Source: Tetragonia tetragonoides (taxonomy: Eukaryota; Streptophyta; Magnoliopsida; Caryophyllales; Aizoaceae). From it: DNA of 64,000 bases. The notes beneath the pieces were generated by a model that ran no database searches, was not told the origin of the DNA, and worked only from the letters and a program-made list of their open reading frames with translations. Position 1 is the stretch's first letter; every line of letters begins with the position of its first letter. Both the position numbers and the translations under genes were made by a program. The stretch spans positions 10,512,001 to 10,576,000 of the forward strand of contig CM076147.1 in assembly GCA_038025085.1 (NCBI GenBank), in the 5' to 3' direction. Below, in pieces: positions 1 through 64,000 of the stretch.

Positions 1-1637
1 ATAAAGTGGATTAGAAGTCAAGGTATTGACTATTTATGTATTGTGGACTTGTTAGGACCCGTTGACCGCACGTGAACGTAAGGAGCTTACGTTAAATTGT
101 CGTGATTGCTTTATTGCTAAAGGTAATTCATGTCTAGATGAATTATGTTTATTCATTGTCTAAGTATCGAATTGGGATGTTTATTCGTACTTGGTTTGTG
201 GAAGGGATAATTCCTATTTATTTCCTTATGATAATTCGTATAGAATTATGTTAGTGAATACATGTAATATATTGGAAATTCACTTTGTGTAGCATTGTCT
301 ACATGTTGATATTCATGTGAGGAGATGCATGATCTATTATGGTTGTTGAATGAAAATTATGTTAATAATTTTTCAATTGGAATATAGCTTGTATTGCTAT
401 TTGTATCATGGTAGTAAGCATGTGGATTCATGTTAGAAGCATGGTACTTCAATAAGTTGAAATAAACTTTGACTAATGGAACCTATCTAAAGGTATTGAA
501 CTAGGTGGTTTTGAATTGAGGCCTAGATGCCCTTCATGTAAAATGCCATCGAAAATTGTAACCATATTGTGTTACTTGAGAAATTGCCAAGATTATGTGA
601 TTTACTTGATTATGAGATCACCTTTAAATTGATTAATTGGGAGTTAAGATTTCTTTGGTAATGGATCCACAAAAGGATGCGAATGGGAATTGTCATTGAG
701 ATATATTGGGCAGGTCTATGTCTGCGAGTCGTAGCCCCAATGTAGCACTTGTATCCATACAGTAAGCAATTGGGCAAGTGAAGTTTTATTGTGAAACTGT
801 TCTTCTTGTAAACCTAAGGGTTGAGAGAAGGTATGCATACTTAGGAACATCTAGAAGTACTTCGGGAGTCACCTATACTCCGAGACGGTTGATCCCTCTT
901 TGCTATTATGCACAGGACTTTTGATCCTATTGAGCCTGCTGCGGTTGTTCCGACATTCTTACGATTCTCTTCTCTCTAATGAACTTGGGTAATGGTTAAT
1001 AATAAATATGAGATTTATTATTTGGTGTTTATGCGTGTCTTTAAGATTAAAGCATGTTGTCCTTTATTTACTTAAAGCATGGTTATTATTTTTATTTGAT
1101 TAAGCATGTTGGCTTAACTTGGAGATTTAAATGGACTATGTGGTTATGAATTACTCAGCGTAGCTGATTCGTTGTTTTTCTTTTTACTGGTGTTTGTTGT
1201 CCATTTCTCTTCATTGGTGGCCTATGATGAACCTATATGGAATTCGTCTTTATGGGGGAGTAGATTGACAGGATTTGTAGCTCGTGCTTTGATCTAGAGG
1301 AGAGGCGACGAAAGAAGATTGTATATCTTCTAAGAACATTTATTTTATTGTTTAGTTTGGAACTTCTTTAATATTGGAATTTTTATTATTGTATTGAGAT
1401 TAACTCTCTTGCATGAGAATTAATAGTTTACTATTTCCTATTTCATTTGGATTAAATGTTTTAAGTCTAGTTGAAAAAGTTAGTTATTATTTAATTATCT
1501 AGTATGTATGTTTGGGATATAAACATTTGGTTTCTTTCTAGCCTTGTATTTAATTTAAACATTAAATACGGCTGTAGCGCTTCGAATACTCGTGATTTTA
1601 AATGGTTTTAAATTAGACAGAAATTCGGGATGTTACA
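1..1637 (+). mobile_element. 3' part of an LTR, cut by the window edge
   Basis: The stretch ends in GGGATGTTACA and is followed three bases later by a tRNA-iMet-type primer binding site, which marks it as the downstream end of a 5' LTR in plus orientation. The TG start lies outside the window. It is AT-rich and has no convincing ORF. By eye it is not the same family as the LTRs of the Tekay-type element at 28688-39585, although the terminal CGGGATGTTACA resembles theirs. No 3' LTR partner was found in the window. Confidence 0.7.
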
Positions 1638-1640
1638 AGT

Positions 1641-1652
1641 TGGTATCAGAGC
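1641..1652 (+). other. Primer binding site, tRNA-iMet type
   Basis: TGGTATCAGAGC lies just after the LTR end. This is the usual complement of the 3' end of plant initiator methionine tRNA and primes minus-strand synthesis in many Ty3-gypsy and Copia elements. The same 12-mer occurs in element C and in the mini element near 53072. Confidence 0.85.
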
Positions 1653-1864
1653 GTATGTTACTGTCCCTAATGTACGTTTTGAATTGTAAAGTATGTCATT
1701 AAGATATACTCTTAGGATGAGAACTTAAATAGACTTAAGTTATGTGAATAAAAGATTTATAAGCCGAAATGAGTTGATTTGTTCGTTTACTTGTTTTGGT
1801 ATTATTGGAAGTACTCGAGTGAAGTACTCGAGTGAAGTATTAACGTGTTGTTTTTCGCGTGCAG

Positions 1865-2597
1865 ATGGTGAAGCTTGAACGACCCATTACTCCCTCATAT
1901 CGGAGGCAGCTCCGTTATGAGGGACGCCGCTTAGAGGACTACTTTGATCTCGTACGTGAAGTATTCATGCAGTACAATGAGCACTATGGTGTTCAATCCT
2001 CTATACGCTCAGAAAAGATGAAGGCCTTCCACTTCAGCAAAAGCTTTGGCTACACGACGGCCAAGTGCACCAGTTTCACAAAGAGTGGCTAGTGGACTGG
2101 GAGATGAGGAACGATAAGGACTACCCCTATCACGAGACATTGGAGTCCTTGATGATAAGGATCTACGTATGGGACAAGGAGCACACTCGGATGTGCTTAG
2201 AGATCCTTACGAGGTGTACGTGGAGAACGCTGGAGGGTATGATCCATTGCTTCATGTGGACGACCAAATGACCCAAGAGGAGGCAGACGCTGACTTAGAT
2301 CGAGCACTAGCGTTCGAGAAGGACTACTTAGCCAAGGGGGCCGAAAAGCCTACGGTCGAGGTCGAGGAGGAGTGTTCGCCTACTATTCCTAAGGTTCCTA
2401 CGAGGTCATCTAGACCAAGCGCTGTGAGAGATTGGCACATAGGCTTGAATGACAAGCCCAATGAGCCAAGAATCCCTACCGAAGAGGAGGAGGATCCAGA
2501 AGAACATGAGGACCCTATGGAAGAGGAGGAGATGGACGAGGTCCAAGTGACACATGTGTGTCGCTATCCTTTGAGGAACCGCGCGAGAAGAGCGTGA
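1865..2597 (+). pseudogene. Broken ORF of unknown function behind an LTR and primer site
   Basis: ATG at 1865 directly follows GTGCAG, which resembles a splice acceptor. The protein begins MVKLERPITPSYRRQ and moves through three frames (about 1865-2092, 2065-2271, 2169-2597), so at least two frameshifts separate the parts. The N-terminal third is basic and aromatic. The C-terminal third is strongly acidic (EEEEDPEEHEDP near residue 200) and ends CRYPLRNRARRA with a stop at 2597. It has no zinc knuckle, protease or RT motif, so it is not an ordinary gag. Its position matches the extra ORF upstream of gag in element C (36859-37784), which also starts with ATGGT after an acceptor-like AG and has an acidic run, but I see no clear residue alignment. 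I do not recognise the family. Confidence 0.45.
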
Positions 2598-3963
2598 TTC
2601 TTAGTTTGATCTAGTTTTATTGGAAGTAAACTATTTGAGACTTAATTTAGGCCTACGAGTCATTTGTTTTTGACATATTGTTTAGAATGTTAAATTTTTG
2701 ATTTATTCATGCTATTTTGACACTTGGTTTGGCAAGTACTCATTGTTGAGAACAAATACGTGACTATCTGATCTATGAGATGGAATTTTTGCAAGAAATT
2801 ATGTTATTTACTTGCTATATAGAGCATGTATTGGCCATTGTGTGATTTTCTTACATTCAAATTCATTCCTGTCCATCTGCAGGTACCTTTACAACTTCCA
2901 ATTTATTTTTGTGTCAATGATACTAAGTACAGTGAGGCCTGCTTCCGTTTCATTAAATAAGTCTTGCCATTTTGCCCTGGAAAGTTGAAAACTGATTAAT
3001 GTTCTTTAGGTTATCTAGTCTGCTTTTAATTTCCTATATCCCATTAAACTTATCACGTATTCCCAAATTAGATGTGAAAATTTTGCTGAAGTTTCTTTCA
3101 TTAGGGCCAAATAGTACATGCCTAGATGTCCTTTAACGATATGGAGAAGTCATGTTGCAGTCGCGGTACCATACCATGAGAACATCTCAATCAGAATCTA
3201 GACAATTTTTGGGGAAGATTGATGTAGTTTGAAATGTTGTCCACTTGCAAAGTGCACTAAACCACAATATTTATGCATATGGTGGGTAATTTTATGATCA
3301 GTGTGAAACTCTAATACTCTTAGAATTTTTCTTCTGGTGGCAGCCATTGGCGAATAGTTCTTTTGCCTACCTGTGGAAAATTTATTTAACGTACATGGCA
3401 AGCTTAAAGAAGGTAGGCGAAGATTAGTTTTCCATTTGTTGTTAAACTCATCCAAACATAATGGCTTGTGGATGGAGTATACAACATCCAGGTGATTCCC
3501 ATATATACTCTCACTTGGTTTATAGTCAGAAGCTTTCTACTTTCTCATGTTAGAAATTTTTTGCCATCATATCTCTTTTTGTTGTATTTTAGGGTAACTT
3601 ATACGTCCAACTTTGGTGTTATTACAAGCTCATTCTAACAAAAGGATATCTAGCATGAAGATAACATTTCGAAGCCGAAAGACCTGATCAATACAAACTC
3701 GCACCAAGAGTCGTTCCAAGTATCGATTGGAAGCTTGAAGACCACCCAGGATTGCTACTTCGCACACTTATACCATGAGACAAGTGAATTGTCCCTGCCC
3801 GTGACAATCATTCCCTTGTTTGTTCGGCTACTTGTGTTCTCATCTTCATTTTCTTTATTTCACTTAGCAAAGCCATTAATACTGTATCTTGACAAGGCTC
3901 AAATTGTGAAGCTAGTTTTCAGATTGGTTATTGCCATACACAAGCAGCTTTTGATGTTTGCTG
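2598..3963. other. No gene recognised
   Basis: AT-rich sequence with no long ORF and no LTR or TIR signature that I can pair. It may hold the rest of the element that starts before position 1, or host intergenic DNA. The last few hundred bases could be a decayed upstream part of the RTE LINE, but no RT motif is readable before 3952. Confidence 0.4.
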
Positions 3964-4749
3964 ATGTTTGCTGACGACATCGTTTTATTGGACGAAACAA
4001 AAGAAGGTGTTATCAACAATTTAGAGCTTTGGAGGGATACTCTAGAAGCAAAGGGATTTAAACTGAACAGGACAAAGACAGAGTACTTGGAGTGTAGCTT
4101 CTGAGGGGGTGAGGTTGCGTCTGACCCGGAGATAAGAATTGACACCGTAGTGGTATCGAGGAAGGAGAGTTTCAAATATTTGGGATCGATCATCCAAGGT
4201 AACGGAGAAATTGACGATGACGCTGCTCACCGCATCAGAGCAGGGTGGCAAAAATGGAGAAGTGCATCAGGTGTTCTTTGCAATAACAAGATACCACTCA
4301 AATTAAAAGGAAAGTTTTATCGCATGACTATTAGGACAGCTATGCTATATGGCGCTGAGTGTTGGCAAATTAGACAGGCTCATGTTCAAAAGATGAGGGT
4401 GACTGAGATGAGGATGCTTCGTTGGATGTGCAACCTAACTAGGATAGATAAGGTCAAGAACTAAGTGGTCCGTGACAAGGTTGGGGTGGCAGATATTAAG
4501 AGTAAGATGCGGGAAATGAGACTTAGGTGGTTTGGTCATGTAGTGAGGAGACATCCAGACGCTCCGGTGAGGAGGTGCGAGAAGATTATGCTTAGGGAGT
4601 GTAAGAGAAGAAGAGGGAGGCCTAGAAAGAGTTGAAGTGAGGTGATTAAGAATGATTTGACCCTCTTGGAGCTTACCGAGGATCTAGCCCTTAATGGGAA
4701 ACTTTGGCGTAGTAGGATTCACATACATGATACTACATGGAGGGTGTAG
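3964..4749 (+). pseudogene. RTE-type LINE, C-terminal reverse transcriptase fragment
   Basis: Reading starts at the RT active-site block [15 protein letters not shown] (3964), with a small tandem duplication of GATGTTTGCT just before it. It continues through [53 protein letters not shown] and a basic tail (RRRGRPRKS). The residue order is characteristic of plant RTE-clade non-LTR elements. In-frame stops occur after EYLECSF, after DKVKN and after RGRPRKS, and the last reading ends at TAG 4747-4749. Endonuclease and the N-terminal RT are missing, so this is a 5'-truncated dead copy. Confidence 0.85.
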
Positions 4750-4821
4750 ATTTTTATTTATTTAGCTATTTATTTGTTGGTTTGTTTGTTCGTTATTATT
4801 TTATTTATTTATTTATCTTTT

Positions 4822-4936
<115 letters not shown>

Positions 4937-5039
4937 CTTCTTATTGCATTCACTTGTTTTAATATCCACCTTTGCATGTTTCCTACTGATTTCAAAAATC
5001 AAATTGTTTTTCGTGGGTCTTTCGGAAACAGCCTCTCTA

Positions 5040-5116
5040 CTAGGCGACTAGTTAGGGGTAAGGCTGCGTACATCTGGACCTCTCCAGACCCCGCCCTCGG
5101 CGGGACATTTACTGGG

Positions 5117-5183
<67 letters not shown>
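5040..5183 (+). repeat. RTE LINE 3' tail ending in (TTG)n
   Basis: A conserved-looking block (GGTAAGGCTGCGTACATCTG, then CCAGACCCCGCCCTCGGCGG with a small hairpin) runs into more than 20 TTG triplets (about 5116-5182). Plant RTE elements end in short simple repeats rather than poly(A), so this is read as the tail of the coding fragment at 3964-4749. A SINE relying on the same tail is a possible alternative. Confidence 0.7.
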
Positions 5184-5504
5184 ACAAGCAGCTTTTGAGT
5201 ACATCGCATCTATGTACTCTATTTATTTAAGTAATTGTTGTGACCTTTTCTTTATTTAATTTTCATGAGATTGCCTAGTTCAAAAACAACTACGCAGCCT
5301 GCATGTTGAAGTGCCAACTTAGGGCTACTGGAACAGTTATTCGTTTCTTGTATCCGACCCTTTACTGAGAATCGCATAGTAACTTTTCGTAATTTACTTG
5401 GGGAGTTTAGATATCTTGGGGATAATTGTCTCCCGTACTTCTTTCGCGATGGTAAGCATACATTTTAATCCTCTACCAATGATGGAAGAGAACCATGCTC
5501 ACAC
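5184..5504. other. No gene recognised; left flank of LINE-1
   Basis: AT-rich sequence between the RTE tail and the poly(T) run that marks the 3' end of minus-strand LINE-1. No ORF or repeat pairing was found. Confidence 0.4.
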
Positions 5505-5895
5505 TTTTTTTTTTTTTAATGATAAGTAGGAAATTATAATCAATCAGTGGAGTATATATATATATATATATTTGAGGAGAGTTTTATAAATGAGATCAAG
5601 AATACAAAGGTCTCATCTAAAAGACTCCAGTGCACTCTCCCATATTAGCAACATACTGCCAGAGAGTGGCTACCAGAAGTTGAAACAAAAAGAGAAAACA
5701 CCACAAAACAGGAAGCACAAAAACAAAAAAAAAAAAAAAAACCTCCACAGAACACAAACGAACAAAATCATAATACAGCCATGCTAGAAACTCCTCCTCC
5801 CTCATTCCTCCTTGCTTTGCCAAATTGCCTGCAACGGAGTTAGCACTTCTCAGTTTGTGTGTTATTTTGATTTGTGGCCACCAAGCTTTCACTGT
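5505..5895 (-). pseudogene. LINE-1 piece 3: end of RNase H domain, 3' UTR and poly(A)
   Basis: On the minus strand this reads VKAWWPQIKITHKLRSANSV then AGNLAKQGGMREEEFLAWL, matching the last motif of the RNase H domain at the C terminus of plant L1 ORF2 (the ANxxAxxLAKxG block). It is followed by AT-rich 3' UTR with a (TA)n run and by poly(T) on the plus strand (5505-5517), i.e. the poly(A) tail. The open reading runs straight into the minus-strand reading at 18592 (ESDSLNAVMWCNSAQGG) once element A and its ACTGT duplication are removed, so this is the 3' end of the LINE cut by element A. The A-run at 5727-5743 is internal sequence, not the tail. Confidence 0.82.
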
Positions 5896-7205
5896 TGTAG
5901 AAGCCAAAAAAGCGTCTTCAGATTTCTCCGCAAAAGCCCGATGATGAAAGGAGTAATTTATAAACTTGAACTGCTATATTTGCTTTAATAGTTAAGATAA
6001 GGTCTCAGGTCTTTCCTCCAAACACTCCTTCATTCCATTTCATTCAAAACCCCCGTTCAAGAGTTTTCCAACGACACGTCTCATGCCTCTTTACGACTCC
6101 CGGTCGCCACGTTGCGATTTAAGAGTAAAACCGTCTTTTACCGTTCAAGGGTAGAACGGTCTTTTCACATTTTTTGGAATATTTAAATTACTCCGGTAAA
6201 TAAAAATGGACTGGATGACGTCATTATGACGACATCGAGCTGGCTGCTAACAGCCGTCAGCGGCCCTGGGATAAGTCCCAGGGCCGCTAGCGGCGCTGAC
6301 AATATTCCCAGGGCCGCTAGTGGCGCTGACCCTGCTTCTGGCCAGACTCTTTTTTCGGCCCAAATCCAAATTTCGGCTTCTTTTCAGCTGTCCAACCCTA
6401 CTTCCTGCGCCTATAAATACGACCATCTACCCTCAGTTCAAAACACACATTCTACAGTTGACAACCTCTATTCTCAGTAGTATTGACTCTGAGCTTCCCT
6501 CTCTTTCTTCCAAACTTGAGATCTTGTTTTACTATTCTTGTCAATTATAGCCTACAGTTCAGGTACAAATTCCTGAGGGCTCAAATTAATTTAACTGCTT
6601 AATTGTTTATTTTCTAGTAGTCATAATGTAGATATCATGCTAGAATAGCATTTTATTGCTTCCTAAATATCGTCTATATAGTCGTTGTGCTTGTCAAACC
6701 GAATGCATGTCTAAATAAGGGTTAATATTAAATGTTGTGATGCATGTGATGAACCAATTAATAGTCTAAGTATAGGTTGCTAATCCGGTTTTGCATGGGA
6801 ATTATGTCTTTAAATTATTAAACAAACTTGACTTAGTAGAGGCCGTCATAATACGGGCAATTTGGGTGCCTAACACCTTCCCACCTCGTACCTTCGCCCC
6901 CGAACCTATTATTTTTGGATACTCATATGTTCCGTATGAGCGGGAGTCTTTCTAAAAACATGATTAGTTCACTTTTCGCGCTATTGGGTTGTCCCTTCGG
7001 TTTGTCCTTTCGATAAAACGTCGATAGCAGATTTGTGACCTCTTTCATGGATTTTATTCAATTCATATCTTTACAAAATCCTTTCTAACTCAATGGTCCC
7101 TTGAACTTATCTAAACCCCCAACTTACAAATTTTCTATAAGGACACACTCTGTGGAAACCAATACTCATATAAAAAGGATTGAAAGAAAATCCCGGGTCC
7201 TTACA
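5896..7205 (+). repeat. Element A 5' LTR
   Basis: Begins TGTAGAAGCC and ends GGGTCCTTACA, 1310 bp, and is matched along its length by 17290-18591. U3 holds an exact bZIP-type palindrome TGACGTCA (6216-6223; mutated in the 3' copy), the GC-rich motif cluster and a TATA box at 6410-6420. The two LTRs differ by scattered substitutions, so the insertion is not very recent. Confidence 0.93.
6241..6420 (+). promoter_or_regulatory. Element A LTR promoter: GC-rich palindrome cluster plus TATA box
   Basis: 6241-6330 contains a perfect 12-bp palindrome GCCGCTAGCGGC (6283-6294), the 17-mer CCGCTAGCGGCGCTGAC, a near copy (CCGCTAGTGGCGCTGAC) and an inverted pair CCCTGGG/CCCAGGG. About 80 bp downstream is CCTATAAATACGA starting at 6410. 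The 17-mer and the TATA block recur upstream of the antisense DUF7745-like gene of the same element. Promoter function is inferred from position and TATA. Confidence 0.75.
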
Positions 7206-7206
7206 T

Positions 7207-7224
7207 TGGCGACTTCACTGGGGA
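7207..7224 (+). other. Element A primer binding site
   Basis: TGGCGACTTCACTGGGGA, one base after the LTR end. Tat/Ogre elements use a primer site of this form, generally assigned to a tRNA-Arg. Element B has the close variant TGGCGATTTCACTGGGAAC. Confidence 0.8.
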
Positions 7225-8167
7225 TTTATTTAAGAGGGTGAGACTCGAAAGTCAAGTTTGCTTAATTGTTTAATAACATGTTCCATATTTTTGCATCATT
7301 TGCATGTGCTTTTGTACAACCTTTTGACGCTTATCGACCCTCGAGGAAGTTTGTGTCGCAACTCGTAGACAACCCGTATATCTAAAGGAATATACAGTTG
7401 TCCTATCGTGCAAATTGACGCTTCCGCACCCATGACTCATCAATCCTTGTTGATGAAAAGAATTACAATCGATGTGTCGACCATCTGTCGAACGGAAATT
7501 GTAATTTGTCATGGTAACCTCACAGGAGCCAAAACCCTCTAGCCCACATTCGTGCATCCGCTTGCTTGTTGTGCATGTGTTGTTGTAATGCCCATCTGAT
7601 CACATGTTTGCCTGTAAACTGCGTTATTATTATGCTTGCATGAATATCGTGATTACGTGCTGGGAGCCTTTTTCTTTTATGTTTAGCTAGTTCCTAATGC
7701 CCGAAGATGGTGCGAGAATTCCAATTCAATGAACACTCATCATTTTCCCAATGATATATTCTAAAAAGTCATTTAGCAATCTTCTAGCATCTTTTTAGTA
7801 AAAAAAAGAGTCAGTCTTTTAGTTTCCCCTCTCCGTTTTTTCCATTTCTTTATTTTCTTTATTTTTATGATGTAATTCAGATTCGGTCAAAAGAAAAAAA
7901 AGAAAATCGAAAATAAAAAAATAGGGAAAAAAAAAACTGAAAAAAGCCGCCGAACAAAAAAAATTTCGAAAAAAAATGTAAAACGACTGAAATTCTTTTA
8001 TTTTATTTTTGTTTTATCCCATTTTCTTTTAGTCTAGAAAAATAAAAATAGGATAGTCCATCTTTTTCTATTTTTTTTTTTATTTTCGTTCATTGACTTT
8101 ATTTTCCTTGGATATTAGGGAAATATTCGGGCATTTAGGCTTAAGGACTGTTTTTTTTTAGGACAAT
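7225..8167. other. Element A 5' leader, no gene recognised
   Basis: A long untranslated leader between primer site and gag remnant. 7800-8160 is made mostly of A-rich and T-rich runs. Nothing coding was recognised; long leaders are usual in this lineage. Confidence 0.55.
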
Positions 8168-9241
8168 GTGTTTCTTCATGTGTGGGTCAACTTTTTCTTA
8201 GATGAGAGTCTCGTGGTCTTTTTGATTCTAAAAGATCTTCTACTCGTTCAGCTCATGCCAGGGTCCCTCAAGCGTTCCACAGCCAAAGATACACAGAACG
8301 AATATCTCCTCATGCCAGGGTCGGAAATGGGCCAGAATGCTAAGAAGACCAAAACTCATTTTGTGACAACTGCATATCCAGTCCGCGAAACTTCAAGAGA
8401 GTCGATACTTGATACTCAAGACGAATCCTTTGATTTGGATGAACAAGTAGACCGATCACTCCGAGAGGCCAAAATCCAAGTAGGCCTTGATCCCGATGAA
8501 ACCCCGCGCCTCATTGAGTACAAAAGCGTAGGCAAGCCAACCCAGGCCATTGTTGAAGCACAAGATGATATTGAGCACCTAACTCAATACATAGTTGTCT
8601 ATCATTCAGAGATCCAAAGGTTACAGAATACGGTCGCTCGGTTAGAACAAAGAATTAAGGCTCTAGAAGTTGACAAAGTTCTTTTCAATCAAGAGCAACC
8701 TCGCTGGCCTCAGGAACACATTTTTCAACAAATGAGGGTATATGACTACATGCAACCAATAGGGCCCACTCATGAACTCAGCCCGGAAAATGGAAACCCA
8801 TGAGTTTACTGTGAGTACTGCCTAGCCTGCGGACGTCACACTAATGACTGCAGGAACCTGTGGGACAAAATCCAAGCTTTCATTAATGAAGGGACTATGT
8901 GGCCCGCGCATCATTGGTTATCCAAGGAAAGATCGAGTATTCTTACCCGTGAGCTCACGCCACTGGCGGTACCTATTCATGATGTTATGAAAGCTTTACA
9001 TCGTCGCGGAGATCTACAATTCCTAGGACCCTACGAAGAAATTTTGCTAGAAGGAGGAGACCCTTATCTTTGTTGCAGATATCATAGATGCTTCGGTCAC
9101 CTCACTGATCAATGCTCTCGCTTAAAGTGTGACATCCAAATGATCGTTAACTTCGGAGCCGTCTCTCCTCCGAAGTCCCACATATTCAGGTTTACAGTGC
9201 ATGTTCATGAGCCGCAGGAAAACCCACACAAGTTGACATAG
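8168..9241 (+). pseudogene. Element A gag remnant with two zinc-knuckle-like motifs
   Basis: ORF 8168-8803 encodes about 211 residues. The usable part from near 8255 has charged residues and a predicted coiled coil (YHSEIQRLQNTVARLEQRIK, near residues 140-170). After a stop, reading continues with EYCLACGRHTNDCRNLWDKI and later CCRYHRCFGHLTDQCSRLKC, both of the form C-x2-C/H-x-GH-x4-C-x2-L seen in the gag of element B (CKFHRGKGHDTVKCWTLKNK). The central capsid-like region with the WFLKLEPNKI-type block of B is missing. The stops make it non-functional as it stands. Assignment to gag rests on position and the knuckles. Confidence 0.6.
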
Positions 9242-9713
9242 GGATTGACCCAAAACGAGTTAACTTGCTTTGCTTCCGAAATTCCCGTGAGGCTTTACCT
9301 TATCCATTTGAAAGATGATGTACAGGAAAAAATAAGATATACCTATAGAGCCTGGAACTAGTTGGTCACCCGCAAGAGATAGAGGAATCGAGTCTGAGTC
9401 CCCAAGTTTTGTCGAGTTAGGGTCTTAGCTAAATCTTTAGGTTGAGTCTGGAACAGGGGGTGTTCCCCTTGTACTTTTCTTTCTAAGTCTAGTTTCTTTT
9501 TGACGGGAATTAGAGACCCTCTTCTCTAAAGTCATGTGTGCTTATCTCTTTTTGCAAATCAATAAAAATTCCGCATGCTCATTTCTTTCCTTGTTTGGCT
9601 ATTGATAAATCCAATGAATAAAAAGTTGCACCAATCATTAACTAATCAATTTAAGCAATGTAAGTAAACTTCGTAAAGCAAGAATGCAGATTTTCACTTT
9701 TACAGGAATTTGA
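9242..9713. other. Element A internal deletion zone
   Basis: Between the gag remnant and the integrase linker no protease, RT, RNase H or aRNase H motif can be read in any frame. In element B the equivalent interval is over 3 kb of pol. AATAAAAA occurs near 9560. The region is best described as the scar of an internal deletion. Confidence 0.6.
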
Positions 9714-11051
9714 GTGGCTGAACTCTCTCAACAATGCCGCTCCACAAAGAAGAAGCGAGCCAGCCTTTTGCAACAACCTCGACACAGAAATGACTTTGGA
9801 GGATCCTTGATACCAAGACATCTTCAACTACATTACCAAAGGAATATACCCTCAAGATGCACCACTAAGAGCTCAACGAGCCATACGTCTCTTAGCGGCG
9901 CAATACATAGAATACAAGGGGGTTCTGTACAAAAAATCCAACAACGGGGTCAACCTCAGATGCGTGAATTCCGAAAAAGCCGCAGAGATTATGGACTAGG
10001 TACACAATGGTGTGTGCGGGCCACAAATGAATGGTCGAATGCTCTCTAGAAAGGTCTTACGGTTGGGATACTACTGGACTACTATGAACAGGGATTGCTA
10101 CGACTATGTCAAGAAGTGCAAGAAGTGTCAGATATATGCCAACCTACAGCATATGCCACCCTCAATGCTTCACAACTTCATATCCCCTTGGCCATTTTCC
10201 GCATGGGGAATAGATATCATTGGTAAGATCATCCCAAAGGGCTCGGGAGGACATGAATACATCCTAGTAGCCATAGACTATTTTACCAAATGGGTCGAAG
10301 CTCAATCCTATGCCGTCCTTACCTTCAAACAAGTGTCAAAATTCATAAGGAACAACATCATTTGCGGTACGGCGTTCCGCATGAAATCATAAGTGACCAT
10401 GGATCCCACTTCAAAGCCGAGACAACCACCCTCCTCAAAAACTACAAAATCCAGCACCAGAAATCATCCCCAAACCGTCCCCAAACCAATGGCGCAGTGG
10501 AAGCTGCCAACAAAAACCTCAAGACTATAATTGAAAAGATGATAGAAAACTACAAAGATTGGCCCATCAAACTCCCATTTGCCCTTTGGGGATATAGGAC
10601 ATCCAGAAGATCCTCTACAGGAGCAATACCTTATTCCCTAATCTATGGAATGGAAGCAATTCTACCCATAGAAGTCCAATTACCCTCCATGCGCATAGCC
10701 TTAGAAGGAGAAATTCCTGAAACCCAATGGTTACAAGCCCGCTACGAAGAGCTCATGTTCACGGATGAAAGACGCCTACGGGCCCTAGACCATTCCCACA
10801 TGTACCAACAGCGCATTGCAAGAGCATTCAACAAAAAGGTTCGACCTCGAAATTTAATGGAAGGGGATTTAGTTTGGAAAGAATTACGTGCCCTAGTTAC
10901 CGATCCCAGAGGCAAATTTTGACCCAACTGGTCCGGCCCATTCATCATCAAAGACATTCTATCAGGAGGTGCAGTCAGGCTCATGGATATTGATGGCATC
11001 GAGTTCAGTCAGCTCACCAATATGGATCAACTAAAGAATTGCTACGTCTAA
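9714..11051 (+). pseudogene. Element A integrase (broken)
   Basis: The reading starts in the linker DIFNYITKGIYPQDAPLRAQ, which aligns with DILNLLAQGDYPPQSTPRAQ of element B. It continues through the zinc-binding region (CYDYVKKCKKCQIYAN), the catalytic core with WGIDIIG (first Asp), SDHGSHF (second Asp) and NGAVEAANKNLK (Glu), then the C-terminal domain ending MDQLKNCYV with TAA at 11049-11051. At least two frameshifts (near 10380 and in the linker) and stops (for example before PNWSGPF at 10922) break it. It lies convergent with the antisense DUF7745-like gene, with less than 300 bp between their ends. Confidence 0.88.
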
Positions 11052-11339
11052 AAAAAAAAAAAAGACGTTCACAACTTGCACGAACTATGCTGGCCTGATT
11101 CCATACTGGATACGTAGGTAATCTTTTTAAGGGGCCCGGCCAATATCAATCCAAAATTCCTTTCAAACTCATGCAAAAGGGATAATCTTTATTCAAACTA
11201 AACGAATAAGCTTACATTGCAAGGTTTAAACTTCCTAAGGTTACAAAAAAATAATAATGCAACTATGAGGGTTTAAGCTAAACAAATTCTTATTATTATT
11301 TTTTTTTCAAAACTAGACTTGCTTTCCTAGAAAACTACT
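11052..11339. other. Convergent intergenic spacer in element A
   Basis: AT-rich spacer between the stop codons of integrase (plus) and the DUF7745-like gene (minus). It presumably holds the 3' ends of both transcripts. No other feature seen. Confidence 0.5.
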
Positions 11340-12685
11340 TTAATCCTTCTTCCCTTTAGAAGGCTTCGTTGAAGAGTTCTTCTTTGAAAGACCTTGGCTT
11401 GAGGACGACCTCGGATCGCTCCCTTGAGCTGAGGGCTTGCCTCTTTTCAGTACATGATAGCCTCCCATTTGAGGCCCTTCCTTTCTTTTCTTGCTTCCTA
11501 TTTTTGAGTCATACTTAGGCTTTAGCTGGTCCCACTCCTCATGACGAAGGGCTCGTCTCGCTTCTCCATCACCGCACGAAAGCCAGTTCAGATAGGTCTC
11601 AGAAACTTGAGTTGGGGCAATTACCCGAGGTACAGTCCAGCGATCCCGGTACGCCAATATTTTCCCCAATCCGTAGCAAACTCAGTGGTCAAAGCTACGA
11701 TAGTTGCTCTCGTAGTTTCCTGACGAGGAATAACCTGTTTCAACCCATATTGCCTCATGTCCCTAGAGGGAAAGAAGAAAGTAGTCCTGTACAAACCCAG
11801 TATGGTAGTATGAGGAACCAAATTGTCACAAGCCACTAAGGTGGTCAAGTTCCACCAAGACACATGCCAGCGGATAACAGGTCCCGCATGGAAAAAGACA
11901 TCCCATTCAGCAAGGGACTTATCAGAATATAGCCTTATCCTAACCAAGAAGCTAGCAGCGGTATAGGTTTTCTTTGACCAAGCCCGAGGAACACGAGCTA
12001 TCATATTATCTGGTGATTCTATTAGCCTCAGATGCTCACATAACCAAATTTGAAGCAGCTGGGGGCTGCTAGAAAAAGCTTCGTGAGGAGAGCTTTTCAG
12101 CCTGTCGAGCCCAATAATAGTTTCCCCTACAACCAGATGCAAAGGAGAATGCCCTTCAACCATTTGACTAACCACTCGCAGCAACGAGGCTCTGCCCAAG
12201 TTAGGAGATTCTGCATTACAAACAATGGGTGGTTCAACAGGCAAAGTACAAAAGCCTGACGGCGACAACGCTTGAATATTGCGTTCTTGTCAAAAGAAAT
12301 AGAAAATTTTTTGCAGAGTTGAACCAAGTCCACATCGACACCAGGAAGCATGCTTTTGGCTTCTGCAGATGACAAACCCAAGGATTTGTTGTACCGATCC
12401 CTAAAACCATCTCACACATAAGGCATAGCTGGGGGAAGAACATCAGGCATATTAGTGATCGCAGCAAATTCTTCAACTAAAGGGCATAATTCAGAGTTAC
12501 CAAAACGGAAAAAAATGCAGGTCAGGGTCCCAATAATTCAGAGCGGATCGAAGAATGGGCCACAATATTTTTGTTGGTCTTAAGGTCAGCAGGGTAGAGA
12601 CATGAAACGGAGCTAGTTCAAGTTTATCTTCTACGGTCAGATTTTTGCACCAGGCATCAAACAGGTTTTCAAAGGATTTCACCAT
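11340..12685 (-). pseudogene. Antisense DUF7745-like gene of element A (broken)
   Basis: Start ATG at 12685 (MVKSFENLFDAWCKNLTVED), stop at 11340. Blocks in order: LELAPFHVSTLL; NYWDPDLHFF (the F/YWDP motif typical of DUF7745 proteins); LGLSSAEAKSMLPGVDVDLV; VVGETIIGLDRLKSSPHEAF; LLQIWLCEHLRLIE; SLAEWDVFFHAGPVIRWHVS; TILGLYRTTFFFPSRDMRQY; and a basic serine-rich tail rich in KK and SK. The same blocks occur in the same order in element B (25965-27486). At least three frameshifts separate them. Unlike B, there is no intron between LLQ and IWL. DUF7745-type proteins are found widely in plants and are often transposon-linked; their biochemical role is unknown. The name rests on motif resemblance, not a search. 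Confidence 0.72.
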
Positions 12686-12756
12686 GATAGAAAATTTGGG
12701 AAATTTGGGACAGCTAAGGTCTAAAAAGTGGCACAACATCAAGTATCCCGTAAATC

Positions 12757-12915
12757 GTATTTATAGGAAAAAACGCGGGCCAAAGAAGTCAAAAATCCAC
12801 AAAAAAAGCCCAAACCAGAGTCGTCAGCGACCCTGGTCAGCGCCGCTAGCGGCTCAAGCGTGCAGCCCAACGCCGCTAGTGGCCCAGCCAGCGCTACTTG
12901 CGGCCCTGACCCTGG
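12757..12915 (-). promoter_or_regulatory. Promoter of the antisense DUF7745-like gene, element A
   Basis: On the minus strand CCTATAAATACGA lies at about 12767-12755, some 70 bp before the ATG, and is identical over 13 bases to the LTR TATA block. Upstream, 12821-12915 carries the perfect palindrome GCCGCTAGCGGC (12842-12853), the 17-mer CCGCTAGCGGCGCTGAC on the minus strand, and near copies. Order and orientation of cluster then TATA match the LTR promoter. Confidence 0.75.
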
Positions 12916-13279
12916 CCCGGTCCGAATTTTCCTCTCGCCCCATGGATCCGGTCTTCCCGATTTAAGCCCAGTTTTGATACCCGCACTGAATTACAAAGCC
13001 TGAGACTCTCTTAGTTTTATATTTTTCAATTTTTTCTTTTTATTTTTTAGGGGGTATAATATATGTAATTTTTTTGCTTTTTCTTGCAGTTTTTACCTTT
13101 TTCCTTTATTTTATTCCCCAAATTATGGCTTTTCCTACTAGATAACACATTCCATACTTAGAGATCTGACGGGCATAATTGAGTCATCATATCATATCAT
13201 ATCATATATATCATAAAAATGCATAAAAACAGCAGTTCAAAATCTCAAGATCAATGTCTACAAGGAGATCCAACATCGC
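12916..13279. other. Spacer between the two antisense genes of element A
   Basis: No ORF recognised. It contains a short ATCAT repeat run near 13185-13205 and T-rich sequence. It is upstream of the DUF7745-like gene and downstream of the PMD gene on the minus strand. Confidence 0.5.
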
Positions 13280-15880
13280 TCAGCTAGAGTCGTCATCACC
13301 GTTTCTGTCAGCCTCATCATCAACGGACAGCCCCTGACCGTAGTTCCCAGCCGAATAGTGGAGAAAAGAGCTATAAATGGGCCTGTTGTTTTCGGGCCTC
13401 ATGTCACGCCCATCATATGCTGGTGCACGCATAGGGGTACCTGCCGGAAACCCCGCGGCAAAGAAACTCTCTGTGGCCTGACTGGCGAAATCCATAGCCA
13501 TATCCTTATGCGAAGGCCCAGTATGAGGCACATCCCATCCAGGGGCATTCGCCCAACCTCCGACTGTGGGGGTAACAATGGGCCTGCATCAAGGGAAGGC
13601 TGGAAACCCACAGGGGAGAACATCTCCGGAATGTACGGCACAGAAGGTCGGGGCGCCTCATCAACAAGAGGCCTGGTCACAGCTACGGGAGGTGAACGAG
13701 CAATAGATGGTCTGCTCGCCGAAGAGGCCCTCGCAGCAGAAGAATGTCGAGGCCCCTTTGAAGACGAGGACTGGGACATCTGCAAACAATCAAGATCGAG
13801 ATGTTAAGTTAAGCACTTCACTTAGCTAAACAAAGGATAAAAGTATACTTACATCAACGGTCCGAGACCGAGAACTCTTCCCCTTGCCCATTACTCGACC
13901 ATAGCCTTTCTTCAGCAGGTGGATGAGCTTGAAGATCTGAGAGGTCTGCTCCCGATTCAACTACAAAAAGAGAGCCACAAGATAGAGTCAGCAATCAAAA
14001 GCAAACACAAACGCAAGAAGGGATAAAAAGGAGCTCACCCCTGTACAACCATCAGGCAAGGGCAAACCATCCACATCCTCTCCATCAGCCATATGAAGAG
14101 GGAACTCCTCTACTATACGTCCCCCACTCTCCCCAATGTACCTAACCTCATTGGTCGGCAAGGTCACGCTTGGGGGCTGACCCCGAGGAACTCTAGCATG
14201 AGAACTCCTAGGACCCTGAGGAGCTAGACGATCCGCCTGCAAGACACAAGAAGTCAGTATATCACACATACAGCTAAAAAGATGCAGAAGAGTTTCTTAC
14301 CTCAGAAGTAGGCCAGGTACACGGCCGTGCGTTCCAAGCCGACAACCCCCGGCATAAGAAACTCCGTGGCCGCCATACCACGGATCACGACTCCCAAGTC
14401 CCGCACACTCAGACCACACAGATAGAACATGGTCAAAGGAGGATCCTCCGGAACCAGGTGACTACCCCGGGAGGGATAGACCAGCCGAGCAAACGGTCCC
14501 CCAAGTACCATACAAAGCGAAATGGCCACTCAAAACCCGCAGAGAAGACACTCTGAAGTACTCCGGGGTAATATGGGGTGGAAGCCCAGGGATACCATCA
14601 AAAGTAGACCATGACACCTGCAGGTTACCAGTTCAAAAGTTCATTCACACCAAATGGACCAACAAGAAAAATGCACAAGTCAACAACAACATACCATAGC
14701 TGCGGCATGGCTATCGAAGGCGGCCCGAAAATGCTCCAGAGAGGTAAATGAGTGGTTATCCCTACCAATCCACCGTGAACCTAATGGGAACATCCTCAAA
14801 CCAGGACGGTGATGACCGAAAGTCGGAAAATACTCAAAGAACCACAGCTGCCATAGAAGCAAGAAAATAAGCTACAAGCCTAAAAGTAAGCACGTGCAAA
14901 GAAAAAAAAAACAAATGGGCCTACCTCTAGTATCCTCCATGGGCCCGAGATAGATGTCTTCTCACTCGTCTCCTTAGGTCTACAAGCCCGACGACACCAT
15001 CTCACCAAGGAAGCATAAGCGGAAGCACCGAGGTTGTACTCATGGACCTTGGACAAATCCTCCAGACATGTCAAGAAACCGACTTGACATACAATCTTCT
15101 TCTGAGCAAAGATGGTAGAACCCAACAAGCAAGCTAGAAAAATACGGGCTCTCTGCTCTTCAGTAAGCCCCTGCTCCGCCAGAGCCGCCCACAACCGCGC
15201 CAAAGAAACCCGATCCTTATCAAAGTGGACAGACACGGGCCCGTAACGCTCAAGCAAACTGTCACTCAGTCGCCAATAGTTTGCGTCGTACCGAATACGA
15301 CACCCTCTAAAGGATAGCCCCGTCAGCACAACAAACTGATAAGGGGTGGGGAGCATCTCTCCTATAGGTGTATGGAAAGTTCCTAACACCCACTGAAAAG
15401 GTCTCCAGCATCATAGCCCAATGGGACGTAGCCCCATGAGCCTGCAACAAGACACCAACACCGTAGCCAACAAACAAATTTTCCTCAACACCCCATATAC
15501 TACAAATACAGCTAAAATAATTCCACACAAATTATATGCAGCTAACCACCAATCCAGCACAAGTCCCAATTTGTTCGTGTGCTGAAGCACTAACAGTTCC
15601 AGTTTTCAGTTCAAATATACTGAACAGAAAAAAGGGGGAAAGTCAGAAAACATACCAGCTCCAAGTTAGACAGATGACTCTGCCTATCCGGTAGTAGAAC
15701 ACTGCGGTTCCAAACCCCAGCCGGGCACCAGTCCAGCCACATGAAAGAATCCTGGTACAACCGAGCTCCATCTGCGTGACTAGTCGGAGGTGCTGTAGTA
15801 GAAGGTAACCCGGTGCGGAAAAGGCTCCGGTCATAGTCCTCCTCACTCATGGGACATTTTCCCTTATCCACGGGAGCCAT
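13280..15880 (-). pseudogene. Antisense plant-mobile-domain (PMD) gene of element A, multi-exon, broken
   Basis: Start ATG at 15880 (MAPVDKGKCPMSEEDYDRSL). Exon 1 ends near 15656 at a GTATG donor. The next coding block carries the PMD hallmark TFHTPIGEMLPTPYQFVVLT followed by GLSFRGCRIRYD, then ARIFLACLLGSTIFAQKKIV and VHEYNLGASAYASLVRWCRR. Later blocks: WQLWFFEYFPTFGHHRPGLR, YLCGLSVRDLGVVIRGMAAT, DGEDVDGLPLPDGCTG, and a proline- and serine-rich C terminus ending GDDDSS at 13280. Exon order and borders parallel the PMD gene of element B. Frameshifts, for example in the last exon, make it non-functional. PMD (Aminotransferase-like, plant mobile domain) also forms the core of Arabidopsis MAIN and MAIL1, linked to transposon silencing and genome stability. 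Confidence 0.75.
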
Positions 15881-16175
15881 GGGAGCACAATGAAGCTTTC
15901 TCTCTCTACAAGTGGGAAAATAAAAGTTTCAGATTCGCAAGAAACAGACACCCATTCAACAATGCAACCCAAAATTCAACAATTAGGCGGAAAAATAAGC
16001 AAGTTCAAGACGAAAACCGAAGAAATCGGTCAAGAATCGACTTACCTCAAGCAAAGTGGAGCACTCAACAATGGAGGAAGCTCGAAAATTTTGCTCTCGA
16101 CAATGAAGCTCGGTGAGGAAGAAGAATGCACGCGAAAAAAAAAAGGAAGCGCCGAAGCGCTTTTTACTCGGCTCC

Positions 16176-16250
16176 ACGGTGCTGGCCAGAGCCGCTAGCG
16201 GCTTTTATCAAAGGCCTAGCGGCGCTGGCCTGGGCTGCTAGCGGCCTTGC
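16176..16250 (-). promoter_or_regulatory. GC-rich palindrome cluster upstream of the PMD gene, element A
   Basis: Contains the perfect 12-mer GCCGCTAGCGGC (16191-16202), plus CTAGCGGCGCTGGCC and GCTGCTAGCGGCC, about 310-370 bp upstream of the ATG at 15880. The same 12-mer is in the LTR promoter and upstream of the DUF7745-like gene. No clear TATA box is seen between the cluster and ATG. Confidence 0.65.
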
Positions 16251-16568
16251 AGACATGCACACGCGGGCCCACTTGCTGTCCCACGGCCCCTTTTTCCAGT
16301 CCAAAGTTCGGTACTTCAGTTCGTTTGCGACGAATAACAGTACCAAGTGCGGGAGCAAAGTACTCCGGCCCACAAATTCAAATTCGACAGTTGGCCCATT
16401 TTACGATACCAATTATTTTCAGGTAAAACTAACCCGTTTATTTTTGCAGGTCCTAGATACTGAAACTCGGATCTACACTGCGACAACCCTTACCGCCCAG
16501 AGTGCCAAAATTATTTTTAAAGCTTGGAAATTCTATCGGCCTTACAGCTCAGTATTACAAACTTCGAG

Positions 16569-16870
16569 CCAGTCAATGATCGCTTAAGATATTGCGGTTA
16601 AACTGTCCTTCTGCGAAATTACAAATTTTGGGGTCAGTCAATGGTCGCTTAAGCTATTGTGGTTAAACTGTCCCTCTGCGAGGTTACAAATTTTAGGGTC
16701 AGTCAATAGTCGCTTAAGCTATTGCGGTTAAACTGTCCCTCTACGAGGTTGCTTATTATGTGTCAGTCAATGATTGCTTAAACTATTGCGGTTATACTGT
16801 CCATTATTTTTTTATATGTGTATCAGTCAATGATTGCTTAAGCTATTGCATTTAAACTGTTCATATGTCC
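16569..16870. repeat. Element A 3' tandem repeat, five units of 60-65 bp
   Basis: Units begin CAGTCAATGG or variants at about 16569, 16634, 16699, 16763 and 16823 and share GCTTAAGCTATTGCGG then TTAAACTGTCC. Tandem repeats just before the 3' LTR are well known in Tat/Ogre-type elements and can seed satellite DNA. Confidence 0.9.
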
Positions 16871-17289
16871 TAACCATTTTTGCAGCCGTTATTTTAACCG
16901 CGTTGTCTCGTTGACCTTTTCGTTTCTCGTACAGGGATGGAATCTCGACATCCGCCGAGTGGTGTTTCGTCACTGTTTGTCGAAGCACTCCACGTTGATC
17001 ATTCTCAAAGTATTACTAACCTTTTCATTCACTCTGAATACAGGTCTCCAGCAGGACGTTTAGATCATCTACGAGCGGTGTTTTATCCTGCTACCATAAC
17101 CACTATTTTCTCTTGTGTTCACAGAGATGAAATCTTAGCGTGCTACGAGCATGTCCCAACTCAGATTTGTCTTCATATGCATACATATTGTACACTCTCA
17201 CACACTGTGTGCACATCAGCATCCTGCATGTCGCCTTCGGAATACTTTGATCTTTGATTTTACTCAAGCTCGATCAAAGTGGGAGCTTC
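16871..17289 (+). other. Element A 3' untranslated region with polypurine tract
   Basis: No convincing gene; the 106-codon ORF at 16937-17257 has no recognisable motif and no counterpart in element B. The last bases, AAAGTGGGAGCTTC (17276-17289), directly abut the TGTAGACGCC start of the 3' LTR and form the polypurine tract for plus-strand priming. Confidence 0.8.
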
Positions 17290-18591
17290 TGTAGACGCCA
17301 AAGAAGCGTCTTCAGATTTCTCTGCAAAAGCCCGATGATGAAAGGAGTAATTTATAAACTTGAACTGCTATTTTTGCTTTAATAGTTAAGATAAGGTCTT
17401 AGGTTTTTCCTCCAAACACTCCTTCATTCCATTTCATTCAAAAGCCCCGTTCAAGAGCTTTCCAACGACACGTCTCATGCCTCTTTAAGACTTCCGGTCG
17501 CCAAGTGGCGATTTAGGGGTAAAATCGTCTTTTACCGTTCAAGGGTAAAACGGTCTTTTCACATTTTTTGGAATATTTAAATTCTTCCGGTAAATAAAAA
17601 CGGACTGGATGACATCATTATGATGACATCCAGCTGGCTGCTGACAGCCGTCAGCGGCCCAGGGCAGGGCAGCTGGCGACGCTGACCATATTCCAAGGGC
17701 TGCTAGCGCCGCCGACCCTGCTTCTGGCCCGACTCTTTTTTCGGCCCAAATCCAAATTTTTGCTCCTTTTCAGCCGTCCAACCCTATTTCCTGCGCCTAT
17801 AAATAGGACCCTCCACACTCAGTTCAAAACACACAGTCTACAGGTGACAAGCTCTATTCTCAATAGTATTGACTCTGAGCTTCCCCCTCTTTCTTCCAAA
17901 CTTGAGATCTTGTTTTACTATTCTTGTCAAATATAGCCTACAGTTCAGGTACAAATTCCTGAGGGCTCAAATTAACTTAACTACTTAATTGTTTATTTTC
18001 TAGTAGTCATAATGTAGATATCATGCTAGAATAGCGTTTTATTGCTTCCTAAATATTGTCTATATAGTCGTTGTGCTTGTCAAACTGAATGCATGTCTAA
18101 ATAAGGGTTAATAATAAATGTTGTGGTGCTTGTGATGAACCAATTAATAGTCTAATTCTAGGTTATTAATCCGGTTTTGCATGGGAATTATGTCTTTAAA
18201 TTATTAAGCAAACTTGAGTTAGTAGAGGCCGTCATAATACGGGCGAGTTGGGTGCCTAACACCTTCCCACCTTGTACCTTCGCCCCTGAACCTATTATTT
18301 TTGGGTACTCATATGTTCTATATGAGCGGGAGTCTTTCTAAAAATATGATTAGTTCACTTTCCGCGCTATTGGGTTGTCCCTTCGGTTTGTCCCTTCGAT
18401 AAAACGTCGATAGCAGATTTGTGACCTCTTTCATGGTTTTTATTCAATTCATGTCTTTACAAAATCCTTTCTAACTCGATGGTCCCTTGAACTTATCTAA
18501 ACCCCCGACTTACAAATTTTCTATAAGGACGCACTCCGTGGAAACCAATACTCATTTAAAAAGGATAGGACGAAAATCCCGGGTACTTACA
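17290..18591 (+). repeat. Element A 3' LTR
   Basis: Begins TGTAGACGCC, ends GGGTACTTACA, 1302 bp, matching 5896-7205 throughout. The GC-rich cluster (17635-17718) is present but its palindrome is degraded (GCTGCTAGCGCCGCC), and the bZIP palindrome is changed to TGACATCA. It is followed by the ACTGT duplication. Confidence 0.93.
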
Positions 18592-19147
18592 ACTGTCCTG
18601 ACAAAATTTAGAGCAAAACGCACCCCCAAAGGACCACCTTGAGCTGAATTACACCACATTACAGCATTAAGAGAATCGGACTCAATAATTATTTCAAAGT
18701 GAAGCAACCAAAGCTTACTCATAGACAATCACCACGTTACAGCATTAAGAAAATCCCCTTTCTTATCAAAGCACCAAACAAGTCTATCATTTTCAATACA
18801 CGCATTTGGCTCAATAGAGAGAGAAAAGAGTCTCGGGAATTTCTTTTTCAAAGGCTCAGAATTTATCCAAGGGTCGTGCCAAAATTTTGTAAATTTTCCT
18901 CTTCCCACGTTTACCAGAACACCTTCCTTGAAAATCTCCTAAACTGAAGGGTTGTTTAGGATACAGTTGGTTATATCTTTCCAAATCCCTCCTTTCTTCA
19001 CGTTAGGCCAATCTTCAAGAGACATTATCCTTCCAAAGTTATATTCTCCTTGATGACCACTTTCCATAAACCCTCATCTTCTTGCAAGAATCGCCAGGCC
19101 CACTTACTAAGCAGAGTCGTGTTTAATTGCTTAAGAGACACCACACC
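18592..19147 (-). pseudogene. LINE-1 piece 2: ORF2 linker and start of RNase H
   Basis: Minus strand from 19147 reads VSLKQLNTTLLSKWAWRFLQ, the block that follows GGLG in plant L1 ORF2, and joins in frame to ..DIGGLGV at 48199 once element B is removed. After several frameshifts it reaches ESDSLNAVMWCNSAQGGPLG, the second motif of the RNase H domain, joining 5895 once element A is removed. The zf-RVT region normally found between is largely missing, so the LINE had an internal deletion. Two similar segments, DFLNAVTW-like near 18735 and DSLNAVMW near 18665, suggest a small duplication at the junction. Confidence 0.75.
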
Positions 19148-20706
19148 TGTAGGCTACCTGATTTTTCTGCCCTTTTTCGCCCCCCTTTTTCCTTCGGGTT
19201 TCCAGGCAACCTGAGAGAGCGCGATCGTTCGGGTTTTCGTGAACCTTTGAGTGTGAATGCATATGAAGATTTTCCTTTTGCACTAAGGACATGATTAAGA
19301 TTGTCGGAAGTCGCCACCAAATTTAAGGTAATTTGGATACCATGGAATCAAGTCGATAGTCCAGAAAAACGTCCACTCAATTCCTGTGCAGCCTAATCCC
19401 TATTAGGGAAATTGACTTCACAAATGAGTTCGGAGCGTGAGTACGAGCTAGGAAGGTGTTAGGCACCCAACTCGCCCGTTGACAACAACGGCCTTTAGTA
19501 ATCGATTCAATATAATTATTAATGCTACGGTTCCAAACAAGGTTCAAATTGTCCAAATTCCTAGTTTCAACTAATGGGTTGAACAAACAATATTATTGTG
19601 ACTACTTTTAACAATTTATCAAATTATATGCTTTTATTGCTAAAAACGATAAATAGGCTAAAACCTGCAAGTTAGAAGACAAACTAAGAATTCATCCACC
19701 AATCCACCAACAAAGCACAATTTAATCATAACAGCAATAAATAACAAAATTAAAACATTCATTCATCCATTAAGTAGGCTTAATACAAGCCATTTTGCTC
19801 AAAATGCGCCATGCATGTACATATCACATAAACCAAAATCGTTAGTAATAGCAAGCAATATAAAAATTTATTGAAAACCCTCAGGTTGGATTACCTAGAT
19901 GCTCACAATGAACTTATTGGGTTATAATGCTCGAATTCATGCTCTTGATGAAGTGTGAAGGTTTATTTTGTGGTGCTAGGGCTAACCCTAAAGAGGGAGT
20001 AGAATCAGAATTTCTGGTTTTATATGAGAGAGTTAGAGAGAATTTCCAACCTCTCGAATTCCCAACCTAAAGGCCAACATGAGAGAGAAACTGCCAACCT
20101 CTTCAACTGAACCCTAAGGTTTGTTAATATAGAAGAGGGGGAGCTGCTAGGGTTTGGCACGAAAATCGAGATGGGCCTTGAATTCGTCGTCAGCGAGAAA
20201 AGGTCCAGGCGACCATACAGCTAGGCCAAGCGGCCAAGCTGGCAGCACAAGCGGTGAAGCTGCTTGGCAAGTGGCTTAGCCGCAAAGCAAGCGGTCATGC
20301 CGCTTGGCCTAGCAGCCACCGCTTGAGCCCAAGCGTGGCTACTTGGACCTGGAGCGGCGTGCCTGTATAGGCGCCTGACGTGCTTTTCACGCGGGGCAGG
20401 CTTTTCCGAGGGGGTCCACGCGCGATTGACTGAGTTTCCTTGTTTGACCAAGGGTTGACTCATTGGTTTGGGTTCCCTTTCGGGCCCTTAGGTTCAAAGA
20501 GGCCTATCTCTCAGCTTTGGACTCCAATTGAATTGAGTCCAACTGGTTTGGATCAACTGTACAGAAGGCTTCCACTGGTTAATTCAAATGAACTGGGCTA
20601 ATCATCAGAGCAATTATTCTTGCGACCCAAGTTCGAGCAAAATCCAATCCTTTCATCATCGGCTTTTTACGAGGACTTATCATAGACACAATTTTTGGGG
20701 TCTACA
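19148..20706 (-). repeat. Element B 3' LTR
   Basis: On the plus strand it runs TGTAGGCTACC to GGGGTCTACA, 1559 bp, and matches 46679-48193 with scattered changes and small indels. It contains the GC-rich motif cluster at 20221-20360 and the 16-mer CCTGTATAGGCGCCTG (20362-20377). The TATA region seen in the 5' LTR is degraded here (TTAATATAG near 20116). Confidence 0.93.
20221..20377 (-). promoter_or_regulatory. GC-rich palindrome cluster of element B, 3' LTR copy
   Basis: Repeated AAGCGG/CCGCTT arms (for example GGCTTAGCCGC near 20272 and AAGCGGTCATGCCGCTT near 20288). The adjoining 16-mer reads CAGGCGCCTATACAGG in the sense orientation of the element and recurs exactly upstream of the antisense DUF7745-like gene. 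Confidence 0.7.
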
Positions 20707-20722
20707 GAAGCCCCTACTTTGG
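20707..20722 (-). other. Element B polypurine tract
   Basis: The minus strand reads CCAAAGTAGGGGCTTC immediately before the LTR start TGTAGACCCC. This is the same style as AAAGTGGGAGCTTC in element A. Confidence 0.85.
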
Positions 20723-20879
20723 CCGAGCTCGAATAGAGCGAATGATCAAAGTATTCCTGTGCCAATACCTATAATAAAACAGGCAAACAGAGTGAGGTGA
20801 CAATCAGTTAAAGATAAACAATCATTTTAGGGTAGAGTAATAAATTTCATGGTTTATTTGACCGAGAGTTTGACCCTAT

Positions 20880-21400
20880 GCTGTAGGTCACACAATAAAA
20901 ATCCTTCGATTATCAGTCGAACGGAGAGACCCTATGTTGTAGGTCACACAATAAACATCCTTCGATCATCAGTCGACCGGAGAGACCCTCTGCTATATGT
21001 CACACAATAAAAATGTTTAAAATGGGTAATAAATGATAAAAATCCTTCGATTTTTAGTCGAAGGAGACCATATGTTATAGGTCACACAATAAATGTCCTT
21101 CGATTTTCAGTCGAAGGGGAACCTTATGCTGTAGGTTACACAATAAAAATATTTCGTTGGAAATAAGATAAATGATAAAAATCCTTCGATTTTCAGTCGA
21201 AGGGTGACCCTGTGCTGTAGGTTACACAATAAAAATATTTCGTTAGAAATAAGATAAAAGATAAAAATCCTTCGATTTTTAGTGGAAGGGAGACCCTGTG
21301 CTGTAGGTTAAACCATAAATATCATTCAATTTTTCAGTCGAAGGAGAACCCTGTGCGGTAGGTTACACAATAAAATATTTCGTTAGAAATAAGATGAGTA
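20880..21400. repeat. Element B 3' tandem repeat array with small hairpins
   Basis: Units of about 45-95 bp each start with a hairpin of arms CCTTCGA and TCGAAGG around a short AT loop (at about 20903, 20959, 21053, 21098, 21183, 21269, 21320). Each is followed by ACCCTATGTTGTAGGTCACA or variants and ACACAATAAA. The later units gain a TTTCGTTAGAAATAAGATAA segment. It occupies the same position as the array in element A but the sequence is unrelated. Confidence 0.9.
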
Positions 21401-21620
21401 GTAAATGTTATTGTAAAGGGTAATAAAATGTTGCTCAGACCTTAGGTCGGGTGTGAGCCCATGCCATTTGGGCGAGTTTAAATGTACAAACCTGTGGGTT
21501 TAAAATAGTCGTGCTTTCATAAACGGACTTTGGCGCCCAAATAACTGCTATGGATCTCGCGTGGGGCCCATTGATTTTGAACCAACGGGCCATCAAACGT
21601 CAGAGGTGAGAGAGTGGGCC

Positions 21621-21840
21621 AGGCGGTCAAGCCGCCACGTCAAGCGGTTAAACTGCTAGGTGGAGCGGCTGCATCGCTTGCTGGAGCGGCTATGCCGTTT
21701 GGTGGAGCGGCTACGCCGTTTGGCGGAGCGGTTGAACCGCTCACCCAAACGGTTAAGCCATTGGGACTAGCGGCCAAGCCGCCTGCCTTGTGGTCTGACC
21801 GCCAGCTGGGCGGTCTGACCGTCCACCTAGGCGGTTTGAC
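21621..21840 (+). promoter_or_regulatory. GC-rich palindrome cluster upstream of the PMD gene, element B
   Basis: Dense repetition of AGCGGCTATGCCGTTTGG-like arms (for example 21685-21698), with GGCGGTCAAGCCGCC and AGCGGTTGAACCGCT variants, some 290-510 bp upstream of the ATG at 22127. The same style of motif is in the LTRs of this element and upstream of its DUF7745-like gene. No clear TATA box was seen. Confidence 0.7.
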
Positions 21841-22126
21841 AGGCCATTAGGTTTTTCACGGGTATTCAAAAAAAGAAAAGGAGGGAGGCCAAAAATGGGT
21901 CATCTTCCCCATTTCGAGCCTTCTCCTTTCTCTCTCCTCCATTTTTCTTCAAGCTTTCAACCTCTATCAAAGCCCCTAGCTCCAAATCTTGAGGTTTTCT
22001 TGCTCAAATTCTTAGTAGAACTTGATTTTGTTAGTTATTCTTGTGTTTTTCAGTGTCAAAACTCAAAATTGTGTGAATTTGTGAGTTTTGTGAAGTTTCC
22101 AAAAGCTCCATTTTTGTTCTTCATCC

Positions 22127-25100
22127 ATGGCTCCTAAACTTAGAGGAGGTAGGAAAAGGAAAGCGCAAGAGATTGTTGTTCATGAGGCCCCTAATGTTTT
22201 CACTCGGGTTTTTGTTTCCGGTGTACCCCATCACCAGAGTTTCCGGTGAGCACCGGTTAGTCCAGGATGAGTTCACTCGTAGTGATTTTTATCCTACCGA
22301 TCGTTGGGAGTCCAGCGATCTTGTTTTCAAGAAGAAGGAGCATTTGGTTACCGTTGGTACCAAATGTCGGGTATGTCGTCGTTTTGTTTTTGTGCTCTTT
22401 TACACTTACAAAATCATGTGTAGGCAAACATAGAATTTTTAGTTTGAGAACTGTAGTATAGCTGAATGTGGAAAACTAACTTGCGTGAAATTGTTATTCT
22501 TGTAAATTTGTGAATTCCCGTAGGTTTCTTATATCATATATGTTTCGCATGTGAAGAATGAACTTGTATGAAATTCATCTTTAGTGATGGAAAATAAATT
22601 TGTATAAAATTTATTCTTGTCGCAATTATATATAATGGGTGAAAATAAACTTGAATGAAGTTTATTTTTGTGTTGTGGTGGTGTATGGCGTTTTGAGTAT
22701 ATTTGTGGATAATAAACTTGTGTGAAATCCGTTCTCGTTAAAATTACTCTTGTCATGTTGGTTTAGCTAGAAATGCTAAATTTTACCAATTGTAAAAATT
22801 TAGGACTAAACCGGAGACTGTTAGTTCTTACTAGGATCACCTAGCTAATTGTCTTTGCAATTATTGTGTTGTTTAGGATGTTGACACTGCCATGTGGGGT
22901 TATGGTAGCCTTTCGGGTATCGAGAAAGCCCGTAGGTATGTGACTCCTTCGGTTGACGCTATTGTGGAGCGTTGTGGCTTCGACACTTTTTACCGTCTAT
23001 TGCTTATGCTGAGTGCTCCGACCGCTTGCTTGTTAGAGGTCTGGCGGAGCGGTACTGGGATACTACCAGTACTTTTCATTTTCCTATGGGTGAGATTATG
23101 ATTACCCCTTTCGAGTTTGGTCTCATTTTCGGGCTCCCTTGCACCAGTACTCCTATCACTTATGGAGACGTGAGTAGGGAGGTTATGGTGGGGATGTTTG
23201 GCCTTTTTGGGGCCAACTGGAATGGTAGGGAGTATGACCGGACTGACGTTATGGTCCAGTTCTTGAGCAACTCGAGGAAGTTGAAGAAGGTCACGGTGGA
23301 GCAGCAGGCTCGCCTTTTCTTGGCCTATGTTCTAGCTTGTTCCGTCTTTTCGGATAAAGCTAGTAGGTATCATGTTCGCTGTTTCCCGTGCTTGCGGGAT
23401 TTGGACAGAGTTGCGGAGTATAATTGGGGTCTTCCCGCATACTCCTGTCCTCTTCGATGTTTGAGGAAGTCCAGCCGCCTCAGTGGAGAGGAGGGCGCGT
23501 CTCGCATCTCCTTAGTCCGTTATTGGAAGGTCATGGAGGTAATTTCCTTTTACCCTTCTTATACTTTGTGTTTTTGGCTTTTTACTCATAGCTTATGCCT
23601 AATCTTTGTACTTTGCATGTCTTAGATTTGGTTTTATGAGCATTTCTCTATCCTTGCCCCTCTTCTCGAGATAGGGGATTTGTCCTTTCCAGCGATGCAG
23701 ACCTAGAAGGGACGGGCATCTTGCCCATTTACTACGCTACACGCCCTCACGGAGGCGATATATCCCTTGACCGCTCAGGATGAAAAAAATTAACCTTTGT
23801 GCTTTTTTCATCCTTTTATCCTGTTGTATGCTCATTCTTGCTTTTGTAGGTCGACTGGTTCCCCTGGACGGATTACCTCCCGGTTCTCTCGGATAGATTT
23901 TTGGTTGCTCGAGAGTATGACCAGAGGAGGATCCTTATCGAGGGTTGAGTGGTTCTTGGGAGAGAGACTGATTAGGCAGACTTTCTCCGACCTTCCGGCT
24001 CCGAGGATTCCTTTGTATCCTCCGGATTTTATGCTTTATGTTCGTCACCTTTCCGTGGAGCAGGTAAGGACGACTACTGTCGGGGCGAATGCCCTCGAGT
24101 ATCTGCTTCCAGCTGACCCTGGGGTGGATCTCATGGTGGCATATACCGAGTTTGCTGAGGCTCGGTTGTGCCCCAACTTCTCTACTGACCCGGTAAGTAA
24201 TGTACTTTTGTTTCTAAATTTCGTTTGGAAATTTAGAAATGTGTCTAATATTTTTGCGTTTTGCAGAGTGCTGCGAGTTCTTCGTCGTCTCATGCGACTG
24301 CCTCTTCTCCGCGCCCTACTCCTCCTACCATGTCGGTGAGTTATACAAGAGCGGACGGGTATCCTCAGGTTATACAGATTTCTGAGTTTTGTGGTCCCGA
24401 TGAGGAGGTTGAGGGATTGCCTCTACCAGCTGGCTGTAGGGGGGTAAGTGAGAATCCATTGTGATTTGCAATGTTTCCTTTGTATTCATACTGACTGTTT
24501 TTCTTATGTGCGTAGTTGGATGCCGCTGAGACGAGGAAGATCTATAAAGGCATGCATGCCTTTAAGAGTCTGACTTCCATATTCATGTCTCGGAGTGCAT
24601 GCACGAGCCGTCGGTCCGACGTTTGAGAGGTATGTTAATTTTAAGTGATAGTGCTCGATTTGAATTTTGTAATTTTCTGACCTTGGGCTTATTTAGCAGT
24701 CTTTCCTGTGGTGAGGCCTCCCAGGCCTCCAGTTGTTCGTACTCCGGAGTCGGTGTCTACGCCGCAGCGTCCTCCTCCAAGGCAGGAGAGTACAGAGGTG
24801 CGTCAAGGGACGCCTCGTGCTAGAGTGGATACAGGGAACCCGCCCCAAGTGCCTTATCTTCCGCAGTGGCCTGCACCGCCTCCCTATATGGGGTATTCGG
24901 GCTATCCTATGCCCATGTATCCTCTAGTTCCCCCAAGGGGTTCTTGGAGTCAGGAGAGTACGGGGTATGGCGGCTATCCCGGCATGTTGGAGCCACCGCG
25001 CCATTCATTGGATCCCGCTTACATGACGGGCTCATTGTTTGCTTTTGATCCTAGAGCTTGGGCGATGTCTCAGCCCGGTCCTTCAGGTGCTCCATCATCG

Positions 25101-25157
25101 AGTGGACCCGGAGAGTCGTCTCAGGCGGGTCCCAGTACTGGCGAAGATGACCAGTGA
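22127..25157 (+). pseudogene. Antisense plant-mobile-domain (PMD) gene of element B, seven exons
   Basis: ATG at 22127 (MAPKLRGGRKRKAQEIVVHE, a basic start). Readable exons, approximate: 22127-22370, 22877-23538, 23626-23780, 23850-24192, 24267-24443, 24515-24630 and 24702-25157. Introns mostly keep GT...AG (for example GTAATT at 23539 with CTTAG at 23621-23625, and GTAAGT after 24192). Exon 2 carries the PMD core STFHFPMGEIMITPFEFGLI, then ARLFLAYVLACSVFSDKA and VAEYNWGLPAYSCPLRCLRK. The last exon is proline-, glycine- and serine-rich and ends GPSTGEDDQ. Damage: frameshifts near 22210, 23000 and 23940, a TAG in exon 3 (after FPAMQT), and a GA in place of GT at the exon 3 donor. Its partner in element A has the same exon order. 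Confidence 0.8.
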
Positions 25158-25655
25158 TATTTGTTCTGGTGCATTTCGAACTGTCAGGCTTGTATTAAAC
25201 CTGCTATAAATATTGCATTTTATTCACGTACAAAAATATCACGCAAATGCCCATATGTGAATTTAATCATCTAATTTACGAATGGCAAATCACAAATCAC
25301 GATCTTCGGGAACATAGGATTCCCGAGACTTTAGCACATTTGGGGTACCCCTTTCCCGAAAATAAAAAATAAAGTAAAGAAACACAAAAATAGGAAAAGA
25401 TGATTAAGAGGGGAAATATTAATCAAGAAAATAAAGAATCAGAAAATAAAGGGAATAAAAGAGGAACTTAATAATCAAAATAAAAAGAAGGAAAGAAAAT
25501 ATAAAGGGAATAAATAGAAAAGTGGCAAGAGCCAAAATTATGGTAAGAAAATATAAGAGAAGGCTTCAAAAATCTGTCCAAGTAGGGATTAGGAAGGTAG
25601 AGCTCAGTTAAACGGTGGGGTCGGGTGGACCGAGGCCTCTCGCGAAATAGCACTT
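25158..25655. other. Spacer between the two antisense genes of element B
   Basis: From about 25330 the sequence is strongly purine-rich on the plus strand (AAAATAAAG-type runs). No gene recognised. It holds the 3' end of the PMD transcript and the distal promoter of the DUF7745-like gene. Confidence 0.5.
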
Positions 25656-25877
25656 CAGGCGCCTATACAGGGTGACCGCTAGAGCTCCTAGCGACTGTGC
25701 TAGAGCTCTAGCGGCTGTCGCTTGTCCTAGTGGTCAAGCGCTTGTTGGAGCGGCTTAGCCGCTTGTCCTAACGGCTAAGCCGTCCGGACTAGTTGTGAGG
25801 CCGCCTGGCCCCTTTTTCGTCGGTTGTCTAAATTTCCTTAATTTATCGATGAGAATCTAACCGGGGCCTCTATATAG
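25656..25877 (+). promoter_or_regulatory. Promoter of the antisense DUF7745-like gene, element B
   Basis: Starts with CAGGCGCCTATACAGG (25656-25671), identical to the LTR 16-mer and in the same orientation relative to transcription. The cluster 25676-25810 follows, with AGCGGCTTAGCCGCT (25749-25763), ACGGCTAAGCCGT and CTAGAGCTCTAGCGG variants. A TATA element TATATA lies at 25871-25876, about 90 bp before the ATG at 25965. Confidence 0.75.
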
Positions 25878-25964
25878 TTGGGTTTCTTTCTTTTCTCTTC
25901 TCACTACTTGCATCGAGCCCCTAGAGAGAGCAAATTCCTTGAGAGAAAATTCCTAATCTTAACA

Positions 25965-27486
25965 ATGGTGAACTTTGATGATGTCTTTGATGCTTGGTTG
26001 GCTTCCATGACGGTAGAGGAAAGATTAGAGCTCACCCCTTTCCATCTTAATGCCTTCTTTCACCTTAAACAAGTCAAGAGTTTGTGGGATTTCCTTCATG
26101 CTTCTATTGATTTTGGGACCCAAAAATCCATGTCTTCTGTTTTGGTGCTCACGAGATGTGCCCGTTGGTGGAGGAGTTCTCCGATATAATTGACTTTTCA
26201 ACCGAAAGCCCTCCCTCCGTTCCTTACTTGGGGAATGCTTTTGTGGGTGATTTTCAAAGGTATCTCGGGTTGTCTCCCCGTCAAGCGGGTCAAGTGCTTC
26301 ATGGTGAGGACGTTGATCTTGCCAAGCTTGTGACTGCGCGGGATGCGATGGATATGAGGTACAAGAAATGTGTCTTTGTATTTTTCCTCCTCCTTCGTTA
26401 TTTGTTCGTTGGTGGTAATGAAGATGCTCTTATTCCCTCCGAAAAGAAGTTGACCATCAATAGGGGCAAAGCTTGCCTACTTAGGGTGAGCGAGCGAATT
26501 CAATTGGATAGTTCTCCTATGCACTTGGCCGTGGGAGAGACAATCCTTGCTTTAGATAGGCTCAAGAGCAATCCTCAAGAGTCCTTCACCGAGAGCCCTT
26601 TACTCCTTCAAGTATGTTTTGTGATAAAGCCTTAATCTTTGTGGATTTAACTTTATTTGGTGAAATTCTCATCTTGTATTGACTTGAATTTTTCTTTTGA
26701 TGCTTTTGTGTAGATATGGCTTCAAGAGAGACTCCACTTGCTTGAGGCCCCAATAGACACTAGGGAGTTCCTCCCTAAGCATTTTCCGGTGAGGCACCGA
26801 AAGTTCTCCGAATCCTCTCTGGAGGAGTGGATAGCATATTTCTACACCGACATCCAACCGGCTTGGTTCGTCCCGTGGTGGCGTACCACCAAGATTGTAG
26901 GGTGTAGTGAGAATGTGCCCTTTACGAAGATGATTGGTTTGTATACTTTGACGTTCTTCTTACCGAACCGCCTCCTCCGCCAATATGGCTTAAGGCAAAG
27001 GATTCCGAATGTAAGTTGTGAACCTCCTTGCCAAAGGCCCTTAACATCCTCCTTGGTGTCTAATTGGGAACGACACTAGAATCGTCGCCAAGTGTGGACT
27101 AAGCTGGTATACCCGCATTTGAATGGGTTGTCTAGCTTTTATGAGGAGTGGATTTGGAGCGGTGACCACCAAGTCAACCAAAGGCTCCTAGAAGAGGAAA
27201 ATAAGTTGTTCAAGGCCCGCAAATATGAATTATAACTCCCGTTGATAGGCCCGCTAGACCTTCCAAGCCCCAAACTAAGGGTAAGGGAAAAGGCAAGGAA
27301 AACGCCCAATCCAAGAAGAGAAAGAATTCGGCCCATTCGGCCAAGCAAGTAGCTCCAAGTAGGCCCAATGATCACGAGGCCTCTTCTAGCTATGGCAGGG
27401 AAAGATGGGCTCCAAAAGAACGAATGGAACATGATGAGCCTAGAGAGCCCGCCCAAGAGCCCGAAGTTAAGGACAAGGAGGAGTAG
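25965..27486 (+). pseudogene. Antisense DUF7745-like gene of element B, two exons
   Basis: ATG at 25965 (MVNFDDVFDAWLASMTVEER). Blocks in order: LELTPFHLNAFFHL; FWDPKIHVFCFGAHEMCPLV (one-base frameshift at about 26112); YLGLSPRQAGQVLHGEDVDL; LAVGETILALDRLKSNPQES; LLLQ, then a GTATGT...GTGTAG intron at about 26611-26713; IWLQERLHLLEAPIDTREFL; SLEEWIAYFYTDIQPAWFVP; MIGLYTLTFFLPNRLLRQYG; then a lysine-rich tail with stops, ending TAG at 27486. The F-WDP, IW-LQ-L, EW-F and GLY-RQYG pattern resembles DUF7745 proteins. It is homologous to 11340-12685 in element A, which lacks the intron. It lies convergent to integrase. Confidence 0.75.
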
Positions 27487-27936
27487 TCCACCTCTAGTTG
27501 TCTAGCAAGTCTTGTTCTTTTTGCTTAGTAGAATAATTCAAATAACGGGTTTGCATGCCCAAGTAGATGTAGCTTAGAATTGCCCTTTTATTTATTTATT
27601 ATTTTTCTCGCACTTATTATTATTATTATTATTATTAGAGCACGTAATGGACTTTAGCCATATTAATGAAAGACTTGCTTATTTTTGCATTAATCGAATG
27701 GATTAAAACTCCCTTAGAGATTTATTTTATTAAAGTGGTGGGGCCCAAGTGATATGGGTTACCTACATATCCATGAGCAATCAGGCCAATGTAGTTTGTA
27801 AAACCAAATCCAGTTTTTATTTTATTTTATTAATTTTTTTAATTTTTTTTTTCCGGTTGGGGGCGCCGCGTGGACGGGTTTGACCGATTTTGACTTGGAT
27901 TTGGTGCCTTAGTGGGCTCTCCCAAAGGTTTAACAT
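27487..27936. other. Convergent spacer in element B
   Basis: AT-rich sequence between the ends of the DUF7745-like gene (plus) and integrase (minus), with a short ATT run near 27617-27637. No gene recognised. Confidence 0.5.
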
Positions 27937-28687
27937 TTATGCATAGAATCGCTTAAGTTGGTCCATGTTTGGGAGTTCAGGGAACTCGTTGCCGTCTAAA
28001 TCCATTAACTTTACCGCTCCACAGGATAATATTGTCTTGATGATGTATTGGCCGGCCCAATTAGGCTTGAACTTTCCCCGAGGGTCGACTACAATTGGTC
28101 TTACCTCTTTTAGGACTAAGTCTCCTTCTTTTAGTCATCTAGCCTTCAATCGTTGATCAAAATATCTTGCCATCCTTGCTTGGTAGATAGGACCATAATG
28201 TAGGGCATTTAGTCGTCTTTCATCTAGCAAAACCAATTGGTCAAACCGAGCCTAGACTTAACCCACTTTGGGTAATTCACTTTCCAAAGCTATCCTTAAG
28301 GAAGGGATTTCTACCTCGACTGGGAGTACCGCCTCCATTGCGTATACTAAAGAATAAGGCGTTGCTCCTGTCAAGGATCGAATAGTGGTTCTATACCCCC
28401 ATAAGGCAAATTGTAGCTTGTCGGGCCAATCTTCGTAGTTTTCTGTCATCTTAGCTATCATCTGTTTCACGTTCTTGTTTACGGATTCTACGGCTCCATT
28501 CGTTTGTGGCCTATAAGGTGAAGCCTGTCGATGTTGAATTTTTAAACTTAGTGAAAAGCTCGGCAACGTCCTTTTTGAATTGGGTCCCGTGATCACTTAT
28601 GATTTCGTGGGGCACTCCGTATCTGGTAATGATGTTGTCATGTATGAACTTTGCCACGTGTTTTGACGCTATCCTTGCGTACGAACG
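27937..28687 (-). pseudogene. Element B integrase, C-terminal half
   Basis: Continues the integrase from 39591 after removal of element C and one GAACG copy. Reads ARIASKHVAKFIHDNIITRY, IISDHGTQFKKDV (second catalytic Asp), SPYRPQTNGAVESVNKNV (Glu), FALWGYRTTIRSLTGATPYS and the C-terminal domain to MDQLKRFYA with TAA at 27939-27937. It contains a frameshift near 28550 and stops near 28260. It aligns well with the integrase of element A. Confidence 0.87.
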
Positions 28688-31329
28688 TGTAACACCCCTG
28701 AATTTGCAACGATTTCCTGGGAACTATCGACGTCGTTGTGCACGACTCGACATCGCTGAACCGTCTCGAACCCGAGGGGATGTCACTGCAACATTTATCA
28801 CTAAGGAATAAATGCTAAGCAGAAAGAAAGACTAGGCATCAAAAGGAGCTTACTAAGGAACTAAACAAACTAAACAGTTAATATCAGAGTTGTTTATATA
28901 GTGAGCTAAAAACCAGTAAACCAAATTTATTACAACTTCCCTTCAAAGGGCTAAATCCAATAAAAATCCTAATGATCTAAACTGAACAGAAACAGTTCTA
29001 AAAACCGACGCCAACTCTACCTTCCAAGCTGTACGTCCTCAATCAACTAAACCTGCACTTTGGTTTCCGTGACGGAAACAAAATACAGAAGAAAAGAAAA
29101 GAAACAAAAGAGAAACAAAAATCAGATAAACTGAATAAACGTCATCCGTACCCAGTAAAAACATTTCACAAAGCTTACCTGAGGTTTTAGAAGAATCATT
29201 GAAATTCATTTGCATACGCACATAAGCATATAATCAAGCATACGCACAACGACATTCTTTCATATGCAATTCTTGTATAGTGATCACACGAAATACGACA
29301 TAGACATTCCGTCTTGATTAGAGAGATGTAAGAGAGCGAATAGAACAGCGATTACCAATACTGTTCATCGAAGATACAATCACGCCATGGACTTAATGAC
29401 TCTAGTGTGCACACTACTTCTAGTACAATTACAGGAGCCTAGAGGACTTAATAAATGGAGAATGATCCGTCCAAGGTGTCCATAAGTAACTTGGGAATCA
29501 CTCATCCCTTGAACTACACCGTTAGGTGCAATCCCGATTGCTCGACTACTCCTAGGGATCCATTAGGAGTCTTACTCTCATTTAATTTAATTCACATAAT
29601 TGGCATTGGTTGACATAAGTGGTACTACGAGACCACGACTTACTAATTCATTTCATGTTCTTGACAATGAATAGTAAATAACGACAATAATGATAATCCA
29701 ATACGATGAGAATTAAACATGCTTTAATTCAATAACGACGATAATTCAATAATGATGACAAGTAATGTCTAGCACAATTTCGGCAGCACTTCGGCAAGGT
29801 AATATGATATCCAAAAATTCACAAATCACCAGCGACATTTAACGATAATATATAGGTGCTCACCAGCACTCAGTAATACCCATACCAATTAGCATATAAT
29901 TAATAGCATAATAATATTAATAATTCGCTATTCAACAATTGTCCAATAATCGTCATATGGACTAATTAATTCCCAAAACATGCTAACATCAACATGCTAA
30001 TTATAACTCATACATACAGCAGTGAATCATGCTTAATAACTTCATAATAACGACGATATAATTTAATCATGCTTTGCATATCAAATTCACAAGAAATTCC
30101 CAATTAGCACATAACACATCAAAATAGTTTTGATGGGGCTGTGGAAGAAGGTAGGCATGAGCGCTTGCCACTAATACGCTATGAACAGTAAGTATGCTCC
30201 AACCAATCGACAATAATCACGCTTGCTCGTTAAGTCCTAATTAAAAACAATTACCAAATCAGTATTAATTAAATACGAAAATACAAATAGTAACAAAATC
30301 TCAATATGATATTTTTATTAAATTCCTTGATTTATTTAAACCAATCTAGGCTTTTGAAAATCCGAATTCCGATTTCGAATGAGTGCAGAAAAATATAAAT
30401 ATTAAATCAAAAATACTGAAAATTGAATTAATAATTACGAAAAAATTTAAAAACGAAACCCTAACTTCAAAGCTAGGTCTAGGTGACGGGTACCCATGCA
30501 TGGGGCCCATAACCTGACCCATCACCACCACCACCACCCACTGACCACCATGGCCAGTGGTGGTGGTCGCCGGTGCTCCGGCGAGGAGAGGAGAGAAAAA
30601 GAGAGAGTTTGAGAAGAGAGAGAGGGAGAGAACGAACGGGAGAGAAGGAGACAGAAGATGGGTGGAGACGGGGCCAGGCCCTTCGCGCCCTTGCGGTCGA
30701 CGACCGTCGTCTAGGAGGCGGCCTGGCGACGATCGCGACCGTCCGCGATTGCAACCGCGAGGGGGAGGCGAGACGTGAAGAGAGAGGAAAAAGAAAGAAA
30801 AAGAGAGAGAGAGAACGAACGACTTACCGCCGGTGAGGGTGGCTCGCTGGTGGTCGGCGGTGGCAAGGGCTGCCGCAAGAGAGGTGAGAGGAGAGAGAAC
30901 CGGTGAGGGAGAGAGAGAGGATGGTGAGAGAGAGGACGGTGAGAGAGAGTGCCTGAGGGTATTGGCTCAGTTTGCAAAACTGATCAACTGTCTCACCTTT
31001 TCCTTATATAGGCCCTCAGTCAACCCAAATCAAATACTACTAGGTTTAGGAATTTATTTAATAATTTTCTGATTTAAATAACAAATTAAAACTAATTAAA
31101 ACTATTTAAAATTATATGAATAATTCTTATTCATATATAAAACATTTTAATTAAACTCCTCAAAATTAATAAATACAATTTATGATAGTCCCATAATAAT
31201 AATTAATATTATTATGGCTTTAATTGAATAAATCGAATCCTTAAATGAATATACGATTTAATCTCCGAAACTATTTGTAAATCATTTATAAATCAATATA
31301 ATAATTATAGAAAATATTGGGGTATCACA
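28688..31329 (-). repeat. Element C 3' LTR, complete
   Basis: On the minus strand it runs TGTGATACCCCAAT to GGGGTGTTACA, about 2.64 kb. The solo LTR at 54395-57071 is the same family in plus orientation. 30540-30960 is GC-rich with long CT/AG runs, which produces several spurious basic or proline-rich ORFs in both strands. Its U5 end is repeated at 37979-38436, 38437-39347 and 39529-39585. Confidence 0.92.
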
Positions 31330-31589
31330 TTCTACCCTCCTTACAAGAAGTTTCGGGAGTAATCACTTCCCAAAGCAAAACGAGTTTACCTATACGAAGG
31401 TATAAAACAATTTCTAGGACACTAACATATGCAAGATGAGCAAGTACGATCGTGATTCTAAGTTGATTAGCGTGCACCATGCAATGCTTGAACATGAAAT
31501 TCGTGCAAAGCGATAAACAAAACATGCGAAAAGACGAAATTTTGAGGCGTGACATTCTACCCTCTTTAAAAGGAGTTTCGTCCCGAAAC
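31330..31589 (-). other. Element C polypurine tract and 3' UTR with a second PPT-like copy
   Basis: The minus strand TAAGGAGGGTAGAA (31343-31330) abuts the LTR start. A diverged copy of the same block, TTCTACCCTCTTTAAAAGG on the plus strand at about 31555-31573, lies some 225 bp further upstream, directly before the pol stop. The copy may be a fossil of a former LTR junction. Confidence 0.75.
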
Positions 31590-34500
31590 TCAAGTGGGAC
31601 TAGTACCTTCTAGGAAGAGGTCTGGATGCTTCTCGCGCATCATGGATTCACCTTCCCGTGTTGCTTCTTCTTGACCTTTTCGAGACCAAACGACTTTGAC
31701 GATCGAAATAGCCTTTGTTCGAGTTGAGCGCTCTTTGCGATCCACTATCTTGATAGGACGCTCTTCATAAGTCAAACTTTCATCGAGATCAATCGTTTCT
31801 GGTTGAACGACATGAGTTGGATCATGTACGTATCGCTTCAACTGAGAGACATGAAACACACTGTGGACTTTTGCAAGTTCCACAGGTAAAGCTAATCGAT
31901 AAGAAACTTCACCAATCCTTTCCAGAATCTCGTAAGGTCCAATATAACGTGGACTTAACTTCCCCTTACGACCAAAATGCATGACACCTTTGGTAGGAGA
32001 TACTCGCAAAAGTACCTTGCTTCCTACCTCAAACTCATCAGGTATACGACCTCTATCTGCGTATGATTTCTGGCGATCTTGAGCATTACGCATCTTTGCT
32101 TGAATCACTTTGACCACTTCGACGGTCTGCTGGATCATATCTAGACCCAAAACTGTAGTTTCACTAATGTCGTTCCAACAAACTGGCGATCTACACTTCC
32201 TACCATACAATGCTTCATATGGTGCTCGATCAATGCTTGAGTGATAGCTATTGTTGTAAGAAAACTCAATCAACGGAATGTGTGTATCCCACGAGCCTTG
32301 ATACTCGAGAGCACACGCTCGAAGCATATCCTCCAAGGTCTGAATCGTTCTTTCCGTCTAAACATCAGTCGTAGGATCAAAAGCAGTACTGAACTTCAAT
32401 TTGCTTCCAAAAGCTTCTTGCAATTTCTTCCAAAAATGAGATAGAAATCTCGAGTCTCTATCTGAAACGATATCCTCTGGAACACCATGAGGTCTCATGA
32501 CTTCCTTGACGTAAGAATCCGCTAGCTTCTCCATTTCCCAAGTGTCATTCATTGAGATGAATCTCCCAACTTTCGTCAAATGATCCACAACTACCCAAAT
32601 GGCGTGGTTCTTCTTCTTTGTCAATGGTAAACCCATGACAAAGTCCATTGAAATTTAATTTCATTTCCACGTAGGGACTTCAAGCGATTGTATCATTCGA
32701 CCAGGTCTCTTGTGTTCGATCTTCACCTTCTGGCACGTCAGACACATAGCCACGAATTCAGCGACATCTTGTTTCATACCTTTCCACCAGAACATTTGGC
32801 GAAGGTCTTTGTAAAGCTTGTCTCCACCAGGATCTAAAGAATAAGGTGTATTATGAGCTTCACCCAGAATCTGACTCTTGATCTCCGGGTCATTTGGCAC
32901 ACAGACACGATCACGAAATCTCAAGACACCGTCTTGACCAATAGAAAAGTCCTCGGATCTACCCTCGTCCTTGTGGCGTAGAATCCGTTGAAGATCCTCA
33001 TTTGTACTCTGTTTACCCTTGATCTCGTCGAGTAAGGTTGGTCGAACTAACATATGTGCTAAGGTACATTGAACGTCACCTTTCAGCACCATCTCCACAT
33101 CTAGACTATGCAAGTCACGAATGATCTCCCTTGGAAGTACTAAAGCAGTGTTCAACGTATGACGAGTCTTTCTACTCAAAGCGTCAGCTACCACGTTAGC
33201 TTTCCCTTCGTGATACTGTATGTCGATGTCGTACTCTGCCAATAACTCTAGCCATCTTCTTTGTCGCATATTCAATTCCTTTTGCGTGAATATGTACTTG
33301 AGACTCTTGTGGTTCGTAAACATCTTGACAGCAGAACAATAAAGATAATATCTCCAAATCTTCAAGGCAAATACGACAGCAGCGAGCTCTAAGTCGTGAG
33401 TAGGGTAATTATCCTCATGCTTCTTCAGTTGTCTTGAGGCATAAGCCACTACCTTACCATGTTGCATCAAAACAAAGCCTAAGCCATGCTTAGACGCGTC
33501 ACTATAGAATTCGTACCCTTCAGTTCCCGATGGCAAAGTCAAAATCGGCACGCTTGTAAGACTTTTCTTCAACTCTTGAAAAGCAGCTTCACACTTTTCC
33601 GACCACACGAACTTCGTCGTCTTTTTTATCAAGTTTGTCATAGGCTGCGCTATCTTGGAAAATCCCTCCACAAACCTACGATAGTAACCAGCTAACCCAA
33701 GAAAACTTCTGACCTCGGTCACGCTCTTCGGTGCGGACCAGTCTATAACAACAACTCCACTCCTAGACACCACATGTCCTAAGAAGGAAACATTTTCTAA
33801 CCAAAACTTGCACTTCGACAACTTGGCGTACAACTGATGTCGTCTCAAAATCTCCAAAACGGTTCGCAAGTGTTGCTCGTGCTCATCACCGTTCTTCGAA
33901 TAGACCAAAATATCGTCAATAAAGACAACATTGAACTGATCGAGATAAGGCTGGAACGTACGGTTCATCAAATCCATAAACTTCGCAGGTGCGTTCGTCA
34001 ACCCAAAAGGCATCACCGTGAACTCATAGTGTCCATACCTCGTCCTAAATGCGGTCTTTGCAATGTCAGGCTCGGAAATCCTGAGTTGATGGTATCCTGA
34101 ACGTAGATCGATCTTGGAGAAAAAAGTCGCTCCACGAAGTTGGTCAAATAGGCCGTCAATCCTCGGAAGTGGATAACGATTCTTGATCGTGATCTTGTTT
34201 AACTCTCGGTACTCTATGCACAGTCTCATACTACCATCCTTCTTACGTACGAACAAAACAGGAGCACCCCAAGGCGATACACTCGGGCGTATGCATCCCT
34301 TCTCCAGTAGTTCCTCGAGTTGCATTTTCAGTTCTTTCATCTCTGCAAGAGCCATACGATACCGAGCTTTCGAGATCAGAGCAGAACCTGGAGCTAAGTA
34401 AATCGTGAAGTCGATAATGTGTTGCGGAGGCATTCCTGGAATCTCATCTGAAAAGACGTAAGCGTACTCTGAAACAACTGGAATAGGTTTTGAAACTTCG

Positions 34501-35459
34501 GCTTCTCGACTTGTATCCACTACATGACATAGGTAAATCTCTTCACCTTTAGTCATACACTCTGTTGCTTTCATGGTTGCCACTACCTTCAACTTTGGCT
34601 TAACCACAACTCCTTTGTAGGTAATCCTCCTACCCTTCGGTCCACGCAACGACACACGTTGTTCAAAGCAGTCAATCTTAGCTCTATACTTGGCTAACCA
34701 ATTCATTCCCAAAATCACATCAAAATCCTTCAAATCCATCTGAATCAAATCCGCAGGCAAATCGGAACCAACTATCCTAATCGGGCACTTTTCATACAAT
34801 GCTTTACAATTAAGAATCGTTCCATCTGGCATCCTCATATTTGCACTATGCACAGAACTAGGCTCTAAACCTATCTTAGATGCAAAGCTCTTGGAAAGAA
34901 CAGAGTGTGTTGCACCACTATCAAACAAAACAAAAGCAGGTTGAGAGTTAACAAGAAAAGTACCAGCGATCACATTCGGGTTCGCTTCAGCTTCATTGAG
35001 GTTCAGCACATAAACCCTTCCATTCACCCCCCTATTGTTGTTGTTGTTCTGCACGGGGTTGGCAGGTGCGGGAAGTAGTGCTTGATTATTCGCAGTAGGA
35101 GCAACAGTATTGTTGCGGTTGTTGTTGTTGTAACCCCCATTTCCACGGTAGTTACCACCATTTCCTCGATTAGCATTTCCATTTCCACCACGATTGTAGT
35201 TGTTATCGCGGTTCTGACCATTGCCGTTCCTTCCACGATTCCAGCATTCAGAAGCTTTGTGACCAGGCTTGTTGCACTCGTAGCATTGAAGTACATCGCC
35301 ACGACAGCTCTTGCCAGGATGCGTCTTGTTGCAGCGACTACAAGGCGTATTCCTCCTAGCTAAGATCGTGGCTCTATGACTATTCGAGTCAGGATTCCTG
35401 TTCCTGTTGTGGTTCTGACCACCTTGGTTGTTGTGATTGCCCTTTTTTGGCCTTGGCAT
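31590..35459 (-). pseudogene. Element C gag knuckle, protease, RT, RNase H, integrase and chromodomain
   Basis: One reading frame of almost 1290 codons, broken by only two stops (about 32659 and 32356). Order: basic N terminus; zinc knuckle [15 protein letters not shown]; protease with [16 protein letters not shown] with [20 protein letters not shown], the [11 protein letters not shown] active site and [12 protein letters not shown]; RNase H starting [20 protein letters not shown] with the expected Asp and ending [12 protein letters not shown]; integrase HHCC region ([15 protein letters not shown]); catalytic core (SMDFVMGLPL, IVSDRDSRFLSHFW); GPYEILERIGEVSYRLALP module; and C-terminal chromodomain (IKIVDRKERSTRTKAISIVK, then VVWSRKGQEEATRE). 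The chromodomain and RT sequence indicate the Tekay/Del clade. The stop in TTDV-stop-TERTI looks like a CAG-to-TAG change. Confidence 0.92.
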
Positions 35460-35544
35460 CTTATCTGCGCCACCTAACTAGGAAGAATTCCCTTCGTCAC
35501 GTTTATGCTTTCCGAGCAACGAATCACGACAATCCACAGCACGC

Positions 35545-36142
35545 TCTTGGTTCAAGGCTTTCTCATAAGATCCTTGGACGTCAGCGAGTTTCCCATAACA
35601 TAACTCTGAATATCCCACTTCAGGCCATCTTCGAACCTCTCGACCCGTTCAGCTTCGGTCGTCACCAAGTTAGGTGCAAAAGCAGCAAGCTCGTTGAACT
35701 TTGTTGCGTACTCAGCCACAGATAGCTTTCCTTGATAGATGTTCTCGAATTCCCGTTGCTTCTGGCGACAGACAGCTCTTGGATAGAACCGTTCACGAAT
35801 AGACTCTTTGAACTCGGTCCACCCATATTCCTCAATGGTGAGTAGATCAGTGCCCACATCGCTCCACCACTTGTTATCCTCACCCTTCAGGTAGTACGTA
35901 GCGCTGTTGACCTTCATGTTGTTGGGCCGATTAATCGCCCTAAACAACGTCTCGAACTCTATTATCCAATTCTCCAACTTGGTGGGCTCAGAGCCACCCT
36001 TAAAAGCCGGAGGTTTGATTGCATCAAAATCCCTGAAGTTGCGCATCTCAGGGTTCTGCGCGTTGTGATCTTGCTCTTGGCGCTCTAGCTGGCGCGTGAG
36101 GTGCTCGACCACGTTGGTAAGACCTACTTCCAAGTCTCGCAA
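35545..36142 (-). pseudogene. Element C gag (capsid region)
   Basis: ATG at 36142 (MRDLEVGLTNVVEHLTRQLE). Blocks PPAFKGGSEPTKLENWIIEF, YYLKGEDNKWWSDV, FKESIRERFYPRAVCRQKQR and FNELAAFAPNLVTTEAERV are typical of the retrotransposon gag domain of Tekay-type elements. The frame is lost near 35552 (a shift plus a stop near 35480), and the zinc knuckle continues in the other frame at 35459. One or two small mutations separate it from pol. Confidence 0.88.
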
Positions 36143-36858
36143 GTCGATCGTTGGTTGCCATTATAACAAATCTGAGACATAAAAGAGCAATGGTTGATCA
36201 CCATTTCAGCAAAATTGGCACATTCGACCCAAATTGAGGTCTAATTGGCAGATATAGGTTATAATTGAAACCAATCTCTTGACATTTAGAAATTAGCATA
36301 TAAGTTTCAATGATCGACCTTACATTGTAGGTCTAAGCAACATACTTGCTTTGAATGTTCTCAGTTCCCATGCATAATAGTTCGATATGCAATAACAAAG
36401 TAGACACATTGGTCTCACACGATTGATAAGCAATGACATTCACAATTCACACATCGAGGCTCCATACTATTTTAGTAGGGCAATAAACAATGACATTTGA
36501 TTGCATACAATACATGCTTAGCCTTTGGCTCACAATTAATATGATTATGCTCAATGAAAATTTTGCCATAATTCTGACATGGATTTTGCATCATGTCTAG
36601 GCAATACGAGATATCATTACGAAGCTATGAGTCAACCATGCAATTATGTGATAAAACGATCATATAAAACAAATACTCAACGATATCATATAATTAAATG
36701 AAGTAGTCTTGCAACGAGACAAATTGGAAGTAAATAACAATCATAAATATTTGTTGCCTATGCAATTACACCAACATCAAAATTGACCATGTAGGGTCAT
36801 CACAATAGCTAAAAGTTCAATAAAAGTCAAGTAAAACTAATACGGCAATAATCTAGTT
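36143..36858. other. Element C spacer between extra ORF and gag
   Basis: AT-rich and non-coding on both strands. No repeats or motifs recognised. Confidence 0.5.
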
Positions 36859-37784
36859 CTACTTGACACCAGCACAAATTTTCTTCGCGCTAAGGGACTC
36901 GTCATGATCGTCCTTCCTCCTAGGCTTCACCTCTTTGCAGGGCGTGTATGGATAAGCATATCCACCAAATTTCTGGGGCATGAAACGTTTCCTAAAATCA
37001 TCCGCATGCTTGCGCTTCTTGGTCCAACAGTACTCGCACATACCTTTCGGCGCAGGCACTAGCACGTGGTTCACCTTCCACTCGAACTCGGATAGGCATA
37101 ACTCAGCTGCGACGCCTGTAAAGCAGAGAGACCATCTCGTACCTTCACCGTACTTCTTCTCGTGTAGATGTGAACTCTTGGAGACTACGTCGTCGTACTT
37201 CTCTTTGAGTCCCATCTAAGGATGGATGTTAGGCAGACCAGCTAGCAGTAGCTCTACCCATAAGCCTTCATATAGACTCGTGCGATTCTCGTACTTATAA
37301 CGCTTGATCGTAGTGTAAGCACGTCGTATATAGATACGTATATCCTCTAGCTCAGCATCAGTAGCAAAGAATGGCTCCACTGGAGGAGACCAATTTGCAG
37401 CAGGAGTAGGTGGAGCAATACGTGCAGGAGTAGGCATGATGTTGTTGTCTCTCTCGGCACTAGTATTTTCCAATTCCGGCATGTCATCATGCTCTTCCGG
37501 CGCTGTATGTTCGGAGGGATCTTCCTCTTCCTCCACGCATGCAGCAGGTGCGGCAATTGGGGCAGGTACTGGCGCGGCTATAGGCGCAGGAATTGGCGCG
37601 CGGCGTGCGGCCTCGTCGCGTGCGCGACACAGTCTTGCGCGGGTTCGTGGCGTACGTTCGCGTCGTTTCCTGTCGACTCGCTATCCGATGAAGCTACATA
37701 TTCTGCAGATGGTGCACGACGGGCTAGGGCGCGTGCCCTTTGGTGTGTTGTCGTCATTCGCGCGGTCTTTCTTGTCCTTACCAT
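36859..37784 (-). pseudogene. Extra ORF upstream of gag in element C, unknown function
   Basis: ATG at 37784 (MVRTRKTARMTTTHQRARAL) directly follows CTTGTAG, an acceptor-like site. A frameshift near 37590 leads into an acidic, alanine- and proline-rich segment (EEEEDPSEHTAPEEHDDMPE), then DAELEDIRIYIRRAYTTIKR, an in-frame TAG at 37216-37218, and MGLKEKYDDVVSKSSHLHEK. After it comes a cysteine pair (CEYCWTKKRKHADDFRKRFM), ending AGVK at 36859. It is read in the sense direction of the element. Known gag, protease or env-like signatures are absent. Extra ORFs occur in some plant Ty3-gypsy elements, but I cannot assign this one. It may be related in position to the ORF at 1865-2597. Confidence 0.5.
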
Positions 37785-37797
37785 CTACAAGTAGACA

Positions 37798-39528
37798 ATC
37801 AAACAATGAGAACATTATAAATCACAAGCAAAGTGATTTCAAATAATTCCTATCTTCTCGGACTGCTATGCTCAACGGCTTTAAATTATATTTTATTTTC
37901 GCCAAAATGAAACTAATCTTTATTAATTCATTAATTAATCATAAGCAACCTTTTTAAACCTAGGGCTCTGATACCATTTGTAACACCCCCGAATTTGCAA
38001 CGATTTCCTGGGAACTATCGACGTCGTTGTGCACGACTCGACACCGTTGAATGGTCCCGAACTCGAGGGGATGTCACTGCAACATTTATCACTAAGGAAT
38101 AAATACTAACCGGAAAGAAAGACTTGCATAAAAAGGAGCTTACTAAGGAACTAAACAAACTAAACAGTTAATATCAGAGTTGTCTATATAGTGAGCTAAA
38201 AACCATTAAACCAAATTTATTACAACTTGCCTTCAAAGGGCTAAATCCAATAAAAATCCCAACGATCTAAACTGAACAGAAACAGTTCTAAAAACCGATG
38301 CCAACTCTACCTTCCAAGCTGTACGTCCTCAATCAACTAAACCTGCACTTTGGTTTCCATGATGGAAACAAAATACAGAAGAAAGGAAAAGAAACAAAAG
38401 AGAAACAAAAATAAGATAAACTGAATAAACGTCATCAATTAAATGAGAGTAAGACTCCTAATGGATCCCTAGGAGTAGTCGAGCAATGGGGATTGCACCT
38501 AATGGTGTAGTTCAAGGGATGAGTGATTCTCAAGTTACTTATGGACACCTCGCATTGTGTCTGGGACGGATCATTCCCCATTTATTTAGTCCTCTAGGCT
38601 CGTGTAATTGTACTACAGGTAGTGTGAACACTAGAGTCATTAAATCCATGGCGTGATTGTATCTTCGATGAATAGTATGGGTAATCGCTGTTCTATTCGC
38701 TCTCTTACATCTCTCTAATCAAGACGGATTGTCTATGTCGTATTTCGTGTGATCACTATAGAAGAATTGCATATGAAAGAATGTCGTTGTGCGTATGCTT
38801 GATTATATGCTTATATGCGTATGCTAATGATTTCAATGATTCTTCTAAAACCTCAGGTAAGGTTTGCGAAATATTTTTACTGGGTACGGATGATGTTTAT
38901 TCAGTTTATCTGATTTTGGTTTCTCTTTTGTTTCTTTTCTTTTGTTCTGTATTTTGTTTCCGTCATGGAAACCAAAGTGCAGGTTTAGTTGATTGAGGAC
39001 GTACAGCTTGGAAGGTAGAGTTGGCATCGATTTTTAGAACTGTTTCTGTTCAGTTTAGATCGTTGGGATTTTTATTGGATTTAGCCCTTTGAAGGCAAGT
39101 TGTAATAAATTTGGTTTAATGGTTTTTAGCTCACTATATAGACAACTCTGATATTAACTGTTTAGTTTGTTTAGTTCCTTAGTAAGCTCCTTTTTATGCC
39201 TAGTCTTTCTTTCCGGTTAGTATTTATTCCTTAGTGATAAATGTTGCAGTGACATCCCCTCGAGTTCGGGACCGTTCAACGGTGTCGAGTCGTGCACAAC
39301 GACGTCGATAGTTCCCAGGAAATCGTTGCGAATTCGGGGGTGTTACAAATGGTATCAGAGCCCTAGGTTTAAAAAGGTTGCTTATGATTAATTAATGAAT
39401 TAATAAAGATTAGTTTCATTTTGGCGAAAATAAAATATAATTTAAAGCCGTTGAGCATAGCAGTCCGAGAAGATAGGAATTATTTGAAATCACTTTGCTT
39501 GTGATTTATAATGTTCTCATTGTTTGAT
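37798..39528. repeat. Large palindrome in element C made of LTR end, primer site and leader
   Basis: The left arm 37798-38436 (leader, primer site, U5 end of the LTR, minus orientation) and the right arm 38889-39528 (the same in plus orientation) are inverted copies of about 640 bp with few differences. Between them 38437-38888 is more LTR sequence in plus orientation, equivalent to 29147-29588 reversed. A second primer site lies at 39350-39361. The right arm stops at TGTTTGAT exactly where an extra U5 end begins. Confidence 0.92.
37965..37976 (-). other. Element C primer binding site
   Basis: Minus strand TGGTATCAGAGC, two bases after the LTR end GGGGGTGTTACA (37979). tRNA-iMet type. Confidence 0.9.
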
Positions 39529-39585
39529 CGTGCACAACGACGTCGATAGTTCCCAGGAAATCGTTGCGAATTCGGGGGTGTTACA
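39529..39585 (+). repeat. Extra U5 terminus forming the right end of element C
   Basis: 57 bp, CGTGCACAACG to GGGGTGTTACA, matching 39291-39347 and sharing with it the variant GCGAATTC where the left arm has the equivalent of GCAAATTC. It directly abuts the GAACG target duplication, so this terminus was the one joined to the chromosome. Confidence 0.9.
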
Positions 39586-39590
39586 GAACG

Positions 39591-42500
39591 AGCTTCAACC
39601 CATTTGGTAAAATAATCTATCGCGACTAGTATGTATTCATGGCCTCCTTTTCTTGTAGGGGTGATTTTCCCAATGATGTCAATACCCCATGCAGAGAACG
39701 GCCATGGTGAAGTGAATGTATGCAGAGGAGTAGGAGGCCTATGTTGTAAATTGGCGTGGAATTTGCAGTGTGTGCACTTCCTCACGTATTCGATGCAGTC
39801 CTTTTTCATCGTAGTCGAATAGTATCCTTGCCTTAGAATCTTCTTGACTAAGGTGAGTCCATTCATATGGGGACCACATACACCATTATGTATGTCGCTC
39901 ATGGCTTTGATGGCCTCACGTTCCTTTAACCATAGAAGACTTAGCCCTTATGGTGTCTGTTTATAAAGTTTGCCTTGCACATGTATGTATTGTGCGGCTA
40001 CTCTTCTTAAAGCTCTTTGTGCCCTAGGTGTGGATTGTGGAGGGTAATCACCTTGGGCGAGTAAATTAAGGATGTCGGTAAACCATTCCTCTTCTTCCTC
40101 CTCATTGGCGCATATTTCGAGTGCATTACAAAATGGGGGCTCAGTGCGCCTTTGAATGTGAATGGGCATGGAGATTACATCATCTGGAATATTTATCATG
40201 GAGGCCATTTTTGCTAAGGTATCCGCGAATTGGTTGTCATCTCTAGGAAGGTATGTAAAACGAACGTGAGTGAAATATTTGGCTATCTTTTCAAGATATT
40301 CCTGGTAAGGTGCCAGGGATTCGCTTTACAATCTCCACTTTTTGGAGACTTGGTTTATGATGAGAGTTGAATCTCCATATACCTTTAGATCCTTAATTTG
40401 TAGTTCTCTTTCCGCTTCTAAACCAATGATGCATGCTTCATACTCGGCGCCGTTGTTGGTTACCTCATGGTCTAGTTTGACTGCTATGGGAGTATGTGCG
40501 CCTTCTGGGCTGACTAATAATACTCCTACGCCTTAACCTTTTTGGTTTGATGCTCCGTCAAAGTATAACTGCCGAGTGGTTTCTTCGACACTCATTATTC
40601 CTTCATCGGGAAAGTCATGTGTAGCATCTTCGCTATTAACTGGGTTCTCAGGGAGATGTTCAGAAATGGCATGTCCTTTGGTTGCCTTTTGGTGTTCAAA
40701 AGTTTGATCGAATTCTGAAAGCATGACAGTCCATCTTGCTATTCTTCCACTAAGAATGGGTTTTTCGAACTAGTACTTTAGTGGATTCATCCTTGACTTT
40801 ATATGGATAGAATGTTGTAGCATGTAGTGTCGAAGTTTCTTTGTTGCAGTGACCAATGCGAGACACGTTTTCTCTAGTGTGGAGTAGCGTGTTTCGTACT
40901 CTAAGAATTTCTTGCTAAGGTAGTATATTGCCTTTTCATCATTCTCCACCGTTTGGGCCAATATAGCACCCATGGCGGTTTCTGTGACTGTTAGGTATAA
41001 CATAAGTGGCTTTCCCGCAATTGGTGGAACCAATACGGGTGGATTAGCTAAGTAATCTTTGATCTTGTCGAAGTCCTGCTGGCATTTATCATCCCAGGTA
41101 GATTTGGTGTCCTTTTTGAGCTTTTTGAAGATGGGCTCGCATGTAATAGTCAATTTGGATGTGAATCGACTTATATATTGGAGCCGTCCTAACCTCTTAT
41201 CTCCTTTTCATTTTTGGGAGATGGCAAATCTCTTATAGCTTTGATTTTGGTACGATCAATTTCATTGCCTCTTGTGCTTATGACGAATCCTAAAGGCTTG
41301 CTAGAAGTCACTCCAAATGCGCACGTTTGAGGATTTAATCTCATATTGTAGTTCCGAAGCCTGTCAAAGAATTTCTTTAGAGAGGGTATGTATATGCCCT
41401 TCTCTCTCCTTGGATTTGATGATCATATCGTCTACGTAAACCTCAGCTTCCTTGTGCATCATGTCATGTAGAAGTAAAGTCGCGGTTCTTTGGTATGTCG
41501 CTCCCGTATTCTTCAACCCGAAAGGCATAACGGTATATCAATACGTTCCCCATTGGGTTATGAAGGTTGTTTTCTCCATATCTTCTTCGGACATTTGTAT
41601 TTGGTTATACCCTGCATAGCCATCCATGAATGATAAGAGGGCATGTCCTGCGGTATTGTCCACCAGTACGTCTATATGTGGCAAGGAAAAGTCGTCCTTT
41701 GGACTTGCCGTGTTTAAATCTCTAAAATCGACGCACATCCTTACTTACCCGTCCTTTTTTGGAACGGGCACTATATAAGCGATCCATTCTGGATATTGAG
41801 CGACCTTAATAAAACCTGCGACCAGTTGTTTCTGTACCTCTTCTTTGATTGTTAGTGTCCACTCAGGTTTCATTCTCCGAAGTTTTTGCTTTACCGGTTT
41901 TGAATCAGGATTGAGCGGTGTTGTATGTTGTGCTATCTTACGACTTATTCCTGGCATATTTTTATAGGACCAAGCGAAAACATTTATGTATTCTTTTAAG
42001 AGATTTATAAAGTTTTCTCGCTCTTTGGGAGTTAACGATAAGCTAATGCGCACTTGACGCGATTCTTGATCGCTTGCAAGATTGATTAAGTTTGTTTCTT
42101 CCACAATTGGAGTCTTTTGTTTATGCTCTAATAGTTCTTTAGTTACTTTGGGCAATTCTTGTTCATCTTTTGAATTATCATCTTTTGAATCAGCAATCAT
42201 TTCATTGATTGAGGAAACTGGAACATCAACTGACCCATTACTATTGGCTTTAACATCATTAGACTTGCAAAATGAATTAAACATCGATTTGGGTGGACCC
42301 CCTGACTCTACTATATCAGACTCGTCTTCAGAATTAGACTCAGTCCGATCGGAGTCAGTGTCAGTATCAAGCTTGGATTCTTCAGAGATCGTGATCTTGA
42401 TCTTCTTTCCATTGGCTCCTCTCCAACTTATGGTGCGTTTCTGCTTTGTGAGTTGACCCTCATTTGGAGTGATCAACTTAATTGGGTCAAAGTTCGCATC

Positions 42501-42890
42501 TTGAATTGCGTTATTGACATTGTGGAGCACCTCATCTTCTGGATGGCGATGCTCTTGTCCAAATAATAGACCCAAAGTGTTGTTGGGTGTGTCCTCTACC
42601 CAATCAAAGTTTAGCCTCCTTCTTACAGGCAAAAGAATTTGTTCCAGCGCCTAGCAGTCTTTGAAGACTTCGAATCCATGAACTTGGATTCCATAAACAG
42701 GGAGAACATAGGGCTCCGGAAAGCCATAATAAGGGAATGGATCTCCAGACTGGACGAACTGCCCATTTAGTGTGTGCGGGTAGGGTGCCATGGGGATGTC
42801 ATAGACTTTGTTTTCCTTAATGGCCCTTCTTTTCGCCTTTTCTTTAGCTATGTATTCCCGTAATTCCTGTTTGGTAGGGTTATAGCCCAA
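39591..42890 (-). pseudogene. Element B pol: RT, RNase H, archaeal-type RNase H and integrase N-terminal half
   Basis: A single frame from 42890 to 39591 with many in-frame stops. RT: PVKQKLRRMKPEWTLTIKEE, YPEWIAYIVPVPKKDG, MCVDFRDLNTASPKDDF, FMDGYAGYNQIQMSEED and the active site AEVYVDDMIIKSK near 41430. RNase H: LMLYLTVTETAMGAILAQ, in which the usual catalytic Asp is replaced, and YETRYSTLEKTCLALV. Archaeal-type RNase H: LYFDGASNQKG, VTNNGAEYEACIIGLE, LKVYGDSTLIINQV and DTLAKMAS (40200-40580), with Asp, Glu and Asp present. Integrase: CIEYVRKCTHCKFHANLQ and FSAWGIDIIGKITPTRKG, then cut by element C at WVEARS. A degenerate first RNase H plus a second archaeal-type copy is the Tat-lineage signature. 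Confidence 0.9.
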
Positions 42891-43059
42891 CCCAAAAAGA
42901 TTATTTCCGGCTTTGGATGACCAAACTGGAAGTGGTTTTTAGGCATCTTTAACTAGAGATGTGCCAGGGAAGTTTCCCTTATTTCGTAGAATGGCATTAA
43001 TTCCTAGGTGGAAATATGGTGCGAAAGGAGCCATATCTGGCTCAAGTACGGTGATGCCT

Positions 43060-43691
43060 TCAGTCATAACCCCAGAATTCTTCGTCTTGCGCAGTGTGCT
43101 CGACTTTAAGAACCGGCGTGTTTTGAAAGCTAGCGATCGTAGAATCAGCTTTAACCTTTAGAATTACCCCGCCGACCATCATTTTGACCTTTTGGTGTAA
43201 TGTTGAAGCTATCGCGTTTAATCCATGGAGCCATGGGCGTCCTAAGAGTAAATTGAATGAAGCTGGGATGTCGATGACATGGAATTGTACCATTTTCTCA
43301 ATTGGTCTAGTGTTAAGGTTAACCAAAAATATGCCTAAGACGTTTCTCTTTTGGAATTGTCATAGGCCCTCCACCCTTGTGCGGCATGCGCGAGGTTGTT
43401 GACATTTATGCCCAAGCATTGGGCAGTCCTTAGGGGACAAACGTTGACAGCGGACCCATTGTCTATTAGAGTCATTGGAACCTGTTTCTTCTCACATATG
43501 GAAGTTAGGTAGAGTTCCTTATTATGATGAGTTCCTTCGGGTGGAAGGTCTTCATTAGTGAATGCAATTGCTTGCAAAGAATTTCCTTTTGTGAGGAGAT
43601 TGACTAAGTCATCCGGAGTAGTTTCGGGGGAAACCATAGTTTGATTAAGTGCTTTTAGTAAAGCATTCCTATGTACTTGAGAGGTAGTCAA
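43060..43691 (-). pseudogene. Element B aspartic protease region
   Basis: Reads VPMTLIDNGSAVNVCPLRTA, where D-N-G-S is the form of the catalytic triad seen in Tat/Ogre proteases. After a frameshift near 43340 it continues with IDIPASFNLLLGRPWLHGLN, the flap and second motif of retropepsin-like folds. It connects upstream in frame with the gag knuckle region. Confidence 0.85.
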
Positions 43692-43730
43692 GAGTTGCCA
43701 TATGGAGATATCGGCCGTAGTCTTTTGAAG

Positions 43731-45500
43731 CTATTTAAGTAGTGTAGTGGCATCATCCTCGTTTGGAGGGTTTTGGTCGTTGTTTTGGACTAGTGGAGAG
43801 TCTCTCACTTGTGGTATGACTGAAGCTGTGTTTTGTAATGGATCCTTGTTCTGAAGATGGGGTGATATGCAATGCCTTCCCGACCTTGTGAGGTGTTTGA
43901 CTTCAGGAGATCCATCATCAGAAGAGTCATGACATGCTTTAGAAATTTGGAGGGTAGCATCTTCCTCGTCGCTATATCTTTCCCAAAGTCTGGCTACCTC
44001 TAGGTGGAGGGAGTCAAGCTTAAGTGGTGGGATAGGATATCCAATTGGCACAATCAGGCGAGAGGGGTCCTTTTCTTCCTCTTCATTTGTAATGACGAAA
44101 ACCGCACCTGGAGGATTGGTGTTGTTGTTTGGAGTGGGAACATTCTTTGGCTTGGGAATAGTCCCATTGTCAAAAAGATCCTGGATTTTATTCTTGAGTG
44201 TCCAACACTTCACGGTGTCATGTCCTTTTCCTCTATGGAATTTGCAATAAAGATTAGGGTTCCATGATGGGCTCCTCTTTTCAACGTCAGGATCTGGAGT
44301 GGGACCCATGACATTAAGATAGCCATTCTTGACAAGCTTTTCCAAGGCTTTAGCATCGGTCATACCCAATGGGGTGTATTGCCTTTGCGATTTGTCGTAG
44401 ACAGCATTGACTTCATTAATCTTGTTGGAAGAGCCTCCCGAATAGGGATTCTTCTTGTAGTTCGAGTTCTAAGTGCCTTTGTTGAAGAAGTCCGTGCTTT
44501 TCTCCTTTTTGAGTGCTTGATCGTCCTCTATGAGCAATCCCACACTATTGAGTTGTGTGTATGAAGTAATTGCTTGATATTTGAGAGGATTCAAGTAAGG
44601 AGGTTGTAAATTCTTGATGAGTTTCCGAATTTTCTCTTCCTCGGATGGACGGTCGAGCATTTCGGTCAGTTTAGTTCTCCATTTCTTAACAAAGTCAGTG
44701 AAGCTTTCATTTTCAGGTTACTTTATTGCTTCCAACTCTCTCATGGTAGTTGGTTGGATGACGTTGTTAGCGTACCTAGTGAGGAATAAGTTAGACACTT
44801 TGTTCCACTCCTGAATCTTATTGGGCTCAAGCTTCAAAAACCATGCCCTAACAGTGGGGTCCAAGGTTTGTGTGAAAAGGTGAATATAGGGGTCAGGATC
44901 CACTCCTCTTAGGCCCATCGCAGTGGTGAAAGCCCTTATGTGATCTTTTGGATCATCGGTCCCTTTGAAGGTGGGGACTTCAGGCATAGAGAACTTTTGT
45001 GGGAGCTTCCCCTTGATATGAGAGGAATATCCTTCAGCATTGATCATATAGTCACTTATGATCTTGTTTTGAGTTAGAGCTAACTCAAGGTTCTTAATTT
45101 GAGCGCTTAGCTCTTCTAGTTTGTCATCTCGAGGTGGAGGATCATCTTGGTTGAAAGGGTCAGCTTCCTTAACCTTACTTTCTATCCATGTCACACGGTT
45201 CCTCATGGTTTCTAACATTTTCATCATTTTAGCCAACATCTCATCAGTAGTCTTAGGTGGTGGAGGTGGCATGTCATCTTCGGCCATTTTGGTCGACTTA
45301 GAACAGGATGGTGGATATGGAGGGGGAGTAACAAACACTGCGTCAAACATAGCTTTGTTCGGAGGGGGAGATTCCAATACGAGCTTCCTAACCAAACGTT
45401 GATTACTATGATCGCGTTCCCAACTTTTCGGACCGACTGTTTTCTTCCCAATCCTGGACAGCGGATAAGACTTAGAAAAGGAAAGACTAACAAGTTCCAT
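43731..45500 (-). pseudogene. Element B gag
   Basis: ATG at 45500 (MELVSLSFSKSYPLSRIGKK). Order: proline-rich segment (MPPPPPKTTDEMLAKMMKML), coiled coil (DKLEELSAQIKNLELALTQN), capsid domain (FSMPEVPTFKGTDDPKDHIR, then LDPTVRAWFLKLEPNKIQEW, then LFLTRYANN), TEMLDRPSEEEKIRKLIKNL, and the knuckle CKFHRGKGHDTVKCWTLKNK near 44230. In-frame stops after LEAIK (about 44718), after NKGT (about 44469) and after TTLLK (43731). It is the full-length counterpart of the remnant in element A. Confidence 0.9.
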
Positions 45501-46658
45501 AAAGGAAAAGTTTTAAAACAAAGATGGGAAATTTCTATCTAGAATATTCTATCAACATAGTTACCCTTGGGGACTAAGTAATGGTTTAGGTCAAAAGATC
45601 TCGACACAGGAAAAGAAAGATAAAAGATATTATACTAATGACTAAAAAGAGACGAGAGAGATATTATCTCGACTCAATATGGGATAAAGCAAAAGATATT
45701 ATACTCTTGACTAAAAGGAGAGGGGAAAGATATTATCTCGACTCAGTATGGGATAAAGCAAAAGATATTATACTCTTGACTAAAAGGAGAGGGGAGAGAT
45801 ATTATCTCGACTCAATATGGGATAAAGCAAACGATATTATACTCTTGACTAAAAAAAGAGAGGAGAGATATTATCTCGACTCAATATGGGATAAAGCAAA
45901 AGATATTATACTCTTGACTAAAAGGGGAGGGGAGAGATATTATCTCGATCTTTTGGCCTACACTCACTACCTAAATAAAAGGAAAGAATAAAGCATTCAA
46001 ATCTTTCCTAAGATAACGAGCATCATATACAACATTCAGGGAGATTGTTTCCTAAAAATAAAGATTGTAGACTCAATCTTAAGACAAAATCTAGACTCAA
46101 AAAAGGAAAAGATCCTAATTGGGGTCTAACCTAATATTCTATGACGACCAAAACACTACGCAAAGATTGCGCTAACATATGGGCAGATAGCATAACAACG
46201 CAAATGACATGATTATGAAAATCTAGCATGGACATGGGACTGAATTTCCACCTAAAGCATTGGTTCTAGTTCATGCAATGGGGTAGGCTTAAGGGTTTTG
46301 GTCAAAAGGTACTCATGATCAAGAATATACTACAATCCGCGGGATGCGCGACAATGTGAGGTATTCTAGTTATCCTACTCGTTGAATGGACGAATGCGTA
46401 GGAAGGTACATGAGGTGGGGGATCCATGTTTCTTGGCAAAGAAGAATCAAGTGGATTCTCACCAAGGCACTTCATCACACTCCATTGGCTAAAAACTAGT
46501 TTGCACTTGTAAAAACAAGCTCGGAAGTCGCGCAAGCGCATGCACATGAATGCAATGAATGCAACAAGTCACAAAATAATAATAAGAACACTCAAGGTAG
46601 TGAACCAAGCAAAAATAATGACAATGAATCGATTTTCAAGTTACACCCTCTTAATCAT
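45501..46658. other. Element B 5' leader
   Basis: Long leader between primer site and gag. Apart from the tandem array at 45640-45950, nothing is recognised. Confidence 0.6.
45640..45950. repeat. Leader tandem repeat, 69-bp unit, about 4.5 copies
   Basis: Units share GATATTATCTCGACTCAATA, TGGGATAAAGCAAAAGATAT and TATACTCTTGACTAAAA. Because 69 is a multiple of three and no unit carries a stop in one plus-strand frame, it produces an apparent repeat protein (period 23 residues, RYYLDSIWDKAKDIILLTK). That frame is antisense to the element. Confidence 0.92.
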
Positions 46659-46677
46659 GTTCCCAGTGAAATCGCCA
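46659..46677 (-). other. Element B primer binding site
   Basis: Minus strand TGGCGATTTCACTGGGAAC, one base after the LTR end (46679). It is a variant of the element A site TGGCGACTTCACTGGGGA. Confidence 0.8.
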
Positions 46678-46678
46678 C

Positions 46679-48193
46679 TGTAGGCTACCTGATTTTTCTC
46701 CCCTTTTTCCTTCGGATTTCCAGGCAGCTTGGGAGAGCGCGGTCGTTTGGGTTTTCATGAACCTTTGAGTGTGAATGCACATCAAGACTTTAGGACATGA
46801 TTAAGATTGTCGGAAGTCGCCACCAAATTTAAGGTAATTTGGAAACCTTGGAATCAAATCGATAGTCTACAAAGACGTCAACTCAATTCCTGTGCACCCC
46901 AATCCCTATTGGGGAAATTGACTTCATAAATGAGTCCGGGGGCGTGAGTACGAGCTAGGAAGGTGTTAGGCACCCAACTCGCCCGTTGACAACAACGACC
47001 TTTACTAATCGATTCAATATAATTATTAATGCTACGGTTCCAAACAAGGTTCAACTTGTCCAAATTCCTAGTTTTAACTAATGGGTTGAACAAACATTAT
47101 TATTGTGACCACTTTTAACAATTGATCAAATTACATGCTTTTATTGCTAAAAACGATAAATAGGCTAAAAACTGCAAGTTAGAAGACAAATCAAGAATTC
47201 ATCCACCAATCCACAAACAAAGCGCAATTTAATCATAAGAAGCAATAAATAACAAAATTAAAACATTCATTCATCCATTAAGTACGCTTAATACAAGCCC
47301 CTTTGCTCAAAACGCGTCATGCATGTACATATCACATAAACCAAAATCGTTAGTAATAACAAGCAATATAAAGATTTATTGAAAACCCTCAGGTTTGATT
47401 ACCTGGATGCTCACAATGAACTTATTGGGTTATAATGCTTGAATTCATGCTCTTGATGAAGTGTGAAGGTTTACTTTGTGGTGCTATGGCTAACACTAAA
47501 GAACGAGTAGAATCAGAATTTCTGGTTTTATATGAGAGAGAGATAGAATTTCCAACCTCTCAAATTCCTAACCTAAAGGCCAACCTGAGAGAGAAACTGC
47601 CAACCTCTTCAACTGAACCCTAAGGTTTGTTTATATAGCAGAGGGGGCGCTGCCAGGGTTTCGCACAGAAATCGAGATGGGCCTCAAATTCGCCGTCTGC
47701 GAGAAAAGGTCCAGACGTCCATACAGCTAGGCCAAGCGACCAAGCTGGCAGGACAAGCGGTCAAGCCGCTTGGCCTAGCGGCATAGCCGCTTATCCTAGC
47801 GGTCGTCGCTTGAGCCAAAGTGTGGCCGCTTGGACCTGCAGCGGTGTGCCTTTATAGGCGCCGCACGTGCTTTTCACGCGGGGGAGACTTTTCCGAGGGG
47901 GTCCACGCGGGATTGTCTGAGTTCCCTTGTTTGACCAAGGGTTGACTCATGGGTTTGGGTTCCCTTTCGGACCCTTAGGTTCAAAGAGGCCTATCTCTCA
48001 GCTTTGGACTCCAATTGAATTGAATCCAACTGATTTGGATCACCTGTACAAAAGGCTTCCACTGGTTAATTCAAATAAACTGGGCTAATTATCAGAGCAA
48101 TTATTCTCGCAACCCAAGTTCGAGGAAAATCCAATCCTTTCATCATCGAGTTTTTACGGGGTTTTATCATAGACACAATTTTTGGTGTCTACA
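46679..48193 (-). repeat. Element B 5' LTR with promoter cluster
   Basis: On the plus strand TGTAGGCTACC to GGTGTCTACA, 1515 bp. The promoter in minus orientation has the GC-rich cluster at 47725-47850, including AGCGGCATAGCCGCT (47777-47791), then a TATA box CTATATAAAC at about 47637-47628. A variant of the 16-mer (GGCGCCTATAAAGG on the minus strand) adjoins the cluster. It is followed by the ACACC duplication. Confidence 0.93.
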
Positions 48194-49500
48194 ACACCCA
48201 AGCCGCCAATATCCTTAGGCTTTTCAACGTCACTCCATTTCACCATACAAAGTGGCCTACGCTACTCAGAAGTCCCCGACCAGAGAAACTCTCTTTGTAA
48301 TTTGACAATCTTATTAACCACCCCTGCTGGCATCTTGAAGAGGGACAGATAAAAGATTGATAAATTGTTAAAGGCTGATTTAATCAAAGTTAGTCTGCCC
48401 CCAATAGATAATAGCTTGCCTTTCCACGATGCTAATTTTGCTTCCATCTTCTCAATGACTGGCTTCCAAAACTCCATTCTACGAGGATTTGCCCCAAGAG
48501 GCATGCCCAAGTATTTAATCGACAGTTTCTCAGCTCTACAATTAATATCATGTGCAAGTTTTGAAACCCACGCATCCTCCACATTGAAGCCAATCAAAGA
48601 ACAATTATGGTAGTAGACAAGGTGAAAAGATATTAGTAGCATTTTAACAACATTTAAACACCTCCTATCCGCGGGACAAAAAACAATGGTATCGTCCGCG
48701 TATTGGAGATGGGTGAAGGATCGACCCCCATTTGAAGGTGCTACTCCTCTTAACTCCCTAGAGTTTGAAGCTTTGATAAAGAGATAGCTTAGCACTTCCA
48801 CCGCCAAATTGAATAAGAATGGCGACAATGGATCTCCTTCACGTAATCCCCTCTCAAGTTTGAAGGGTTTGGTTGGAACTCCATTAACAAATATAGACGC
48901 TTATGCAGAGGAAAGACACCATGATATCCATTTACGCCAGCGAACAGGAAAATTCATATTCTCCATGACCTTGTGAAGGAAAGCCCATGAGACGGAATCA
49001 TACGCCTTATGGAAGTCAAGCTTCCAAAGACAATTTTTTTCAAAACATTGTTCAAAATTTTCCGCCCTTCAATGAAAGCCGATTGAGATTCTCCCACTAC
49101 CAAGTTCATCACCTGTTTCATTATGTTTGAGAGAATTTTCGGCAGGATTTTATAGAGTGCACCTATCATGCTAATAGGTCGGAAGTCTTTGAGCTCTAGA
49201 GGGCACTCTATTTTTGGGATCAGACTAATGAGAGCAACATTGGTGCTAGACGGAAATTTTCCAGTGATCCAAAAGTCATTCACAAATTTCCTGACATCAC
49301 CCTTCAAAAGCTTCCATGCCTTTTTTATGAACTTGAAGTTATACCCATCCGGCCCCGGGGCTTTTTCACTGTCACACTCGCTCACTGCCTTCTCTACTTC
49401 CTCTTCACTAAAAAATATCACGAGTTCTTCAGCTTCTTCCTACGATAGCTTCTTCAACCCAATATCATCAAAAAAAGGTCTCACTCTATGTTTTTAAAAT
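48194..49500 (-). pseudogene. LINE-1 piece 1c: reverse transcriptase
   Basis: Minus strand: FFSEEEVEKAVSECDSEKAP, GPDGYNFKFIKKAWKLLKGD, LISLIPKIECPLELKDFRPI, QSAFIEGRKI; frameshifts near 49000; then SPFLFNLAVEVLSYLFIKAS, LQYADDTIVFCPADRR (active site YADD), LSIKYLGMPLGANPRRMEFW and IVKLQREFLWSG. The end reads EKPKDIGGLGV and joins in frame to 19147. The residue order is typical of plant L1-clade ORF2. Stops and shifts make it dead. Confidence 0.9.
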
Positions 49501-50660
49501 ACTCCACTGTTGCTTGTTTTGCTTCAGCCGACCTGACAATGGTCTTATTTTTCACCTTCAATCTTGTAATTTCATTTCTTTTCTTTCTACTAGATGCAAT
49601 GGCGTGAATCTTTTTTTGTGTTTTTATCACCCAGTTTTGACCACTTCACTCTCGATAATTGTCCCCAGTACACCTCCCTTCTCTTGTACCATTTCCACAG
49701 CTCAGAAGTATCTTCTGTTTTCTTCTGTAGTTCTTCAAAGTTGAGTGGTCTTGACGTTGCCACATTATCCAAGGACTTAACAGATTTTTCTAACTCCTCA
49801 ATTTTCAGATTCAAATCCCCAAATTCAGACACATTCCATTTTGTTTTATTTTCTTTTTCAATCTCTTCAGTTTCTCATTCACGTGAATTTCTTTCCCATA
49901 CTTGTTATTCTCCTCTTCCTTCCATTCCTTTTCGACCATTTTCATGAGATCCGGGTGATCAAACCAACAATCGATAAACCGAAATGGCTTGGGACCCCAG
50001 TTTGACATCTCTGACTGAACCAGCAAAGGACAATGATCTGACAAGCCACGACAAAGGGAGGACGTTGACATGTATGGCCAGATAGATAGCCACTCTGTGT
50101 TCACAAAGACCCGGTCAACTTTGCTCATGGAGTTCGCTCTAAACCACGTAAATTTCCCACCTTTCAGTTCCAATTCCATTAGTTGAGTATTTGTTAAAAA
50201 CAATTTGAAATCTTAAACCCCTTTTGCATTGATTTTCATACTCGCTCTCTCCTCCGCTTTTAGGACCTCATTGAAATCCCCCATAATTAGCCAAGGAACG
50301 TTACTGTGTTGCCATTCCTCCTCTATTTCTGCCCATATTTCAGCTCTCTTATTTACCTAAGTTGGTGCATATGCAGGAGCTATGACACAATCCAGTTAGT
50401 GGCTATGACCTCTTCTTTTGCTTCAAAAAAAGAACCCCTCCACATGACCAAAATCCCTCCAGAATTCCCCCTTGAGGCTACATATCTCCACTCAAGGCCG
50501 TCTTCCTTCCACACCTTCCTCACTTCTCTAATATTGAATTCTTCAAATTTTCTTTCCTTGATAATCACCAATCCTGGATTGTGTTTTTTTTTTTATCCAA
50601 TTTCTCACTGCAGATTTTTTTCCCCACTATGAAGCCCTCTACAATTCCAAGTTAACATAT
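49501..50660 (-). pseudogene. LINE-1 piece 1b: apurinic-type endonuclease and linker
   Basis: Begins NMLTWNCRG near 50656 (N-terminal endonuclease motif). Continues with GNSGGILVMWRGSFFEAKEE (50380-50571), several stops, then ELKGGKFTWFRANSMSKVDR and RGLSDHCPLLVQSEM with the conserved SDH motif, ending in the linker FRFIDCWFDHPDLMKMVEKE. This is the N-terminal part of L1 ORF2, which nicks the target DNA. Confidence 0.85.
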
Positions 50661-50904
50661 TCATTATCACGACATAATACCCCAATGCGTCAGCAAACTC
50701 GCAGGACAGAGATTAGTGATCAGTTGCCCTCTCCCATTCCTCCTCTTCTTCCCTCAATACGTTTTTTATTCTAGTCGCCATCTTTCTATCACTCTCAGCA
50801 TATGTCATGCCAAAACGTTTTGCAAAACCGAATGTTCCAAACGGGTTGCTTGACTCTAGCATGTCTTGCTCGATGTAGTTAGGTCTGTTTATTAAGCTAA
50901 CTCT

Positions 50905-52475
50905 CTAACCCATGACGATTGGGACTATTCTCAGCTCAGATTCTCTACCCACCACCAGCTCTCTTTGCCTTTCTTCTCTCCTCCTTCTTTTGTCTTGTTT
51001 TTTCTTATGATGGGCCACTATTATGCTGAGTGGGATGTCATCTTCATAACCTGGTGGGTAAGTCGGCCACAATTCTGATGTGCTAGTTGAGTCAAGACTA
51101 TCTTCTATTAAACCCATCTCAAACTGGGCTTTATTCACACTCGGCCCATCAACTTCGACATTCCTCATGTTGAGCCGCCATATTGTCAGAGGATATTTTC
51201 TTTGGAGTGGTCCCATTAATGAACGCCTCATAATTTGTTTTTCCTTTCTCCTTCTCAACCTGGGACTCTGAACCATCACCCACCTTATTCAATGCTTCTC
51301 TTTCACTTTCTTGGGACTGCTGAGATACGTTTCTGTCTCTAATGTGTTGGGACTGCAAGCTCATTGAAGGATTTTTCCCTTCTTTTTCATTCAAGTTTCC
51401 CCCTGTATCACCTCTTCCATCATCATGAACTGCGCTCAACTCAACGTTTTCATGGTGAACTTCATCAGAGGTTGTTCCCATTGATTGTGCATCCTTTGTG
51501 TTCACAGTTTTTGGAACTCTATTAATCGAGACATCCCGGAACTTTTCCTCCCTATTAACATCTGAATTTGAACTTGCTTCTTGCTCTGATACTGATGGAT
51601 CATCCTCGTCGAAGGGAGAAAAGAATTCTTCTATCACAGACACTCTATAATGCTTTTGATTTAGTTCAATTAATAAGTTGCCAGTGATATTTAACATGTA
51701 ATCTGTAATAATAAGAACTCTATACCTCTCAAATGAATCAAGACCAACATAATCCTTATCATAAGCGATCACTTTAGCCCACATATTCCTATATTTTCTT
51801 CATGTTTTGTTCCGACCACCCATGTAATGGAAGTCCGTAGATTGAAATCCAAGTACCTCGCCATCTTGTAGTTTCAAATTCCCTCCATCTTTTTAGCTGT
51901 CTGTACCATTTTCTTAACCCTTCTTCTTGATCAGACAACATTTTTTCAAGACTTACTGTCGATTCAAATGTCAAGAGATGCATCATTCCTCCCATGGGAC
52001 GTACCCTTATAGTTAGCATCCCATCTGATTTCATTTCATTCTCTACCTCCGCTGCTGGAAGTTCATTGTGACCAATTCCAACCAAGCTTCTTTCGAGCCA
52101 TTCAAGGTTATCCTCACAGATGTTACCTTTGATTAAGGTAACGGGCTCCCCATTCTCATTCAAGAACTTGATTTCATGTCTCCTATTTTCAACCTCCTCC
52201 CCTAGAACCATGTTGCTTAATTCCATGTCCTCATCATTCTCCAGTACCTTCGATAAGAATTCCATTCTTTTTGTCCCGGTTCTGATGTTAACTTCCATGG
52301 ACGGCTTAATACTTCCCTCACCTTCTTTATTTTCTTCATTTGTTTCTTTCTGGTTTTCTGTTATTGGCTCGTCATCTTGCCTCACTTCAAACACTTCAGG
52401 ATTTGTAATCACCTCTTGAGGCTTGTCAGAGATAGGTACATCCCTGGGTCGGGATTGAATGGTTCTCTTTTAAGG
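50905..52475 (-). pseudogene. LINE-1 piece 1a: ORF1 (DUF4283-type) with acidic C terminus
   Basis: Open from a TAA near 52475 through VPISDKPQEVITNPEVFEVR, FESTVSLEKMLSDQEEGLRK, WYRQLKRWREFETTRWRGTW and ISIYGLPLHGWSEQNMKKI (about 51790). The last blocks resemble the DUF4283 module of plant L1 ORF1 proteins. After a frameshift, AKVIAYDKDYVGLDSFERYR leads into a long acidic, low-complexity tail with no zinc knuckle seen. RNA binding is the expected role. Confidence 0.75.
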
Positions 52476-52934
52476 TTGGCTTGCTACGGGAGCGACGAGG
52501 CACGCTACATAGGCAAAAATTTTAAAAGTGCCACCTAAAAGAGATTAATGACAAAAAATTATTTGTGTAAAACGTTGAGGACTCTTAGCATCCTTACGGG
52601 TGTAAAATTAGATATTGATAAACCAATAGAAATTTATAAGGGTTAAAACAGATTTTTGTCAAATATTCAAAATTATATAACGTTTTCTATACATCTCAAA
52701 AAATAACAAAAACTTTTACCATCAGATTCGGATAAAAAATTACTTCAGACCGATATGCATTTACAATATGTTTAGAAAATATAAATAAATATTTTTCAGG
52801 AGCATTTTTTAAAAAATGGTGATATAAGTAATTATACAAGAACTTCTACAAGAAGGTCTTTCCATAACTTCTATAAGAAGGTCTTTCCGTTACAAAACTT
52901 ATCAAGATATGGAGATTGATTGAAACCATACTTT
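52476..52934. other. No gene recognised; 5' flank of LINE-1
   Basis: AT-rich. A 23-bp-spaced pair of AACTTCTA(C/T)(A/T)AGAAGGTC segments (about 52850-52890) is a small tandem duplication. I could not find the target duplication expected next to LINE-1. Confidence 0.4.
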
Positions 52935-53254
52935 TGTTAGGGAATATTATTCTAGTACTCTTAGGAATATTATTCTAGATTCGCAAGTAGTCCACTGGAT
53001 GGAATATGGTTTAAGACCTCCATCCGGCGGCTTAGCGGAAACTAGGGTTTTTTGCTACCAGGAAAGTAGTTGCTCTGATACCATGGAAGATAATAGAATG
53101 CTTGATTATTATTGATGTAATCGATCCCTATTTATAGATAGGGAGTGCTAGTATTATGAAAACTCCAGATTACACAATCTCTATAATATATGCTAATCAA
53201 GAATAATATTCCTAAGAGTATTAGAATAATATACTAGAATAATATTCACTAACA
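52935..53254 (-). mobile_element. Aberrant 320-bp LTR mini element with inverted identical ends
   Basis: On the minus strand: an LTR of about 171 bp (53254-53084), TGTTAGTGAATATTATTCTA to ATTATCTTCCA with TATAAATAG near 53140, then directly a tRNA-iMet primer site TGGTATCAGAGC (53083-53072), then about 90 bp of leader. The other end, 52935-52984, is the start of the same LTR in plus orientation (TGTTAGGGAATATTATTCTA). Flanks ACTTT (52930-52934) and ACTTC (53255-53259) agree at four of five bases, consistent with a target duplication with one later mutation. Likely derived from a Copia-like or TRIM element. Confidence 0.75.
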
Positions 53255-53653
53255 ACTTCATAGTTTGTACTTTGTAGTCATCACAGACTACCAATGATAG
53301 ACTACTATAAATGTAGCGCATCCCACCTTATTTTTCCCGCGTTGGAGCGAGAAGTTGCTTTAGCGTTCCTGACTATTGCTATTGTGTTACTACCATGCAT
53401 ATGTAGTTATGTACTATGAGGTCTTCCTTTTTTCCTTTCTCTGTCCTCAATTCTATGGTCAAATAGACATTTCATTTTCTTTTTGTTACTACTACTACGG
53501 ACTTCCAGTTCTTTATTAGTTCTACGTAGTATGTGTTTTGTTGTAGAACACTAATGCATATAGGAGAACTTTTATAAACCTTATGTCAATTGTCATTAGC
53601 CCATAAATTTCCTTTTTGGTGAAAAAGTGGAAAAGAAGTAGTTGATCATGCGA
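53255..53653. other. No gene recognised
   Basis: AT-rich intergenic sequence between the mini element and LINE-2. Nothing supported. Confidence 0.4.
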
Positions 53654-53710
53654 ATCTCAGTATTTTTTTTATTTATTTTTTTCTCAACCAACGTCTTCCG
53701 TTGCTTTCAT

Positions 53711-56700
53711 TCATTCAACAAAGTTTGTTACAGAAAGACCCTGCCAGGCAAGATTCACCATATTTTCCTCAAAACATCCAGAAAAATCATGTGATGCTTC
53801 CCAGCTAGCAAGGAAATGAGCGAGAGTATTAAACCTTCTAGGCATAAAGCTAACAGAAAACTTAGAGTTTTCACAAAGCTGAAACACATCTTGAAACACA
53901 AGTCTACTTTCCCAAGGACAAGGTGGCCCTTTAGCAATGTAGTCCACAACCTGCTTTGCATCTGAGAATATGCGATTCCCATGGTCTTTAGCTCCATTCA
54001 AGTATTTGCAAGCTTCATGGATAGCTTCTGCATCTCTGGGATTGTATGTAGAGGTCTTGACGACAAAGGCCTCCACAGTCTCCAGTTTGTCATTAAAAAT
54101 TACCCAGCCAAGGTAACTTCCTTTTTCCCGGATAGCAGCATCTACAAAGCAGTGAAACTCTTTGCTATTCATGTGATCAAGCTCTTCTTGTTGCTCGTTT
54201 GTTCTTCCTTCATCCTTTTCCCATGTTGAGGTCGTGAGATCCCACTTTGCTTTAAACTTGCAAATGATCCCCTCACAGTTTGGATCTCCATTCCCATGTA
54301 AGCATTCAATTCTTTCTTGCCAAATGCAGTCAATCAAGGTAATGCATTTTCTTGCAAAATTTTCCTCCATATCCTCAGGGATGCCAAAACCTTATGAGAT
54401 ACCCCGATATTTTCTATATTTATTATATAGATTTAAATACATTTTTAAATATATTTATCGTAATTAAATTACGATAATGTAATTCTCGTATTTGAGATTA
54501 TTCTCGTCATTAAATAATGAGATCGTAATAATAAATATTATTGATTTCATAATTTAATTTATTTAAACGATTTAGTATTTAAATCGCTTTACGCATTTGA
54601 GAGAAATTACTATTTATAATTTAAATAGTGTATTTTCGAAAATAGAGTTTTTATGAGTACTTAATTACATAAATAAAATCAGATTTTGGAGTCCTAGTCC
54701 AACTAGGTTAGGGTCAAGTCAAACTTGGGCAAGAGGAGACTATAAATAGGACAATAGGGGTCACCCTTGGACCCTTTTGTTCAGCATTCAACCGTGCCCT
54801 TTCTCCCTCACAAATCACTTTCTCTCTCTTCATTCTCTCTCTCTCACGCAAGTCTCTCTCCTCCTTGCTCAAATCTGACCTGCGACCACCAAGAGCTCCA
54901 CCGCCGGTGAGTCCCCTCCGCCAGGCCACCTCGCCGGCGCCCTCTCTCCCTCTCTTTCTCTCTCCTCACCCGCGTACCCCCTTCCCCTGTTTTTCGCGCT
55001 CTCTCTCTCCTCCCCTACTTTTCGTGCGCTTGCCGGGAAAACGCCGGATCACCGTCGCCTTGGCCGCCCGTCCCCTTGCCGGGACTGGTGGTGGTGCAGG
55101 CGAGTCGCGGCAGCCCCGCCATGTTGTGCAAGCCCCCTCGTTTTCTCACTTTAAGTTCGCTTTCTCTCTCTCCTCCGTGAACTCCACCACCGGTACTCCA
55201 CCGCCGGCCAACCACCGCCCGACCGCGAGACCAAGGGAGGTCCGGTCGAGCCTGGTGGTGGTGTGGTGGTGGTGGTGGGTGAGCGTGGGAGGTCGAATTT
55301 TGCATTTTGGTTTTCGTGTTCTTGAGCTTGATTTCGAAAATAAAAGAAAAAATAATTCTTTAATTAAACTGATTTATTTTTCGATTTTCAGCAGTTTTAA
55401 TTTCTTGTTTTAATTGTTTACGGAGTTCTACAAGTCCGATTGTCGATTTTCAAAAGCCTAGATTGGTTAGACAAATTCAAAGAATTTAAAGGTATTGTCA
55501 GATTTAATTTACGACAACGTTTCGATTTTATGTATTAGAATTACTAATTCGGTAATTTGTTTTAATTAGGATATGAGACCCGTTCGTGAACTCAAACGCT
55601 TCGTAGGACTCTTTATAGCTTAGGAGCGTAAGTCAAGGTCAGCTAACATTCCAACCTTCTTCTAAATCCCAAAAAAAATATTTGTTGTTGCTACGTGCTG
55701 TTTGTGAATAATTTTTAAATATATATGCAATGCATGATTTAATTATTCTTGTTTATAATCAGGATATGATTTAAGTTATTTTAAGAATGTACGCTGTTGG
55801 GATTTGTTTATGGTGTATAATCATGAATATCGGATATATATGATGTTAAATAACTCATATACTAATTATTAAAGTAATTCATTAATTATGAATTTAATTG
55901 CTTCTATGCATGGATTATGTAGGTCATGTGAAATTATGATGTATCGCTGGTCATATGAATTATATGTACCTTATATGTTGATATGATTACTTGTCAAAGT
56001 GGAATCATGTTATTGTGCCGAAGTGCTGCCAGATTTCTATTATAATCCATTAGTCGCCCAATTGCATAAATTGGTTGTCAATCATGTTAACTTGAACATA
56101 AGGTAAATTGGACTCTTAGTTCCTTTGTCATTACTATATAAGTTCTTATTGGACCTCGCATGTTAAATGAATTAATAAAGAGAATAAGACTCCTAAGGGA
56201 TCCCTAGGAGTAGTCAAGCTTTGGAGTGCACTAATGAGTGTTACTCAAGGGATCAGTGATTCCCAAATCTTTACACTCACATTATGGATACAACAATGTT
56301 GTATTCGGAACGGATCTTTCCCCATTTATTAAGTCCTCTTGACTAACCATGAGTTACCTCGAGGTAATGTGCACACTAGAGTCTTTAAGTCCATGGCAAG
56401 ATTATTATTCAAGGCTTCGCCTTATAAACGTCGTAGATGGTATGTCCTCGGTTTATGTAAAGATGAGCGTCGTGTTTTGGCATTCCACCAAACGGCTTGT
56501 CTAGCTCTCTTATGACTCTTCAAGATGAATTATGTCTTGCGTGATCATTTAATAAGATAATATTGAATGAGGTGTCCAATATGACTATTTGCCTATGTGT
56601 GAGTGCAATTGAATTTCAAAGATTCTTCAAAAACCCAGGTAAGGTTTGCGAAAAGGTTTTTACTGGGTTTGGATTAATTACTCAGTTTATCTGATTTTTG

Positions 56701-59700
56701 TTTTGTTTTCCTTTTCTTCTTTTCCCGTCGTGGAAAATATTTGTGCAGGTAATACTAAGTGAGGACGTCTTAAGCTTGGCATAGTTATTAAGTTTCCGCT
56801 TTTGAACTCTGGTTTGGTTTGGATTGTTGCCCGCGTGTTTTCGGCTATAAATATTGGATAATAATTTAAGTTCACTATTTAGGCAATGTTGGATAATGTT
56901 TTATTAATCTTAGTTCCCATTTAGAAATACCTATTCTTTCTTCTTTTTGCTTAGCATTTAATCCTTAGTGATAAATATTGCAGTAGCACCCTTGGGTTTG
57001 TGACGGTTCAGTGGTGTTGAGTCATGGATAATGACGTCGATGGTTCCCAGTAAATCGTTGGAAATTCGGGGGTGTTACACCTTCCCCCGGTTGTAAACAG
57101 GCCTTCATCCAGTCTTTTTCATCCCAGTGATGGAACATATTAGTCCTGATTCCTATCAGTTGGAACCAAACTAATTTCGAGAAATTACAGCGAAAGAAAA
57201 TATGAGTGGTGCTTTCCTCATGTTGATTACAGAAAGAGCATTCATCTTTAGCCTGCGGGATTCTTTTCTTTACCTCCACCTTTGTAGGAATACAGTGGGA
57301 TGCAATCCTCCAAAACAACATTTTTCTTCTTTGAGGCAGGATCGTTTTCCATAGATTTTTCTGGAATAAAGCTTGGAATTCCTCTTCATTATACACTTCT
57401 TTCTCAGTGATTGTTCTATGTGCACTCTTAACTGAGAACAAACCCGTAGTGGTCTTTGTCCAGAGACAAGAGTCTTCTTCTCTGACCGGAGGGAGCTTAA
57501 TTTTAAGGATTGCCTCAGCTGAGTTCTCCTTAAAAACCTGATGAATCAGGCTTTCATTCCAACGTTGATTTTGAATAAGTTCAGAGACGTATGTAATATC
57601 TGGTATATCCTCCAATCTTGTAACAGGTTTGAAACCCTCTATGAATGAAACCCATGGCTCCGTCCATATATTTATGTTTTCTCATTCCCCATCTGTACAC
57701 AATAGCCCTCCTTAATGATCTCTTTTCCTCTTAGAATTTCTCTCCACTGAGGAGAGTCACCAGCTTGTGGTGTGAGAAATAAAGGATTGTGCCTCCTGTA
57801 GTATTTTTGAGTGCAATGATCAACCCAAAGCCTCTTCTCTGTGCTCATCAATTGCCATGTTAATTTTGCATGGAGTGCCTTGTTCATATTCTTCATCCTC
57901 CTGAGGTTGAGGCCACCACAACTTTTCCCTTTGCACATCTCTTTTCATGACTTGTAGTAGATTCCTCTTTTGGATTCATCATAACCCCACAAAAAATCTC
58001 TCATACTTCCATCCATCTTTTTACACAACTCTTTTGTAAACAGATTCCTCGCCATAACATAAGAGGGTGTTGCTGCTGCCACAGCCTGTATCAAGGTTGT
58101 TCTTCTGGCATAAGACAAAAGTTTTGCCTTCCACGCTTGTATTTTCCCTTGCAACCTCTCTAGAATATAATTGAATCTCTGAGTCTTCCCTCTATTTCTG
58201 AAAAAGGGTAGACCTAGATATACTACTTGCTTATCCATCTGTTTGAGCTTTAGAATTCTGTTTACTTTTCTCTTGCTCTCTTGCTTGGTCTTTTTGCTGT
58301 AAAAGATTCTTGATTTTTGAATATTTGCTCCAAGACCTGAGTTAGTTTCCATGAGATTTAGAGTATTTTGTATAACATTAGCACAATTTTCATCTGCTCT
58401 AGAGAAAATCACTAGGTCATCCGCATAAAGCAAGTGACCCATACCACAACACCTCCTATCAATGGCAATTCCTTTCCAATTTCCACTCTCTTGTTCTCTT
58501 TGGATTAATCTGGTTAATAACTCCATCATAATAACAAAGAGGAAAGGGGACAGAGGGTCCCCCTGCCTTGATCCCCTCTGAGGCTTGAAATAGCCATAGG
58601 GTCTTCCACTTATCAGTACAGAAAAAGAAGTAGAAGAGACACAGTGAAGCACCAGGTTTACAAGTATTCATTAAAGCCCAAAGCTCTAAGAATACTCTCA
58701 ATGCACCCCCACTCAACCTTATCATATGCTTTGGCCATATCAATCTTGAGGGCCATGAGACCCCCTTTAGCTTGAGAGCTGTTCATAGTATGTAAAACTT
58801 CATTGATCATGATCCTATTGTCAGTAATCACTCTCCCCGAGACAAAGGCAGATTGAAAAGGGCTAATGATTTTAGTAAGAAAACTCTTGAGCCTATTTGC
58901 AATGAGCTTAAAGATGATTTTATAGGCCATGTTACACAACGAAATAGGTCTGAAATCTCTAATAGAATTGGCTTTATCATTTTTTGGGATGAGGGCAATG
59001 TGAGTATGGTTAAGGTCCCTGAGCATGTGCCCCTCACGGAAAAAAGCCTGGACTATATTAACCACCTCCTTTTTAACAGTATGCCACAAATTTGGTAGAA
59101 TAAAGCAGGGAATCCATCGGGTCCCGAGGCGTTTGTGGGATGCATACTATTTTAAACATCAACAATTTCCTCCAGAGAGGGGATAACAGTTAACACATTA
59201 TTTTCATGCTCCTCAATCACAACAGGAAATAATTCATTTATTTCATCATGCGTACCTGGGTTCTCAGACTGGAACAGGCTTGTGTAATACTCCAGAAAGG
59301 TGCTAGCAATCTGTGGTTTACTCTCCACCAATTCTCCTCTATCATTCTTTATTGCCTCGATGGAGTTTCTCCTTCTTCTTTTAACAGTCATCATATGGAA
59401 ATATTTTGTGTTTAAATCACCTTCTCTTATGTACTGCACCCTTGATTTCTGTCTATGCATCAGAGCCTCTCTCACATAAAGTTCCTCCAATTGTAGATGA
59501 AGGTCTCTCTCAGACATATTGTTCAAAGCCCCATCACCATTTTGTTGCATCTTTTGAATCTGCATGGGGATCCCTTTAATTTGGTGCGCCCTTGAACAAT
59601 CTCAAGACATTCCACATTCTATTTCTTCAGAACAACTTGTGTATTCTTCAATTTATTTTTGAGTCTATAGGCCCACGAGCCTCTTGTATCTTTAACCCAG

Positions 59701-60485
59701 GATTCCTTTTACTGTATCAGGGCATGAGGCATCCCTAAGCCACATCTCTTCAAACTTGAAAGGCCTAGGTCCCATCTTTTCTTCCCCCACAGTATTGAGA
59801 ATAATTGGGGCATGGTCAGAGCATGCAGCAACTTGATGTCTCACAATAGCCCTTTTATACATCTCCCTCCAATCAGTAGAACACAAAACTCTTCCAGCCT
59901 TTCCTTCAAGATGATTTTCCCTCCTTTCCTTTTAAACCAAGTATATGGGTTCCCAGAGAAACCAACATCCATTAACCCCAGCTTGTTAATGAAATTCTTC
60001 AAATCCTTCTTGAGTGTATACTTTTCACACTGCCCACCCCATCTCTCTTCCATTTTTCCAATGGCATTAAAATCTCCAGCGAAGCATATGGGTTTTGGAT
60101 AATAACCAGCAATTGACTCCATATAGTCCCAGAAAGCATTCTGGCCCTGATGATTTGGAGCCCTGTAAACCATGGCCAACAGCCATTCCTCAGTAGTATG
60201 AATATCCCAAACCTTCAGTATAAACACTTGATCATTCTTTATCATTAACTCACCACCAGTACTTCCGTTCCACAAAAGAATAAGTCCTCCAGACTTCCCA
60301 GCAGCAGAAGTGGCCTCCATAAATTCGAAGCCAAAAGGTCTCATAATATTTATTGTTTTATCTTCCTCTAGTATGGTCTCGGATAGGAAGATAACATCAG
60401 TCTTATATCTCCGAGCCACGGCCTTTAGATGGAAAGCTATCCCGGGACGCCCCAATCCCCTACAATTCCAGAATATGACTAACAT
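53711..60485 (-). pseudogene. LINE-2 ORF2: endonuclease, RT, zf-RVT, RNase H; split by a solo LTR
   Basis: ATG at 60485 (MLVIFWNCRGLGRPGIAFHL). Endonuclease: FLSETILEEDKTINI, ICFAGDFNAIGKMEERW and CSDHAPIILN (after a frameshift near 59870). RT: LNHTHIALIPKNDKANSIRD, FRPISLCNMAYKIIFKLIAN, SPFQSAFVSGRVITDNRIMI, ALKIDMAKAYDKVEW; frameshift near 58660; RGSRQGDPLSPFLFVIMMEL and HLLYADDLVIFSRA (YADD). Then LSYARRTTLIQAVAAATPSY, zf-RVT (RRKMLFWRIASHCIPTKVEV, CSFCNQHEESTTHIFFRC), cut after CLQPGEG by the solo LTR. It resumes as FGIPEDMEENFARK and RNase H (FHCFVDAAIREKGSYLGWVI, AEAIHEACKYLN, NRIFSDAKQVVDYIA, FNTLAHFLA), ending NFVE at 53711. Confidence 0.9.
54395..57071 (+). repeat. Solo LTR of the element C family, inside LINE-2
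   Basis: TGAGATACCCCGATATTTTC to GGGGGTGTTACA, about 2.68 kb, homologous in the opposite orientation to 28688-31329. Flanks CCTTA (54390-54394) and CCTTC (57072-57076) differ by one base. The interrupted RNase H reading rejoins exactly (PGEG|FGIPED) if the original site was CCTTC. CT-rich and GC-rich sequence at 54800-55270 corresponds to 30540-30960. Formed by recombination between the two LTRs of a former full element. ORFs inside it are not supported. Confidence 0.9.
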
Positions 60486-62180
60486 TGGGTGATTGGAGGC
60501 AGGTTTTGGCCCGCCTCCTCGGCCTTGTTTGCTTGGTCAAACTGGTCTAGAAGTTCCTTATAAGCATGAGGTTTGCCCTTAAGTCTTTCTTCAATTTTCT
60601 CTGCTAGGATGTTCCTCCTCTTCTTCATGTTCGATCTCTGGGTTTTCTTTGACATGATACCAGGAATAAGGCCATACAGATCAGGTTCTGAATCAGATGG
60701 CCTGGCAGGAGTGGAAGGTCCACCAGGATTTTTAGAGCTTTCAGAAGTTTTCCTTTTCAGGTGAAGTCTTTTAAGGGCAGAGGAAAAATTTGCTTTTGTG
60801 ATGGGTGGAAGGGATGAAAGCTTTTGGCTGGAAGGGAGCTCAGACACTGTAACTGGGTGATTTTGTGGCTTTGTGTTGGATGAGGAGGCTTGATTACTGG
60901 GAGAGGTTCTGTGAAAGGTTCTTTTTGGTGGTAGGTTATCTTTTGTGAGGGAGATAGGTGTCTTCAGAACTCTATGAGGAGACAACTTGTTTTCATCTCC
61001 AGGCTTATCCTGCCCAGCCGAGGTTTCAAGGGTTTTGAAAACCTGCACAAAATCCTTAGCAAAAAGAGCCTTTAAGAATTCTAAATCACTTGACAGTTTA
61101 ATTCTTTCCACAATTTCAACCTGGATTCTTTCCAAAACTCCAACATCATATTTTTTCCCACTTCCCATGTTGGCTATATGTTGAGTCTTGTTTGAGTCAC
61201 AATTTCCCCCAAAGGAGGAGGGACCATCTTTTTCTGCAGTAGCTTTAAAGGTTTTATATGGGTCAGGGATGATTTTACCCGTTATATCACATAGGGAGAG
61301 AGGACCTTTAATGGAGGGTGAGACAATTAGACCACTCCTATTTCTAATCGGGTGCAGGGATTCAGTTTCAGCAATTTCTTCAGGTGTAATCACCTCAGTA
61401 GTTGGTTTTAAAGGTGAGTTCCAATCCCTCAAATCCCTAACTCTAAGATTTACCCCATATCCAGAGTCGGGTGGAGTAAAAATAATAGGCTCAAGTTTAC
61501 ATTCTTCTAAATCATTACCCAATATACCACAGTTATAACAATGATCAGATAAACGTTCAGTTCTGATGCTTACCTAGTTTTTTCTCCCATCATTATTTGC
61601 AAAAATGAAACCTCTTGGTATGGGTTTCTTGAGATCCAGATCCACCCGAGTTCGGAGAAAACCCCTTGACAAGAGTCTATCTTCAGAAACAGAGCTAGTG
61701 CCCAAAATCTTCCCATATCTCGTCCCAATAAGTATGGTGTTCTTTGGTGAGAACTTCCTCAAGGCCAAGTCATGGATCTGCAACCAGAAAGCTGCTTTCC
61801 CAACATCGAGCTCAGTAATCTTCTAATTTCGCTCCCATTTTTTCAAAATGACTTAACGACCCAAAACTTCCCAGGTGCCATCAATCATCTTGTGTCAGTC
61901 TTTCATCTCTTTTAAATGAAAAAAGTAGATGCAAATCATTTATGATGATAATACTAGGATTACCTTGGATATTCCATGTCTTCTCCATAATCGAGCGAGC
62001 AACCCTCATTTTAATGCGTTTCACAGTAATGACTTTCCCCACAACACACAAATTTGTTACTCTATCAATCGGCACTTCATATCAAAAGTGTCACCATATT
62101 TCCTATGATACTCTTCAGATCTTTGTATTTCCTCATGGTAATCCGATTCATCTAGATGGTCCATATGTGGGTTTAAAAGG
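60479..62180 (-). pseudogene. LINE-2 ORF1 (DUF4283-type RNA-binding protein)
   Basis: From about 62165, reading includes KMRVARSIMEKTWNIQGNPS (61881-62075), WLQIHDLALRKFSPKNTILI, LLSRGFLRTRVDLDLKKPIP (61574-61783) and a zinc-knuckle-like block LSDHCYNCGILGNDLEECKL, where Asn stands in the His position. A long basic, serine- and proline-rich tail follows to TQC with TAG at 60479. Stops near 61570 and frameshifts near 61850 and 62080 break it. The stop overlaps the ORF2 start (ATGTTAG), a 7-base overlap. Confidence 0.83.
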
Positions 62181-62358
62181 CAAGATTTTTGGCGGGTAAA
62201 AGAAAGTAAAGAAGAGGAGACGGAGAAACCAAGGGGGAAAGAGGTGGGAAGACAGGTAGGTGAGGGAATAAAGGTTGGATTTTTGAGATCTGGGAAAGGA
62301 GGGGAGCGTACCTACTCTTCCAGAGAGAGGAAAATCAAAAGGAAAAAATATCTCAGTA

Positions 62359-62700
62359 GGCATAGACATATAACTATTTCAAGTCAACATTTAACTTTTT
62401 ACTTTATACTCAAGGCCACGGTGGTATATACATATAATTATGAGTTTTGATCTATTAGATTTTGTATTATAATTTATAAGAGGAGTGTATCTTATAGTAT
62501 ACACTAAACGTAAGAATTATCACAATTGCCAACACTCGTTTTTAATAGGAACATTATTACGAATAGTCATAACTCAAATGTTTACCGGGTATTTTCGAAA
62601 CTCTCATATTTGTTAAATTTCGTTTCCATTAGCCTATAACATATTGGAAAAGTTATAATACTACTTTAAAATGAACTTATAAAAGAAGAAAAACGCAACA
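62359..62700. other. No gene recognised
   Basis: AT-rich flank between LINE-2 and the Mutator-like element. Nothing supported. Confidence 0.4.
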
Positions 62701-62711
62701 TATTTTAGGGA

Positions 62712-63660
62712 ATCGTTTCTTGAAATAGTGTTATTTTGTAAAATAATTCTCATATTAGGCTTGAGTAGAAAATAATACCCAATATAGTGTCCACGTAGGA
62801 AAGAAAACCAACGAACCGTGTCTCAACTTTTTTCCAAAATCAGACATCAGTCGCTGTGGAGGAGAACGACTTCACCCCGGAAAAGTCGCTCTCCAACACA
62901 GCGACTCACTTGCATATATTCACACCTCGTGAAGCTTCCGCCTCTTTAATGGCAATCAGCCTCAGGCACCTGCACGTTTCTCTTCATCCCTCTCTAAGTG
63001 TATATCTCACACAACTTTTGCCTCTCTCCTCTCAATCCCCATCCTCCAGCATCACCCTTTTTCTCTCTCATCCCAATCCCCATCCTCCAGCATCACCCCA
63101 TTCATCTCTCCTCTGTTTCCCTTGCCCTTCACATCCATAGTCTCTAGTCTCATCTTCCGTTTGTGCTAATTTTAAAGTATAATTTTTTGGTACATCATGT
63201 TTATAGAAAAAAAGCTACCTCCTGAAATTGAATGACTTGAGTTTGGGGATAAGTAGGGGAGATAGCGAAGAGGATGGACGACACCGAGATCCAGTTGAAT
63301 TCGCCAATCGAAGTGGTATGATTGTGATAGAATTTCAAACGATTGAACTTGTAAAAATAAAGAATTGATTTCTAAATGTTATGATATTGGGTTACTGCAA
63401 GTGTTGGGGAGAAGGAGGCTGCAAGTTCAGTCTTTTAGTCCATGAACAAGACAACAAAAATTCGTTATGGTGAAGGACGACTTTCTTAAATAAAAGTTGT
63501 TCTCCACCATAGCGACTTACTTCTGTACGGAAAATAAAAAAATAAGACGCGGTTCGTATGGTCCTGGACCTACACGGACAGCATATTGGGTATTATTTTC
63601 GAATCGAGCCTAATTTGAGAATTATTTTGTAAAATAACCCCCTTTTCCAGAAAATGATTG
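62712..63660. mobile_element. Non-autonomous Mutator-like element with long TIRs (possible Pack-MULE)
   Basis: TATTTTAGGGA at 62701-62711 and 63661-63671 is an exact 11-bp duplication. The ends are inverted copies of about 110 bp: left ATCGTTTCTTG...TTATTTTGTAAAATAATTCT...AATAATACCCAATAT...ACGTAGG; right the same reversed (63540-63655). A 9-11-bp duplication with TIRs this long is the Mutator pattern. Inside each TIR edge is a further hairpin around TCGCTGTGGAGGAGAACGAC and its complement. No transposase. The interior has CT-rich 5' UTR-like sequence with a tandem CCCATCCTCCAGCATCACCC block and a short exon-like ORF. Confidence 0.82.
63274..63321 (+). pseudogene. Possible captured first exon of a host gene
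   Basis: ATG at 63274 follows a CT-rich leader and opens MDDTEIQLNSPIEV, then GTG|GTATGA, which would be a plausible splice donor at 63315. If unspliced it stops at once after 15 codons. Amino-acid composition and context (leader, ATG, donor) are those of a short first coding exon carried within the Mutator-like element. No identity can be given, and chance is possible. Confidence 0.35.
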
Positions 63661-63671
63661 TATTTTAGGGA

Positions 63672-64000
63672 TCAAAACAGTAAGAGAGAAAACATAGTTA
63701 CCAACGGGCCTATAAATCTAGCATTTTTCAAGAGCATAGAACGCTATATTATTTTTTGAAAAAAATAAAGTTTCTAATAATGAAAAAGAGAGTCCACCTT
63801 GTGCTAAATAATTAGAATTTTAAAAACATAAAGTTTTTGATAATGAAAAAAAGATTTTGAGTTGTGCTAAGTATAGTTAGAATTTTATTGTATTATACAT
63901 AACTTAATATTTTCTAATATTATTCAAACTCCAATATAACTATTCTACTAATAATATTTACACCATTATATTCGCTTCAAAAAAACAATATTTATATATA
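63672..64000. other. AT-rich flank with a two-copy tandem repeat
   Basis: Two diverged copies of about 62 bp (near 63768-63830 and 63830-63892) share ATAAAGTTT-TAATAATGAAAAA and TTGTGCTAA...TTAGAATTTT. No gene recognised. Confidence 0.55.

Follow-up and report, generated by a model that had tools for sequence, protein, structure and literature searches.

The window analyzed here, a stretch of 64,000 nt of Tetragonia tetragonoides DNA, contains two LTR retrotransposons, referred to as elements A and B. Element A lies at 5896-18591 on the forward strand and element B at 19148-48193 on the reverse strand, with ends fixed by target site duplications of ACTGT and GGTGT, respectively. The LTRs, delimited by pairing and by these duplications, are at 5896-7205 (5') and 17290-18591 (3') on the forward strand in A, and at 46679-48193 (5') and 19148-20706 (3') on the reverse strand in B. 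The two LTRs of A are 93% identical, differing at 84 of 1302 aligned positions, and those of B differ at 116 of 1499. With diverged LTR pairs and broken reading frames, both elements are decayed and old. As in the Ogre/Tat group, LTRs and target site duplications are accompanied by a Ty3-gypsy-type integrase, with Integrase_H2C2 above cut-off in both A (10000-10389) and B (39483-39947). The dual RNase H used to recognize that group was found only in B, where RT_RNaseH_2 (40773-41207) and RVT_3 (39951-40325) each exceed the cut-off, and was absent from the four A sense ORFs scanned. Pfam gave no RVT_1 match among the A or B ORFs scanned.

Both elements carry two antisense genes of the PMD superfamily between pol and the 3' LTR. 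The antisense PMD genes, whose extents are approximate, occupy 13283-15880 on the reverse strand in A (ATG at 15880, several frames) and 22127-25154 on the forward strand in B (ATG at 22127, with a proline-rich ORF at 24681-25154). One ORF in each passed the gathering cut-off of 34.9 bits for PMD (PF10536): 14883-15410 in A (48.4 bits, 1e-12) and 22957-23622 in B (66 bits, 4.5e-18). These ORFs are about 30% identical. The second pair, which we call DUF7745-like, lies at 11343-12685 on the reverse strand in A (ATG at 12685) and 25965-27483 on the forward strand in B (ATG at 25965); both genes are frameshifted and end in a lysine-rich tail. Because they are broken, their scores come from fragments rather than whole proteins, and the DUF7745 (PF24924) cut-off was not reached: the B fragment 26111-26632 scored 17.3 bits against a cut-off of 26 (0.0027). 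The B gene also matched PMD at 1e-4, below the curated cut-off, and A ORF 11624-12289 matched PMD instead (3.9e-6, 26.7 bits against 34.9). By eye, the start of the B PMD protein and both DUF7745-like tails are rich in lysine and arginine.

The B PMD ORF (22957-23622) matched DUF1985 at 6.8e-5 and 23.3 bits, below the Pfam cut-off of 35.1, and Pfam gave no such match for the A PMD ORF, so one of the two PMD ORFs matched. None of the antisense ORFs scanned matched a known DNA-binding domain in Pfam. A protein database search with the A DUF7745-like and B PMD queries returned no match at 1e-3; one PDB sequence search gave no match at 0.1 and another gave three, at E 0.52 or worse. An AlphaFold2 model of B PMD, built from two sequences, had a mean pLDDT of 34.6, too low for use. 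Viral contigs were scanned with B PMD, an A/B integrase alignment, B DUF7745-like, A PMD and B RNase H. One of these scans confirmed a single stretch as a relative. One viral-contig locus matched over 55 residues and was dropped as a candidate relative; since its ORFs are tailed-phage-like and it had no tblastx hit in the window at 1e-5, we take the match as chance.

The hexamer AGCGGC is unusually clustered at this locus, ranking first for clustering among the 1860 canonical hexamers tested in the window. At least two other copies lie within 100 bp of 23 of its 30 copies, and 26 of the 30 fall inside eight promoter regions that total 4199 of 64000 bp, although we note that these regions, bounded by LTR, TATA-like box and ATG (with round limits for the A 3' LTR and B 5' LTR), were drawn once the clusters were already known. 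Compared with each region's own dinucleotide shuffles, AGCGGC was enriched in seven of eight (P <= 0.0105) and was not above shuffles in the A 3' LTR region (one copy, P = 0.27). Equal density of the motif elsewhere, which an earlier note on this DNA had named as counting against its own proposal of element-specific promoter motifs, was not seen in this window: overlapping GC-rich 100-bp windows (>= 0.56) contained no hexamer in 238 cases outside the regions, compared with 1.8 on average in the 125 cases inside. Within the GC-rich clusters, the number of half-sites (at most one mismatch) did not exceed shuffles in any of the four A regions (P 0.087-0.394) or in the B 3' LTR (0.098). For A and the B 3' LTR, the above-shuffle signal in these clusters is the arrangement of half-sites and not their bare number.

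In element A, the half-sites form a dyad in which GCCGCT directly abuts AGCGGC with no loop, and such dyads exceeded shuffles in three of four A regions (P 0.006-0.009). The U3 array of the 5' LTR (6240-6345, forward strand) contains the palindrome GCCGCTAGCGGC at 6253, 6283 and 6313, with two, zero and one mismatches. Upstream of the antisense DUF7745-like gene (12815-12930, reverse strand), the 12-mer occurs at 12842 (exact) and 12872 (one mismatch), and upstream of the antisense PMD gene (16170-16260, reverse strand) at 16191 (exact) and 16234 (one mismatch). The earlier note had reported the exact copies at 6283, 12842 and 16191, and the window holds no others. Its placement of the motif in the A LTR is correct for the 5' copy, but the array of the 3' LTR is degraded, with 12-mers carrying two mismatches at 17647 and 17699.

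Element B uses the same half-site in a different geometry, AGCGGC-N3-GCCGCT repeated at 21 bp. All four B promoter regions show a lattice of half-sites spaced at 10, 11 and 21 bp, with 8-28 lattice pairs per region against shuffle means of 0.45-0.75 (P = 0.001 in 4/4), and a search of the full 64 kb found windows with at least five lattice pairs only there. The arrays lie in the U3 of the 5' LTR (47720-47850) and 3' LTR (20210-20370), both on the reverse strand, and on the forward strand upstream of the antisense PMD gene (21610-21845, consecutive units of AGCGG-N5-CCGCT-N6) and of the DUF7745-like gene (25660-25800). Clusters had been claimed for these four places and are present in each, but exact arms occur only at 25749 and 47777, the remaining B sites having one or two mismatches.

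In this window, each geometry is confined to the promoters of its own element. At up to two mismatches, all nine A-type 12-mers in the window fall within A's four promoter regions and all 11 B-type sites within B's four. No A-type site was found in B, nor a B-type site in A, at this stringency; at three mismatches, the 12-mer becomes unspecific, with 24 sites, some in B and some outside. Same-strand promoter similarity was also higher within elements (z >= 4.6) than between them (z <= 3.5), a comparison that rests on two elements, although one opposite-strand between-element pair reached z = 5.3, above the lowest within-element value of 4.6, and the A LTR and A DUF7745-like promoters, once masked, gave z = 4.0, about the between-element maximum of 3.9. 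These results uphold the claim that the motif is common within an element and different between elements, with the refinement that the half-site is common to both and the dyad geometry differs.

The analysis went beyond the earlier note in the target site duplications, the 21-bp lattice of B and the spacing of TATA-like boxes. In the A 5' LTR, the box CCTATAAATA (6410-6419, forward strand) lies about 86 bp past the last A-type site, and the same box appears as CCTATAAATACGA (12755-12767, reverse strand) about 75 bp past the A DUF7745-like array. In B, boxes were found in the 3' LTR (CTATATTAA, at about 20132), the 5' LTR (CTATATAAA, at about 47638) and the DUF7745-like promoter (CTATATA, 25870-25876, forward strand, about 85 bp past the array). 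Distances were taken from coordinates, counting the final 12-mer as the array end in A and the final 21-bp unit still in phase as the array end in B, and were about 75-96 bp in all five of these LTR and DUF7745-like promoters. Arrays at this distance ahead of a TATA-like box sit where an upstream activator site would lie. Around either PMD array, no TATA-like box was found in the 300-320 bp searched, a span that ends short of the ATG.

We interpret each element as a small, self-contained regulon in which one regulator would serve the LTR and both antisense genes, and may be the element's own PMD-superfamily protein; judging from sequence, we give this reading a probability of about one half. 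One dimeric DNA-binding regulator per element would read the AGCGGC arrays, in their element-specific arrangement, at the LTR U3 and ahead of the two antisense genes. In B, this regulator would probably assemble cooperatively, with two helical turns per 21-bp unit. Such a protein would place gag-pol under joint control with the two antisense genes. Less certain is the identity of the regulator: it may be the antisense PMD or DUF7745-like protein, the PMD-family protein being the leading candidate, and may serve the LTR as an activator or an anti-silencing factor, with feedback on its own genes.

Parts of this arrangement resemble known systems, described here from available excerpts of the cited papers. 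VANDALs, MULE-type DNA transposons of Arabidopsis, encode VANC proteins whose short target motif is dense in non-coding regions, often as tandem repeats, and differs between related elements (PMC5735166, PMC10398659). A and B likewise have dense, family-specific motif arrays in non-coding regions, and VANC proteins carry DUF1985 (PMC5735166), the domain weakly matched by the B PMD ORF. The VANC precedent suggested in the earlier note therefore gains a weak sequence link through B but none through A. However, VANDALs are DNA transposons whereas A and B are LTR retrotransposons, so the candidate proteins are not VANDAL-encoded; arrays of the VANC21 motif YAGTATTAY run in a single orientation, unlike the inverted dyads of A and B; and binding and methylation loss are demonstrated for VANC, while the A/B circuit is a proposal from sequence.

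Among retrotransposons, Ogre/Tat elements are similar in their additional PMD genes, which are antisense in A and B, and in the dual RNase H of B. PMD was found in 57% of Ogre elements in one survey (PMC6317226), clades PMD-A1/A2 are confined to Gypsy elements, and Ogre-type PMD genes share ancestry with the host silencing genes MAIN and MAIL1 (PMC5418596). A motif common to LTR and antisense promoters, as found in A and B, is not mentioned for Ogre/Tat in the excerpts of these two papers, and among the matches listed, no precedent for it appeared in the open-access literature. Retand also has antisense ORFs, but these encode TRP28, with tandem arrays near the 3' LTR; a regulatory DNA-binding role is suggested, and the excerpt proposes no target motif (PMC11963269). 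The host PMD proteins MAIN and MAIL1 are required for expression of genes bearing a short promoter motif (PMC7156037, PMC9899485), which also ties PMD proteins to a promoter motif. They differ in acting on host genes, and direct binding is unproven there too. No exact copy of CATGCAGTTT, the DOWN sequence given for MORC1, occurs in the window.

Possible, if somewhat doubtful, is that the elements exploit a host transcription factor, or two from one host family, whose sites make up the arrays, while the antisense proteins do something else. A host factor family is plausible because AGCGGC is the same in both elements and geometry alone differs; a half-site shared despite PMD ORFs only about 30% identical is what one host family would give. 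Plant retrotransposons with LTR U3 repeats bound by host factors are well known, including Tnt1 and ONSEN, and the plant LBD and ERF factors prefer GCGGC/GCCGCC-like cores. Against this, the two elements sit in one genome and yet arrange the dyad differently in their three promoters, which argues for element-specific readers. At up to two mismatches, neither arrangement occurs in the other element, and AGCGGC is absent from the window's other GC-rich DNA.

A variant compatible with our interpretation, which we consider rather improbable, is the same circuit with opposite sign, in which the antisense protein would be an autorepressor limiting transcription and copy number. For comparison, HBZ of HTLV-1 counters Tax at the 21-bp repeats of its LTR. 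Arrays also precede the candidate regulator's own genes, the usual layout for autoregulation, and B has a second box, GCGCCTATA, ahead of the array in its two LTRs and its DUF7745-like promoter, so transcription from that box would run into the array. However, the sole box found in the A 5' LTR lies downstream of the array, in the activator position, and the link between PMD and VANC points toward anti-silencing.

Less likely still, the pattern could have arisen with no dedicated regulator, by copying of a promoter module between LTR and antisense gene and growth of tandem repeats by slippage. The B LTR U3 aligns with the B DUF7745-like promoter over about 180 bp at 66% identity in the same transcriptional direction; TCAGGCGCCTATACAGG of that promoter is identical in the 3' LTR copy and not in the 5' copy; and Tandem Repeats Finder detected 20-21-bp arrays in three of four B regions. 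The second half-site carried 1.04 bits against 0.82 and 0.62 for the spacers over 15 B units, which were picked from 32 extrapolated units for beginning with an AGCGG-like half-site, but in the eight units outside the PMD array, it was conserved no better than the spacers (1.01 vs 0.98 and 0.96 bits). In contrast, all five pairs involving a PMD promoter and another promoter of its element have half-sites alone in common (z of -0.8 to 0.3 after masking). Promoters of one element are mostly unrelated beyond their half-sites, the exception being the B LTR and DUF7745-like pair. Slippage by itself would not explain why one pattern of alternating half-sites recurs across three otherwise unlike promoters, or why the three promoters of A have one palindrome in common. 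Action of the palindromes as RNA hairpins is very improbable: inverted repeats do occur in transcribed strands, but the A dyad has no loop, the B phasing fits DNA turns, the arrays sit before TATA-like boxes, and Rfam at gathering threshold found no family in 5800-48300.

Returning to the element-encoded regulon, a more specific version is offered tentatively, as less likely than not: a putative self-encoded anti-silencing or activation circuit, in which the antisense PMD protein would be a distant VANC relative and would bind element-specific, helically phased dyad arrays in the LTR and in the promoters of its own gene and its partner gene. Each family would then activate itself alone, geometry and protein diverging together. 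With a target sequence named in three promoters, the role of PMD in the element becomes a simple binding and reporter test. If the circuit is real, sequence-specific anti-silencing would extend beyond DNA transposons to LTR retrotransposons, which form a major part of plant genomes.

The hexamer AGCGGC/GCCGCT, here called the half-site, was concentrated in the promoters of two long Ty3-gypsy elements in the window: element A (5896–18591, plus strand; LTR pair 93% identical; duplication ACTGT) and element B (19148–48193, minus strand; LTR pair 90% identical; duplication GGTGT). It occurred 30 times and was more clustered than any other of the 1860 canonical hexamers that had six or more copies and three or more different bases. 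Eight promoter regions were set by structure, without motif positions yet after the clusters were known: LTR regions ran from the LTR start to the TATA-like box (round limits for the A 3' and B 5' LTRs), and antisense-gene regions comprised 500 bp upstream of each ATG. These regions cover 4199 of 64,000 bp and hold 26 of the 30 copies (the others lie at 1926, 9736, 9894, and 24522), confirming the earlier note's claim that the LTR and both antisense promoters of each element share a motif. Counts exceeded the region's own dinucleotide shuffles in seven of eight regions (P ≤ 0.0105), the exception being the A 3' LTR (P = 0.27). Nor was the motif equally dense elsewhere in the 64 kb, as 238 overlapping, equally GC-rich windows contained no copy of the hexamer.

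The form of the motif differed between elements, as the earlier note had observed. The A 12-mer GCCGCTAGCGGC occurred at six sites in all 64 kb with up to one mismatch, two each in the A 5' LTR, DUF7745-like, and PMD promoters; two mismatches gave nine sites, the extra three within A's LTRs, and three mismatches were unspecific (24 sites, partly in B and outside). AGCGGC-N3-GCCGCT had 2, 7, and 11 sites in the 64 kb at up to 0, 1, and 2 mismatches, every one in B's four regions. Neither form occurred in the other element at up to two mismatches.

Half-sites AGCGG and CCGCT (up to one mismatch) alternate in B at 10 and 11 bp, a period of 21. Lattice pairs numbered 10 (3' LTR), 28 (PMD), 8 (DUF7745-like), and 11 (5' LTR) versus shuffle means of 0.45–0.75 (P = 0.001 in each region, the minimum attainable with 1000 shuffles), and across the whole window, 150-bp windows with at least five pairs were confined to these regions. 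Tandem Repeats Finder reported a period of 20–21 in B's PMD, DUF7745-like, and 5' LTR arrays and none in its 3' LTR. A's regions had one or two lattice pairs each (P 0.105–0.354), and their bare half-site number was not above composition (P 0.087–0.394). The A form, CCGCT abutting AGCGG, occurred twice in each of three A regions (P 0.006–0.009), once in the A 3' LTR (P = 0.085), and 0, 1, 0, and 0 times in B's regions. Since each 21-bp repeat spans two turns of B-DNA, half-sites of one orientation would share a face, which suggests cooperative dimers in B. Within-unit conservation was equivocal: among 15 in-phase units, selected from 32 extrapolated by an AGCGG-like start, the second half-site carried 1.04 bits versus 0.82 and 0.62 in spacers, and in the eight units outside the PMD array it was not above them (1.01 versus 0.98 and 0.96).

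Five promoters (A 5' LTR, both B LTRs, and both DUF7745-like) have a TATA-like box about 75–96 bp downstream of the array, distances measured by hand from a somewhat arbitrary array end. The box CCTATAAATACGA is common to the A 5' LTR and A DUF7745-like promoter, the latter with ATATAAAA upstream. Upstream of the array, at 20360–20374 and 47848–47861 in the B LTRs and at 25659–25670 in the B DUF7745-like promoter, stands another TATA-like box, GCGCCTATA, which resembles A's downstream box. PMD arrays lie about 280–345 bp upstream of the PMD ATGs, with no TATA-like box in the 300–320 bp scanned around them.

Seven promoter regions (A 3' LTR left out) were aligned in 21 pairs. Same-strand z was 4.6–10.2 for A pairs (n = 3), 10.4–30.4 for B pairs except LTR–LTR (n = 5), and −0.5 to 3.5 between elements (n = 12); in opposite-strand alignment, a single between-element pair scored as high as 5.3. 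Masking half-sites abolished likeness in the five within-element pairs with a PMD promoter (z −0.8 to 0.3), so the PMD promoters have just the binding-site-like half-sites in common. Because the B 3' LTR–DUF7745-like pair stayed at z 11.3 after masking (5' LTR pair, 1.7), the promoters of the B LTR and the B DUF7745-like gene probably share a common origin. The A LTR–DUF7745-like pair weakly kept its likeness (z 4.0, near the between-element maximum of 3.9).

Both elements carry two opposite-strand genes between pol and the 3' LTR. PMD ORFs lie at 14883–15410 in A and 22957–23622 in B (48.4 and 66 bits, cut-off 34.9), each opposite to its element; the DUF7745-like genes, a label taken over from the earlier note, matched DUF7745 and PMD weakly, always below cut-off. 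PMD genes start at 15880 (A) and 22127 (B), both proteins opening with MAP, and DUF7745-like genes at 12685 (A) and 25965 (B), with similar MV..F....FDAW-like openings. Frameshifts or stops break both copies; by eye, DUF7745-like tails appear lysine-rich and PMD tails proline-rich. Element B has two RNase H domains, resembling the Tat family as described in the excerpted text of PMC9289625. Further tandem arrays occupy the same relative place in both elements, between the 3' LTR and PMD promoter array, with differing units (A 16570–16864, 65 bp; B 20872–21401, 56/86 bp). A nested gypsy element (28688–39585) splits B's integrase region; it retains gag, protease, RT, RNase H, integrase, and Tf2-1 SH3 pieces, a 938-aa stop-free stretch, and inverted LTR pieces (37795–39531). 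A 69-bp tandem repeat (45622–45948; 4.7 copies, 93%) adjoins B's gag-like ORF (44721–45512), and LINE-type remnants lie on the minus strand at 48265–61573 (RVT_1, zf-RVT, and weak endonuclease-like and DUF4283 matches).

The three promoters probably answer to a common regulator, and we put the probability that some factor reads the array at about 0.8–0.85. A host factor reading both elements' arrays would account equally well for the half-site common to A and B; element-specific readers are favored because array geometry differs between A and B within one nucleus. The host PMD proteins MAIN and MAIL1 are tied, in the available text of PMC7156037 and PMC9899485, to a promoter motif of different sequence, CATGCAGTTT, with 0 copies in the window.

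Among element-encoded readers, the antisense proteins are candidates. A 2019 survey of Ogre elements by Neumann et al. found PMD in 57% of them (PMC6317226, in part). In the portion of PMC5418596 consulted, Ikeda et al. (2017) describe PMD-A1/A2 clades confined to Gypsy elements and speculate that MULE-captured PMDs are used for anti-silencing. The anti-silencing VANC proteins of VANDAL transposons contain DUF1985 and DUF287; the motif arrays bound by one of them, VANC21, are dense and specific to the family (PMC5735166, excerpted text). Residues 47–162 of the B PMD ORF match DUF1985 weakly (6.8e-5; 23.3 bits, below the 35.1 cut-off), and the A PMD ORF had no DUF1985 match. With two elements compared, a putative element-encoded regulator is the leading case, at roughly even odds. 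If it is element-encoded, the self-encoded, motif-specific control known from VANDAL, a DNA transposon, would here have moved to an LTR retrotransposon.
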